Source: Amphibalanus amphitrite (lineage: Eukaryota > Arthropoda > Thecostraca > Balanomorpha > Balanidae). From it: DNA of 64,000 bases. The notes below the pieces were generated by a model. That model had not been told where the DNA came from and searched no databases. It saw only the letters and a program-made list of their open reading frames with translations. The translations under genes and the position numbers were made by a program. The stretch covers positions 98,501-162,500 of the forward strand of contig NW_024882957.1 of the NCBI RefSeq assembly GCF_019059575.1, read 5' to 3'. Positions 1 to 64,000 of the stretch are shown one piece after another. The stretch's first letter is position 1. Each line of letters begins with the position of its first letter.

Positions 1-1498
1 GAGACACGAGGCTGCGGCCAGTGAGGCGACTCCGTCTCCGGCGCCCCCAGAGGCGGCCGAGGCCCCGCGCGACCCGCCGCCGTCTCTGCCCGAAGGATTT
101 ACGGAAGAAGTACAGAGGACTCACGAGGCAGTGGTTGAACAGATGGCAGTCGAACCGGCACTGCAGCAGGAGGCGGACCCGGCGGCGGCACTGGCTGCGC
201 TTCATGCGTCCATCTGTGATTGTTTCAACCGCGGCTGGGTGGACCTGGGACGCGGGGCGGCGCTGGCCGACCGACAGAAAGCTGCCGAGGCGGCGCGGGG
301 CCCTCCACCGCCTCCCGTCACCCCTGCTCCTCCTCCGACCTCCAGAGTGGATCCTCTCACAGCGGAGGAGAAACAACACCTGGAGCGACTGCACGCGGCC
401 ATCAGTGAGTGTCTGTCGGCAGTACGCACCCCTCCCAACTCTCCCACGGGCGGGGGAGGCTCTCGACCGCCGCTCACCCCTCTGCCAATCGGTCCCGGCC
501 ACCGACCGCTACAGCGTGTCATCTCAAACTCGAGCTTCCAGAACATCCCGCCGCAGAGTCCGCAAAGTCCGCTGGCGCGCCGCGTCGGCGACAAGTTTGT
601 TATTATTCCGGTGAGCGGTGATGAAGATTCAGAGCGAGAGGATGAGCCCACAGAGCAACCAGAGGTGCAGCGAGCCATCCGAGCCGTTCGAGATGAGGTG
701 CAGACGGCCATGGCACGCGCCGCAGCCGCCGCGGGGGAGGGCGAGAGCGAGGGAGAGGATGAGGAAGAGCAGAAGAAGAAGGAGAAAGAGAGGGAAGTGG
801 AGCAGGGCAGCTCACTCGGAGCCAACCAGCCCGCTGAGACGACAGTGGAGTCCAAGCCGCCTGCAACCGAGCCGCCGGCGGAGGTGCGGCGCGCGATGGA
901 CGCGGTGCTCGGCGAGGTGCTGGCCGCCTCCTCCCCCGCCTCCCCCGCCTCTCCCCATTCTCCCTCCGCTCCCGAGGAGGACCGCTTCTCAGTGAGCTCT
1001 GACGAGCCGGCCGAGGTGGCCGTCAGCTCGGGCGGCAGCTCGGGGAACGTGTCGGGTGACGAGCACTCCGCCCAGCCGACCCCAGAGGTGCGGCGGGCCA
1101 TGAACTCGGTACTTAGCGAGATGACCACGGCGGCGGCGGCGCGGACCGACGATCCGCCGCCGGTCGACGGGCCAAAGCCGACCGACGACCCATCGACGAG
1201 CGGTGACGACGGGCCGCGCGTCGGCGGTCACGACAAACCGAACCAGGTGGCCGCTCCTCCGGAGCCCAACATGAAGGAACAGCTGGACCTGATCATCAAA
1301 CAGGCCGTTCAGAAGGCGGCCAAACGCGTCTCCGAGGTGCCGCCGACTGGAGAGGAGGAGGGCGCCGGCCCGGAGTCGCCGCCGCCTCTGGAGAATATTG
1401 GGGACGGGATGCATCGGATCCGCAGTCGGAAACACAAGCCAGCGGCTACGTTTGACATGAACGAACTCATGGCCCGGTTCGAGAAGAGGAACACGTAG
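1..1498 (+). CDS. 3' coding end of an unrecognised Pro/Glu/Ser-rich protein (partial)
   Basis: The frame is open from base 2 of the window to a TAG at 1496-1498, so this is the C-terminal part of a gene starting upstream; no intron is needed inside it. The protein is mostly low complexity: Pro-rich, acidic (EGESEGEDEEEQKKKEKE) and Ser-rich stretches. A short helical motif of the form P-x-E-V-x-R-A-M-x-x-V-x-x-E recurs at about 660-704 (EVQRAIRAVRDEV), 880-925 (EVRRAMDAVLGEV) and 1082-1124 (EVRRAMNSVLSEM). A weaker copy lies near 100-147 (EEVQRTHEAVVEQM) and possibly another at 355-410. The basic end (HRIRSRKHKPAATFDMNEL, then MARFEKRNT) looks like a conserved tail. I do not recognise the family. 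Very high GC with long shadow frames on the other strand; the + frame is chosen because of the repeated motif, the acidic composition, and the following AT-rich 3' UTR with a poly-A signal. Confidence 0.75.
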   Translation, partial: RHEAAASEATPSPAPPEAAEAPRDPPPSLPEGFTEEVQRTHEAVVEQMAVEPALQQEADPAAALAALHASICDCFNRGWVDLGRGAALADRQKAAEAARGPPPPPVTPAPPPTSRVDPLTAEEKQHLERLHAAISECLSAVRTPPNSPTGGGGSRPPLTPLPIGPGHRPLQRVISNSSFQNIPPQSPQSPLARRVGDKFVIIPVSGDEDSEREDEPTEQPEVQRAIRAVRDEVQTAMARAAAAAGEGESEGEDEEEQKKKEKEREVEQGSSLGANQPAETTVESKPPATEPPAEVRRAMDAVLGEVLAASSPASPASPHSPSAPEEDRFSVSSDEPAEVAVSSGGSSGNVSGDEHSAQPTPEVRRAMNSVLSEMTTAAAARTDDPPPVDGPKPTDDPSTSGDDGPRVGGHDKPNQVAAPPEPNMKEQLDLIIKQAVQKAAKRVSEVPPTGEEEGAGPESPPPLENIGDGMHRIRSRKHKPAATFDMNELMARFEKRNT

Positions 1499-2242
1499 TA
1501 TGTTGATAGAGGAGGTAGAGGTGCCATATGTGTGATGTATTCAGCTAGATGACCGTTCGGGAGTGGTTTTCAGTCGGGTTAACGAGAGTGGTGTGGAGCA
1601 GCGAGCTGATAGGGTGGGAGCTCCCTCAGACATGTGTTTGTTATTGCAGATGCCCATGTTAAACTAAAGATACCGTGTAACATTCAAAGCTGATCACCAG
1701 TTTCAGCTTTCATAACGCTTCGAAACAGGAGTCTTCCGTTTGCGAAACGACTGTTGAGTGGCTACTGGCTACTAACTATTTCGATCCGATATTGCTGTGT
1801 TGTTCGAAGGAATAGTGCTGAACGGTAGTCTGCAGTTGTTGATCACTTTATTGTTTATTACGCCGTTTGATTGTATAGTACGGGTAATTTATTGATCGAT
1901 TCCCTACAATGTGATCTCAGGAATTTACAATGATTTGTGTACTGAAGTAGATGCAATGCTAGTGTCCTAGTCTTCCATTCAACCGTGATATGAATCGAAA
2001 ATAAAATTGACCCAAAGTATGGATGTTTTGATTGGCAACGTCAGTAGGTACTGCATGTATGGATGAAAAGTGCACCTTGTTCTCTAAGTCACAGTGCAGC
2101 AGCAGTTTCGTCTAATGGAGAAATTACAGCGACTGCGACTGCTTGAAGTACGTACTGGCCGTTGGTTTTGGTGCGTGCGCGTCCCATGCTTTGTCCACGC
2201 GCTGTGGTACCGTTGACATAGTGTCAAACTGTATGTACTCTA
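1499..2242 (+). other. 3' UTR and downstream flank of the first gene
   Basis: AT-rich non-coding sequence after the stop codon. An AATAAA poly-A signal lies at 2000-2005, about 500 bases after the stop, and is the likely 3' end. Nothing else recognised up to the transposon at 2243. Confidence 0.5.
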
Positions 2243-3494
2243 CAGGGTGTTTCACAATACACGTTACTTTTGATAAGCTTTTAAAATGACCTCAGCTATT
2301 CGTATGCCCATAAATTCCATATTCATTTTGTTGCAAATTCTTTCGGGTTTTTTATCCTTACAAAAACTATGACGAATCATCAACTGCATTCTTTTTATGT
2401 ACGTGCAATGTCCACACAATCAAAACAGGTCAATTCGCTGTTAAGCTTCAGGGTCCTTCACAATGAATGTTGCTTTTCAAACGACGATGTTTCAGTGACA
2501 TGTATTACAATATGGCTCATGAGTGACCCCATGAGACAGCAGAACAGTAGGACTGATGAACATATAACTTTCAGCTCAGCACCCTTCACGGGTTCTCCAC
2601 TATGCCACCCTTCCGTCTGACTTTTTCAACCAGATTCTCTGGGATCGCCGTCCGGTCAGGAGTCGGGGCTGGTCTCGTGTTTCCAGTTTTCTGGAACCTT
2701 TCTACTACCCGTTTGAAAGACATTTTTGACGGAATATCCTTCCTCCTTTTAAATGGCTACCGAAACTCCGTCGCACTGCGGTCAGACTCCGCAAAGCGCC
2801 GTAATGCATGACCACCCATACCGCCTCATCATCTGTACACGGCGAATTGACCCGAGCCCTGTTCAAGTGCTCTGCGGCCGCCGCGGCTCCCGCGGCCGGG
2901 AGGCGGAGCCTAATTTCGGTTAGGTTGAACACCCTCGCGGCTGCGGCCGCTGCGGCCGGCGACGAGAATGGCACGGTTGTTTTGAAAGGAGATGCTGATC
3001 AAAATTTTGTGTGTAATGACTTTATAATGGCTTTATTACATCAATTACTACCTTTTTGAAGCAAGTATTCCTTAACAACATGATAAAATCAACCGAAACA
3101 AAGAGCGAAATCCGCAATGTTTTGTCTCACGCGCGCAGTTTATGTCGAAGTTTCCCTGCGGTCGCTCCCGAGCGACCGCGGGAGCCGCAGGAAGAGCTAC
3201 GCATTACCCAGAATGCTGCTCTCGCCTGATTGGCCGCCAGCTAAGCTCCGCCTTTTTGGCCGCGGGAGCCGCGGCGGCCGCAGACACTTGAACAGGGCCC
3301 CGTTTTGACGGTGTTAGCATTGCACGTCCATACTCCATACTGATGGAACCGTTGACGGTTTGTAAAAAAAAAAATGTAAGGACTAAAAACCGCTACAAAT
3401 TTGCAGCAAAATGCATATAAAATTTACGCGCTTACGAACAAGTAAGATCTTCATTTAAGCTATTCAAAAGTAACATTTATTGTGAAACACCCTG
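2243..3494. mobile_element. Tc1/mariner-like non-autonomous transposon
   Basis: Both ends carry an inverted repeat starting CAGGGTGTTTCACAATA that matches over about 45 bases with a few differences. The element is flanked by a TA dinucleotide on each side (2241-2242 and 3495-3496), the target duplication of the Tc1/mariner superfamily. The interior is 1.2 kb with no transposase frame, so it is non-autonomous. A GC-rich inverted segment (2857-3300) sits inside it. Confidence 0.75.
2857..3300. repeat. GC-rich inverted repeat inside the mariner-like element
   Basis: A roughly 55-base arm at 2857-2911 (containing CCCTGTTCAAGTG then GCGGCCGCCGCGGCTCC) is repeated in reverse complement at 3244-3300. 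Between the arms are more GC-rich palindromic bits (for example CGGTCGCTCCCGAGCGACCG near 3160-3179), an inverted CCAAT box (GATTGG near 3228) and TACCCAGAATGC near 3207. Possibly a second fold-back element inserted in the first; no clear target duplication seen. Confidence 0.55.
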
Positions 3495-3732
3495 TATGTG
3501 GCCGCCATGTCTGCTATCTTTACGTCCCGTCGTCCCTTGTCAGCTTCCGGAATCCGGAGAATGTGATGTCCCCCTACGATCATCTGTTGTTTTGTGCAGT
3601 GTACTTCTCATGTATTTATGAAGTCTCTTCTCTGCATTAATTGGTGCTGCCTGAAGCCTGCATGCTAACGACTGGTGCCAATTTCTCCCGCTTTGAGGCT
3701 TGGTGTCGACGGATCTCATTTCCTGCCTTCAG

Positions 3733-4637
3733 CAGGGTTACCAAAGCTTGGGATTTGTCCCAAGATCTTGGGATATTGAACCCGACCTTGGGACCTTGGG
3801 ATTCAACAGCAAACCTTGGGATTTGTCCCGAGCTTACGACTCCCGCTAATTTTAGCACATTTTTTTAATCATTGGAAAAAGGAAAAGTAATAAGTATTAA
3901 TAAAGACCAAACAAAGGAATCAGGAACACATCTAACACAACTTAATTGTTTGTTTTTTGTAAACCGTCCTTTTTGGACGAACACAACCGAGCGTTCTTTC
4001 GTTTGGTTTCACTGTACCTTACCAAGCAACCAACGAAGCACGAATAAGTTATCCTTATTTGACGCGTCTTCACTTTGTTTCTCCCGTCTCAGCTCTCAAG
4101 TGAGGCATTTAGCGAAATACCCAGTGGCTTCCGCGTCGATTAACACCCGGCCTGGCCGCCTGTTTGCGAATTGTGACGCCCGACGGATCGGAGGCGGATC
4201 CAGCTCAGAGTTCTGGGGGGGCAAACCATAAAATTTATCGATTCTTTCCATGCATCGTCCATAGGCGTAATGTTAAAATTATGCCGTTTGGGGGGGGGGG
4301 GCAAATGCCCATTTTGCCCCCCCCCCCCTTTGATCCGCCACTGCGACGGATCATGCTTCAACTCGTAAAACCCAGACAGGTAACTTGCTGTGTCTCTGTA
4401 CCTATGCCTGCGTGTGTAACTGTGCCGAATGCAAGTTATGTTAACGATATTGATTTATTTAGTCAACCAAAGATTTGAAAATACGTCAAATACACTTTAT
4501 TTGCTCTATATTTGGTTTCTATAGGCCTTGGGATGCACACTGGGCTTTGATCCTGTCGACCTTGGGATATGGAGCTCGATTTTGGGAAATTCGCGCGGCG
4601 ATCTTGGGATTTAGAAAAATTCCCGTTGGTAACCCTG
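3733..4637. mobile_element. hAT non-autonomous element
   Basis: Terminal inverted repeat CAGGGTTACCAA at 3733 and TTGGTAACCCTG ending at 4637. The element is flanked by an exact 8-bp duplication, GCCTTCAG, at 3725-3732 and 4638-4645; 8 bp is the hAT signature. Near both ends the phrase CTTGGGAT recurs several times (3748-3830 and 4527-4612), a subterminal repeat set of the kind hAT transposases bind. No coding frame inside. It was itself hit by a smaller element at 4189-4343. Confidence 0.85.
4189..4343. mobile_element. 155-bp hAT-type MITE nested in the hAT at 3733
   Basis: Flanked by an exact 8-bp duplication CGACGGAT at 4181-4188 and 4344-4351. Ends are imperfect inverted repeats (left CGGAGGCGGATCCAG, right ending GATCCGCCACTG). 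The middle is a hairpin with a G-run followed by CAAA and, on the other side, TTTTG followed by a C-run (about 4290-4330). Confidence 0.8.
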
Positions 4638-5000
4638 GCCTTCAGTTTTCTTTTTACGTCCTACCGCCTCATCTTATGGTTGTATTGGGGAGTGTTGAGA
4701 AAGTCTGATATCATGTGGTATTTTTATCGAAAATTGGATTCAATTCATCTCGGTTCCATCGTTTTAAGCACCTGGAATTATGCTTTGTTACCGCCGTAGG
4801 CCAACAATAACAAAAAGAACATCTGAAATGAAAACGCAATATATTTGGATACTGGTTTTAATAGTAACAGAAGTCGCCTCGACGGGTAACATGAACTAAA
4901 ACAAAGTCAAATCAATTCAAAAAACGACCAAATCTATCGAACAAGTAAAAGCAAATAAAAACATGAAACAAATTTTGAATTATCTGAACTCTCATTCACG

Positions 5001-6890
5001 CACTGAAAACACTTTGGAAGAACGTTAAGAACGTACAGGGGTATTTAGACCCCTGTGGGGTAAAATGTTATGCCACCGTTTTTCAGAACCCCCATGGTTC
5101 TTCACGTAGACGGCTTTGCATTCTCATCAAAAGAATCCACACGATTCTTCCAAAGACTCTTATGAGGTTTAGGGTTTATAATAAGAGCGTTCTTAGCACC
5201 TAGATAAGAACCCCAACGGGTCTGTGAAGAGGTCCCTGAGGTTTATAGGGAAACCACCCTGTGTTCTGAATATCGGTTGTAGAACCCTCTCAGTTCTATT
5301 GCAATACCGCAAAATCCCCGTTCATTCGTCTATTGAACCTCCCATGCATGGCCAGCGACCTGCGCCGTCACATCTGCTGCGCAAACACAGTATTTGATAC
5401 ACCTTAAAATGTATTACCTTCCTCTTTACTCCGAGCAATCAGCCTGCAAGTCTCCAGGCAGGAACAACCAGCCCGCAACCAGCCCATGCGATCAGCCCGC
5501 AACCAGCCCGCATTCAGCCTGCGATCAGCCCGCAATCAGCCTGCGATCAGCCCGCAATCAGCCTGCAGGAACGCTTTCCCTCGGCCGTGTCACTTGCCTT
5601 ACACATCCAAGCCAAAGAACTCCAGAGTCCAGAGCCTTCCGGGCATGCTAAATTATTCAGGTAGATTCCTTCACGCTCAGGGTTGCTTTCTGTACAAATA
5701 TGAACACATTTTTAGCTTTAGCAAGTGGATGTTTTCCCAAACACAGTATGCGCTATCGCCCATGTCAGCAGCCGGGTGGCGATATCGCATTCTCCCAAAT
5801 CACATACAGTTTCTCCTTCCACCACTGCAGCTTCAAGCCAGCGTTTTCGACGATGTCGAACGTCTCCGCGCGCCTGGACGCTCTCCTCAGACTCCAGGGC
5901 CTCAATCAGAGCGGAGATGGCCTCGTCCCCTAGAATGAAGAGTCGGGCGGATGCGTTATTCAACAGGCAGGGAGTAAAGAAACTTAGATTGACTTCAGAG
6001 GTGATGAGCCTACTCCAAAAATAAAATAATGCACTTAACATATAAAGTGCAGCTAGATAAAATATTGCACTAATCAGCAAGAACATATGTTTATTAAAAT
6101 CAGCTGAATTTAGGTATACCTAAATCAGTTGACCCCAAAATGGCAAGCTGATTCTATTCCTGATTTATCTTCATTTTGAAGATTTGTCTAAATACCACAT
6201 GCATAATTTAAGCTATGGGGCATCTATACAACATATAAATATACTTACTGCATTGATTGGTCTTGCATATGAATTTTCTTCATCCAATTCATTCATCCAT
6301 GCATTTGAAAAGCGTTGTGATATTGCTTATCATTGTCAATCACAAGTAATATAGATAATACACAACACTTGACAAGCCAAAAATTAACCTTATTTCAGTT
6401 CTTCAATATTCGATTACTTGCCATTCACCCAAACTTGCACCAGCCGCTCGTCACTGCACAAAGCGTGATCCAACGCGATCGAAAAATGGCGATCGCTTTC
6501 GGTGGACGCTAGAACGTGGTACCACGGGCGTGGTATTGATGAAAGCCATTACACTGATCAAACCACAACCCCTTCTTCTTAAACCCGATGCTAGTTCGTG
6601 CAAAACCTTCAAAGGGTTTATCTTTCGCGCGCTTTGTGTGACGTAATATCACGTGACTAGGGAGAACGAAGAAGAACCGGTGTTGGTCGAGTTGCAGTCC
6701 CCTGGGGCCGCTAAGACTGCACGCGAAGAAGCAGCACGTGTCTTCGGTCTATGTGAAACACTGTGTGTGTTCTTCATGAACCAGACGTTCTGCTTCGCCT
6801 CTAAGCCAGTTTACCCTAATACCCAAAAAACCTAAGTGTGGAATATTTTAAGATGCTTTTGCATTACGTTCTTTCAACTTGTTTTCAGTG
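5001..6890. mobile_element. DNA transposon with CACTG ends inside the BEL/Pao LTR
   Basis: The LTR sequence breaks off at 5000 and resumes at 6891. The insert begins CACTGAAAACA and ends in its reverse complement; the inverted repeat continues imperfectly for about 25-30 bases (AAGAACGT shared). The duplicated target is only the dinucleotide CG (4999-5000 and 6891-6892), judged by comparison with the uninterrupted LTR piece at 11791-12176. CACTG ends with a 2-bp duplication fit the CACTA/Mirage/Chapaev (CMC) group, but I see no transposase, so family assignment is tentative. Interior: a minisatellite at 5462-5572 and otherwise unremarkable AT-rich DNA. Confidence 0.7.
5462..5572. repeat. minisatellite of CAGCCCGCAA-type units
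   Basis: About ten tandem 10-11-base units such as CCAGCCCGCAA, TCAGCCTGCGA and TCAGCCCGCAA. The open frames across it are an effect of the repeat and not a gene. Confidence 0.8.
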
Positions 6891-7676
6891 CGTGACCATT
6901 TCTCGGTGATATTTCCAGAGTTGAAAACGTTTTGAAAACCGTTCAATGACATATTCAGTTTATGTTCGATCCTTCGTACGAATTCGGTATTTCAATTCGA
7001 TGGGAAGCTCGATCGTTTCCGTTCGTTTTCTTCGTTTTTCGTTCGGAATTTCCAAAGCTCAGCTTCTCAAACGTTGTAAGTTGTAATGCTGTGCTAGCAG
7101 CGCTAACACTTCCGCCTTTAAAACTACTCATAGGTTTTAACCTTCTCTACCTTCTCTAGGTGGAAGCACAACCACTATCTTGCGCACAGGGCGCTGTATC
7201 CATAGGCGTAGGAACGTTTTCGAAAGTGGGGGGGCCAAGGTTCCAGAGGTCCAAAACCTAACCTACCCCCAAAATCCGATTTCTCCTCGGATTTCGGCCA
7301 CTTTGTTTTCGCAAACATGATCAGAGATATAAAAAAAAATCGAGACAAAAACAAAATTGGTTAAAATTTCAGGGAGACTCCCGTCCATAAACTCAAACTG
7401 ATTGACGCGTTCCCCTGTCCTCCGCAGCCGTTGGCACCCATGCAAATTCCAGAGGCATCCAGCAACTTTTTCATTACGAGCAAGCGTGAAACGTGCAAAG
7501 CGAGTCTTTTCAATATACCTATAAAAATCAGCATGAACGGCCCAGCTGGGCTCAGCCAGACCTATAACGTTTTTAAGAGGTTTTATATCAGCGACCACTG
7601 CAACTGGGCTGATTGACTATCAGAGGCCGGTGTGGGACTTTTAGAGGTCGGTCTGGGCCATCAGAGGCCAGTTTAA

Positions 7677-8696
7677 CCCTCGCCGGACCGGACCTATAGG
7701 TTTTCTACATACGCGCCGGCCGAGGGGGCGGGGGGCGGGTACGACCCCCCTCGCCGTTGCGCCCCAGGTTGAGCTAGCGCGTCGTGGAAAAACGAGCGTG
7801 TGCGCCGTTACAAGACGCAGAGATTGATACCCGATTTTAAGGTTCTAGGTCAACCGGTGACCTCTGAGGTCAGGTCAAGTGCCTCAAGGCACGGTTCCGT
7901 TTTTGGTGAATAACTTCGCAAAAAACGGCCGCAGGGCCGCGATTTTGCCAGCATCGTGTTTGCCTCTCTCAGGCGCGTCGAATGATGTACTTTTTGTTTG
8001 GGTGAGGTAAACTGAGGGTGTTGACCACGGGTCACGGCCAGGTCAGCGCCCCCAGGTCACGAAATTGGTCGAAGGAGGTCATGTCGCATATCATTCGATT
8101 CGGCAGGTCTTCTTGAGTCCATTGATGGCTTCCCCGACTCGCTAGCTCAATTTGATCGGTAGTTATTGACGACAAACTTATATGACCCTTATAACTTCAT
8201 AAATGACGTCGCGCAAGGTCAACATTGCAAAAGTGACGCATCGAACCTTGCAAGGAGTGCATGAAAGATTCAGTGTGCTTGAGATAGTTGAAGATCGTTT
8301 ACGGCGCCAGAAAAAGTTTTCAGTTTATCCCCATTGACTTATACCTAATGGTGAGGTCACGAAAATGACCTTAGGAAAAATCCGAGATGTACAAGTTATG
8401 AGACTCTTAATGGATACTAGGTCCTCCAAGGTTTATTTCCCTGTGAAATCTCCTCTGGCAGTGAGGGCGTTGCGAAGTTGCGACATCTGAAGACCGTGGA
8501 GAGGCTCACTTATGACCTCATGGGTCAGTGACCTGATCTGACCCGAAAATGCGGTTGGTGTCATAAGATCCGGCTTGATTCAAAGGTCAAGTATGCAAAG
8601 CTTCAGCTCTGTATCACCGGCGTGTTCGGAGCTATCGCGAAAAAAAAAACTATGGAGGGGCGGCACCCGCCCCCCCCCCCTATCGGCCGGTGAGGG
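7677..8696. mobile_element. piggyBac-like TTAA element (subfamily A)
   Basis: Starts CCCTCGCCGG after TTAA (7673-7676) and ends CCGGTGAGGG before TTGA (8697-8700). TTAA followed by CCC is the piggyBac end signature. Both ends have G/C hairpins (left near 7728-7752; right GGGGCGG-CAC-CCGCCCC near 8657-8673). The interior has many AGGTCA/TGACCT half-sites and no coding frame. It shares sequence along its length with the copy starting at 54425. It lies inside the 8701-9530 minisatellite, which resumes on both sides. Confidence 0.75.
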
Positions 8697-8700
8697 TTGA

Positions 8701-9530
8701 GGCCCTCAGAGACCAGTACAGGGCCTGCAAAGGGCAGGATGAGACATTTAGATGCCGACTTGGGCCATCAGAGGCTAATGCGGGTCCTTACAGGCCAGCA
8801 TGGGCCCTTAGAGGTCAGTGTGAGGCCGTAACAGACCGGCATGGGCGGGACCTGGAACCTAGAGACCAGCGGAAGGCCCTCATAGGCCAATGTGGGCCCT
8901 CAGAGGCCGATGCGGACCCTTAGAGACCGGCATAGGATCTTCAGAATCCAGTGCGGGGCCCTTAGAGGTCAATGTGGGACCCTAAAATACCAGCATGGGC
9001 CGGTGTTGGACCCCAGAGACCAGCAGAAGACCCTCAAAAACAAAGATGGGCCTAAGAGGCCGGCATCAGGTCTTCAGAATCCCGTACAATGCCCTCATAG
9101 ACTAATGACGGGTCCTTACAGGCCAGCATGGGCCCTTAGAGGTCAGTGTGGGGCCCTAAAAGACCGGCATGGGCCGGCGTTGGACCTCTAAGGCCAAGAT
9201 GGACCCTCAGAGGCCGATGCGGACCTTAGAGGCCGGCATCGGGTCTTCAGAAATCAGAATTCAGTGCAGGACCCTCAGAGGCACCTAAAGGTTAGTCTTG
9301 GGACCCCAGAGACAGAAATGAGGCCACCAGAGGCCGGTGTGAGGCCCTCAGACGCCGACTGGGCCCTTGAGGCCGGTTTAGGGGCCCTCAAATGAGGTCA
9401 ATGTGGGTTCTCAGCGGTCAATGTCGGCGCTTGACCGCCACTGAAGTGCCCTCCAAGATCAGTGTAGGACCCTCAAAGACTGGCTTGGGAGCTGTTAATA
9501 GCTAGCGTGGGATTCTTGAGCCTCGTGACA
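8701..9530. repeat. degenerate GGCCCTCAGAGGCC minisatellite
   Basis: Dozens of loosely repeated units of about 28-35 bases built on GGCCCTYAGAGGCCRGTGTG. The same array is seen to the left of the TTAA element (7610-7672). Similar arrays occur at 59810-60780 and, more weakly, near 18780-18990. The frames across it are repeat artefacts. Confidence 0.75.
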
Positions 9531-10184
9531 ATCGAATAAGGGCCAGAGCCCCATACGCCCATGGGGGCCCATTGGTTGTTTGGGGGGGGGGGGCAAATGA
9601 TATGATGGCCCCCTGATTAGCCTTTGGAGGGGGGAAGGGCATGGCCCTGATCCCCCCTCTGCGACCGCCACTGCACTGAAAGTGGAAGGGAAGGGGCAGA
9701 TACAGACATTGCTGGCCCCCAGCCTGTTTGAGCCGAGGCGGGGGCATGGTCACCCTGGCCCCCAGCTAGTACGCCTTTGACGAACTATGCCGACCCCAAG
9801 CAGATCCGGTCAAGCGTTGGTCGTTTGTATACGCATTCTCCTGCACCGTGCTAGTATTGTCTTATACCTTTTCAGTGCTCGCTGTCCCGTGCCTCGTATT
9901 CAACAAAATGCTGTCACCAGGACCCACAGTCTTGTCTCTGATATGGTTTCCTCCATTGAGTGAAGGAAATTGCGGTCAATAACGCTGTAGAAACAAAAGG
10001 GAATCTTCATTAAAGGGCAAGCTGAATTGTTGTCAAGTTACCGGGTGGTAGCACTGGTACCTAGGTACAGACAGACACTTAAGTCAGCAAAAAGTGGGGG
10101 GGCCAGTTAACATTGCTGGCCCCCCCACCTCCGAAAGTGGGGGGGCCATGGCCCCCCCGGCCCCCCCTGTTCCTACGCCTATGG

Positions 10185-11790
10185 CTGTATCAGCTTACCC
10201 CCAGTTAGCACCGTGGCCGAGCGCACGAGACCATCTTCGCTCCTTCGCACCACCTTCACCAGACCAAACGGCAATTGCCCCCGGGGAACGGAGGCATCAA
10301 CGACAACGACAATATCGCCTACTGCTACATTTGATCGAAGGCGCTGATCTGCAGTTCTTTCTTGTAACAAAGGGATGTATTCTTTTCGCCATCGTATCCA
10401 AAACTGGTCTGCCATATATTGCGCTTGTCGCCACAATTTTTTTTCCCAACTGCGTCATTTTTATCAAATAGGCCAGCTGGAATCGAAGAAGATCTCAGCA
10501 GTAAGATATCGTTGGGCGTCAGGGGATCGGGGTCTTTTGGATCCGCAGACACCGCTGTTAAGGGGCGACTGTTGAGTATGTACTCCACTTCACATAAAAA
10601 CGTTTGCAAGCTTTCGTCAGTCAACTTTTGCAGATGCAGTATAAAATCAAGAATTTTTTTTCACGCTTCTAATCATGCGCTCCCAAGCGCCACCAAAAGT
10701 TGATGCTTGCGGGGGGTTGAAAATCCACTTAACCTGCTTTTCTAACATTGCCGAATGGATTGCGTCACTGTCAGCCAAAAGGTCCAACTCTCTACTTAGC
10801 TCTCGCTTGGCACCTACGAGGTTCGTACCACGATCAGATCTGATGGTTCTTATTTGTCCTCTCCTCGCAAGGAACCTGCGAAATGCACAAATGAAGGAGT
10901 CGGTTGAAAGGCTGCTGGCAACTTCAATGTGTACAGCACGAGTGCTCAAACAAGAAAAGATGATACCGTATTTTTTCACTTGACTTCGCCCCCGGGCTAC
11001 GAAAAACGGACCGAAGAGGTCAGTTCCAGTACTTGAAAATGGCGGCTCCAGAGCACAAATGCGGTCAGGAGGTAAGTCGGCCATCTTTTGTGTTTCCGGC
11101 TTGCGCTTCATTCTTCTACACCGGACACAGTTTCCGAGGACCCGTCTTACCGCGCTATTTCCTTTTAGAATCCAATACGTCCTTCGTATTTCTGAGAGGA
11201 CATGCTCTCTACCTCCATGCCCTACATCTTCATGTACCTTTTGTATCAACATGTCGACGACCCTCCCTTTTGCCGGAAGAATAACAGGGTGTTTAGTGGT
11301 GTGCTGGGAAGAGGAGTGCCGCAACCTGCCTCCTACGTGGAGGAGGCCGTCGTGGATATAGGGGTCCAGTCGGTAAATGCTGCTTGTTCTACGCAAAAAT
11401 TCGGAGCTTAAATCAGTCAGTTCTTGCTGGAACGTTGTATGCTGCTCGTGTTTGAGAATGACATGCTCAGCTTCTAAAATGTCCTCTGGCGCAAGGCGAC
11501 GATTATCACTGGTTTTCTTCCTAAGGTAAGAGCGTATGCGGAGTAACCAGGCGACCGCTCGTGTCAGACGTTTCCACGACGAAAAATAATTTATGCATCT
11601 ACGTATAGGATGGACGTTGTCTGCAGCATTATTTTGTAACATGCACGCGGCCGTCGTGACCTTTTTCACCTCTGGGTCGTCATCTGGTAGATAACTATCA
11701 ACGCAGTTCTGTTTTGGTAGATCTCTCGTCTCCCAGAGGAATTGCGGGCCATGCTGCCACTGCATATTCTTAATAAAAATTGACGGGATA
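10185..11790 (-). pseudogene. BEL/Pao pol 3' region (fossil)
   Basis: Part of the BEL/Pao fossil. The order is: tail of the RNase H domain, an H2C2 zinc-binding module with a CxxC pair (NCVRCRRMKRK), the integrase core (motifs THIS-like RAVHIEV and FNPPQASTFGGAWERMI), then the DUF5641-type tail typical of BEL/Pao (ILNSRPLT, PLTPNDILLL, VGDIVVVVD). Broken; it lacks the front of pol and is split from its last residues by the hAT at 7201-10183. Confidence 0.85.
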
Positions 11791-12176
11791 ACGTTTGAGA
11801 AGCTGAGCTTTGGAAATTCCGAACGAAAAACGAAGAAAACGAACGGAAACGATCGAGCTTCCCATCGAATTGAAATACCGAATTCGTACGAAGGATCGAA
11901 CATAAACTGAATATGTCATTGAACGGTTTTCAAAACGTTTTCAACTCTGGAAATATCACCGAGAAATGGTCACGTGAATGAGAGTTCAGATAATTCAAAA
12001 TTTGTTTCATGTTTTTATTTGCTTTTACTTGTTCGATAGATATGGTCGTTTTTTGAATTGATTTGACTTTTGTTACCCGTCTAGGCGACTTCTGTTACTA
12101 TTAAAACCAGTATCCAAATATATTGCGTTTTCATTTCAGATGTTCTTTTTGTTATTGTTGGCCTACGGCGGTAACA

Positions 12177-12853
12177 GTTTTAATACGTAACATTGTACAG
12201 ATAACAGTTCAGTAACCTTCGTTTATCGAGATACCTTAACCATGGAACATTTGTGCCTGGCCGATCGTGCTAAATTAGACCAGAAGATCATGGAAGCCCT
12301 TTCAGAAATTCTTGAAAATTCAAACGTTATTATGTTTATATAATTTCTTCTATAGTTATCGATCCGGTTTATCTGTTTCCCGTTTTAAACGAAGTAAAAT
12401 TGGCCATCCTTTCTTTTCATGCCCATGTCCGTGCGGTGACTCGGTCATGCCCTACTTGAACTTTGTCATTAATGATCCCTGGTAACCTTCATTCAAAACG
12501 TTCCTGCTTTTCGTCATTTGCTACGTGTTTGGAACATGTGTTAGTTGTGCTTTTTCGGTCAATGTTTGTTTAATGTGGCGCAATTAATAAGCTCCTCTTT
12601 CCGTTTCTCTACACCGCCTTTTTAGCGAAAATCCTGTTTCGTTGGGCACTGTCCTCACTTCCCATTTTCATGTTAAGCGGTATGCACAAATTTACCAACT
12701 TGTATGGCTCTATCTCTGTTTATTCTTTAACGCGTCTAAATTTACCGTACCCCTTTGAATGCTTGGTACTAACATATTTTCCCCGTTAGCAATCTTCATC
12801 GTGCCCTGTATTTCATTCCCCCTATCTATCTGACGTCCCTCTCCGTCCCACAG
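12177..12853 (+). other. no gene seen; ends in an intron acceptor
   Basis: AT-rich sequence with no recognised repeat or frame. The last bases form a pyrimidine-rich tract and CAG acceptor (12851-12853) for the exon that follows. Confidence 0.4.
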
Positions 12854-13014
12854 GGCTGACCATGTACTTTGGCTACGGCGTGCACCACGCGGTGGCCGGC
12901 CGGCGGGCGGCGGCTGAGACCACGGCCCTGGACCAGCTGCCACCCTACTCAGACACATCGTCAGATCAGTCGGGAGGCTCCGAGCGGCATCGACTCATCG
13001 ACGCAGACCGGTAG
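12854..13014 (+). CDS. last exon of a cationic amino-acid transporter (SLC7 CAT type), partial
   Basis: After a good acceptor (TCCCACAG) the frame reads LTMYFGYGVHHAVAGRR and ends at TAG 13012-13014 after 52 codons. A short hydrophobic piece ending YFGYGxxHS-like is the hallmark of the last membrane helix and start of the C-terminal tail in CAT transporters (SLC7A1-4, fly slimfast). The tail is acidic and Ser-rich (YSDTSSDQSGGSERHRLID). CAT proteins import arginine and lysine across the plasma membrane. The exon starts with two bases of a split codon. No earlier CAT exon is visible between 2000 and 12850, so the rest of the gene would lie upstream of the window, with the first gene (1-1498) in its intron; otherwise this is a stray exon copy. 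Confidence 0.55.
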
Positions 13015-15848
13015 AAGGAGGAATGGAAGGGGTGGGGAGTTTAGGGAATTGGCAGTAGAAGTTCGCGATAGGAAGGGGTGAGGAGGAGATGGATGGTTGA
13101 AGGAGGGAGTGGAAGTGCTGAGGAGTTCGGGAGCGTAGGGTGGTGGTCTCACGTGATAAGAAGGGGTGAGGAAGTGTGTGGGAGGAGATATGAAGTTAGG
13201 CGAGAAGAGGCCACTGTAAAGCAGAGCTTGCGGAGGAGGCAGTTATGACACAGGAAAGGACGTAGAAATCGGCAGTCGGTGCCAAAGACGATAGGGCCCT
13301 GTCGTTTCCCCACAGGGAGGCAATCGGTAAAATTCATGGTAGGACAGCACACACCAGCTAGATGTAAAATAGGAGTATCAAATTTTGAAATGTAAGCGCT
13401 ACAGCGTATATACAAGCGTCCTAGATGTGACGGGTTAAATCCAGGGATCAGTCTAGAACAAATATATCGTATGCTTTATAAATGCTATGAAGATTTATAT
13501 AAAGCATATCGTCTTATGTCTGGTTTAGTCTTGCGTGTTTGTATTTTTATGCCATTTAGTTTTCACGTTTGTGTAGCTTGCCCTCTTGATACTGAGCGGT
13601 CGACGCCAGTTTTATTGATGCTTCGATATTACACTGGCGGAGTTTTGACACCATCTGGAGGCTGGCAGCGGCCCTCTCGTGGCGTGCCCACCCCGCTACT
13701 GCTGGGTGTTGAGCTTGGGAAGGATAGTGGGCGGGGGTCCAGGCGTGCGGAGCACACCTCGCTCTCCACGACCCTCCGCCTCCAGAGGCGCCGTGGGTGG
13801 CGTTCGTCAGCGTCACATCTTAGAGTGTGTGTCTGTCCCTGGCCCCTCTCCCGAGCGCGCCCCCCGCGCGCCACCACTGGGTGGCCGCTACCACGAGCAC
13901 CTCCGCGGAGAAGGCTAGGCAGGGAAGGTCTCAGTCGCTACTTCATCAACTGTGATTGTATTTATAATTTGTGATGGTACTTATGATTTAAATGTGCGAT
14001 GCATGACTATGTTACTTATTCGTTGGGATCGATATTTATTTTAATTGGAGTTTGCTGGTTGTTCGCACAAAGGTTTATACTGAGCAGTTAGTGGGAACTT
14101 TTCGCGTCTATTCTATCCATTTCATGCCCGTCTCGGAAGATATTTCTGGGTATGCTGTAACGCACACGGCACACACACCTGCATTGGGCTAATCAGAACA
14201 TGTTGCTGTGTGACGGGTTATGAACTTCTGTGTTGTGATCCAACCCAACCATTTGCTACGACGGGGCCGCTGGCCCGTTTGCTGGGTCATAGGATGACTG
14301 AAGTAGTGGTTAATTGAAGTATTATTTTTATATTCCAGCGCCATGCCAGTTGTGATGTGTTGGCGCGGCAGAATCTCGCAGTATTTTATTTGTCTTCTGC
14401 AATGTCCCCTTGAGTTGAGATCTATAGACCACCTTTTCCTGCGTTCGGCTTTGAATCATGTCGACTGTGTGCATTGATTTATATTGTTCACGGTCGCGAC
14501 CGTTCGTATGCAACTACAACAACGCAGTGCTTTTCGTTTAGCATTTTAATCAAAACAATATGCATCAACCGCCCAATTTTAATTTCTCGCACAATGTTAA
14601 CTGCCAACGATGGAAGTCCGTGTATTACCGTAGATAGTAGATACCGAGCCAAGCGAGAAAAGGGGTCGATCCTCAGACTTACAACATCACAGAAACTGTC
14701 AAATATCAACTGCCGCCGAAATAACGCGTATTGCTGTAATTCCTGTTACCGGCGACTGTGTGCTGTCATATTTATTGATGTGCCGCGATACGCCCCTGCG
14801 CCAATGACGTACTTCCGTGACTGTTGAGACGTCATATCAGTGTGGTGACGTTGGTGATGACGCCACATATCGTCAGTGTGCCATGTTCTGTCAGTGTTGT
14901 GGTCCGGTGACGGAGCTCGCCGTGCTGCAGTGGACGTAGACGCCCCCCACCGCCGGCAGGGAGTGGTCTATTTTATTAGTGTCGTGTTGATTGTATGGTG
15001 TACGGTACAGTGTACACCCGATGTTGAATGTACTGGTATTGATGGTGATGAAATACATACATATGGATGTCAGCAGTATTGTCTCTGTGAGTGGATTGGA
15101 GTTTGGTAGTGAAACGTGCGGCGTTTGGACAGAATGGTCACAAAAGTTACGTGCTGGCAGATTCTGCGCAACGTCCCCGTTCTACCTAGTGAGTATAAGA
15201 GACGCATTATTATGAAATATTAAGACGTACTGTGTCTAAAATTGCATATCTGGTGAATCCGGCACCGTGTAGTTATAAAGCCAATCGCTTTTGTTCTCTT
15301 TCAAACCGCAGCGCATACACCACGGCACTTCTCGGTCGTATGAAAATTGTATTGATATACAATAATACAGATCACACTACACAAATCACATCTGAAGCCC
15401 CCCCCCCCACACACACACACACAAACACACGTCACCCAAAGCAGCCGCACAGAGTCACACGTTGTACTTCGAGCCTTGGACACATCGGCACCGGGTCAAA
15501 TTCTAAACAATAGCACCAAGGATTTAGCATGCATTGTACTAAACATATCGCACAAACTACTTGAGGTCTGCGCACACCTCCAAGGCTCCCGACTCATGGG
15601 TCTTTCACTATAAACTTAACTACTCTAGTTTGCGTCCATGTCGTTGGTCCAAGACCCAAGACTACCTAGGTTTTCAGAGGCATGTTATGCCACGTACTAG
15701 CTAGTTCGCTAAGCTATTTAGTTACTACTAGGGATCTTCCGTGATATTCGTCCAGCTTCGACACCAGTTTGCCACTGGGGAACGGACATAAGGGAGTAAC
15801 TCCCCTCACTTGGGGAGTAACGCCCTCACCGGGGGAGTAACTCCCTCA
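13015..15848. other. intergenic / 3' UTRs between convergent transporter exon and ZC3H3
   Basis: No further gene supported. Contains a GC-rich stretch at 13620-13920, CRE-like TGACGTCA-type sites around 14800-14870, a C-run followed by (CA)n at 15399-15430, and a triple repeat at about 15795-15850. In that triple repeat, units like GGGAGTAACTCCCTCAC, each nearly self-complementary, lie directly after the ZC3H3 stop codon in its 3' UTR. Confidence 0.45.
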
Positions 15849-18800
15849 CTACTCCTCGTCACTGCTATCTGCGATGGCGATAAACGAGGGCATTTCGGCC
15901 ATGGGCGGCCGAGGCCTCCTCTCTCCCTCTACCTCCTCTTCCTCCTCTGTCTCCGAGTCGCTCTCTGCCGCTGACGGCTGCGGCCGGTCGCCCAGGTAGT
16001 ACCGGCCGCGGCCGCGTGGCGGCGCCACCGGCGTGGTCTCGGGCAGCGGCCGGGCGGGTGCGGTACTAGCGGACTGACTCCGTCGCCGGTGACGACGCGC
16101 GCGGTGTGCTAGCGGACAGGAGGTGCCGCGCGGACACTCGCCCTTCTCACCGAACTCGGGGCAGATGTACAGGTGCTTGTCGGTGCACTGAAACGGAATA
16201 CAGCAGACGGTTAGAAGGGATAAGCGAGAGAAGGGTACTGTGTGGCTGGCGCACTCTGTACTATAGCATCCTCCAATGAGGAATATCAGGAATTAAAAAA
16301 AAAGAAACACACACACACAAAACGCTGCACCCGTACCCACTTTTCACATGAGACACAGTTGCTAGGGGTGTATCGAACACCAGCGCTAACCGCCTTATCA
16401 CAGTCGCCCAACCACTGCTACCCGTCACCTATCCGTGCTTCTATCCTCAGGATACTGAAATCCTTCTCCTCCACGCCGCAACCCCCCTCCGGGCTGGACA
16501 GGCAACGTTATCTCATGCGGGCTGCTCCCTTGGAGCGGCACCGCTGCTCCTGAGGGAGCGCACCCCGTAGCCGGGTGCAGTGAGTGCCTTGGGGCTGGGT
16601 GGCCTGTCCTTTTGGACGGGCTCAGCCCCGGCGACTCACTAGGATGCCTGCCCAGACCAATGTCTCCCCCTAATTCCTATCATCCTTCCGGCTCTGCAAT
16701 GGTCTTGTCGACCGAAAGGGCCTAACTCAACGAAACAAACAAAACAAACAAACAAACTGCTACCCGTAATTCTCCACCATCCTTCCGCCCCACGTCCCCA
16801 CTCACCAGCTGTCCTCGGGCGCAGAAACCGGCCAGAAACTTGGTGCAGAGCGGCGCGTCAGCATCCACATTAACATGCTGATACGGACAGTTCTCCCTGC
16901 GACACTCGGACGTCAGGAAGTGTAGACAGTGCGGCACCTTCTCCGGCCGCGGCGCGTGGTTGTAGGCGCAGCCGGGCCGCCGGCAGCCGCCCTCCTGTAG
17001 GTGACGGGTGCACACGGGTCGCAGAGCCGGGTCGTGCACGTGAGGACACTGGTCGCGCTCGTAACGCCGACACCGGCCCAGGCGGCAGAAGAAGCGGCAC
17101 GGCTGGCGACTGAGGCGCAGCGGGCCGCGCAGCACCGCCAGACTGCGCGACTTGGCGCGGCTGGGGGCGGAGAGGAAGGGGTTGTTAGTAGCGGGGCGGG
17201 AAAGGGGCAGCTAGTTACGAATTGCGATTCGCCTCGTGACACCTCGCTAGGTGGCAGCACCGTAGAACCGTATAGATAGGATAGCGAATGTGGCGCACGA
17301 GTTACGAATACCGGTAAACGTGTATTTCTGTATCAGCTTCAGTGGAAATTGGGGTTGGGGCAGTTGGGGGAAGCTGATTATTATCGATTTTGATCTCTTT
17401 TATGTAACGTTTTGGGTTTTTGACCTTTGGAGTAAATTACCCTGCTATCGCTAGTGAATATCATACAGCATTTGGCTGCAGAAATCGCTATGACCTTTGA
17501 CTTTTAATCTCAGTCTGAAGCAGCTTACAAAGACGCATGGCAATTCGTTAAATGATCTTGTTTCCATTATTAGAATGGATATATTTCAGGCAATAAGGTG
17601 CATATGCAATCTTTCATGTTCTAGCAATAGCATGGTATGACAATGACATGACCACACAAGTACAAAAGACAGGACTCAGACTACAACTACTAGTGGCATT
17701 TGACTGAAATCGGAAGTCAGAAGTGATGGCTGCCAACCCGATTCCACTGCTAACAGCAGCTGTTCCACTATGCTAGGGTTTCTGAGGCAGCTTCCAGCAG
17801 CAGGCTGCAGCCCTGGAAGGAAGGAACTGAGGAGTCTTGCTGCCAACCCTCAAAACCCACTTGCTGCAGATGGCTGTTTGTTTCAAGGAGGTAGCTGAAG
17901 AGATTAGAGCTACCATTAAGTCTGTTGCTGGCATGTGTGGTGCAGCACAATATGTTACATGTGTTCTGCACATGTGTCCAGCAGAGCACAGAACATATTT
18001 AGCTCATTGCACCTCACCTCAGTCACCCCCTTACTCAGCATTGAATCGACAAATGGTCTGCTTTATTAGTTACAACCTCTGCTCAGTGCTTTAGAAGTTG
18101 GTGCAGTATTGGTGGCATTAGAGGCATTGTAATCAATGATATACGTTCACAGCTGGCCTGAATTTGCACATATATCTCTTTTGTTTCCTGAACTATATCA
18201 ACATCATATGATCAATGGTGTGAGAATACTACCTGGGAGAGGGAAGCAATCTGATGTCCTCGGGTGTTCATTCATACCTTCCCTTCAACAAGCCTGGGGT
18301 ACCCTTAAAGTTATATTCATTGCCAGGGCCATTTATCTTTCACATATGTAACTGATAACTGAATGGAAGAATGTAGAAGTCACAAATTTTTGGTGTCACT
18401 GGTCATAAGGCTCCACCCTCTGAAGCCTTATGAATCTGAAGTGATAACTCAGAACTGAGTTTGAATTACATAGATAACATATCCCCCTATCCCCCCTATC
18501 ATTGGGAGCAGAATCAGCCCCTTCTGAACCGAATACTTCCCTCATTCCCTGCTCAGTGCTCAGGCTAGTAGCTACTGCCTTTTGGCCCTGACATGCAGAT
18601 ATCATTAGCAAAAAGCAATGTGAAATGAACATGTCCCTTCGCCTTCCGGGGCGCCGTTCGAGCAGCTGGTTTTGTAAGTCTGTTCCATTCCATCCCACTG
18701 GTCAACAGGTCATTTGAAAGGTTGAGCGAACCCGCACTGAACTCACCGTTGGCCCGCACCAATCCCTGATCATTCTACATCGGCACCCGAGCGTCCACGC

Positions 18801-21800
18801 TGGTTTCTGAAGGCTGCAATCTACAGGTCTTTGAGGGCTCCACGGTGGCGTTTTGGGGCCCATCGCAGATTTAAGTTCCGACGGTAGTCAATGAGGACTT
18901 TATGCAGGTTTCCGAGAACTCCATGCCTATTTCTGAGGGCCCCACGTCGGCCTGTGACGGGCTATAAAAGGTGAATGTCTTATGCCGGCATATGAATGCT
19001 CTTAACCCGCGCACCGACGGGGGTCTGCGCCAACTTAGTACCGACGGGGGGGGGCGGATGACCGCCCCCCCCTGAGATCTCGAGAACGAAGCAAGATAGC
19101 GACAAGCGGTAAACGGCATCGGATACGCACGGTCAAGATCTACAATTTTTACTAAGGTCATTTTCAGGTCAGGTCAAAGATGACGTCACAGGGGTCGAAA
19201 AAGTCAAAATGGCGGCGCTAGATATGGAGAGAGTTTTTCTCGAATAACTTTCGAATTAGTCAAGATATGAACAAACTAAGGGCATCATCGTGATCCTCTC
19301 GTCAATCCGCATCGAATGATATATATGTTGACCTCGAAAGGTCAAGGTCAAAGGTTGACCTCAGGTCACGTGACCTCGAGGTCATCATGTATATCATTCG
19401 ATGCGTCTTGACGAGCTGAACACAATGAGACCATCCACGCGTCTGTATCTTGTTCCTGTACGGAGTTATTGGCCAAAAACCTTTGGTGACCTTTGATGAC
19501 GTCACATGACCTCACAGCTGCCCAACAGCAAAACAGACCTCAAGGTAGTGAAGGTTGATCGTATATGAAGTCATGTATGGTATATGGGGCCATTCCGACC
19601 CGTTTTAGTGGTAAAAACAGGGAGTTGATTTTTCCCCCATTGACTTATAATGGGGAGGTCGCGAAATTGACCTGACCTTAGGTCACCGATATCAAAATTC
19701 CGAGATATACAAATTGTAGCTACTAATGACCTAATAACATCCTGCGACTTTCAAAGGCCTCCGACATCTACTGTAGCTCTGGCACGGTGACAAAGTTGCA
19801 AAAAAGTGACTTGAGGTTGGGTCATTCAAAGTGACCTGGTGACCTGACCTTGAAAGGTAGGAGGTTCAAACTTGCACACCATGTGTAAAATTGATAAGGG
19901 AATAGTCATACCAAATTTCGCGGCGCTACGCGCCGCGGTTTTCCCGCTATTCGCGAAAAACCTCAGGGGGGGGCGGATATCCGCCCCCCCCCCGTCGGTG
20001 CGCGGGTTAAGATCTCAGGGCGGTTCCAAAGCATCGGGCGGTACCTACCTACGTAGAAAACCGTTACGGCGAGGGTTCAGACAATGTGCCAGGAACCTTG
20101 CTCTTTCGGCGGATTGCAATATCCTTATCGGCCGCCCTTACCGCCCTAACATTTGTTGTAATCACCAATAGGCAATACTGCTTACGAAGTGCCACGGGAC
20201 GCTTTGTTCAGGGCCCTTTTGACTGTGAAAGGATGTATGATGGGCTATGAGAATCATTATTCGTGATCTATGAGGAATTTGTCGTCGAATTATGTGCATT
20301 GCATTCCAATTTTGAAAGAAAAAGTATTCGAAATCCGAGGTCTCGTGAGATTAGACCGGCCGGTCTGCCTACGGAGCGGCCGCCGGATCCTACCTATAGT
20401 AGTTCAGGAAACGGCCACCAGATGTCAGCCACTTCTGAGTCACGAGGCGAATAGACGACACCAAGCGGTGACAGATGCGAGCCAGCATGATAACGTTAAC
20501 AGCCTACCGAGATCAGTAATGAATATATGAACTGCATTTGTTCTTTAAGGCATTTCAGGTCAATATTGGTAAATATTGTCAGCGTTTCCAATTCACTACA
20601 GTATCTGAAACCTACACAGTAGTTACATCTGCTGCACATAACAATACAATCTCGCACCTTCCCAGACCATTCGCGTCACTCGTTCCATTATCCCAGCGCC
20701 ATCCCTGCACCCTCACTGACCTGATGACCGTGCGACTCGTCTGGCGGCGACTGTCCGCCGTCAGTGTGCCGTCTGCCGCCGGTCGGAAGGTCACACCCCC
20801 GATATCCAGTCGCGGGGGCGCCGGCGTACCGCGGTCCACGCGGCGGAGGCTGCGGCCGCCGGCCTCGACACGGAACCGGGCGCCGCGGACACTGATCCAA
20901 CCCGGGGAGCGGGCGGACGATCCTGCCGTGGGGGGGGGTCAAACTTCAATGATCCGCTGATACAGCCCGGAGAACACACGAACGACCCCGTCGGGGAAGA
21001 GGGAGTCGGGAGGTTCAATGATTCACTGATTCATCCCTGAGGACGGCGGCATAACAAGCTTTTGTCTCACTCTCAGCATGATATGCATATCAAAATTAAA
21101 ACATCTATGTTTTAATTTTGATATGCATATCATGCTGAGAGTACCTCAGCTATAGCTGAGGTACATACTAAACAAGAAACCCGGATTATGGCTCAACAAT
21201 GCTAATGCAACGAATTGGAAAACGATTCAATTGCTTCCGTTCTCAATAATCCCCCTCCAAACGTGGATACTGGATACCGAACTTCAGAATACTACCAAAT
21301 GCCCATTTATAAAAGCACCCGCAAAAAGCATACCTGTGGCAGCAGCCCCGTTCTTCTGCGTCGACTTCGGCACGGCACGCTGCAGTTTTCTCGCCGTAGT
21401 TTTGTAGAGAAGGCCTCCGATGTTAACGAACCGTGTGGAGCCCAGACGGAGACTGCCGGCACTCCTGCAGAGTAGGGTCGGCACATTCAGTACTCGTTAG
21501 GATAACCGGGACAAACGTGACATGTGCTGAGTACTTGTTCGGCCACGTTACAGTTGACCTATGTGAATGTCACCATTTACCTAATACCTACTTAAATACC
21601 TAGCGCGTTATATGCTTCAAACGGCAAGACGACACGACACCGTATTCAAAGGAAAAATTTTCAGTCTGGTAAGCTTCAACCATTCTGGATTTCCAACATG
21701 TATTTCCAGACCGTGCACGACTATATACGCGCCTCTTGAAAACATACATATGCCTGTATGTGCCTGTCCCCCAGCCGGCCTGTCCTCGCTACCTATACTC

Positions 21801-23966
21801 ACGTCAACCGGGCGGTAGGAGTTGCAGTGATACTCTTCCTCCTCCACGTGCGGTGCTGGGACAGGACCGGCCTGACTGCCATCGCCGCCGCCGCCGCTGG
21901 TGTGGAGCGGACCAGGCGGTATCGGCTGGAGACGGCCGGACGGCCGGACGGCACAGAGGGCGACCACGAGCGAGTACCTGCTGCGAAGAAGACGGGGTTG
22001 ATGGTAGTTATAGTAAAGTAATTTTGGTTTATGGTTCCGGCCGACTGATAAGTGATTGCTCCCGCGATTGTTCAATGCCTGCAGTTTCCATTAGTGCTAT
22101 GCAATAAATAAAGCAAGTGACAACGTAAGCAAAACAAATTAAGTATCAATGCTTCAAGAATGCTGGACGAGCACTTCCTACCTAAGTAACTTCGTAAGTA
22201 AGGCAGTAAACAGCACACAGTGCTCACAAGGCCTTCAGACATAGCAGTCACCGCACTTATGACACTCTTGCTGCGAGTGACTGTATTCTTACCTGCTCCA
22301 TTAGCTGTGTGTCTGCCGACGAGCTGCTGCGTGCGCGGAGTACTGACCACACGCACCAGCTTGTGACGCGTGCTGACCAGTTTCCTGGCGGACAGCGGCC
22401 GTGGCGAGACGGCGGCACGGTGACCGGTGGGGTGCGGGGCCGCCTCTCTGGAGCGGCGGCGCACCAGTTTCCTTGCCGTGAGCAGCCGGTAGCGGGAGAG
22501 GGAGCGCCGGCGGGTGCGGCCGCCCGGCGCCGGGACGGCAGAGGGGCCTGCAAAGGGGGCAGAGGGGCCCACAGAGGGGACAGAGGGACCCAGGGACGGG
22601 GCAGAGGGGCCCGCGGAGGGGACGGAAGAGGTAGTGATTGGAGGCACCGCGCCAGGCACTGAGGAGAGCACCACTCCTGGGAGAGGGGTGTGGATGGCTG
22701 CTGAAACTGGACCAGCTGAGGAGGGGCCAGCCAGTGACCCCGAGCTCCCCACCTTCACAGTCACAGCTGGAGTCTGTGACTGAAACTTGGGGTTGATGTG
22801 GACTGTAACTCCCACTTTTGCAGGCACAAAGTTGGGGTTGACAAAAACCTGGCTAGGCTCCTGGCTAGGCTTTTGCACAGCATTGCCACTCACTGATGAA
22901 GAACCTTCCAATGGATGTTGCTGTTTTGTTTTAGAAACTTTTAATACCAATTTTGAGTGGTTCAATTTCTCTGACTGGTCTGCCACTTTATTGAACACTG
23001 TTGGTTTTTGCCAGCTTCTTGCTGCCTTATTGACATGCACATGATTTGAGTAGAATGTGGTTGATGACTTCTTTGCCCATGGCTTGGTGAAGTTCTTTGA
23101 TTTTGACTTGTGTTGATATCTGTCAAACCCTCTTTTCTGATTTTCTATTTGTCCTGAAAATCAGTCAGAGTCCAATCAGTTATTGGTCAGGTCCTCAAAA
23201 CCATTACATAAATAACTAAAATATCTGAACCTAAGGCAGTAGTGAACAAAGGCAATGATATGACAGCTCAAAAAGTAGACTAGGGTCCATCAAATATTTC
23301 ACTGGAAAATTACACATCACATCTGATAAACACACAAGGCATATCCACTGACCACTTCAGCTGAATAATTCCAACTCTGCAGCCCACACTCACAGTATTA
23401 TCACCAAGTTTCCCTTCCAGTTTCCCAATACAACAACTGGCACTACCTAGCCTGGTGCCAGGCTGGAATTCTGCACTGGAATGTACCGAGCTGCAAACAA
23501 AACCTAAAACTTGGGCTTAAAAATACCTACAAATCCAAGCTAATGAGAAAACAATTTCAATTAAAGGTCAATAATGCAAACTGTGAATCATGTGCATATT
23601 TTTTAGACAACTCCTCCAGCACAGCACTCCAAGTTTGGCAACGTAGGTACCTAGCTAGGTGCCACTCAAGGCCTGCACCATTCCATGCATGATGCAAATT
23701 CTGCAAACACTATTCACTAACAAAATCTGTGTCACACTGCTCACCACATGAATATCTCAGTACTCACAGCCAGTACTGATGAGTGATGACAAAGCATGAG
23801 TAACACCAAATATGGTACCTATATAAATTATGACAACCAGCATAGGTACCTCATCATTTAGCTGCCCTTAAATTTGATAGGTATACTAGTCTACAATCAA
23901 AAGCAGGTACTTACGTGTTAGGTCTGTTATTTGCTTTAAAAGTACTTTTTCATTGCTTGAAGCCAT
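15849..23966 (-). CDS. ZC3H3: ZC3H3 orthologue, five-CCCH-finger mRNA export/polyadenylation factor
   Basis: Six exons read downwards: 23966-23915, 23153-22293, 21980-21803, 20891-20721, 17160-16806, 16187-15849. All joints are GT-AG with matching phase and give 651 residues. It starts MASSNEKVLLKQITDL. The middle has Ser/Pro-rich sequence with RYRLL, SRYRLVRSTP and LDIGGVTF segments typical of ZC3H3 (RYxLVR and IGG motifs). Five CCCH fingers follow at about residues 442-572 (CRFFCRLGRCRRYERDQCPH; VCTRHL..; HCLHFL..; LCTKFLAGFC..; ICPEFG..). The fourth finger is split by the last intron. The acidic end includes PSFIAIADSSDEE. Known role: nuclear protein acting with the polyadenylation machinery and needed for poly(A) mRNA export. 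Finger 1 has seven residues between the second and third Cys where the vertebrate protein has five. The acceptor of exon 4 (GGATCAG) has a weak pyrimidine tract and is chosen by phase. Intron 4 carries a TTAA element. Confidence 0.9.
16470..16757 (+). mobile_element. 3' end of a non-LTR retrotransposon (LINE/SINE tail)
   Basis: Sequence ending CGACCGAAAGGGCCTAACTC followed by an (AAAC)n-type tail to about 16757. A short simple-repeat tail is typical for the 3' end of LINEs or LINE-dependent SINEs. No reverse transcriptase part remains. Lies in ZC3H3 intron 5, opposite to the gene. Left edge uncertain. Confidence 0.45.
19006..20006. mobile_element. piggyBac-like TTAA element, intact ends, in ZC3H3 intron 4
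   Basis: Exactly 1001 bp between two TTAA sites (19002-19005 and 20007-20010). Ends are an inverted repeat starting CCCGCGCACCGACGGGGG. Each end has a strong hairpin: left GGGGCGG-loop-CCGCCCC (19046-19072), right GGGGCGGAT directly followed by ATCCGCCCC (19976-20002). The interior is dense in AGGTCA and TGACCT, for example around 19330-19385. No coding capacity, so it depends on a transposase from elsewhere. Confidence 0.85.
21070..21141. repeat. perfect 35-bp-arm palindrome in ZC3H3 intron 3
   Basis: Arms 21070-21104 and 21107-21141 are exact reverse complements with a 2-base centre (CT). The arm begins CTCTCAGCATGATATGCATA. AT-rich core. Confidence 0.9.
21141..21164. repeat. perfect 24-bp palindrome directly after the 72-bp palindrome
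   Basis: Twelve-base arms GTACCTCAGCTA / TAGCTGAGGTAC with no loop. It overlaps the last base of the preceding palindrome. Confidence 0.9.
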
Positions 23967-24059
23967 CGTAAAACCGTTCATAAGCCAAATGGAAAAATAC
24001 AACAAAAAACATCCACCAATCTCCCCGTGCTGGCGTGCCGCGGATTCCAGGACAAATCT

Positions 24060-24620
24060 TCGTATGGCATTTCTTCGTCGCGCAATTCTTCGTCCGCATT
24101 TCTTCGTCCGCAAATCTTCGTCGGCGCATTTATTCGTGTCGCATTACTTCGTCTCGCATTTCTTCGTAGGTGCAAAAATTCGTAGCGCATTTCTTCGTAT
24201 CCGCATTTCTTCGTCGGCGCATTTCTTCGTCAAGCATTTTTTCGTCCACGCATTTCTTCGTCTACGCAAATCTTCGTCCGCATTTCTTCGTCCACGCAAA
24301 TCTTCGTCTCCGCAAATCTTCGTCCGCAAATCTTCGTCCCCGCAAATCTTCGTCCGCAAATCTTCGTCCGCATTTTTTCGTCCACGCATTTCTTCGTCTA
24401 CGCAAATCTTCGTCCGCATTTCTTCGTCCACGCAAATCTTCGTCCCCGCAAATCTTCGTCCGCAAATCTTCGTCCGCAAATCTTCGTCCGCAAATCTTCG
24501 TCCGCAAATTTTCGTCCGCATTTTTCGTCCACGCATTTCTTCGTCCAATCAAATCTTCGTCCGCAAATCTTCGTCCGCAAATCTTTGTCTGCGCTATCTT
24601 CGTCTCCGCAAACACTCGTC
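24060..24620. repeat. 14-bp minisatellite, left arm of palindrome
   Basis: About 35-40 units of CTTCGTCCGCAAAT and variants (CATTTCTTCGTC, ACGCAAATCTTCG). Because 14 is not a multiple of three and the unit has no stop codon, all three frames stay open on each strand; these frames are artefacts. Confidence 0.9.
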
Positions 24621-25197
24621 CACAAATGTGGTTCAATAAAACCATGAAAAATATCAGACAGTCAAGTGAATGACGAATTTGATGCATGGAATGGATGATC
24701 GAAACTTTTGAAGTCAGGTAGATGAGGTCAGTCAGGTGAAGCTATTGTATTTGGAGCCGACAATTGTAACATTCCATATCATTTGTCAATTTGTGTCCCG
24801 GACATTCTTTTTTTCGCGGTCGTTGAATGACAATATATATAATCTCTTGTACCTTTTCGCCGGCATGGCGGCGGAACGGGGAGGGCACCGGGGCACCGTT
24901 CCCCTCTTTAATTTTGGCCTTTTAACAGTAGCCCTATGGGCGTTGCATGGAAAGCATATTGGACCAAAAGTCGGCAGTGCCGTGCCCCCCTTAATTGAAG
25001 ATGTTCCGCCGCTACTGCCCGCCGGACCTATTTGTTTTCTACGGTACACGCCGGCCGAGGGGGCGGGTACGACCCCCCCCCCCCCCCCCATCGCCGTTTC
25101 GCCACTGGTGGAGCTATAGCGCGTCGCGGAAAAAAAACGAGCGTGTGCGCCGTTACGAGCCGCAGAGATTAATACCCGATTTTAAGGCCTTCTGGGT

Positions 25198-25713
25198 CAG
25201 GGGTCGGCATACGGCTCGCGGGCCGGATCCGGCCAGGTGGGTGACGGTTGGATCCGGCCCGCGACCATCTGACGTCCGGCCCGCGGCTGGTATCAGCGAC
25301 TTACATCGTGTTCCGGCCCGCGGTTCCTTCATAAATCGACTCCGATATAAAAGTGACTCAAATGTGCTTTGGCACAACAGTTCTTCCTTCGCACACTTCA
25401 TGAGTTTATAAACACCATTTGCGGGTGTTTTTGTCTAATTCTACTTCTAGACAAAACTTGCAACGGTAAGATTTGGTCAGCAGCTTTTGCGCGCAGCATC
25501 AACGACTGCTGCAGCTGCGTGCACTTGGCGGCTTCACGTGGTCTGCTCGCTTAACCTTCCAGGCGGTGTGTGTGTGTGGGGGGGGGGGGCCGGGCCGGAA
25601 CACGATGTAAGTCGCTGATACCAGCCGCGGGCCGGACGTCAGATGGTCGCGGGCCGGATCCAACCGTCACCCACCTGGCCGGATCCGGCCCGCGGGCCGT
25701 ATGCCGACCCCTG
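25198..25713. mobile_element. hAT non-autonomous element at the palindrome centre
   Basis: Begins CAGGGGTCGGCATACGGC and ends with its reverse complement; these are classical hAT termini. The inverted repeats run about 125-130 bp. The flanks are not a direct 8-bp duplication. Instead TTCTGGGT on the left faces ACCTAGAA on the right, the inverted counterpart, because the flanking arms are themselves inverted. No transposase inside. Confidence 0.75.
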
Positions 25714-26269
25714 ACCTAGAAGGCCTTAAAATCGGGTATTAATCTCTGCGGCTCGTAACGGCGCACACGCTCGTTTTTTCCGCGACGCGCTAGCTCCACC
25801 AGTGGCGAAACGGCGATGGGGGGGGGGTCGTACCCGCCCCCTCGGCCGGCGTGTACCGTAGAAAACAAATAGGTCCGGCGGGCAGTACTAGCGGCGGAAC
25901 ATCTTCAATTAAGGGGGGCACGGCACTGCCGACTTTTGGTCCAATATGCTTTCCATGCAACGCCCATAGGGCTACTGTTAAAAGGCCAAAATTAAAGAGG
26001 GGAACAGTGCCCCGGTGCCCTCCCCGTTCCGCCGCTATGCCGGCGAAAAGGTACAAGAGATTATATATATTGTCATTCAACGACCGCGAAAAAAAGAATG
26101 TCCGGGACACAAATTGACAAATGATATGGAATGTTACAATTGTCGGCTCCAAATACAATAGCTTCACCTGACTGACCTCATCTAGCTGACTTCAAAAGTT
26201 TCGATCATCCATTCCATGCATCAAATTCGTCATTCACTTGACTGTCTGATATTTTTCATGGTTTTATTG

Positions 26270-26850
26270 AACCACATTTGTGGACGAGTGTTTGCGGAGA
26301 CGAAGATAGCGCAGACAAAGATTTGCGGACGAAGATTTGCGGACGAAGATTTGATTGGACGAAGAAATGCGTGGACGAAAAATGCGGACGAAAATTTGCG
26401 GACGAAGATTTGCGGACGAAGATTTGCGGACGAAGATTTGCGGACGAAGATTTGCGGGGACGAAGATTTGCGTGGACGAAGAAATGCGGACGAAGATTTG
26501 CGTAGACGAAGAAATGCGTGGACGAAAAAATGCGGACGAAGATTTGCGGACGAAGATTTGCGGGGACGAAGATTTGCGGACGAAGATTTGCGGAGACGAA
26601 GATTTGCGTGGGCGAAGAAATGCGGACGAAGATTTGCGTAGACGAAGAAATGCGTGGACGAAAAAATGCTTGACGAAGAAATGCGCCGACGAAGAAATGC
26701 GGATACGAAGAAATGCGCTACGAATTTTTGCACCTACGAAGAAATGCGAGACGAAGTAATGCGACACGAATAAATGCGCCGACGAAGATTTGCGGACGAA
26801 GAAATGCGGACGAAATATTGCGCGACGAAGAAATGCCATACGAAGATTTG
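26270..26850. repeat. 14-bp minisatellite, right arm (inverted copy)
   Basis: Reverse-complement copy of the 24060-24620 array; units read ATTTGCGGACGAAG. Confidence 0.9.
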
Positions 26851-26858
26851 TCCGGTTA

Positions 26859-28905
26859 CGCGTGCCGCGTGACACAAAGGAAACGAATCACAATCTAGCA
26901 AGGTTTTACGAATATGACAAAGAAATATGTTTGACTCAAGACTTTGTTCTAATGACGTCATATTGACATTACTCAATCAGCGGCGCGTGTTACAGATTAT
27001 TGAGAGCTAGCGATTTATTTGAGCCAATTGTATTTTTGAATTTTGTCTGCAATTTTTCATCATTTCTGCAAACACATAGGTACGACTTGAGGACAAGTAT
27101 ACGCTGATCAAGGTCAAGGTCACCACCTACTACCGTCGATTGCGACACGGCCTTGGGTTGCGTTGCGACACGAACACCGCCGGGCAACATACCGTGCCGG
27201 GCATTTTGCGACATCAGTTCCGAGGAGGTTTCAACGGTTTCATCCAAGATTCCTAAATTACCTACTTGATAGGTTTTAGCTAGAGCATACCTAATTGAAT
27301 GAGGCTCCAAGAACTAAGAAGGACAATCAAGAGGACAATTGGCTTTGACATCAGGACTAGACACAATGAAGTCTTGATTCCTTGATTCCTTTGACACAAC
27401 TCATCGCTATTCGCACCATTCACCTTCACTCAATATACCCTGCCATTCACCTGTCACCACACCAGAGATCTGCGTCCCGATTCGGAACGCAGATCACTAA
27501 GCTCCCGATTGTTTCGTACCTTGCAGGTATCCAAAAGACCGACCTTGACCTAGCCGAACTGAACTGGAACTTTGAGCTGGAATAGGTAACTAATAACTTT
27601 AAAACAAGTGTTTCTCCATCATGGTAGTAGTAGGTAGTAGGTACCTTATAAGCAAACATGCATTGAGTGCCGATTAACTGTCACTCCTCTCATTGCGCTG
27701 ATGTCCAATGCCCTACGATGTCAGTTGCGGGCCGTGCCATCTCCCGTTATCCAGACCGATATGCATCCGGATCACGTGATATCCCAACCGAGCGCCAGCA
27801 TTCTGAGAACGGCCAGCCTGATGTAATGTAAGCTGTCCTGATCGCATTACGACGACCCGGTTGGAGCGGCCCGCTGCCCTGCACCTGGTGGCCGCTCCGG
27901 CCGGCTGCAGCGCAGCGGCGCCGTCCCCGGACCCCGCCCGGTCGATATCCCCGCGGCCCGCAGTAACGCCCCGCCCGTCCCCGCTCCGGCCACTCAACAC
28001 GCGCCGTTGGGCCAGTCTCGTTTATTACCGACTCGAAACATGGTGCGGCGCGGGACGACGTGCCGACGTGCCGGACACGGTCCCCAGCGACGGGCGTCGC
28101 TGGAGGCGTGACTGACAGCCGGCGGCCATCGCAGCTCCCCATACTAGACAATACAGGAAACAAAACCGCGCCGCGCCTCGTACTATTTGAGAAAGAGCTC
28201 AAGTAAATGTGTGCATGCACTCTGTGGTGCTTGGGAGTCGCGACGGTACAAACAACCAGAGATCTCGGCAGGAGACGACACGCTCAAAAGGAATGTCAAA
28301 ATAGCTACCAAAGTTTATACATAAGGTCGAATGGGTTAAAGCATCGCTACTCCAGCGACATCAATCTCAATTATCTAATCACAAAGTCGACACAAAGATA
28401 AATCAGCGTACTGCGATATGGCACGCCTTATTGGTGAAAGTGATTAGTCGAGATGGAAAATGGTAGATTCAACTCGTAAAACTACGACACAATTAGCTGC
28501 TTCTCGTACTGCTAAAGCCTAAAGATACCTATCTCACTACATCGTCGCCTACATCGAAAGCGTATACACAAAACAAGCACATATGAACAATGAGTGCGCC
28601 GGACAGGCGTAGGCGGCTGGTTCGCCTCTCCGCCACCGACTGCTAGACAAAGGACGACACAAAGCGCACCATGGAATCTGCGGACAAAACACCGATGGCC
28701 GGACCGCGCGTGGTGCCGCTGCTGGCGCTGCCACAAACTCGGTAACGTCAGCCACACTCCGGCGGCGCCCAGAACGGCGCGCGCGGCAGCTATCTGTAGC
28801 TCGAGACAGCTCCTTCCTGCTGTGCCATCCGCTTCTTCGGATCACCTGGATCTTCGACTTCATCCCTCCTCCTCCCTAGACGAGGGAACTGCCAACGCAC
28901 GGCGC
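26859..28905. other. no gene supported; includes APP 3' flank
   Basis: AT-rich from 26859 to 27700, then GC-rich to about 28200. A poly-A signal on the minus strand (TTTATT on the plus strand at 28021-28026) could end the APP transcript. The GC-rich frames at 27700-28220 show no protein family or splice signals that convince. Confidence 0.35.
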
Positions 28906-30795
28906 CTACTTGCTTTCGAAATAGCGGTACGTCGGATTCTCGTATCCGTTGACCTGCATCTGCGCCAGGTGTCGTTCTTCGGGCGTCACCGTCTGGTCGA
29001 CTTCGATGAAGCCCTGGCGTTGCGGCGCGCGCTGGCGGCGGCGCACCGCCCACGCGGCCGCCACCAGTGCCACGGTCAGCGCCAGACTGGCCAGCGCCAC
29101 CGTCAGGTAGAGGCCGCGGCCGCCGCTCGGCGAGGGCACCTCGCCCACCACGCGGAACGTCGCCTCGCCCTGCACATGCTCGTGGGTGCGCACGTGCGCC
29201 ACGATGGGCTCCAGGCGGTGTTCGGGCAGCGCCGCCGGTCGCCGCTCTACCTCCACGTCGATGTCGATCCGGTTGGCGTCCTCCGAGTTCCAGATGGGGT
29301 CTGAGGCGGCCGGCAGTGTCTCCCCACGCGACGCTGTGTCGTCAGCGTCGATGTAGTCTTCGTCATCGTCGTCATCCTCATCATCGTAGTCCTCATCGTC
29401 GGCATCATCGGCCTCGTCCGAAGATGTGGATGAAGTGGAGGTTGAAGTGGTTCTGGGCTGCAGTTCTTCCGGCAGGGGCAGCATGCTCCTCAGCTCGGCC
29501 GACAGCCGCGTCATGTCCACCAGGAGAGCATCCTTCAGGTCAGGGTAGTGGTCCAGCATCTGGAGACTTTCATTGATCATGCGGTCAACGTCCTGGAGGT
29601 GCTCAATGGTGGCATCCCTCTGGTTTCCAGCAGAGAGCCCGCTGCTCAGCAGCAGATGGTTGTAGTGGGAGATGGTGTGGTGACGGTCTTTGTGCAGAGC
29701 CCTGATCAGGTGGGTCAGGCACTTCCGCACAGCAGCAGTGGACTGAGGTTTCTCATTTAGTGACTTGACAAAACACTTCATGCCATCCTTCTTCCTCTCA
29801 TTAATGTGAGCAATGATCCTTTGCTGGTGCAGATTAACCAGCTGATGCTTCTCAGCATAGCCCTGATCTTTGAGGGCATTCATCATCCTGTTGAATCTCT
29901 CAGTCATCTTCAGTTTGAACTTGTCAGCCTTCAGTGGGTTTTTGTACTTGATCTTCTGGTACCTTTCCTCAAGCTCTGTCCACTCCTTCATAATCTTGGT
30001 GATTTTCTTGTGGTATGACGTTTCCAATCTCCTCTCAGCTGCCTTGAATGCATCATGCTCAATGCGAGGGTCAAACTTTGTGTAATATGGATCTCTCGTG
30101 CTCCTCTCTTCCATTTCTGGTTCTGATGTAGCACTCTGAGTCTCCTGCTCCACGTCGGCATCAGTCAGCATTGGCTTCACGGTTTTCCTGTCACCCCTTG
30201 GGCAGCATACAAACTCAGCACCATTGAACACTTCTGAGCCACAGGGATATTGGGTCAGAATGCTGTATAGTCCCATGCCATGATTCTTGCAAGTTTTGTT
30301 GGCTGCCTTGCTCCAGCTATGGAAGTTCTTGCAAAGTGATACATTCTTTAGCTGATCGAACAGGCATGTGTCAGGCACAGAAAGAGATGGAGCTTCAGAA
30401 TTCCCTTGCAAACATTGGAATGGCTGCACCCAAAATGATCCCTGGCACTTCTTGTGACCAACCTTGCACCAGTCTTCGATCAGATGGGAATGTGTTGACT
30501 GAACCACGTTCAGGAAGTCAAATCCTGGATAAACCATCTTGCAATAATCCAAAATATCACTCTTGCTTTTCATACACCCTTTGTTGTGCTCTAAATCAGT
30601 GACCCAGCGCCCTGATTCATCCATATATTGGTTGTGATACTTTGCGCCGTTTTTGTCACACATCATAGCCACCTGTTTTTCCCATCCCACCTGCGTGGCA
30701 TCTAGGCTTGCACCAACCGCTTCAATGTAGCCATCACTGCACTGAACCTTCAAACAACACAATATAGCAATAAATGAGAGGTTTCTCCAATCCAT
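28906..30795 (-). CDS. Appl: amyloid precursor protein-like (APP/Appl), intronless
   Basis: One uninterrupted frame of 629 residues. ATG at 30795 is chosen because it gives a signal peptide (MDWRNLSFIAILCCLKVQC); an upstream in-frame ATG at 30846 would add 17 residues. Order: E1 growth-factor-like domain (about 20-115, paired Cys, ending DWCKVGHKKCQG); copper-binding domain (to about 190, ending GAEFVCCPRG); short linker; E2 helical domain (about 225-430, RRLETSYHKKITKIMKEW and HYNHLLLSSG); long acidic Asp/Glu run; one membrane span (about 561-584); and a 45-residue tail with GFIEVDQ, TPEERH and the NGYENPTYRYFE sorting/adaptor motif. No Kunitz domain, as in fly Appl. Type I neuronal membrane protein cleaved by secretases; the tail binds PTB adaptors. 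Oddities: no introns at all, and the strong acidic run lies after E2 instead of between E1 and E2. Divergent from FAM210B. Confidence 0.93.
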   Translation of the reverse strand: MDWRNLSFIAILCCLKVQCSDGYIEAVGASLDATQVGWEKQVAMMCDKNGAKYHNQYMDESGRWVTDLEHNKGCMKSKSDILDYCKMVYPGFDFLNVVQSTHSHLIEDWCKVGHKKCQGSFWVQPFQCLQGNSEAPSLSVPDTCLFDQLKNVSLCKNFHSWSKAANKTCKNHGMGLYSILTQYPCGSEVFNGAEFVCCPRGDRKTVKPMLTDADVEQETQSATSEPEMEERSTRDPYYTKFDPRIEHDAFKAAERRLETSYHKKITKIMKEWTELEERYQKIKYKNPLKADKFKLKMTERFNRMMNALKDQGYAEKHQLVNLHQQRIIAHINERKKDGMKCFVKSLNEKPQSTAAVRKCLTHLIRALHKDRHHTISHYNHLLLSSGLSAGNQRDATIEHLQDVDRMINESLQMLDHYPDLKDALLVDMTRLSAELRSMLPLPEELQPRTTSTSTSSTSSDEADDADDEDYDDEDDDDDEDYIDADDTASRGETLPAASDPIWNSEDANRIDIDVEVERRPAALPEHRLEPIVAHVRTHEHVQGEATFRVVGEVPSPSGGRGLYLTVALASLALTVALVAAAWAVRRRQRAPQRQGFIEVDQTVTPEERHLAQMQVNGYENPTYRYFESK

Positions 30796-31518
30796 TGTGC
30801 ACAAATTTAGCACAAACCACTGGCCTCTCACTGCAAGCGGAAACACCCAGAGAACTGGTTTTAATCAAGGTTACCGAAGTAGATGAGATTGATGACTTTC
30901 TGCAGCTGATTTAAAGCCTATGACGTAATAAACTGCAAAGTTCGTTCCCAGATTTTTCATGTATTACTTGAAAAGTAATTGTTGAAAATTGATAAATGAA
31001 AAATTTAAAAATTTTTCTAAATTACAAAACCCTTGCAATTCAAATTCTATCCATAGCCATCAAATTGAGCTATCAGGATTTGAGCGATTCTCGAATCAAA
31101 ATCATGGATTGAGATACGTCATCAAACTTTATTGCCTTCATCATTAGTAGTGATGCTTCGACCAATTTTGCACGCAAAAATCAACAAAACTCGCTTAGGA
31201 TACAAATTAGGTACAAAATAAAGGTAGTGACTTGTGAGATGCGAATATTTTATTCATTGCATTCATTGCATGATTGTTTGTTGGTTATTCTTTTGTAATG
31301 ATTGATAAGTTTCAAAACAATTACTGAAACAGATCAAAACGTTTGAAAGTTAGGTATAGTGGAAGAATTTTGTTTTCTCTCTGTCTCAGGTGTTTGGGTC
31401 AAAATTCGAAATTTGACTGCATTTATTTGGTTATTTTTCTATCTGAGCAGCCATTGTTTTTATTGGTGTTTGCCACACATTTGGGCTGTGGGCTCCTCGT
31501 CGATGTGCTTCAAGCCCA
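30796..31518. other. APP 5' flank
   Basis: AT-rich, no frame or repeat recognised. Should hold the APP promoter and 5' UTR. Confidence 0.35.
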
Positions 31519-31522
31519 TTAA

Positions 31523-31989
31523 AGGGACCCTCCCACCTTCAAAAAAGTTAATGAATTGGCATGAAAGTGATGTCGCTCGGTTCAGAAAGAGCAAAAACGA
31601 ATATCTACCAAATTTCATCGAAAAATATTCACCGGTTTTCAAGATATTAGACTTTTACTTTTGTTTACTTTTTGGGATCTCCGCTGTTCCTAGCGACTTT
31701 ATTTGAAAGTGCGGCATTTGTTGCGCGCAAAGCAGCATATACCACCGCGTGCTACAAAACGTTTTAGTCAAACAGTTAACAGAAGTTCGAAAGCCTGATG
31801 ACGTCATCAGATTCCCGTAATGGTTAAGAGATAGGGACCACGCTGGTCCCACCCTGCAAGTAAAGGGAAGAAATTTCTTGAACACCATAAAGCTGCGGGG
31901 GTTGCGACCAGGATAAATGGTGGTTTCTGAGCCTGGCCGCAAACTTGGCTATCTCAACTCAAAACTAATGTTAAGGTGGGAGGGTCCCT
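31523..31989. mobile_element. 467-bp TTAA element between APP and FAM210B
   Basis: Flanked by TTAA at 31519-31522 and 31990-31993. Ends are an inverted repeat AGGGACCCTCCCACCTT. A related copy, with its left end at 61618, shares about 140 bp with the right part of this one in reverse orientation. The short TTAA duplication suggests the piggyBac superfamily; it is unrelated in sequence to the CCCGCGC family. Confidence 0.7.
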
Positions 31990-32269
31990 TTAATAATTTT
32001 TGCTTAATGCATACTACGTAGGTACCTCATTGCAGTATGCTTCATCACAATTTTTTTCTCAGGTCCTGGGAACACAGAAGAAGAGCATAACAATCAGGAT
32101 GACAAACATTATAAAATGCAGGATGGTGATGTTTGGGAGAATTGGAAAGGAACTTGCTGTTCAAGGTTGGTGCCAATTTCAAGAGCCATTTCATTTTTTT
32201 ACAAATAACTGAGATCATCCGTTATGTGACTGCAATGACCAATAATTTTCACTTACTTCTGTTAGCAAT

Positions 32270-33135
32270 GTGCAATTTACAAAACTTTGCCCATCTCCCC
32301 ATGTTTCAGGCACAGAATCTCTGCAGCTATCATCAGCTCGGCATCTGTGTACCTTCACACCTGCACTAGCCACACTGAGGACCTCCCATGGCCATAGAAA
32401 TTCCCTTGTCAAGCTCCACCAGACCAGCCACAGTGCAGCATTTAGTGGTACCCTCGCCACTCTCCCCCTACCCTCCTCCCAGCCTCCCCCGACCGTGTGG
32501 ACCCGCGGTCTGCACGCCTCCCGGGCGCGGCTCGACGACGACCGCGAGCCCCCGCCGGCGCAGCTGAACCAGCGGCAGCGGCTGCGGCTGGCCGTCCGCG
32601 ACTACGGCGCCACCGTGGTCGTGTTTCACGTCACCATCTCACTGGCCTCGCTCGGGTTCTTCTATGTGGCCGTGAAAAGGTGAGCAGAAAAGTGTTACCT
32701 CATAGATACCTGTATAGACCTCAGTATAAAGAGGCCTTTTACTTAATGGTGATAAATTCACTAAATTCACTCGGTAGATATGTGGTAGATAGATGTTGCT
32801 ATTAGGCACAGTTGCTTTGTTATTTAATTTCAGTGGCACATATTCGAATTGACTGTCGATGTCCATTGCCCCGATGCTCCCATCCCCCACTGACCCCCCC
32901 CCCCCGCACCGACAGCGGTCTTGACGTGGTGGCCATGCTGCGCTGGCTCGGCCTCGGCGACAGTATCGCCCAGAGCAAGATCGTCACCGGCGGCAGCACG
33001 TTCGTGCTCGCCTACGCCGTTCACAAGGTGTTCGCCCCGGCGCGGATCGCCACCACTCTCGGGTGCACGCCGTTCATCGTGCGCTATCTGCGACGGAGAG
33101 GTCTGCTGCGCTCGCCACCGCCGCGTGTCGATTGA
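32270..33135 (+). CDS. FAM210B: FAM210B-like mitochondrial DUF1279 protein
   Basis: Two exons, 32270-32679 and 32916-33135, joined by a GT-AG intron whose phase completes an AGC codon; 209 residues in this model. The conserved DUF1279 region spans the joint: LRLAVRDYGATVVVFHVTIS, a hydrophobic stretch to FYVAVKSGLDV, then GDSIAQSKIVTGGSTFVLAY and KVFAPARIATTLGCTPFIVR. Two membrane segments are predicted by eye. The first 80-100 residues are Ser/Thr/Arg-rich and lack acids, as in a mitochondrial presequence. Known family role: mitochondrial membrane proteins; FAM210B is linked to erythroid and energy metabolism in vertebrates. The start is uncertain: ATG 32270 is the first in frame, but an acceptor-like CATGTTTCAG ends at 32309, so a separate first exon is possible. 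Confidence 0.85.
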
Positions 33136-35210
33136 GCGACGACAGGGAGCGCGCACTGCCCGCTGCCCGTCGTCTCGCCGCTCTCCTCTGCCGGTAAGGG
33201 CGGGAAAATTGCTTTTTTTGCCGGTTGGTTGGGATGTCTGAAGTGAGGGTATGTGATGTGAGTAAATGTCCAAAAAGTATCCAAAAAACACCATCCCCCT
33301 GACTCCAGACGTAGGCTGACGCTGCAGTGAGTGTGTGGTTGAGGATCATTCTGTTTAGGTCGCCTTTCGGTATGTGTGGTGAATTGGCTACTCTCACGTA
33401 GTTTTGCTCCGTTAGCCGCTCACGTATAAACGGGCATCGTATAAGTGTTCACCCTGAACGGCTTGTACCGTGCATTATTTCATAAGGCAGAGGAAGTCCC
33501 ATAGCGAGTGGCAGATTGCCTGCGTAGGTCGACTCGATTAGCAGATTCCGTTAACATGTGATATGTGAGAGATTTTTGGGTGAGGAACGAAGGCCAGTAT
33601 GCTTCGTTCTACCAACTGGAGAATGACGCACCTTTTTCGTTCGCTGTTTCAGAGCCTTTGAGGCCGCAGAAGCCGGTATCATCGTCGCAGCTCGCTGCTC
33701 TAGTGAGCTCGGAGCCGGTCGTGAATGCGGCACTCTTCTTCCCGTATGGCTGCACGGCCTGCGCGCTGGTAAGACTGGCTATCATATCCAGGCTAGTTGC
33801 GTTGGGCGCTGGAGAGACACAATTGAAGACGTACTGTGGGGGTGCCACAGTTATTTTCTACATGTTCAACTGCAAGATGGGAACGATAAATGACGGCGAC
33901 GGTGGCGGTGGGGTTTATATTATTATTCATATCTGGTTGATTCAGTTGTCATATCCACCTATAGCATCGACATCGATTTATGTGTGATTTCCTCGACACT
34001 TTCTTCCGATACGATATCTCCGTTTAGCATAGTGGAGCAGAAGCATTGCCAAAGATTAAGATGGCTCTTTATGGTAATTTGTGTCCTCGAGTGCCCTAAG
34101 TACTACGGTTTGTTTTGGATTTTCAGCTTTTGATCGATATGCCATTCGCAGTATTGCCCGGGCAGTGTAGTAGCATTCAGGAGGAACACCTTGACTAAAT
34201 ATGCTAGAGTTATCACTGGCGATTCGAGTGGTGGCTGTGTAGCTTGTGATCGTTTTGATATCGTTGTAATATACTGCAATGAAGCTTACTGGCGGTCTAT
34301 TGGTGAGTGCTGAAAAAAAATGAATGCTATACATTTTCTTTGGTTGATTTATGGGTGATTTCCTCGACACTTTATTCCGATACGATATCTTTGTTGGTGG
34401 TCGGACTGAGTTCTCCAGTTTGTTCCGCCGCTAGTTCTTAGTTCTTGTGCTCCAATCGTAATGCAAGCCCTTCCATTTTGTTGAAGATTGTAAAAGCGCG
34501 TCAGCGACCTGGCCCAGGCGCGCTGCCTGACACGTGCGTGGCTGAAGGTGACCTTTGGGCGGAGCAGTCCCGCATGGCCATCTGGTGGTGACCTTTGAAA
34601 GTACGATTTTAACCTCTCCGGTGTCACGTGGACAAGAAGCGAGGGTGGGTCACCGCGCGGCGCCCGCGCTCATTTGACGTCGGGCGCTCGCGGTGTTCGC
34701 CCGCTTTTCGCTCCGCTCCCGTTTATTCGCTTTAACTCCGGTCAGCCATAATTTTGGTTCGGTTTTCGTTCGCTGTTGGTCTTGGCATTCAGCCTCCCGT
34801 TTGTTTCGCTCGTGGCTCTGGTCATAGGTCTAGTCGTAGCTTTCGTTATTGGCTCACTTGGTGGCTGGTCATCATAGTTGGGCATTAGTTTCGTGACTGG
34901 TTAGCATTTTGATTTGGGTTTGGATTCTTCATCTCAAATCGCTCTGAATGTCTGTTCGTGGCTGTCACGATCTGAGGCTTCTTTGTTTCGTCTGTCTCTG
35001 GTCCGTTCCACTGGATCAGGAATAGGATTCATGACCTCTGTGTTGAGGTGTCGCGTTTGGCGGCTGGCTCCCCTTGTTAACTCACCTGGTTGGATTCCCT
35101 CGCTGACTTGTTAGGGTCGGTTCATTATGGAAACAGAAGAGTGTGTGGAATAGGCTTTCGACTTTCTCTACGCAAGAGGTAATCTCAAGGCCTTATGAGG
35201 ACTCAGTAGT
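33136..35210. other. no gene supported; FAM210B 3' flank
   Basis: A 140-codon plus-strand frame at 33565-33987 has no recognisable domain. A 45-base direct repeat occurs at 33975-34019 and 34346-34390 (TTTCCTCGACACTTT core). A GC-rich stretch at 34640-34780 looks promoter-like but has no linked gene. Confidence 0.35.
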
Positions 35211-35214
35211 TGAC

Positions 35215-35345
35215 TCATAGTGGAATAATGGCCCCACCCCTCACACAGGCACTTCCTCCCTCCCTAAGCACCAGGTCTTTTGTCACGGACGGATGTGCCT
35301 GCGATCAGGCTCTACCATTGGTGTCGCCCATGGTTAGGTTTATCG
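35215..35345 (-). pseudogene. relic of the GALE last exon, copy 1
   Basis: On the minus strand the end of this segment reads GDTNGRA and a stop, identical to the GALE C-terminus, followed by downstream sequence similar to the GALE 3' UTR (CAGGTCTTTTG, CCTCCCTAAGCACC). The exon body is missing. Confidence 0.6.
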
Positions 35346-35482
35346 TTAGTGCATGACCGCTTATTCTCTCGTCTCTTGTGTTTCCGTTGTTTACTGGTAG
35401 TTGGCCTCGATCTAATGATGGATCTTATGATGTTAGAAGTTCTCTTTTGATGTTAGGCCTTCGAGGACTCTGAAGAGTTGGG

Positions 35483-35626
35483 CCATAGTTGAATAAAGAT
35501 CCTGCCCCTCACGCACTTCCACCCTCCTGAGGCACTAGTTCTTTTTGCCACCAACAGATGTCCCTAAAGTCAGGCTCTGCCAATAGTGTTGCCCGCCGCT
35601 GGCGGTGCCGAGAAGCCGTAAGTATT
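35483..35626 (-). pseudogene. relic of the GALE last exon, copy 2
   Basis: The minus strand reads YGFSAPPAAGNTIGRA then a stop, against YGFSAPPAEGDTNGRA in GALE. The 3' UTR part (GAGGCACTAGTTCTTTT) also matches 36195-36212. Similarity stops just inside the exon at GCCGAGAAGCCGTA. Confidence 0.7.
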
Positions 35627-35699
35627 TCGGCATGGTTGGATTTATCGTTTGTGCGCACCGATTATTCTCACCTTGTGTTTTTCGTTATTTGCTGTTTTG

Positions 35700-36234
35700 G
35701 AAAAGTCGTCGCTCCTTGATCAGTTAGAGTGTCGTTCGTTGTTCCGTTTCCATTCCTATTCAGGACTCTGCATGGCACGCCTCTGCCTGCATTTGACTCC
35801 GTCGTTCAGCGGCTCGTTTCTTGCATCACAGACCTCGGCACCTCACAGGTATATTTTTGTACAAAATACTCGTATGCTATCACGATTCGTCGCTCGACTA
35901 ATTGATCATCCCAGTGCTCTTTAATTTTACCCGTAATTAAGTACAACACGAATCACTCAACGAACTAAATATTGTTTCGATATTTACAAATTTGACACAA
36001 AATATATACACATTGTGATTAAGATTTACAGCGCGTAACACGAGTAACATTAACAAAAGCAAAATATTTACAGAAACCGGACGTAACATTTCGCTCGGTT
36101 CGACATACACATTTACGGCACGCATAACACACACACACACACATACAGAAGCAGCACAAGACCCCATCCCTCCCATATACACTCCCACCCTTCTGAGGCA
36201 CTAGTTCTTTTGCCGCCAGCAGATGTCGCTGCGA
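35700..36234. other. GALE 3' UTR and flank
   Basis: Non-coding, with a short (CA)n at 36129-36142. Minus-strand transcript end expected here; no strong poly-A signal picked. Confidence 0.35.
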
Positions 36235-38981
<2,747 letters not shown>

Positions 38982-41312
38982 GACTACAGTCTGCCGCCAG
39001 GTCGGGTCGGGTCAGGTCAGAGGTCACGGTCACGCCGGGGGCGGGGAAGGTGGCGGCAGGGACGAGGTGATTCCGATTTCCTAGTGCCGTTTTGATTGTT
39101 GGAGAGAGATAGAATGAAGACGATTAATCGTTTTAAAATAAAGGCATTATTTTGCAAATGAAATTGCGATAAGTTGTGGATGATTGATTCGTGCTGAAAA
39201 TGATGCAAATGATTCGTGGTGTGGTACTTTGCAAAATCAATTATGTTAAACAGCAAAATTTGAGATAGAGGATCGGTCAGCATGTGACTTCGTACGGCCG
39301 TATTCATCCGAAGTCTGACTTGTCTGATTCCGATTTAGGTATCTACATTTCTTACACCAGAATCAATCGTTATCAGACAACCAAATAAATAATTGTGAGA
39401 GATCTAAATCTAATATCCATTCTAATATTACATCGCTCGTCAGAACTTGTTGATAACTGAGTCCCAACTTACTTGTGTAACGGGCCATTATATTTCCCTG
39501 TGCCCTTCCTTAATGTCATTGCTCACGTTCGTTCAGATTGGAAGTCAAAATACATGTATGCAACATTGCCCGGGCATTGCCCTAGTGCCTGAACAGTCGT
39601 ACTTGAGTCGTGCCATCACGATCAAACTGTGTCCTGTGACCTCTAAGGGACATGTAGCTCAAGCTGTCGTACGATGACGGGTGCCACAAGGTGGCCCGAC
39701 GATCTCGACTCGGCTGACACAAAACACCTGTGGTCCTCTTGACGTCAGTTTCCGCCGCTCGGAAGGGCGCGACAGGTGTATACGATTATCGAGGCTCAGC
39801 AGTTCTGTATGTCAATCATTTACTGAACTGACTGAACACCTGGTGTCAGAGCTGATTGGTTCATTCACCAATTACAAATATACGATTGAATTAATGTGCG
39901 CTGGTAAAGAATTACGTAAAATACGAAATCCCGTTTATTTATGAGTATATGCTACGAAAGCCGTAAAATGATGTTGATTTGCCGCGGAAAAAGGTAAAAA
40001 TGTACTTACAATGATAACGTACTTGGACAAAAGCGGGTGCCTGACTGCCCCGACGAGGCCGCTTAGTGTTTTGTGACCGGGTCCCCACAGATACTGAGAC
40101 CGTCGTTAGAGAACTGCTCTCACAATGGCCCGCAGTCAAGGGGCGGACGCTTTTTGAACGACCGATTGCCGCGCCTATCAGGGGTATTGGGGCCATGGGG
40201 GATGAGGGGGGGGGGGGGGGTCAGGTGACCAGTGGTCATCGCAACACCACTTGAGCTGTGAACTGGGTGGCCAGATCAGCTATCAGCTGATGCGGACACT
40301 GCTCCATGGAAGGAGTGTCCTATTGCGTTCTACGGTGTTGACTGTGAATGCAGCCTGATGATACGGTGCGAGAAAGAGTGCATGGCTTTTTTTGCATAAA
40401 GAGCTATTATGGTTTATAATAAAAAATATGTTTCAATCATGCAAAGCAAGTCTTGTGAGAAGTCATGGATCCATTCACAGCCTCACTACATGTATTAACC
40501 ATTTTATTCAACCGCAGTGGACTATGCAAACTCTTACCAAATCTAAATATGAACAGTTGACCTCTGCTGACCCGATACCAAACTGACCTGAGTGACCGGG
40601 CGAGAATGTGTGTCTCAGTCGTCTGATGACACCAAACTCGCACTGTGTCACCGGTGGCTGCGCTGACACGTCCCCTCCCCTGCACGGCGGGGCTCACACG
40701 ACCCCCTCACTGCCGCTGAAACCCACGACTTGGCCGCCGGTCCTGTGATCGTCGGCCGACCAAGGGCGCCGACGCGACCTCCTCCCCTCTCCCTCCCCCA
40801 GCCACCTGACCGGGCGGCAGCGCGCCGACGCAGCCTCCTCCCTCCCTCCCCTCCCCTCCCCTCCCGATCGTCGGCGCAAGCGCGACTCGTGTCTGAGATC
40901 GATACTGGATACCGCAGTGGATAGTGGACACCGCCCCGTGCCACGTCAGACACTGTGTACTTGGGATCCGATGTTGCCCGTGGCGAGCGTTTTGGCCGAC
41001 AGAAAACCAGCTGTTCCATCGAGACAGGAGGGGAACGATTAACTCCTCACGGTGGCAGTTTGGCCAGAGGTCAGGGGGAGGGGTGAAGGGGTTCAGTTGG
41101 CTATCAATAGAGATGGCCACGTGAGGAGGCTCAGGCTGCCCAGAGGGGGGGGGGGGCGTCCATGAGCGGAGGATGAGAGAGTGGGGTGGAGGGGTTGGAC
41201 GCCGGTGTCGAATTGGGACGGTGCCGCTGTCAGATTTGGATAGGATCGGGATGCAATGACGGCTTGGCAAGGAGGGAGATGTCACTGGAATGGGAAAGAC
41301 TGCTCACTTATG
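38982..41312. other. GALE 5' flank and intergenic; no gene supported
   Basis: A GC box-like GGGGGCGGGGA lies just upstream of the GALE start (near 39036-39046), a plausible promoter element. The rest, including a GC-rich block at 40680-41280 with long frames on both strands, shows no protein family, splice pattern or repeat that I recognise. Confidence 0.4.
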
Positions 41313-41316
41313 TTGA

Positions 41317-42510
41317 CCCGCGCCCCACTGGGGGGAGGGGGCTATTCATAGCCCCCTCCCGTTTTTCTGCGATAACTTCTAAACCGCTTGTCGCATCGAC
41401 GCCAAACTTTCAGTACCTTCGGCGACATCAATTTGACATCTTGTGTCAAAATATGAACTTAGTAGCTGCCATAGGTCAGCCGGAAATGACGCCAGGGTGA
41501 CGTCATGTTCGGCCGATTTCGACGCTAAACATTGAACCACGGCAATCGCTCCCAAGAGCTCAGGTTTTAAGCTAGATCCAATTTCTTTGCATGATAGGAC
41601 TCATAATAGACTGCGCTGTCAAACTGTTATCTCGGATTTTCAAAATTTTGAAAATTTTGAAAAGTATATATATTAAAATTCAAAATTTATATTTTATCTT
41701 TTTTCAAAACGTTTTTGACTTTTCGAGAAAAAAGCGGAATATATGTGATAGGACACATGCTTATAATTTACTCCATCCAGTTTTAACCGGACATCTTCAA
41801 AAATGGCTAAGTTATACGCATCATAGGAAAAAAAATTCACGACTATAAATTTTTCCAATCATTTTTTCAGTACGTATTTGACATTATAAACCAATATAAA
41901 TGGCACTATCGTGTTCCTGAGCTCAAACTGCATCCGATACACTTTTTTTGTTAAAAAAAAAAAATCAACTTAAATTTGACCTTTTTAACCTGAAAGTGGC
42001 CTGACCTAAGCTAAATTTAACTCAAAATGACCTTGAATGACATAAACGACATCGAATTCGAAATATATGGTCTAAATGGAGCATAAAACATGTATCACGT
42101 GACCGATGCATGGCATGACATAAGATTTCCGTGAGGCGTGACCTGTGATGACCTGACCCTGACCTGAAAATCAAAGTACAATTTTGGTACCCTTAGGGTA
42201 TCTCAAGCATCTATTCACGAGTGTGTAAACAAAAAAAGAGGCCGATCTGACTTGTAAGACGGCGGCCAGAGCCCAAAATGTGAACAAGCCAATTATCGAT
42301 AATTGTTACGTGAACCTGACCTGTGACGTCATCGGTGACCTCGAGGTCAATGAAATTAATTTTCGCTCGCTCGACAGTTTTTCCGGGGATATCAGACGCC
42401 GTTTGAATTAGTGACGATCGGCCCAGTAGTTTCGGAGTTAAGAGGGGGATAGCCCCCCCCCCCCCCCCAGTAGCCGGGCGCGTTATGCTCAGACCCCAGT
42501 CGGGCGCGGG
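41317..42510. mobile_element. piggyBac-like TTAA element
   Basis: Starts CCCGCGCCCCACTGGGG after TTGA (41313-41316) and ends in CCCCAGTCGGGCGCGGG before TTAA (42511-42514). The left hairpin is long and perfect: GGGAGGGGGCTAT, two bases, ATAGCCCCCTCCC (41334-41361). The right one (GGGGG-ATAG-CCCCC near 42444) is shorter. The interior has TGACCT/AGGTCA half-sites near 41980-42350. Confidence 0.8.
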
Positions 42511-42619
42511 TTAAGTTTTGCGAATGGCTCATTGATTTCAAGTTGAAGGCTACGTTCACGGTGATATGCTCGTGAAACTAGCCTCGAGTGGGATTCCACT
42601 TCGATTTAGTTACGAGCTT

Positions 42620-42976
42620 TCATCCCATTATGCGTCTTCCTAGTGTTTTGTGAGAATATCTCGCGTTCTTTAAAGTTGGTGCGAACAACCACTCGACTTT
42701 CCTGGCACAGACGTAATGAGACAGAAGGCCAGAGAGGCAGTTTTTAGGCCAGACGGTGAGAGGCGGCCGATGGGTATCTACGTTTTTCGTCAGAAAGTCA
42801 ATCACTTTTAGCACCGCGCGTGGGTCAAGTGAATGATCACATTGGTATTTCGGCACTGATAGTCTGACACAGTTTTCAGTTTGCAGAGCGATGTTCTCAC
42901 GCTTTAGAAGCATGGGCACTACAAAATGAGGCCAGAATACTGGACGCCGGACGGACAACTGATATGAGGTCGCCAT
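42620..42976 (-). CDS. 118-aa frame of unknown origin
   Basis: A continuous frame with balanced amino-acid composition and the ordered look of a real protein fragment (DPRAVLKVIDFLTKNVDTHR, RKVEWLFAPTLKNARYSH). I do not recognise a domain. It starts at ATG 42976 and stops at 42620, next to a TTAA element. No splice sites were evident around it. Could be a fragment of a mobile-element protein or a small gene. Confidence 0.25.
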   Translation of the reverse strand: MATSYQLSVRRPVFWPHFVVPMLLKRENIALQTENCVRLSVPKYQCDHSLDPRAVLKVIDFLTKNVDTHRPPLTVWPKNCLSGLLSHYVCARKVEWLFAPTLKNARYSHKTLGRRIMG

Positions 42977-43744
42977 CGAGTTCTTGGACCTAATCTCAAT
43001 AAATTGGCTATATAAGCAAAAATGTGTAAAAGAAGAAAAAAAACTATCAACTCTAGCTATAGGTATGCATAAAAATAGCTATTTAAAAGCAAAAACAGAT
43101 TGATCAATGAATATCAGTTTTTTCTTTAGGTATGTTAGAGGAAAACTTACCATCTGCTCAAAAACTACGAGGAATGTCTATCTAAGGCTAGAAAAGTCAA
43201 TGCAGCAATAACACTTCTTTTATCGTTTCTTAATTTATTAATCGTAAATCGTTCGTCATTTGATCGTTATGCTCAAGCACCCATATGTCACAAAATTGAA
43301 CGATCTAACGATTTAACGTCTTAGGATTTAGTGGCTGACGAATTAACCATTTAAAACAAAGAACGTTTCAGTTACCACCGACTCACGATTTGCGTTCTTA
43401 TAGCGTAAGCCCAACGTTTCATGAAAGGCCATTGCTTCATTTTATTTTTCTAGCATGCCTAATTCCATCAAGTACCTATATCTGAGGCATGGATGAGATA
43501 ATGGATGTGTTATCTCATCCATGTCTGAGGTATGTCCGATTGTAGATAAAAACAGGGCAAAAAATATAGGTATACTGATTTGTAAGGGTGCTTGTTTCAT
43601 TATTACTAAATGCAAGTTACGTCTCATAATTTACCAAAATTTTTGAATTCAGGATACGCTGCGTACCGACTATAGTTAACAACGGTTCACGGAATGTGAT
43701 TAGATTTATTTGAATACATACTGTGTCTGTAAATTCATTTTAAA
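42977..43744. other. no gene or repeat recognised
   Basis: AT-rich sequence. A 15-base near-palindrome ATGGATGAGATAA / TTATCTCATCCAT lies at about 43489-43522. Confidence 0.4.
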
Positions 43745-43965
43745 AACCTTTTTATACGAAAAGTAGCAATACGAGGAACAATGAAAGTTTGGTATGTAGG
43801 AAATACCCCACAATTAACTTAACATTTTATAAAAAGGCCAACGTTACCGAAATACTGAAAACTATTGGCAATGAACAAAATGCATGAAGCTTGTGCGCAT
43901 TTGCGCTTTTTTCCTCTTCAATTTACACTATACCTAGCAATTGCAGTTCCTATAGGTACAGGTCC
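43745..43965 (+). repeat. inverted-repeat partner of 48610-48845
   Basis: About 200 bases (core ACTATTGGCAATGAACAAAA then TGCATGAAGCTTGTG) reappear in reverse complement at 48610-48845 at high identity. Either ends of a 5.1-kb element or two copies of a dispersed repeat. Confidence 0.75.
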
Positions 43966-44669
43966 CGCGGGTTTTAAGCGTAGGTTTTGCCTTTCCGGCT
44001 ATATCTTTTTGGTCTTCAGCTTTGTAGGCTTGAAGATGTGACCTATTTATTCGTATAGCTCCCTTCCATGATCATGGAAAAAGGTTTGATCGTATGCCGG
44101 CTAGTTTCGGAGAAATTAAAAGAAAACATCAAAATTCGCCGTTTGGGGCATTCTGACTGCGGCTTCCCTGCAGTCGCCTATGACTACAGTGGTGCCACCC
44201 AACGGGTAGGACGCTGAAACACAGAGGCATGAATGAATCCAGCGCGTGGTGAACGGTGGATAGAGGCGGGACGCGGCAGAGGCTATCACTGCGGCCCGCG
44301 CAGGGCGTCCTTGGACAGCGGACGAGCCTTCGGGCGGTGAGGCCAGAGGTCACGACAGCCAGGCGCTGTTTGGCATGAAGGGAGGGGAGGCGCTCGCCTC
44401 CGCCAGCTTCGCCTCAGCCAACTTAGCCGGTGTGGTGGTAGTGGTGGTGGTGTGTGTGGGGGGGGGGGGGGGCGGCAGGCGAGAGGGGCTAGAACGAACG
44501 GGATAAAATAGAATGGAAATGACGTGCCATGTCAACTTACAATATTGTTTACCTAATAAGCATTTATTAACATTACGGAAAACTCACCACATTAAATTGA
44601 GAAATATACAGGAGATGTTTTTTATCGATGTTACCGTTTTCTTTTAATGGAAACCCATCTTCTTATTAG

Positions 44670-45780
<1,111 letters not shown>

Positions 45781-46037
45781 GGCATATTCCTATACAAACA
45801 ATGTTATGTTTTGCTTTTTAGTGGCTTACATCGATTTTGTTCTAAAAATAACGCAAAAATAAGCATACAGTGATGTTACTTAAACTTTTACGCCTAGTTT
45901 CCTTTTTGATAATACTGCAATTTCATTCATGCAACATATTTCTTGGTCAGTATTGTGACAAAGTTTTGGAAATATAGTGCGGCAGAACACAAAACTTTCT
46001 TTTGATACAACCTCCAGCCTCAGCAGGTCACGGTCAA

Positions 46038-47200
46038 CCCTCGTCCCGTTGGGGGTTGGCAATATAGCCCCTGTGTATTTTCCTGAATAGCAGGAAAACG
46101 GCGGCGCGCAGCCCCGCCAAATTTTCAATAGCTTCCCGGGCATCAATTTGACACCTTCACACAAAACTTCAAGTCTTAGGTTACCTTAGGTCAGGAGTTA
46201 TTGAGGTCGAACTGAGGTCATGTTCGAGCAAAAATGAGCAAAAAACATTAAATATTGAAACGCTCACAAAAGCTACAGTTAACAAGCAATTTCGAATCTC
46301 TCTATCTGATCGTGTAGAAAAAAAGACGGTGCTACAAACTGCAATCTGTGATTTTCAAACTTTTGAGCTTTTGACCCCCCAAATTAAAAAAAAAAATTGG
46401 TATGAAATAACAAAAAAAGTTTTCGAGTTAAAACACGGAATATATATGATAGTCCCTGCTCTCTTCGAGCTACATAACAAATTGTAGATCGATACCTCTT
46501 TTTGGCCTGGTTATAGCGAAAAAGCTGTTCAAAATTGATTACGTCAATTTTTTAACTCAATTTTTAACAATTCTAGACCACGTAACGCAAAACAAAGACG
46601 ACCATTAGACTTCCCGTGACGAGCTGCATCGAATCGATACTCATTTCATGCAAAAATATCAAATTAGAAATTTGACCTTATTTGACCTGACCTTCACCTG
46701 ACCTTCACCAGAACATAACCTAAACTGGCCCCAAAGGTTGCCTGACCCACATAATCGCATTTGTTATGTAAAATGGACCAGAAAACATGCATCGCATAAT
46801 AGTTATCTTCATATTGTGACCTTCAGTGACCTGACCTTTGTGACCTGACTTGGTATCAGTGACCCCAAATAGCACAATATGTGTTTGACGAACAATGCCC
46901 CATCGAAAATTGTCATTCATCGATTCCTTATCGATGAATGGCATGCATTTTACTCGATTTTACAACACATTTCTTGAAATTGCCTGTAAACGGTGAAAAT
47001 TCGACATTTGACCTGACCTGTGACGTCATCGGTTTGACCGAGGTCAATGAAATTGAGCCAAAAGGTATTTCCTCGTTGGGGCCATCCAACACCGTTTGCT
47101 GCTTGTTGTTATTTTGCGTGGTTCTCGAGATCTTAGGGGGGGGGGCAAAATGCTCCCCCCCAATGGGACCGACGCTCGGGAGACCCTAAGGGGGCGCGGG
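46038..47200. mobile_element. piggyBac-like TTAA element
   Basis: Left end CCCTCGTCCCGTTGGGG after a degraded TTAA (46034-46037 reads TCAA); right end GGGGGCGCGGG before TTAA 47201-47204. Right hairpin GGGGGGGGCA-AAA-TGCTCCCCCC near 47136-47160. The interior is rich in TGACCT (46670-46860, 47010-47045). Confidence 0.75.
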
Positions 47201-47204
47201 TTAA

Positions 47205-48609
47205 ATGACAGAACTGTTCCCAAGATATAACATTACAGTCGTCTCCCGACCTCGACTAAAACTTTTGACGACTGCCTATGAATCGGCACGATGCCGGCTT
47301 ACCCCGCCCGCTGGCTACGGGTGACCTTGACCCTTCAATGCCGATTGGCCAACGGCCGAGGTCGTGCGCTGGTCAGCACGCAGAGAGGACGGGATGCGGT
47401 ACTGCACATTGTGAGTGACCTCTGACCTTTCCCCGTCCCCTGACCGCATGCCGTGTCGCCGGCCCAGACGATAGAAACCGGTTTTAGCCTCTACGCAGGC
47501 TGCCACTATAACTCTTCCCTCCCCACTTTACTATGTGCCGTAGTACGCGCTCGCGAGTAACTGGGCGGAGCAAATGGTCACCGATACAGAGGCGGAACTG
47601 GTTGCCCTCCCGCTCGCCGAACGACCTACCGCTAAAACCCGCGAGACCTGTACATGTAAATTTTAGTCAAGCACTGCAACATCAGTCACTAATGCTAAAT
47701 AAAACATAAATTCGTACATGTAAATTTTAGTCAAGCACTGCCTACATCAGTCACTAATGCTAAATAAAACATAAATTCGTGATAGGGTGATGCAAACGGA
47801 GTATTAAGAACTTGTGATAAAGACCGATAAGTTGATTTAATTATTCAATAACGAACTGGTGATGCAGCTAGTGACTCTCCTTTGGCTGACTGACCTGAGG
47901 GACTGCTGGGTACTCGGAGAAGCACTCGGCTGCAGTGGCGACCATGGCTCCCACTGCTCCGTCCCGCTGCCGTCCGTCCTCGATGGAAGCTGACCGCGGA
48001 GTGTCCCGGGAGGGCTCCCTCCTCGCCTCCCAGAGCACCCCTCCCCCGGGTGGCTCCCCTTCCCCAGGGGCGACCTCAGAGCACCTCGCTCCGCCCTGGG
48101 TGGCTCCCCTACCCTGCAGGGGCGGCCGCTCCTCTCGTCGAGAACCGTGAACTTCATCCGCTCGGCACCGAAAACATGTCCATCACTCATCAGCTCGCGG
48201 TCCTCGCAGGCATCTTGTGCCCGCCGAAGGAACGCTGGTCATGATCCCTCCCCCTGAGGTTCGTCTCGGTGTTCGACGGCACTGCCAGGGCCGCCGCACT
48301 GACCCGTACCGCGCCGGGCCCGCTCCCAGGAAGGGTGAACATGACGCGGGGCTATTCTCAGCGACTCGTCTACTCGGGGGCGGATCAGGCGAACATCCCG
48401 TGGAACCTGATCACCTGCCGAGGGGAAGGAGATGGCACAAACACCTCTGGGGGTCGCCCAGAGACCGCAGTCGGGGGGTGGGGGGTGACACACCGACATT
48501 GGAAATAGACGAAACTGACGCAGGACGAACGGGGATGACGCAACGTTCCGTGGGGGAACCCAGGGTACCGAGATATGTGTGAAATGGTCCAGCTTGACTA
48601 CAGTGCTTG
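47205..48609. other. no gene supported
   Basis: Contains the 64-bp tandem duplication at 47650-47779 and a GC-rich block at 47880-48500 with long frames on both strands but no recognised family. Confidence 0.35.
47650..47779. repeat. 64-bp tandem duplication with two AATAAA signals
   Basis: Units 47650-47713 and 47714-47779 are nearly identical (a 2-base gap in CTGCAACATC versus CTGCCTACATC). Each contains CTAAATAAAACATAAATTCG. Confidence 0.9.
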
Positions 48610-48845
48610 ACTACAATTTACGTACCTATATAGGAACTGCAATTGTTATAGTAAGAATTGAAGAGGGAAAAAGCGCAAATGCACACAAGCTTCATGCATT
48701 TTGTCCATTGCCAATAGTTTTCAGTATGTCGGTAACGTTGCCTTTTTATAAAATGTTTAGTAAATTATGAGGTGGGGTAGTAAATTGTTCCCAAACTTGT
48801 AGAGAAAGTTGTTCAACGGCAACTCTACTCTTACATGAGGGACAA
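48610..48845 (-). repeat. inverted-repeat partner of 43745-43965
   Basis: Reverse complement of the 43.8-kb segment; see that entry. It ends where the LINE fragment begins. Confidence 0.75.
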
Positions 48846-50275
48846 TCATTTGTTTTCCTCTTCCCAGCACGGTTTTCGCTCAAACCATTCCACCTAAACC
48901 GCGCTTCTCACCGTATCGTATCCAGCCACATCCTTTCCGCTACCGACTGTCAAGACATCACTCTCCTCTGTCTCCTGGACCTTTCTAAGTGCTTCGACGT
49001 AATCAATCACGTCAAGCTCCTCTCAAAGCTTCAAATCTACTTCATTGATCCTACTTGGTTTTCTGCCTACCTTTTAGGCCACACTCAATCTGTTCTTACA
49101 GCTGACGGGCGCGGTAACCACCACCTATCCCGATCCCTTCCCAATCCTATCGGCATTTTTCAGGGATCCTCGCTCGGCCCACTCCTGTTCCAGATCTTTT
49201 CAAATGACTTATCCCTGCATGCACCTCAGGCGCACGTGGTACAGTACGCTGACGATACCCAAAGTTTGGTCTCAGGCAAAAAACACTCCCTCCCACAGCT
49301 CATTACTATTATGGAACAGACCCTTCCTTCTCTGGATGCTTGGTTCCTCTCCCATGGTCTGAAAGTAAACACCGGGAAAACAGAGTTCATGGTCTGTGGT
49401 TCCCGTCAAAATTGTCGCGGCATGGCCCCGGCCCCCGATCACCATTCGGTTCCGCGAGGACATATTGTATGAGAGCCCCACTGTGAGAAACCTTGGCGTC
49501 GTGTTCGACAAGTATCTCACGTGGGACTCGCATGTATCTGTCCGCGTCAAAAAGTGCAACGGCATCCTCATCGCCCTGTCTCACGTGCGCCATCAGATCC
49601 CCGCGTCACTTCTCCCCATCATAGTCGACGCCCTGGTTCTCTCGCACGTCCGTTTCTGTCAGGCGGTCTTTGGAAACGGCTCTGAAACCAACATGCAGCG
49701 CCTCGAAAAGTTTTGAATTTTTGTCTGCGCACTGTTTCAGGTCGGCGTAAATTTGACCACATATCGGACGTGCGAGAGGAACTAGGCTGGCTCACCGCCC
49801 GTCAGCTGTATGAATCACAATGTCTCAATATACTTCACAAAATTCGTCATACCGCAGAACCTTAGGATATCGCTTCCCACCTTTCAGCAAACCATGAGCT
49901 CCGCTCTAGATCCACCCGACAGGACGCTGCCCTGGCCCTCCCGCGCGTGAGAACTAACGCAGGCAAGCGCCGCTTCCTGTTTCATGTAGTCCGCCTCTAC
50001 AACTCTGTCACCTGATCTCCGCGACATGTCCGTATCTGCTTTTAAACGCCACGTTTAAAGCGTCATTTTTACAGGTATCATGATCTATCTATGCGGTGGA
50101 TAGTTTTATGTGATTTTGGTTAGTTTTTGTGCGGTTGAGATGTGATTGTTTCATGCGTCGATTTTAACATGTTCTCTCCCTTTTATTAACACAAGTGACG
50201 CGACGCTCAGAATAGCCGGTATTGTAGGTATCGGAGAGTGTTTTGATTGTCAATACAATACAATACAATACAGCT
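48846..50275 (+). mobile_element. 5'-truncated LINE (Jockey/CR1-type reverse transcriptase), decayed
   Basis: Reads QHGFRSNHST, LLDLSKCFDVINHVKLLSKL, GIFQGSSLGPLLFQIFSNDL and VVQYADDTQSL in order: the fingers/palm motifs of a LINE reverse transcriptase including the YADD catalytic centre. Then LKVNTGKTEFMVCGS and, in a shifted frame, NLGVVFDKYLTWDSHVSVRV and the thumb. There is a frameshift near 49400-49440 and further stops (for example 49715 and in the 49740-49990 tail), so it is dead. It ends in an (AATAC)n tail at 50249-50271. The 5' end, ORF1 and the endonuclease are missing. Confidence 0.85.
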
Positions 50276-50822
50276 TGGCGCAGCCAACCATGGATTCGAC
50301 ATATTTAGCAGGCTGCTATTTTGTCTAATTTTATTTAACAATGCCCATTGTGCTCGTAAAAATTTGGCTATCAGTAATCACTTCTGTATCACAGCTTCCA
50401 TCCCTAAGTTCGAAATCTATCATGAGGATGACAAACCACTCTGTAATATTGATAAAAAGCTATCAGTTGTATAAAAAAATGCGTACTGAACAATTGTATT
50501 TTGGTTCACATTAGATGATCACTGCGCACACCAACAAGTCGTGTGTTAAAAAAAAAAACACAATATGTCCCTGAACAACAAACAATATCATAAGTATAGG
50601 TACCTTAACAGTCAGCATAGGTAAGCATAACCGATTATCGCCATTGAGCATAGCACAACTGACATTTTCCGAAAGAAAGAAGCTTATAAATTTCTCTCTA
50701 AAACAGCGTATTGCAACAACCAGACACCTCATCGGTCTTGGCGTCCGTCTCCCTGAGTGGCTGCCTCTGTCTGTATCTGGCTGTCTTTCTCTTCTCTCCT
50801 GTCTTATCCCTGCTTATCTCTG

Positions 50823-50826
<4 letters not shown>
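50276..50826. other. no gene recognised
   Basis: AT-rich, 3' flank of the FkbM gene. TTTATT at 50330-50335 (AATAAA on the minus strand) may serve that gene. Confidence 0.35.

Positions 50827-50902
<76 letters not shown>
50827..50902. repeat. (TC)n microsatellite
   Basis: About 76 bp of pure dinucleotide repeat just downstream of the FkbM stop codon, in its 3' UTR or flank. Confidence 0.95.
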
Positions 50903-50906
<4 letters not shown>

Positions 50907-50957
50907 TACGCATACGCATACAGCTTGGGAAGTTGGAACGCACTTTTACAAAATGCT

Positions 50958-53900
50958 TCAATCGTTAAATGGAAAATAAATATTTTCAGTTTTACGCAAT
51001 ATTTCCCGTCGAGTTTGTCTTATTATCTCCTCAGCATTCTTGCTGTACTCGCTGTTGCGCTTTACGAAGATCCAGTCCATTGTCAGTCGCATGGCGATGT
51101 AGCCCTGCGACTCCATCAGATCACGCATCTGGTCCATTTGCGGATTGTACGAGAAGAGCAGCAGGTTCTCCACTAGTAATATCTGCGAAAACGACCAAAT
51201 GTTACACGTTGAGTTAGGCATTTAGCAGGAACAGCGGAAACGGTGCTGAACTGTGCCGGCTTATTCAGCGCTAATATATACGATCTTAATCCAATGAATG
51301 CCAATGAGCCGCTGAGCTTAACACGGGGCAACGTCATGAACAGTAGAAGAAATGGACAGCTATTCTGCTATGCCGTTTGTAGTCCTAAAGCCCCAATAAA
51401 AACTTGTTTTGTACACCAGCCGGATGCCAAAGTTTCCGTCGCTCACAGCCCCCCAAAATAACTAGAAATATGTCAATAAAGAGCGCCACTGTTCGATTTC
51501 CGGGATCCATTTGCTCATGTTCATCTCCCTCACCTTGATGTCCAGCTCGTTCCAGGGAATGTGAGCCAGCACGCCCATTTCGGGGCCCTCGATGTCCAGG
51601 CTGAAAAAGTCCACTGACGTGCGGTTGAGCGCTCGCAGCACGGCGGCGATTGGTACGCAGGTGGCGCGGTGCTGGCGCGGTGGACGGGCAGTGTTGACTA
51701 CGTTCTGTTCCTGGCTTCGTAGACGGTCAGCTGTGAGACCGTCTTCGACAGTACCCGATTCACCGCGTGAAGTCATGTGAAAAACCGTCTGTAAACACAG
51801 GTCAGGTCAGGGTAGCATCAAAGACAGGTTTTGAGCATGGTTATAGGAAGCAGCAAAGAGGCATATTGCCGTAGATATCAGAAAGGCTGCAATTTATAAA
51901 CCAGGTTTACAATTTAAGACTTCAAATCCACACTATCGTCTCCTCTCATCGCTTTTACCCATCTAGCTCCGTCCCTTAAGTTTTCTTTCTCCCTCTCTCC
52001 TCCTGTCCCGTCCTCTCCCATCGCCTCTCCCCTCTCACCGTGAACGGCCCCGCCGTGTGGCTGAGACAGGCCTGCAGTGCCCAGGCCCGGCGCCGTTTGG
52101 AGACCAGCCGCTGGAAGTTGCTCTCGGCCGGCTCCACCAGCAGACCCGTCCAGCCGAACCGACGCTCCAGGACGAGCGTGTTGGACAGACGCTCTCCGTC
52201 CAGCGCTCCCGACTCGATGAAAAAGCCGCCAGTCTGCGGCCACAGGGACACTTGAGGTCACCAAATTGGCCCGTTTCCAGTGACGGCATTTACGGCGTAA
52301 AAAGCGGCCGATCGCAACGAAACTTTCCTTACCCCTGAGTTGATCAATTTTACACATACCCTGACAATTTCATGACCCTGACCCAAATGATCTTTGAACT
52401 GTGACCTATTTCTCGGGACCATGTTTGGCCGGAATCGCGATTCGGCGTATGTCTGTCGGCTCACATTATCTGCGCGTTTGCAGTCTTTTTGTGGTAGTAA
52501 ACGTTCAAACATATGAAATGATGTTGGTCCTATGCAATATGATGGATGTCAAGGTCACGTAAAGGTCAGGTCAGGTCATTCACCTTTGATGACCTGGGTT
52601 CACTTTTCGAGTTTTTCATGTTTCTAGGCTCAAGTTAATAGAGCTGATTTCGAATTTAGCAACCATTTCAACAGTTACGAAGTAGTTTTGGTGCCTTCGT
52701 ATTATACGAAGCTGTCAGAGGTTGTTGACACCTACTACACCTTGACAGGACGCCTACTGGTTGACCTGACCTGACCTGACCCGACCTGGCCCAAATGCAT
52801 CAATAGGTACATCATCAGTGATCAAAAATGACATGAAAATTTCTGATCAGCACCCCGAAAACCCCCGTTACAACCTCACTTTACGAAGTTCTGATAAGTC
52901 CTAATTTTCCCGACTTTTGGGTCATTGACCTGACCTGGAAGGTCAACCAATGACCTAGAACCTTAAAAATTTGTTATCAGCGGCCTCCTCTCGTCACGGG
53001 CAACACGCTTGTTTTTTATTCGCTAGCTCGATCAGGGACCAAATGGCAAGGGGAGTGGTCCAACGGACTTCTCCCCTCCCCCCCCCCCCCGCCTATACGT
53101 TCGCGGCTGGCAAAACACCAATACGAGCGAGTGTTAACATTGTGCATCTGTTTCATTTTTTTGTGCATAGTACGCAACATTTATCTTCCAGGACAGACTG
53201 ATCTTAGCTCGCTCACCTTGATATCCCTCCCTTCTCAATTCTCGGAAGGCAGGACGGCGCGGAAGGTATCGTACCTTGTTTCGCGTGAGCGCCTGCACAA
53301 CTCGTATCTGCTCCGCCTGTCCCCAGCACTCATCGTCAGGCTTGCTCAGGTTGTAGGGAAGGGAGCTGGGAGGCCATAGTCGCGACCTCACCCAGTCCAC
53401 CAGGGCAGGACTGTCGGCAGGCACGTCCGCTCGCATGTGGAGCCGGCGGATGTCTGTGAAATGGGGAAAGACTTCACGACGAGGCGACAACCGACAAAGG
53501 GAGTGGGGGTAGCGTCAGAGTCAAACACCATATGAAGTGTCGACTGTCGGACGCACCCTGACCGCTGAAGGATGTGATCATGCATGACACAGTTTTAATT
53601 AACTTGAATTTCGACATTACGTCTATGGATAGCATTATGGAAAAAATGTACGTGCACTGTACAGACACTGTTATTCCATCGATTGTGGCAGTTTTCCTCC
53701 CTCTCCCCTCACTTCTCAATCCTGACTGTGGATACTTTTGCAGACATTGTGCCCAGACAGTTCTACATACCCACAAAACACAAACGCTTTTTATCTGCGG
53801 GCTGAAAAACTAGATCGGCAGTCAGGGTCTCGCATGTGATTAGCGTGACTGCCAAAAAGCTCCTTAAGAAGAAATATTTTAAGCCTTTTTTACAGCACTT

Positions 53901-54098
53901 TTTATTTATTTATTTATTTTTTAGCATGAATTTGAACGACGTGGCAATGCTAGTTAACTCACCTATTACCCCAGAAGATGTCATCCATGCCACAAGGATG
54001 AGAGTGACCAGCAAGTCCAGAACGTGGTGTCGACCTGTAACGCATCCAGAGAGCATCCCTATACTAAAGGCGGTAACAAAGACGGTAGGCATTGGCAT
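50958..54098 (-). CDS. FkbM/Methyltransf_21-domain type II membrane protein (Star-like)
   Basis: Five exons read downwards: 54098-53963, 53453-53275, 52233-52039, 51788-51534, 51182-50958. All are GT-AG with matching phase, giving 329 residues. The N-terminus has a short cytosolic part and one membrane anchor (about 26-40, VLDLLVTLILVAWMT), so type II. The catalytic-like core follows: GGFFIESGALDGERLSNTL (the SAM-loop region of FkbM proteins, about 107-125), RFGWTGLLVEPAESNFQRL, then VDFFSLDIEGPEMGVL (about 222-238) and a C-terminal WIFVKRNSE strand. Membrane-anchored FkbM proteins in arthropods include fly Star, which escorts EGFR ligands from the ER; whether this copy is a methyltransferase or a Star-type chaperone cannot be told. 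Intron 2 is mostly a TTAA element. Transcription start not located. Confidence 0.88.
52290..53133. mobile_element. TTAA element, subfamily B, in FkbM intron 2
   Basis: Matches the B copy at 55104-56429 from AAAAAGCGGCCGATCGC (52298) to the right end CAATACGAGCGAGTG just before TTAA 53134-53137. The left terminus is eroded. The right hairpin has an imperfect stem (GGGGAG..GTCC-AAC-GGAC..CTCCCC near 53050-53080). Confidence 0.7.
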
Positions 54099-54424
54099 TT
54101 TATGAAACTATTGGTAGGCACTAGGCACACACTACACAGTTGCTCAGACTAAGACTGAGTTTCATGATCTGTCGAGTGTCGATAGTCTATTAGAAGATTA
54201 TTCACTTATCATTAGCAACCGTTCACATGAGGCTGAGCCTAACGACTAATAAAGTCATTGGAAGTTCATCTCTATATTTTTTTCCTCAACAAAGTTAACA
54301 AAATACTGTACGTTTGCCGTTATCATCACATTGTGCTATCTTATTCTTTGGAATCAATTATTTAGCTGTTCTTTAGAGTTACCTATTTGCTGCTCTACGT
54401 GTTTTTCCTAAGCTTTTAAATTAG
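54099..54424. other. FkbM gene 5' flank
   Basis: AT-rich, nothing recognised; should contain the promoter. Confidence 0.35.
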
Positions 54425-55103
54425 CCCTCGCCGGACCTTTTGGCTATCTACATACGCGCCGGCCGAGTGGGGGGGGGGGCTGGTACGACCCCTCTCGCCG
54501 TTTCGCCCCTGATGGAGATAGAGCGTCACGGAAAAACACGAGCGTGTGCGCCGTTATGACTTATGAGACGCAGCGACTGGTACCCGATTTTAAGGTCTCA
54601 GGTCAACTGGTGACCTTTGAGGTCAGGTTAAGTGACCCAAGGCACGGGTTCAGTATTTAAGAAAATAACTTAACCCCCCCCCCAAAAAAAGAACGGTCGC
54701 AGAGCAGCGATTTTGGCATTATCGTGTTCGCCTCGCTCAGGTGCGTCGAATAGGTAGTATAATTTTTGTTTGAATGAGGTCAAATTCAGATGTTGACCGG
54801 AGGTCATGTCGCATATCATTCGATTCGATAGGTCTTCCCGAGTCTATTGGTGGCTTTCCGAGTCCCTAGCTCAATTTGATCGGGAAGTATTGATGAAAAA
54901 CTCATGACCCAAGTGACGTCATTAATGACGTCACGCAAGGTCAACAAGCAAAAGTTAAGCATCGTTGTGCAAGAAATCACGATTCAGTGTGCTTGATATA
55001 GTTTGAGATCGTTCCCGGCGCTAAAATAACAGTTTTCATTTTTCTCGTTGACTTATAGGTAGTAGTGGAGTCACGTGACCGACCTAACCCCATGTGACCT
55101 TAA

Positions 55104-56429
55104 CCCTCGCCCGTATAGGGGGGGGGGGGTCGAACGGACCCCCCATGGTTTTTCGCGAATAACTCGCGTAAAAAGCGGCCGATCGCGACGAAACTTTCAG
55201 TACCCTCGCGTTAATCAATTTTACACCTACCCTAAAAATTTCATGACCCTGACCCCAATGACCTTTGACCTGTGACCTACTTTTCGAGACCATGTTTGGC
55301 CGGAATCGCGATTCGGCGTATGTCGGCTCGTATTAGCCGCGCGTTTGCAGTCTTTTCGTGGTTTCAAGCGTTCAAACATGTGATATGATGTTTCCCCCAT
55401 GCATTAGGGTGGGTGTCAAGGTCACCTAAAGGTCAGGTCAGGTCATTGACCTTTGGTGACCTCGGTTCACTTTTTCGAGTTTTACATGTTTCTAGGCCAG
55501 TTTTTGGAGCTGAATTCGAATTTAGCAACCATATGAACATTTACGAAGTAGTTTTGGTGCCTTCGTAATATGTTACGAAGCTGTCAGAGGCGGTTGACAC
55601 CTACTTAGGAATACCCGGCAGGACCCCTACTGGTTGACCTGACCTGACCTGACCCGACCTGGACTAAATGCATGAAGACATCATCTGTGATCAAAACTAA
55701 CATGATATTCGTGATCAGCGCCCCGAAAAACCCTATAGCAGCCACACTTTACGACGTTTTAACAGGTCCCGATTTTCCGACTTTTGGGTCATTGACCTGA
55801 CCTGCAAGGTCAACCAATGACCTAGGACCTTAAAATTAGGTATTAGAGTTGCAATGTTTCCCCCAAAGGCTGCTACCGGCACCGCCCCGCCCCACAAAAA
55901 TTTTCTGGGATACCGGCATGCTACCACGCCCCAAGCAAAAACACCACCAAATTACCGGCATACTAAAAACCTGCATTGTTGATTCTAGCTTACCCCTACA
56001 AGAGATGCCACATTTTGGCAATTTCAGTAGGTACCCATCCCACCCAGCAGCCACTCTATCACAAAATGTATTTTGCAATGGCTAAGATTGTTGTTCTTAC
56101 AATTTGATAACCTCTTAGTGTCCAAAGTTTGAATCATATGCTAATAATTTTTTTTGTGCAAAACCAAAAATACCGGCATGCTACCGGCAAGACATGCCAG
56201 ATACCACGAAAAAACCTGCGGTAGTGAAAAATTACCGGCATGCCGGTAGTGCGGTAGGGAAACTTTGCAACTCTATTAGGTATCATCGGCTTCCTCTCGT
56301 CACGGGCAACACGCTCGTTTTTTTCCGCGAAGCTCTAGCTCGATCAGGGGCGAAACGGCATGGGGGGGGTCCAACGGACCCCCCCCCCTTATACGTTCGC
56401 GGCTGGAAAAACACCAATACGGGCGAGGG
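55104..56429. mobile_element. TTAA element B, nested in A
   Basis: Ends CCCTCGCCCGTATAGGGG / GGGCGAGGG with exact TTAA on each side (55100-55103, 56430-56433). Left hairpin GGGGTC-loop-GACCCC (55125-55143); right hairpin GGGGGTCC-AAC-GGACCCCC (56362-56390). Rich in AGGTCA half-sites (55430-55470, 55635-55665, 55795-55830). It holds a hAT at 55844-56275. Confidence 0.85.
55844..56275. mobile_element. 432-bp hAT element nested in B
   Basis: Ends TAGAGTTGCAA / TTGCAACTCTA with an exact 8-bp duplication TTAGGTAT at 55836-55843 and 56276-56283. Many TACCGGCATGC-type subterminal repeats. No coding capacity. Confidence 0.88.
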
Positions 56430-57174
56430 TTAAGGAAAAAATCTGAGATACAAAAGTTGTGAGAACTCTGGAAGATACTACATCTTGTAAGTTTCATCTC
56501 CTTGTATAATTTCTCCTGGCACTGAGGGCGTTGCGAAGTTGCGACATCTGAGGACCGTGCAGAGGTTCACTTATGACGTCATAGGTTAGTGATCTGACCT
56601 GAAAATGAGGCTGGTGTCACAAGGTGTAGCTTGGATCAAAGGTCAGGCATGCAAAGTTTCAGCTTTCTGTCGCCGGCGTGTTTGGAGCTATCGCAAAAAA
56701 AAACATGGGGGCCCGCCCACCCCTCTGCCAGCGAGGCTTAACCCGCGCCCTGCTGGTGACCGAGTGACGGATCACTTTGATACTTTCAGCAACTGATAAA
56801 GGCAACAGCACGTACAAAATCTATATCACATAATTTTGATATCGACGGCCTAAGGTCAGATCAATTTTGTGACCTCCCATTTTTTAAGTCAATGGGAGAA
56901 AAATGAAACGCAAGTTTTTGTACGAACGTCATTCTAGCTGTCTCAAACACCGATTTTTAAGTAATGGCACACTGAACTGGAAAATGGCACTCGTGACCCC
57001 TCCTTGTGTCCTTGAGATCATCTCAGGTCAAGAAAGCTATGCAACAGTTGTTCGCTAATACCTTTTTATGAAGACATACTAGAGCGAGGAAAACACCTTA
57101 GATGTGTTCAGCTCGACGATACGGATCGACTGCTAGGTGTAACACAGCCTTTTCTGGCCAGGTCATGACCTTAA

Positions 57175-59258
57175 CCCGCGCGGCACTGGGGTCTCCAGCC
57201 GAACGCGCGGCGCTGAGGGGAGGGGTAAATATTAACAACCCACTGCTAACTCAAAAACTAAGGGCCGTAGAAATACATCGTAGGCGGCAATCGAAAGCTC
57301 GTAACGAGGAGGTTCATGTGCTTGAAATGTTCTTAACCCGCGCCGGGCCGGGGGGGGGGGGGTGTTTGAACACACACACCCCCTGCGGTTTTTCACACAT
57401 ATCTAGAGCGCCGCCGTTTTTGGCACACCTGTTTGTGCATCTTTTCCGCACATGTGAAAAGTTCAGACCCAGGTTGCTCAAGGTCAGGTCACCATGTCAC
57501 ACCAAGTGACCTCACCTCAGAAAAATTAGAATGCTCGTCATAGTTACCCCGACTGAACGATTGCCTTGAAACTTTCAGCGATTGCTGAAAGTAACAGTAT
57601 CTATAAAACGTATAACTCGAAATTCTTATATCGATGACCTCAGGTCAGATCAATTTTTCGGCCTCTCCAGTATAGGAGTCAATGGGAGAAAATTGAAAAG
57701 CGTCTATTGTGCACGAACGCCATTCAAGACACTCTGAAGCATCGGGATACAGGCAAAATTGACACACTGAACCGGAAAATGGCACCTCTGACCCCTCGTT
57801 ATGTCCCCGAGGTCATCTCGGGTCACGAATAGTATCTAACAGTTATTCGCTAATAACTTCTGATAGAGGCATGCTAGAGCGATGAAAACGCCTTAGATGT
57901 GCTCGGCTCGACGATTTCGATCTCGACTGATTTGCAACATGACCTTTTCCGGTCAGGTCATGACCTTGACCTGGGGTCAAATTTTCAAGTTGACCTTTCA
58001 AGGTCAAAATATAGTTCATATGAAGCGTCTCGACGAGAGGAACACGATGCTGGCAAAAGTAATGTAGTGGCTCTTTTGAATCAAAAGTTATTGCCGAAAA
58101 AAACACTTCGTAAAAACGGTTATTTTTTGGAGTTTTTGCCCTCTGGAGGCTAAACCGTTTACCTGAAGTCAACTCTGAGGAAATGTTAGCGAAAGAGCGT
58201 TAAAAGAGCAATCCAATGCGCTTTTCCGCGGTGCTATACCTAGCTCTTCGGTTCCCGAGTTATGCCGTTGGCAGTTTCCAAATTGTTGAAATAGCCAACA
58301 TTTTACTTTTACCTTCGGTGACCTCTGTTGACCTGACATTTGACCTGACCCCAAAAAAATGAAATGACTTAAGTGTTTTCGACCTTATTTTGGACGTTCT
58401 TTCGATTGCCGCTTACCGCGTGTCGCTACGTGGCCCAGGAACCGAGGGCCGGGGGTGTTCAGACACCCCCGTGCCCGGCGCGGGTTAAAAAGGTCAAATG
58501 TGAGGTTAACGTCATGTTAAAGGTCAGGACATGATTATTTGCTCTGTCAGCAGAGGTGAAACATTCGAAATAGTGATTTTTGCCATAAAAAGTTTCTTTC
58601 TCTTTCGATGCATACATTTACGGGGAGCTCAGTGGTGCTATTTTCATTTTTTCTGTGATGCAAACTTTGGTCAAAAAACGAAATGGAAAAATTACCTATG
58701 GACCATGGACATCTACGAAGATTTTGGACGATATCAAAGCCATTTTTGAACCGATTGACTTGAAATTTGGCATATTTAAGTGAATTTGATTCATAGGCAT
58801 GCATAAACACAAATCAAAATGTTTTTGAAAAAATATGTTTTTTTTTTTAATCTTAGTTGCTTTCAATACCTAACACGAGATTTTTTTGAAAATGTGAGGG
58901 TAAAAAAATTCATATTTTGGGAATCTAGGGTGGTTATTTTCTACAACTCAACATTGTGCGCCCTGTAATATTTAAAAATTTGGAATTGCTTATTAGATGA
59001 AAGGAGAAGTTGCTGTTTGAATAGGTATTTCCCTTATTTTGGCCGGAAATCTCCTGTAGTGACGCTATTGAACTGTCATTTTTTTTTCAAACCTTTCCGA
59101 CGAATTTTGTCAAAAAATTACAAAAGCAGACCTGTCAAATTGATGCAAAAGAGGGTACTGGAAGTTTACTGTTGATAGCTTACGTGGTTTATAAGTTATT
59201 GAAAAATCCTGGAGGGGGGAATGGATAGTATATTATTAACCCCTCAGCGCCGCGCGGG
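57175..59258. mobile_element. TTAA element E, nested in C and split by D
   Basis: Left end CCCGCGCGGCACTGGGG after TTAA 57171-57174; right end CAGCGCCGCGCGGG before CTAA 59259-59262. Confidence 0.7.
57337..58484. mobile_element. TTAA element D, intact ends, nested in E
   Basis: Ends CCCGCGCCGGGCC / GGCGCGGG with exact TTAA at 57333-57336 and 58485-58488. The right hairpin is perfect: GGGGGTGT-TCAG-ACACCCCC (58451-58470). The left one is GGGGGTGT ... ACACCCCC (57354-57384). 1148 bp, non-coding. Confidence 0.88.
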
Positions 59259-59489
59259 CTAACGTGAGGTCAAATGAATTATATTTCATTAGATGCGTCA
59301 CGACGAGAAGGGCACGATGCTGGTAAAAGTAAGCATGTGCAAAATTTGAGTCAAAGGTCATTGTAGAAAAACTGTTGTAGGCTACAACAACTAAAGCTGT
59401 AGCTCAAGGCTATATAAACCAGGTAGAACGCTCCCGACGAAAAAGTGGTGACAAGCGATAATTAGTAGCCGCGACCCTCTTTTGTTCAA

Positions 59490-61100
59490 AACTATATCCG
59501 CAAGCAGCATTTACAGGCTAGCGGAAATCGACCAATCGGCGTTCGGCAATACTCAACGCTGATTGGCCCGATGCTCGTGACGAAATTGCGGGGGACTGCA
59601 GCTATTCCCCTATGGCGTTTAATAGACTTACGGCTTTTGAAGGGGATTTGTACCAGTTTTTGTTGGGTTTGAGGCCATTTTTGAGCTTGGATATTCTTTC
59701 TGTGACTTTTGACTGTGTAATAACGACATTTAATCATAACATTTCTATATACTACCGGTGTCACATCGACCAAAAAGACCGTAAGTACATGGGATAGACG
59801 GACCACTGCTGATGGGGCCACACATGCCGGCGTGTGGTCATCGGAGGCCCATGAGGGCTCGACATAGGCCCTTCATGGGTCGGTATAGGCCCGGTGGGTC
59901 CAGTGCAAGCCTATCAGGGGCCGGTGCTGACCCAACAGGGCCCAGTGACATATAATGTAAGGCCGTCTAGGGACGTTGAGGGCTCATGGGGGCCATATAG
60001 GACCAATAGGGACCACATAAGCCAATCAGGGGCCATTTAGGCCAATAAAGGCACTTCAAGGGACTTGAAAAGGTCATTCAAGAGCTGTGGTGGGCCCATG
60101 AGAGGACGGCACTGGTCCAGCAGGTGCAGTCAGGGGATGTTGTACGGGTTTCTCAGTGGCCCATTTGGGCATATCAGTGACCAATTTAGACCCAGCAGTG
60201 GGCTTTGTAGACCTATCAGGGGCTGGTGATGGTTCATCAGGGGCCAGCGTTAGTCCATCGGGGCACGGCATATGCCCATCAGAGGTAATTGCGAGCCCAC
60301 GCTGAACAATGCTGGCCCTTCAACGGCCCCATGGATCTACATTGACCCATGGGCCATGATGTGTCATGTATGCCCCTATGACAGGCCTACTCAGACCCCT
60401 GATGGACGTTCCCGGCCTCTGATGACCCTATGCTGAATGCAATTTAGACCCAGCAGTGGGCTTTGTAGACCTATCAGGGGCTGGTGATGGTTCATCAGGG
60501 GCCAGCGTTAGTCCATCGGGGCACGGCATATGCCCATTGCCCATCAGAGGTAATTGCGAGCCCACGCTGAACAATGCTGGCCCTTCAACGGCCCCATGGA
60601 TCTACATTGACCCATGGGCCATGATGTGTCATGTATGCCCCTATGACAGGCCTACTCAGACCCCTGATGGACGTTCCCGGCCTCTGATGACCCTATGCTG
60701 AATGCTGATGGGGCTCTAAGAGTCTCCAATAACCCTTCGTCACCCCATTATTACCATACGCTGGCATTAGGGACCCCACATCAGCCGCAGGGCAGTCCGT
60801 ACCATGACAGCATGTCTTTTCGGCCGATATTTCATCGGTAATATTTATCAAAATCATGATTTTATGGTGCCATTATATAGGTAACAGTCATAAGAAATAT
60901 ATTTCAACTCGAAAACAGCTCGAAACAGCATATAATTTTAAAGAAACCCCTCCGAAATCCAAAAGCCTATTCGGGTCCATAGAGAATAACTGCGGTCCCC
61001 CGCAATTTCGTCACGAGCGTCGGACCAATCAGCGTCGAGTACCGCCGAGCGCTGATTGGTGAATTTTCCGCTAGCGTGTAAGTACTGCTCACGGAACAAG
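59490..61100. mobile_element. TIR element with CCAAT-like ends around a minisatellite
   Basis: About 140 bp at 59493-59650 returns in reverse complement at about 60945-61090 (shared blocks CTAGCGGAAA, GCTCGTGACGAAATTGCGGG). The repeat contains several ATTGG/CCAAT pairs. The interior is the GGCC minisatellite. Target duplication not resolved; it appears to sit within element C. Confidence 0.6.
59810..60780. repeat. GGCCCATCAGGGGCC minisatellite with a 258-bp tandem duplication
   Basis: Degenerate units related to those at 8701-9530. Within it 60183-60440 and 60441-60704 are near-identical direct copies differing by a 6-base insertion (GCCCATTGCCCATCAG). Confidence 0.85.
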
Positions 61101-61613
61101 AGTTCGTCGACAATCCTCCACAAACGTCTGTCACCATTTTTCATAATGCTTAACAGCCGGAGCGTACCCCCCCTGCTGTAGCTCTATTCGTTCCTGAGAT
61201 ATGCGCCGGTTGGTCTTAAATTGTCGAAAATTGACCTGGAAATTGGTGCAAACTATCATAGAAAGACACTGTCGCTGACATGCACAGGAGTGACGGTCGC
61301 CGATTATCGATACTTACCCACGCTCACCGCCATGACTTCCTCGCCGATGGTTGTTATCCGATCACTAAGCTCTGCTAGCTCTGCTCTGCCCTCGGTGGCG
61401 TCCGAGTACCGTTAGGCGGCGGCCGCGACCCGCGGCCATAGGTAACGGCCGGAGCCAAGGCCATGCCGGAGCGACACCAGCGCAACCATCGGCGGCCGGT
61501 CGGAACTATCGCAACGTATCGTATGTTAATTAATTCAAATTATTTCGTAACGATATGTTATGTGTGAACGAAAACTACTAAAAAATTAAGAAAAATGCAT
61601 TTCATGTTATAGC

Positions 61614-61770
61614 TTAAAGGGACTATCCCACCTTTAACATGGGGTTTGAGTTGAGATAGCCAAGTTTGCGGCGAGGTTCAGAAACCACTATCTATCTAGG
61701 TTGCAACCCCCGCGGCCTCTTGGTGTTGAAGAAATTCGTTCCCTTCATTTGAAAATGGGCCTTGTACAAG
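61614..61770. mobile_element. left part of a TTAAAGGGAC-ended element
   Basis: TTAA then AGGGACTATCCCACC, followed by about 140 bp matching the 31523-31989 element in reverse orientation (GAGTTGAGATAGCCAAGTTT). Right end not found. Confidence 0.6.
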
Positions 61771-63399
61771 GCCCTATCTTCAACATGGAGCGACCGTTAG
61801 TGTGACGTCACCTCGTTTAGTCATTCTGATTTAAATGGGTTTGTTCGTTGAAAAATCGCTTAAAAGTTGGTCTGAACTTTGTTGTGGGGCCTACAGAGTA
61901 AAAAGAATCAGCTTTATGACAGTAATGTGGCCTGGGGAAGGAGGTAATTTTGGGATGTGACGTCACATATTTGAAAGTTTGTGTTTGGAATATGGGAAGC
62001 CTAAGATGTTTAATGAAAAATAAATGCCAGAACCGTGTTCCTGGTCATCCAATCTATGAAGTCGGGCACAATTTATAGGTAACTGGTTTTAACAACATTT
62101 TAGAAGGTGGTAATTTCATGGTACATCTCGAGCGATGTAAATGGGTATTTCAAGGGATAATTTGAAAAGTAAATAATTGCATCTCTTCAATTAACTTATA
62201 ATATCATTGTATATGTTACATATTCGCAAAATGCCCCACCGGAATACGAAAGCCCACAAAGTAAGCTTTCTAAAAATGTGTATTAGTCACAAGTCAGTGA
62301 TGGCTTGCTTTTGACGCGGTTGTTTTCGTTGGCGGTCGATACAATATACACTTGCTATAATTCAATGCGTACAACCAGGGACGTAGCAAAGGGGGGGGGG
62401 CGGAAGCCGGAAGGGGCGCCCGCCCCTCTCTTGGGGTTTTCAGGAGGCCCCAGGATGGAATCAGGCCAACGTGGGCCGACGTTGGCCAAAATCACGTCGG
62501 AGGCGAACGAAATTCACGGGAATCTCAAAATGACGTCAGAACAATCAGGGCCCTCTGACCAGCCTGACAGCTAGCTAGGGTCCTTCTCACCTCCTGTGAA
62601 TAACCACTATATGTGGTTGGGTGGAACAGACTAGTGAATAACCACTAGTCTGTTCCATATCGTTCCATATCAAGCTTGCAGTCGGAGTTTCTTCGGCAGA
62701 TCGCTCCTCCGCTCAAGAATTTGCGTCTTAAAATGTAAAAGCTGTATATACAGAAATCACGCACTGCTTTCAGCATGGCACTTCGGCTGCAAGCTTGAAA
62801 CGGAACAGAGTATAGTGTGTGTGTCTGACCGCTAGGGCCCCTCTGACTCCTCAGTAGAGAGGAGGTCCTCTGTGGGTAGGAGGCCCTCTGTAGAGAGGAG
62901 GCCCCCTTAGAGAGGAGGCCCTCTGTAGAGTGGAGGCCCTCTGATGAGTGGAGGCCCTTTGCAGAGATGAGGTCCTCTGTATAGAGGAATTTTTGTGTAT
63001 GTAGAGACGAGACTCTTTGAAGAGAGGAGGCCCTATATAGATAGGAAGTCCTCTGTAGAGAGGTGTAGAGACTAGAGAGGAGGCCCCCTCTGTAGAGAGT
63101 AGTCCCTCTGCAGATAAGAGGCTCTCTGTGGGCAGGAGTCAAAGACAGCGTCGTATATTAAGTAGAGTGGACTGTGGAGGCCCACTGTAAGCAAATTACC
63201 TCCTGGCTTCTGGTCCCTGCTACTCTCTAGTGAGAACTGAGAACTCAGGAAACTGTAAAGAATAGACTCCCAACCGCGTCGCCGCCCACTGTAGGAAGGG
63301 ACAGGGGCTCTGTAAACAGAAGGCCCTATGTAGACAAATAAGTTGTATAAATGCGCTCAGACAAATAATGTCGGGTGCCGTCAGCTTGACACCCATCCT
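61771..63399. other. no gene supported; repeats only
   Basis: Contains a perfect hairpin at 62623-62656 (GGAACAGACTAGTG, six bases, CACTAGTCTGTTCC) and a degenerate array of GTAGAGAGGAGGCCCTCT units at about 62850-63130. A possible hAT left end (CAGGGACGTAGC at 62380) has no visible partner. Confidence 0.5.
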
Positions 63400-63695
63400 A
63401 ACGCATGGGAGCAGCATCAAATCACATGTTTGAACGTTTGAAACCACGAAAAGCTTGCAAACGCGCGGCTAATGCGAGCCGACATACGCCGAATCGCGAT
63501 TCCGGCCAAACATGGTCTCGGAAAGTAGGTCACAGGTCAAAGGTCATTTTGGGTCAAGGTCATCCAATTTTCAGGGTAGGTCTGACAATGCGAGGGTACT
63601 GAAAGTTTCGTCGCGATCGGCCGCTTTTTACGCGAGTTATTTGCGAAAAACCTTAGGGGGGGAGGTACATCAACCTCCCCCTGTGCCGGCGAGGG
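63400..63695 (-). mobile_element. terminal fragment of a TTAA element, subfamily B
   Basis: Reverse-complement match to the left end of B (CGCGATTCGGCG, GGTCACAGGTCAAAGGTCAT). It ends CCGGCGAGGG before ATAA. Its hairpin GGGGGAGGT-ACATCA-ACCTCCCCC (63656-63680) differs in the inner stem from that of B but still pairs perfectly. Confidence 0.75.
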
Positions 63696-64000
63696 ATAAG
63701 AAGATGTTTCGTCGCCCCCTTTAGGTAGAAGATGTTTTTTTTGTCACAATCCAGTTGTTTTTGCGTGTGTGAAGAAAATGCTGGTTTTCCTTACACACGC
63801 AGAAAGATGATAAATTTTCAAAAAAAAAAGATAACTTGTTGTTAGGATGAAGTGCATCATTCAAAATTGTTTTGATGCATAATCAGATAGTAAAATAAAA
63901 TAACTGGGTAAGTACTACCAAAATCTGTTTTTTGCTGCCTTAAAAATCACAAGAACGTTCTTGTCTGCACTCATAAAATGATTATTAAGTGAAAATGTTA
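63696..64000. other. nothing recognised
   Basis: AT-rich sequence to the window end. Confidence 0.4.

What the first reader, a model, noticed from the sequence alone, without database searches (positions are those of the whole stretch)
7677..63695. Terminal G/C hairpins in the TTAA family covary between subfamilies
Copies of this family carry near each end a hairpin of a G-run and a C-run. The loop-side base pairs differ between copies but remain complementary: GGGGGTGT/ACACCCCC (58451), GGGGGTCC/GGACCCCC (56362), GGGGCGGAT/ATCCGCCCC (19976), GGGGGCTAT/ATAGCCCCC (41338), GGGGGAGGT/ACCTCCCCC (63656). Within the clearest elements (19006-20006 and 55104-56429) the left and right hairpins resemble each other. 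Compensatory change is hard to explain unless the fold itself is used, for example for transposase binding, hairpin-mediated end pairing, or an RNA structure. Some ends (right end of 54425-56737, left end of 46038-47200) pair poorly.
Basis: seen in the sequence. Interest (0 to 1): 0.8.

Follow-up and report, generated by a model that had tools for sequence, protein, structure and literature searches.

The report
Palindromic transposase sites in piggyBac-like MITEs
The paired G-run/C-run "hairpins" are real and do change in matched pairs between families, but they sit where piggyBac-type jumping DNA carries the palindromes its transposase grips as a pair, so a protein-binding site explains them better than a fold.

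Summary
With one representative per hand-tabulated subfamily (16), the three outer inner-stem pairs are Watson-Crick in 39 of 45 cells (short arm) and 36 of 45 (long arm), against about 16 when halves are swapped. Genome-wide, GGGGCCGnnnCGGCCCC has 3868 sites, GGGGCCAnnnTGGCCCC 2526, the mixed form 53.

The elements are non-coding TTAA MITEs, mostly 0.9-1.3 kb, tipped CCC(G/T)CGC; the two tips occur 34,222 and 35,530 times in an 808-Mb animal genome. Ends differ: the short arm is tip + box + palindrome; the long arm has box and palindrome again 26-28 bp further in (30 of 34 elements). Trichoplusia piggyBac is built this way, and a CRD dimer binds its palindrome as duplex DNA.

The likeliest cause is a dyad-symmetric transposase site, not a hairpin. 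One subfamily spread without the palindrome but with matching cores at both ends, and one palindrome has no loop. Within each of two interior groups, interiors are homologous while boxes and cores changed together at both ends; that is the most interesting part. No autonomous partner with these ends was found in the 30 of 116 transposase loci I could read.

The parts
19002..20010 (-). Complete element, box ACCGAC; long arm at the left, short arm at the right; TTAA on both sides
19047..19072 (.). Long-arm palindrome, core CGGATGACCG
19966..19991 (.). Short-arm palindrome, core CGGATATCCG (complementary right to the axis)
41313..42514 (+). Complete element, box CCACT; short arm at the left, decayed long-arm core at the right
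41333..41360 (.). Short-arm palindrome, core CTATTCATAG
46034..47204 (+). Complete element; short-arm palindrome decayed, long arm at the right
47139..47161 (.). Long-arm G/C run with core AGCATTTTG (poorly palindromic)
55100..56433 (+). Complete element, box CGTATA, inserted at TTAA inside the element 54421-56741
   Evidence: single site in the paralogue 7673-8700
55124..55144 (.). Short-arm palindrome, core TCGAACGGA
56362..56386 (.). Long-arm palindrome, core TCCGTTGGA
54421..56741 (-). Older composite element carrying 55100-56433; short-arm core poor
57333..58488 (+). Complete element, box CGGGCC, nested in 57171-59262; its right end has a long-arm flank but no 27-bp repeat
58450..58471 (.). 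Right-end palindrome, core TGTCTGAACA
57171..59262 (-). Older composite element with decayed palindromes
7673..8700 (-). Complete element, box GGCCGA; long arm left, short arm right
8657..8673 (.). Short-arm palindrome, core CGGGTGCCG
63658..63699 (-). Short arm, box GGCACA, palindrome 63658-63681; the other end was not identified in the window

Best explanation
The elements are non-autonomous piggyBac-type transposons (MITEs). [quoted passage not shown] The box beside the tip corresponds to the site of the transposase core (bp 7-16 in piggyBac). The long arm carries a second box and the palindrome about 27 bp further in, like the right end of piggyBac. Both halves of a palindrome, at both ends, must suit the same protein, so when specificity shifts between subfamilies all four half-sites tend to shift together; this looks like stem covariation. 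Shown here: the TTAA sites, the arm architecture and its offset, the covariation, the agreement between arms, and the homology of interiors within two groups. Inferred: the identity of the transposase, binding by a CRD dimer, and selection for binding as the cause.
For: TTAA, or TTAA with one mismatch, at both borders of eight window elements, and a single target site in a paralogue. The unique best offset of short-arm bp 7-15 in the long arm is 26-28 bp in 30 of 34 elements (27 in 20), against a mean of 5.8 and a maximum of 14 in 300 shuffles; piggyBac's own offset is 27-28 (PMC7351741). Palindromes are centred at median bp 29 in 37 short-distance ends and 57.5 in 33 long-distance ends; piggyBac's left-end one is centred near bp 25. 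The genome has 116 scored matches to the piggyBac DDE domain PF13843, and two of its coding piggyBacs carry unrelated near-perfect palindromes centred at bp 24.5 (L005 9/9, L031 8/9); in 12 such loci, these two included, 26 of 48,594 centres reach 8/9. Covariation within arms. Agreement between arms over the three outer letters: 5' halves 40 of 42 and 3' halves 38 of 42, against about 16-17. For 18 box types, the short-arm box matches the long-arm outer box at 89 of 108 letters and the inner box at 71 of 108, null 38, maxima 66 and 62. Precedent: the human MITE MER85 has a 16-bp palindrome 3 bp inside its TIR that PGBD3 needs for binding (PMC3459987, passages).
Against: No autonomous element with these ends was found; only 30 of 116 transposase loci could be read, with about 1.5 kb of flank, and in at least five of these the elements' own ends were not seen. 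Of 20 distinct other TTAACC(C/T) candidate ends at those loci, only 2 reach 8/9 at bp 24.5; others reach 7/9 at 23.5 or 25.5, and a few reach 8/9 elsewhere. The G-run varies from copy to copy, moving the short-distance palindrome centre from bp 21 to 33.5, whereas piggyBac's is fixed. The CATATGTTACCA subfamily spread without a palindrome, which also counts against an obligatory dyad site. Some long arms (CGGGTACGA, TTGGTACGA) show uncompensated halves, and only 12 of 30 elements have fully identical cores at both ends. The tip CCCG departs from the CC[C/T]T rule quoted for piggyBac (PMC2872659).
Confidence: 0.78

Rival explanations
1. The fold itself is used: one strand forms a hairpin (cruciform, single-stranded DNA during replication, or RNA) that the transposase or another factor recognises, or that pairs the two ends.
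For: Stems are stable: DNA fold z-scores -2.9 to -4.3 for three arms. Covariation between subfamilies is strong.
Against: Complementarity runs to or near the axis (no unpaired base in CGGATATCCG, two in TGTTTGAACA and CTATTCATAG), where a hairpin needs a loop. Left and right outer core letters agree about as strongly as the two halves of one stem do, which folding alone does not require. A subfamily without a palindrome expanded. Neither the C-G nor the A-T double was found among 10,313 sites of one subfamily.
Confidence: 0.07
2. Templated change: palindromes are copied onto themselves by strand switching, and arms onto each other by gene conversion, so complementarity and arm agreement are kept without selection.
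For: Arms agree even where the core is not palindromic. The changes TCG/CGA to TTG/CAA and CCG/CGG to CCA/TGG could each also be two CpG transitions. G-runs vary as if by slippage.
Against: Within the large TGTTTGAACA subfamily no C-G or A-T double was found. The long arms with uncompensated halves were not corrected. Boxes, which are not palindromic, changed together too, though gene conversion between arms could also do that.
Confidence: 0.12
3. A different TTAA transposase, such as Kolobok, moves them.
For: Kolobok also uses TTAA.
Against: Kolobok ends begin AG or AGGRR (PMC6004289, passages), these begin CCC; the words palindrome and hairpin do not occur in that paper's main text.
Confidence: 0.03

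Closest known systems
piggyBac of Trichoplusia ni (LE35/RE63 ends)
   Same: TTAA; box at bp 7-16; palindromic repeat next to it; the other end repeats box and palindrome 27-28 bp further in (PMC7351741 passages and section 9)
   Different: Here the palindrome is flanked by long G and C runs of variable length and its core differs among at least a dozen subfamilies; no transposase gene inside
MER85 / PGBD3 (human piggyBac MITE)
   Same: Non-autonomous piggyBac element whose 16-bp imperfect palindrome lies 3 bp inside the TIR and is needed for transposase binding (PMC3459987 passages)
   Different: MER85 has one palindrome, at one end, and 889 copies; here both ends have one and tips number tens of thousands
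piggyBat (Myotis)
   Same: Box plus imperfect palindrome repeated in the left end, bound by two CRDs (PMC11707139 passages)
   Different: Its right end lacks the palindrome; here both ends have it
CMITEs of Acropora corals
   Same: TTAA MITEs related to piggyBac in which the interior is more conserved between families than the ends (PMC2872659 passages)
   Different: About 100 bp long; the word palindrome does not occur in its main text; here about 1 kb with ordered end modules

Membership tests
piggyBac superfamily (non-autonomous) | TTAA target site duplication | tested here: met
   TTAA or one-mismatch TTAA at both borders of eight window elements; paralogue with a single site
piggyBac superfamily (non-autonomous) | Tip beginning CC[C/T]T (as quoted in PMC2872659) | tested here: inconclusive
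   CCCTCGCC fits (35,530 tips); CCCGCGCC has G at position 4 (34,222 tips)
piggyBac superfamily (non-autonomous) | Unequal ends with box and palindrome, repeated about 27 bp further in at one end (piggyBac itself; not universal in the superfamily) | tested here: met
   30 of 34 elements with offset 26-28
piggyBac superfamily (non-autonomous) | Mobilised by a DDD transposase of the PF13843 type | tested here: inconclusive
   116 scored matches in the genome; in the 30 loci read no such tip was recognised as the coding element's own end
piggyBac superfamily (non-autonomous) | CRD dimer binds the palindrome | not testable with these tools
   Needs a binding assay
Kolobok superfamily | RR (AG, AGGRR) terminal sequence | tested here: not met
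   Tips are CCC; the Kolobok rule is from PMC6004289
MITE | Short, non-coding, fairly uniform length, many copies, inverted ends | tested here: met
   18 compared elements are 0.94-1.33 kb and 9 of 10 CCCTCGCC pairs 0.88-1.05 kb, the tenth 1.97 kb; no ORF over 135 aa overlaps the window's elements; tens of thousands of tips

The most novel reading that the evidence does not exclude
One non-coding chassis has repeatedly changed its transposase lock: box (three copies) and palindrome core (four half-sites) are replaced together at both ends while the roughly 1-kb interior descends continuously. This would make the genome a natural record of perhaps a dozen shifts in the DNA specificity of piggyBac core and CRD domains, driven by competition between MITEs and diversifying transposases.
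Probability: 0.35. Interest if true: 0.65.

Novelty: new member of a known kind. Interest (0 to 1): 0.42.

Why it matters
It replaces a speculative fold with a concrete, testable protein-DNA code. If each subfamily's box and palindrome reflect a different transposase, the set gives ready-made pairs for working out how piggyBac core and CRD domains choose DNA. It also warns that covariation tests alone cannot tell an RNA or DNA stem from a palindromic binding site.

Tried and rejected
Fold or RNA structure as the driver: disfavoured for the reasons under rivals. Kolobok: rejected on the tip sequence. The coding piggyBacs of L005-L034 as direct partners: their recognised own ends are CCCATTAGTGCC(C/G), CCCATTARCGC, CCCTTTACCGGGC or CCCAGATCTGCCC; five of the 30 loci (L008, L016, L029, L030, L032) showed no clear pair of ends and no CCC(G/T)CGC tip within one mismatch in the flank held. 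L024 looked like a partner (CCCGCGC ends at 7 and 3825) but reads as a MITE with another piggyBac, with its own ends, inserted in it. A CpG-decay reading of the CCG/CGG versus CCA/TGG pair: mixed sites are 53 against 3868 and 2526 where independent halves would give about 3,084, so I take the two forms as subfamilies by descent; these are counts of copies, not of events, and the reversed-pattern control for the CCG form was not empty (483). R-scape was not available and a large alignment could not be fetched. The organism was not identified.

Rows dropped or chosen: 89 ends were listed and 70 parsed (recounted); the 19 unparsed are printed there. Ends were classed short or long by distance, so the right end of 57333-58488 counts as short. 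L045's partner end was left out by hand as another element's, and L060's nearer partner was chosen. W57333 was left out of the 34-element offset test. The four CATATG elements were added by rule to that test. One search used a tie-break towards 27 bp; one search repeats the test without it, with the same offsets. The subfamily table was compiled by hand (16 boxes, 15 short-arm and 15 long-arm cores; two boxes share one core; with distinct cores only, 36 of 42 and 33 of 42, null about 15); it leaves out the decayed 46034 and 57171 elements and single odd ends (L018, L036, 63699).
Full report
What is there. The window is 64 kb of an unnamed 808-Mb genome; a 646-aa amyloid-precursor-like ORF at 28906-30846 marks it as animal (the inference is mine). 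Eight TTAA-flanked elements with both ends lie in it, 0.9-1.3 kb when nested copies are set aside. A G6-N11-C6 pattern with one mismatch matches 44 times against 0.23 expected; several of these are overlapping registers of one site.

Scale. The exact 12-mer TTAACCCGCGCC occurs 34,222 times in the genome against 60 for the reversed control, and TTAACCCTCGCC 35,530 times against 57. Thirty loci taken by the first 12-mer alone (L040-L069, all from contig C1) give a sample not chosen for hairpins. Of these 30 tips, 19 fit a strict G4-core-C4 pattern and 11 do not. Of the 11, four (L062, L066-L068) carry the core CATATGTTACCA, or one base different, at both ends without a palindrome or long C-run; L043 and L044 have no run of four G or C; five are decayed or interrupted.

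Anatomy. Ends come in two kinds. In the short arm the tip is followed by a box and then the palindrome (37 parsed ends, median centre bp 29). In the long arm the palindrome is at median bp 57.5 (33 parsed ends). Matching short-arm bp 7-15 into the long arm of the same element gives a unique best offset in 34 of 34; it is 26-28 bp in 30 of them and 27 in 20; shuffling the arm gives a mean of 5.8 and at most 14 of 34. Trichoplusia piggyBac has this layout: a 35-bp left end, and a 63-bp right end with a 17-bp insertion and a duplication so that RE bp 34-63 nearly repeat LE bp 7-35. Its core domain touches bp 7-16 and a CRD dimer binds the palindrome at bp 17-33 (PMC7351741: passages and section 9). 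The spacers of 3 and 31 bp, and the MER85 palindrome needed for PGBD3 binding, are in passages of PMC3459987. Two coding piggyBacs of this genome carry unrelated palindromes at bp 24.5 (L005 9/9, L031 8/9); 26 of 48,594 centres in 12 such loci score 8/9 or better. The other 18 of 20 distinct candidate ends there do not score so at that place.

Covariation. With one representative per subfamily, the three outer core pairs are Watson-Crick in 39 of 45 (short arm) and 36 of 45 (long arm). Swapping 3' halves among subfamilies gives 16.3 and 16.6 on average and never more than 32 and 33 in 20,000 trials. Agreement between the two arms over the same outer letters is as strong: 40 of 42 for the 5' halves and 38 of 42 for the 3' halves (null about 16-17; same call). 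Over the whole core, 12 of 30 elements with both cores parsed are identical at both ends (same call). Genome-wide, GGGGCCGnnnCGGCCCC has 3868 sites (reversed control 483), GGGGCCAnnnTGGCCCC 2526 (control 7), and the mixed form 53 (control 11); independent halves would give about 3,084 mixed sites. These are copies related by descent, not events.

Within one subfamily the picture differs. GGGGHGTTTGAACDCCCC has 10,313 sites; of the listed places all but one hold the parental T-A pair and that one is C-A. The C-G double and the A-T double have no site. For this pair, then, change between subfamilies is compensated and change within one is not seen to be; single copies seem not to be under selection for the stem. 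Some changes between subfamilies are not compensated: long arms CGGGTACGA and TTGGTACGA beside short arms CGGGTGCCG and TTGATGCAA.

Fold or protein site? A used fold predicts complementarity within a stem, a loop of about three bases or more, and no need for left and right to agree. A dimer site predicts dyad symmetry up to or near the axis and the same half-site at all four places. The data fit the second better: CGGATATCCG has no loop, TGTTTGAACA and CTATTCATAG leave two bases, and arms agree in their outer letters. Stems are stable as single-stranded DNA, as any such palindrome would be. Templated repair and gene conversion remain possible for part of the pattern.

Descent. Among 15 CCCGCGC elements, 43 of 105 pairs have interiors over 60% identical across about 0.8-1.05 kb; all 43 lie within one of two groups on the interior tree, none between them. 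Between the groups BLAST finds only short homologous pieces, for example 19% of L049 against L052. Within a group, boxes and cores differ: L069 (core CCG/CGG) and L065 (CCA/TGG) are 79% identical inside; L055, L004 and L042 (79-89% identical) have the same or nearly the same core but three boxes. Box changes appear together in the short arm, the outer long-arm box and, less closely, the inner one (89 and 71 of 108 letters against 38). The CCCTCGCC elements of the window share little interior with the CCCGCGC ones (at most 15% of an element). A conserved interior with variable ends has been described for the coral CMITEs (PMC2872659, passages).

Transposition. The element 55100-56433 sits inside 54421-56741; the paralogue 7673-8700 has one TTA(A)-like site at that place, as expected of a TTAA duplication.

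Verdict. Observation confirmed; the hairpin is best read as the palindromic internal repeat of piggyBac-type ends. Membership rests on architecture and TTAA; the autonomous partner was not found in the 30 of 116 transposase loci that could be read. Papers were seen as passages (PMC7351741, with one section; PMC11707139, PMC3459987, PMC13405395, PMC6004289, PMC2872659); others only as listings. Literature searches were made; I make no claim that such elements are absent from print.

Noticed in passing
window, whole; elements listed: AGGTCA/TGACCT, the nuclear-receptor half-site (name recalled), occurs 174 times in the window against about 31 by uniform base composition, and 280 times in 20.7 kb of 18 elements. 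Tens of thousands of copies would scatter a great many such sites.
   Followed up: partly
window 57333-58488 right end; L001 at 1484: Ends with a long-arm flank but the palindrome at the short distance, as if the 27-bp unit had been lost between the two boxes.
   Followed up: partly
window 24080-26823: Two inverted arrays of a 14-16-bp CGCAAATCTTCGTC-like repeat with long-arm-like G/C palindromes between them near 25057 and 25842.
   Followed up: no
window 28906-30846: Amyloid-precursor-like protein (N-terminal, copper-binding, E2 and C-terminal domains) in one uninterrupted 646-aa frame, so a gene without introns here or a retrocopy.
   Followed up: no
L062, L066, L067, L068 (C1:0.87-1.07 Mb): A young subfamily (L062 and L067 about 95% identical) whose core CATATGTTACCA is not palindromic but is the same, or one base different, at both ends.
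   Followed up: partly
L018 at 507: Another tip, CCCGGCACC, with a fully self-complementary core GGTCGGATCCGACC in G/C runs, a further end type.
   Followed up: no
window 10647-11903: 418-aa frame with an integrase zinc-binding domain (PF17921), probably a retroelement fragment.
   Followed up: no
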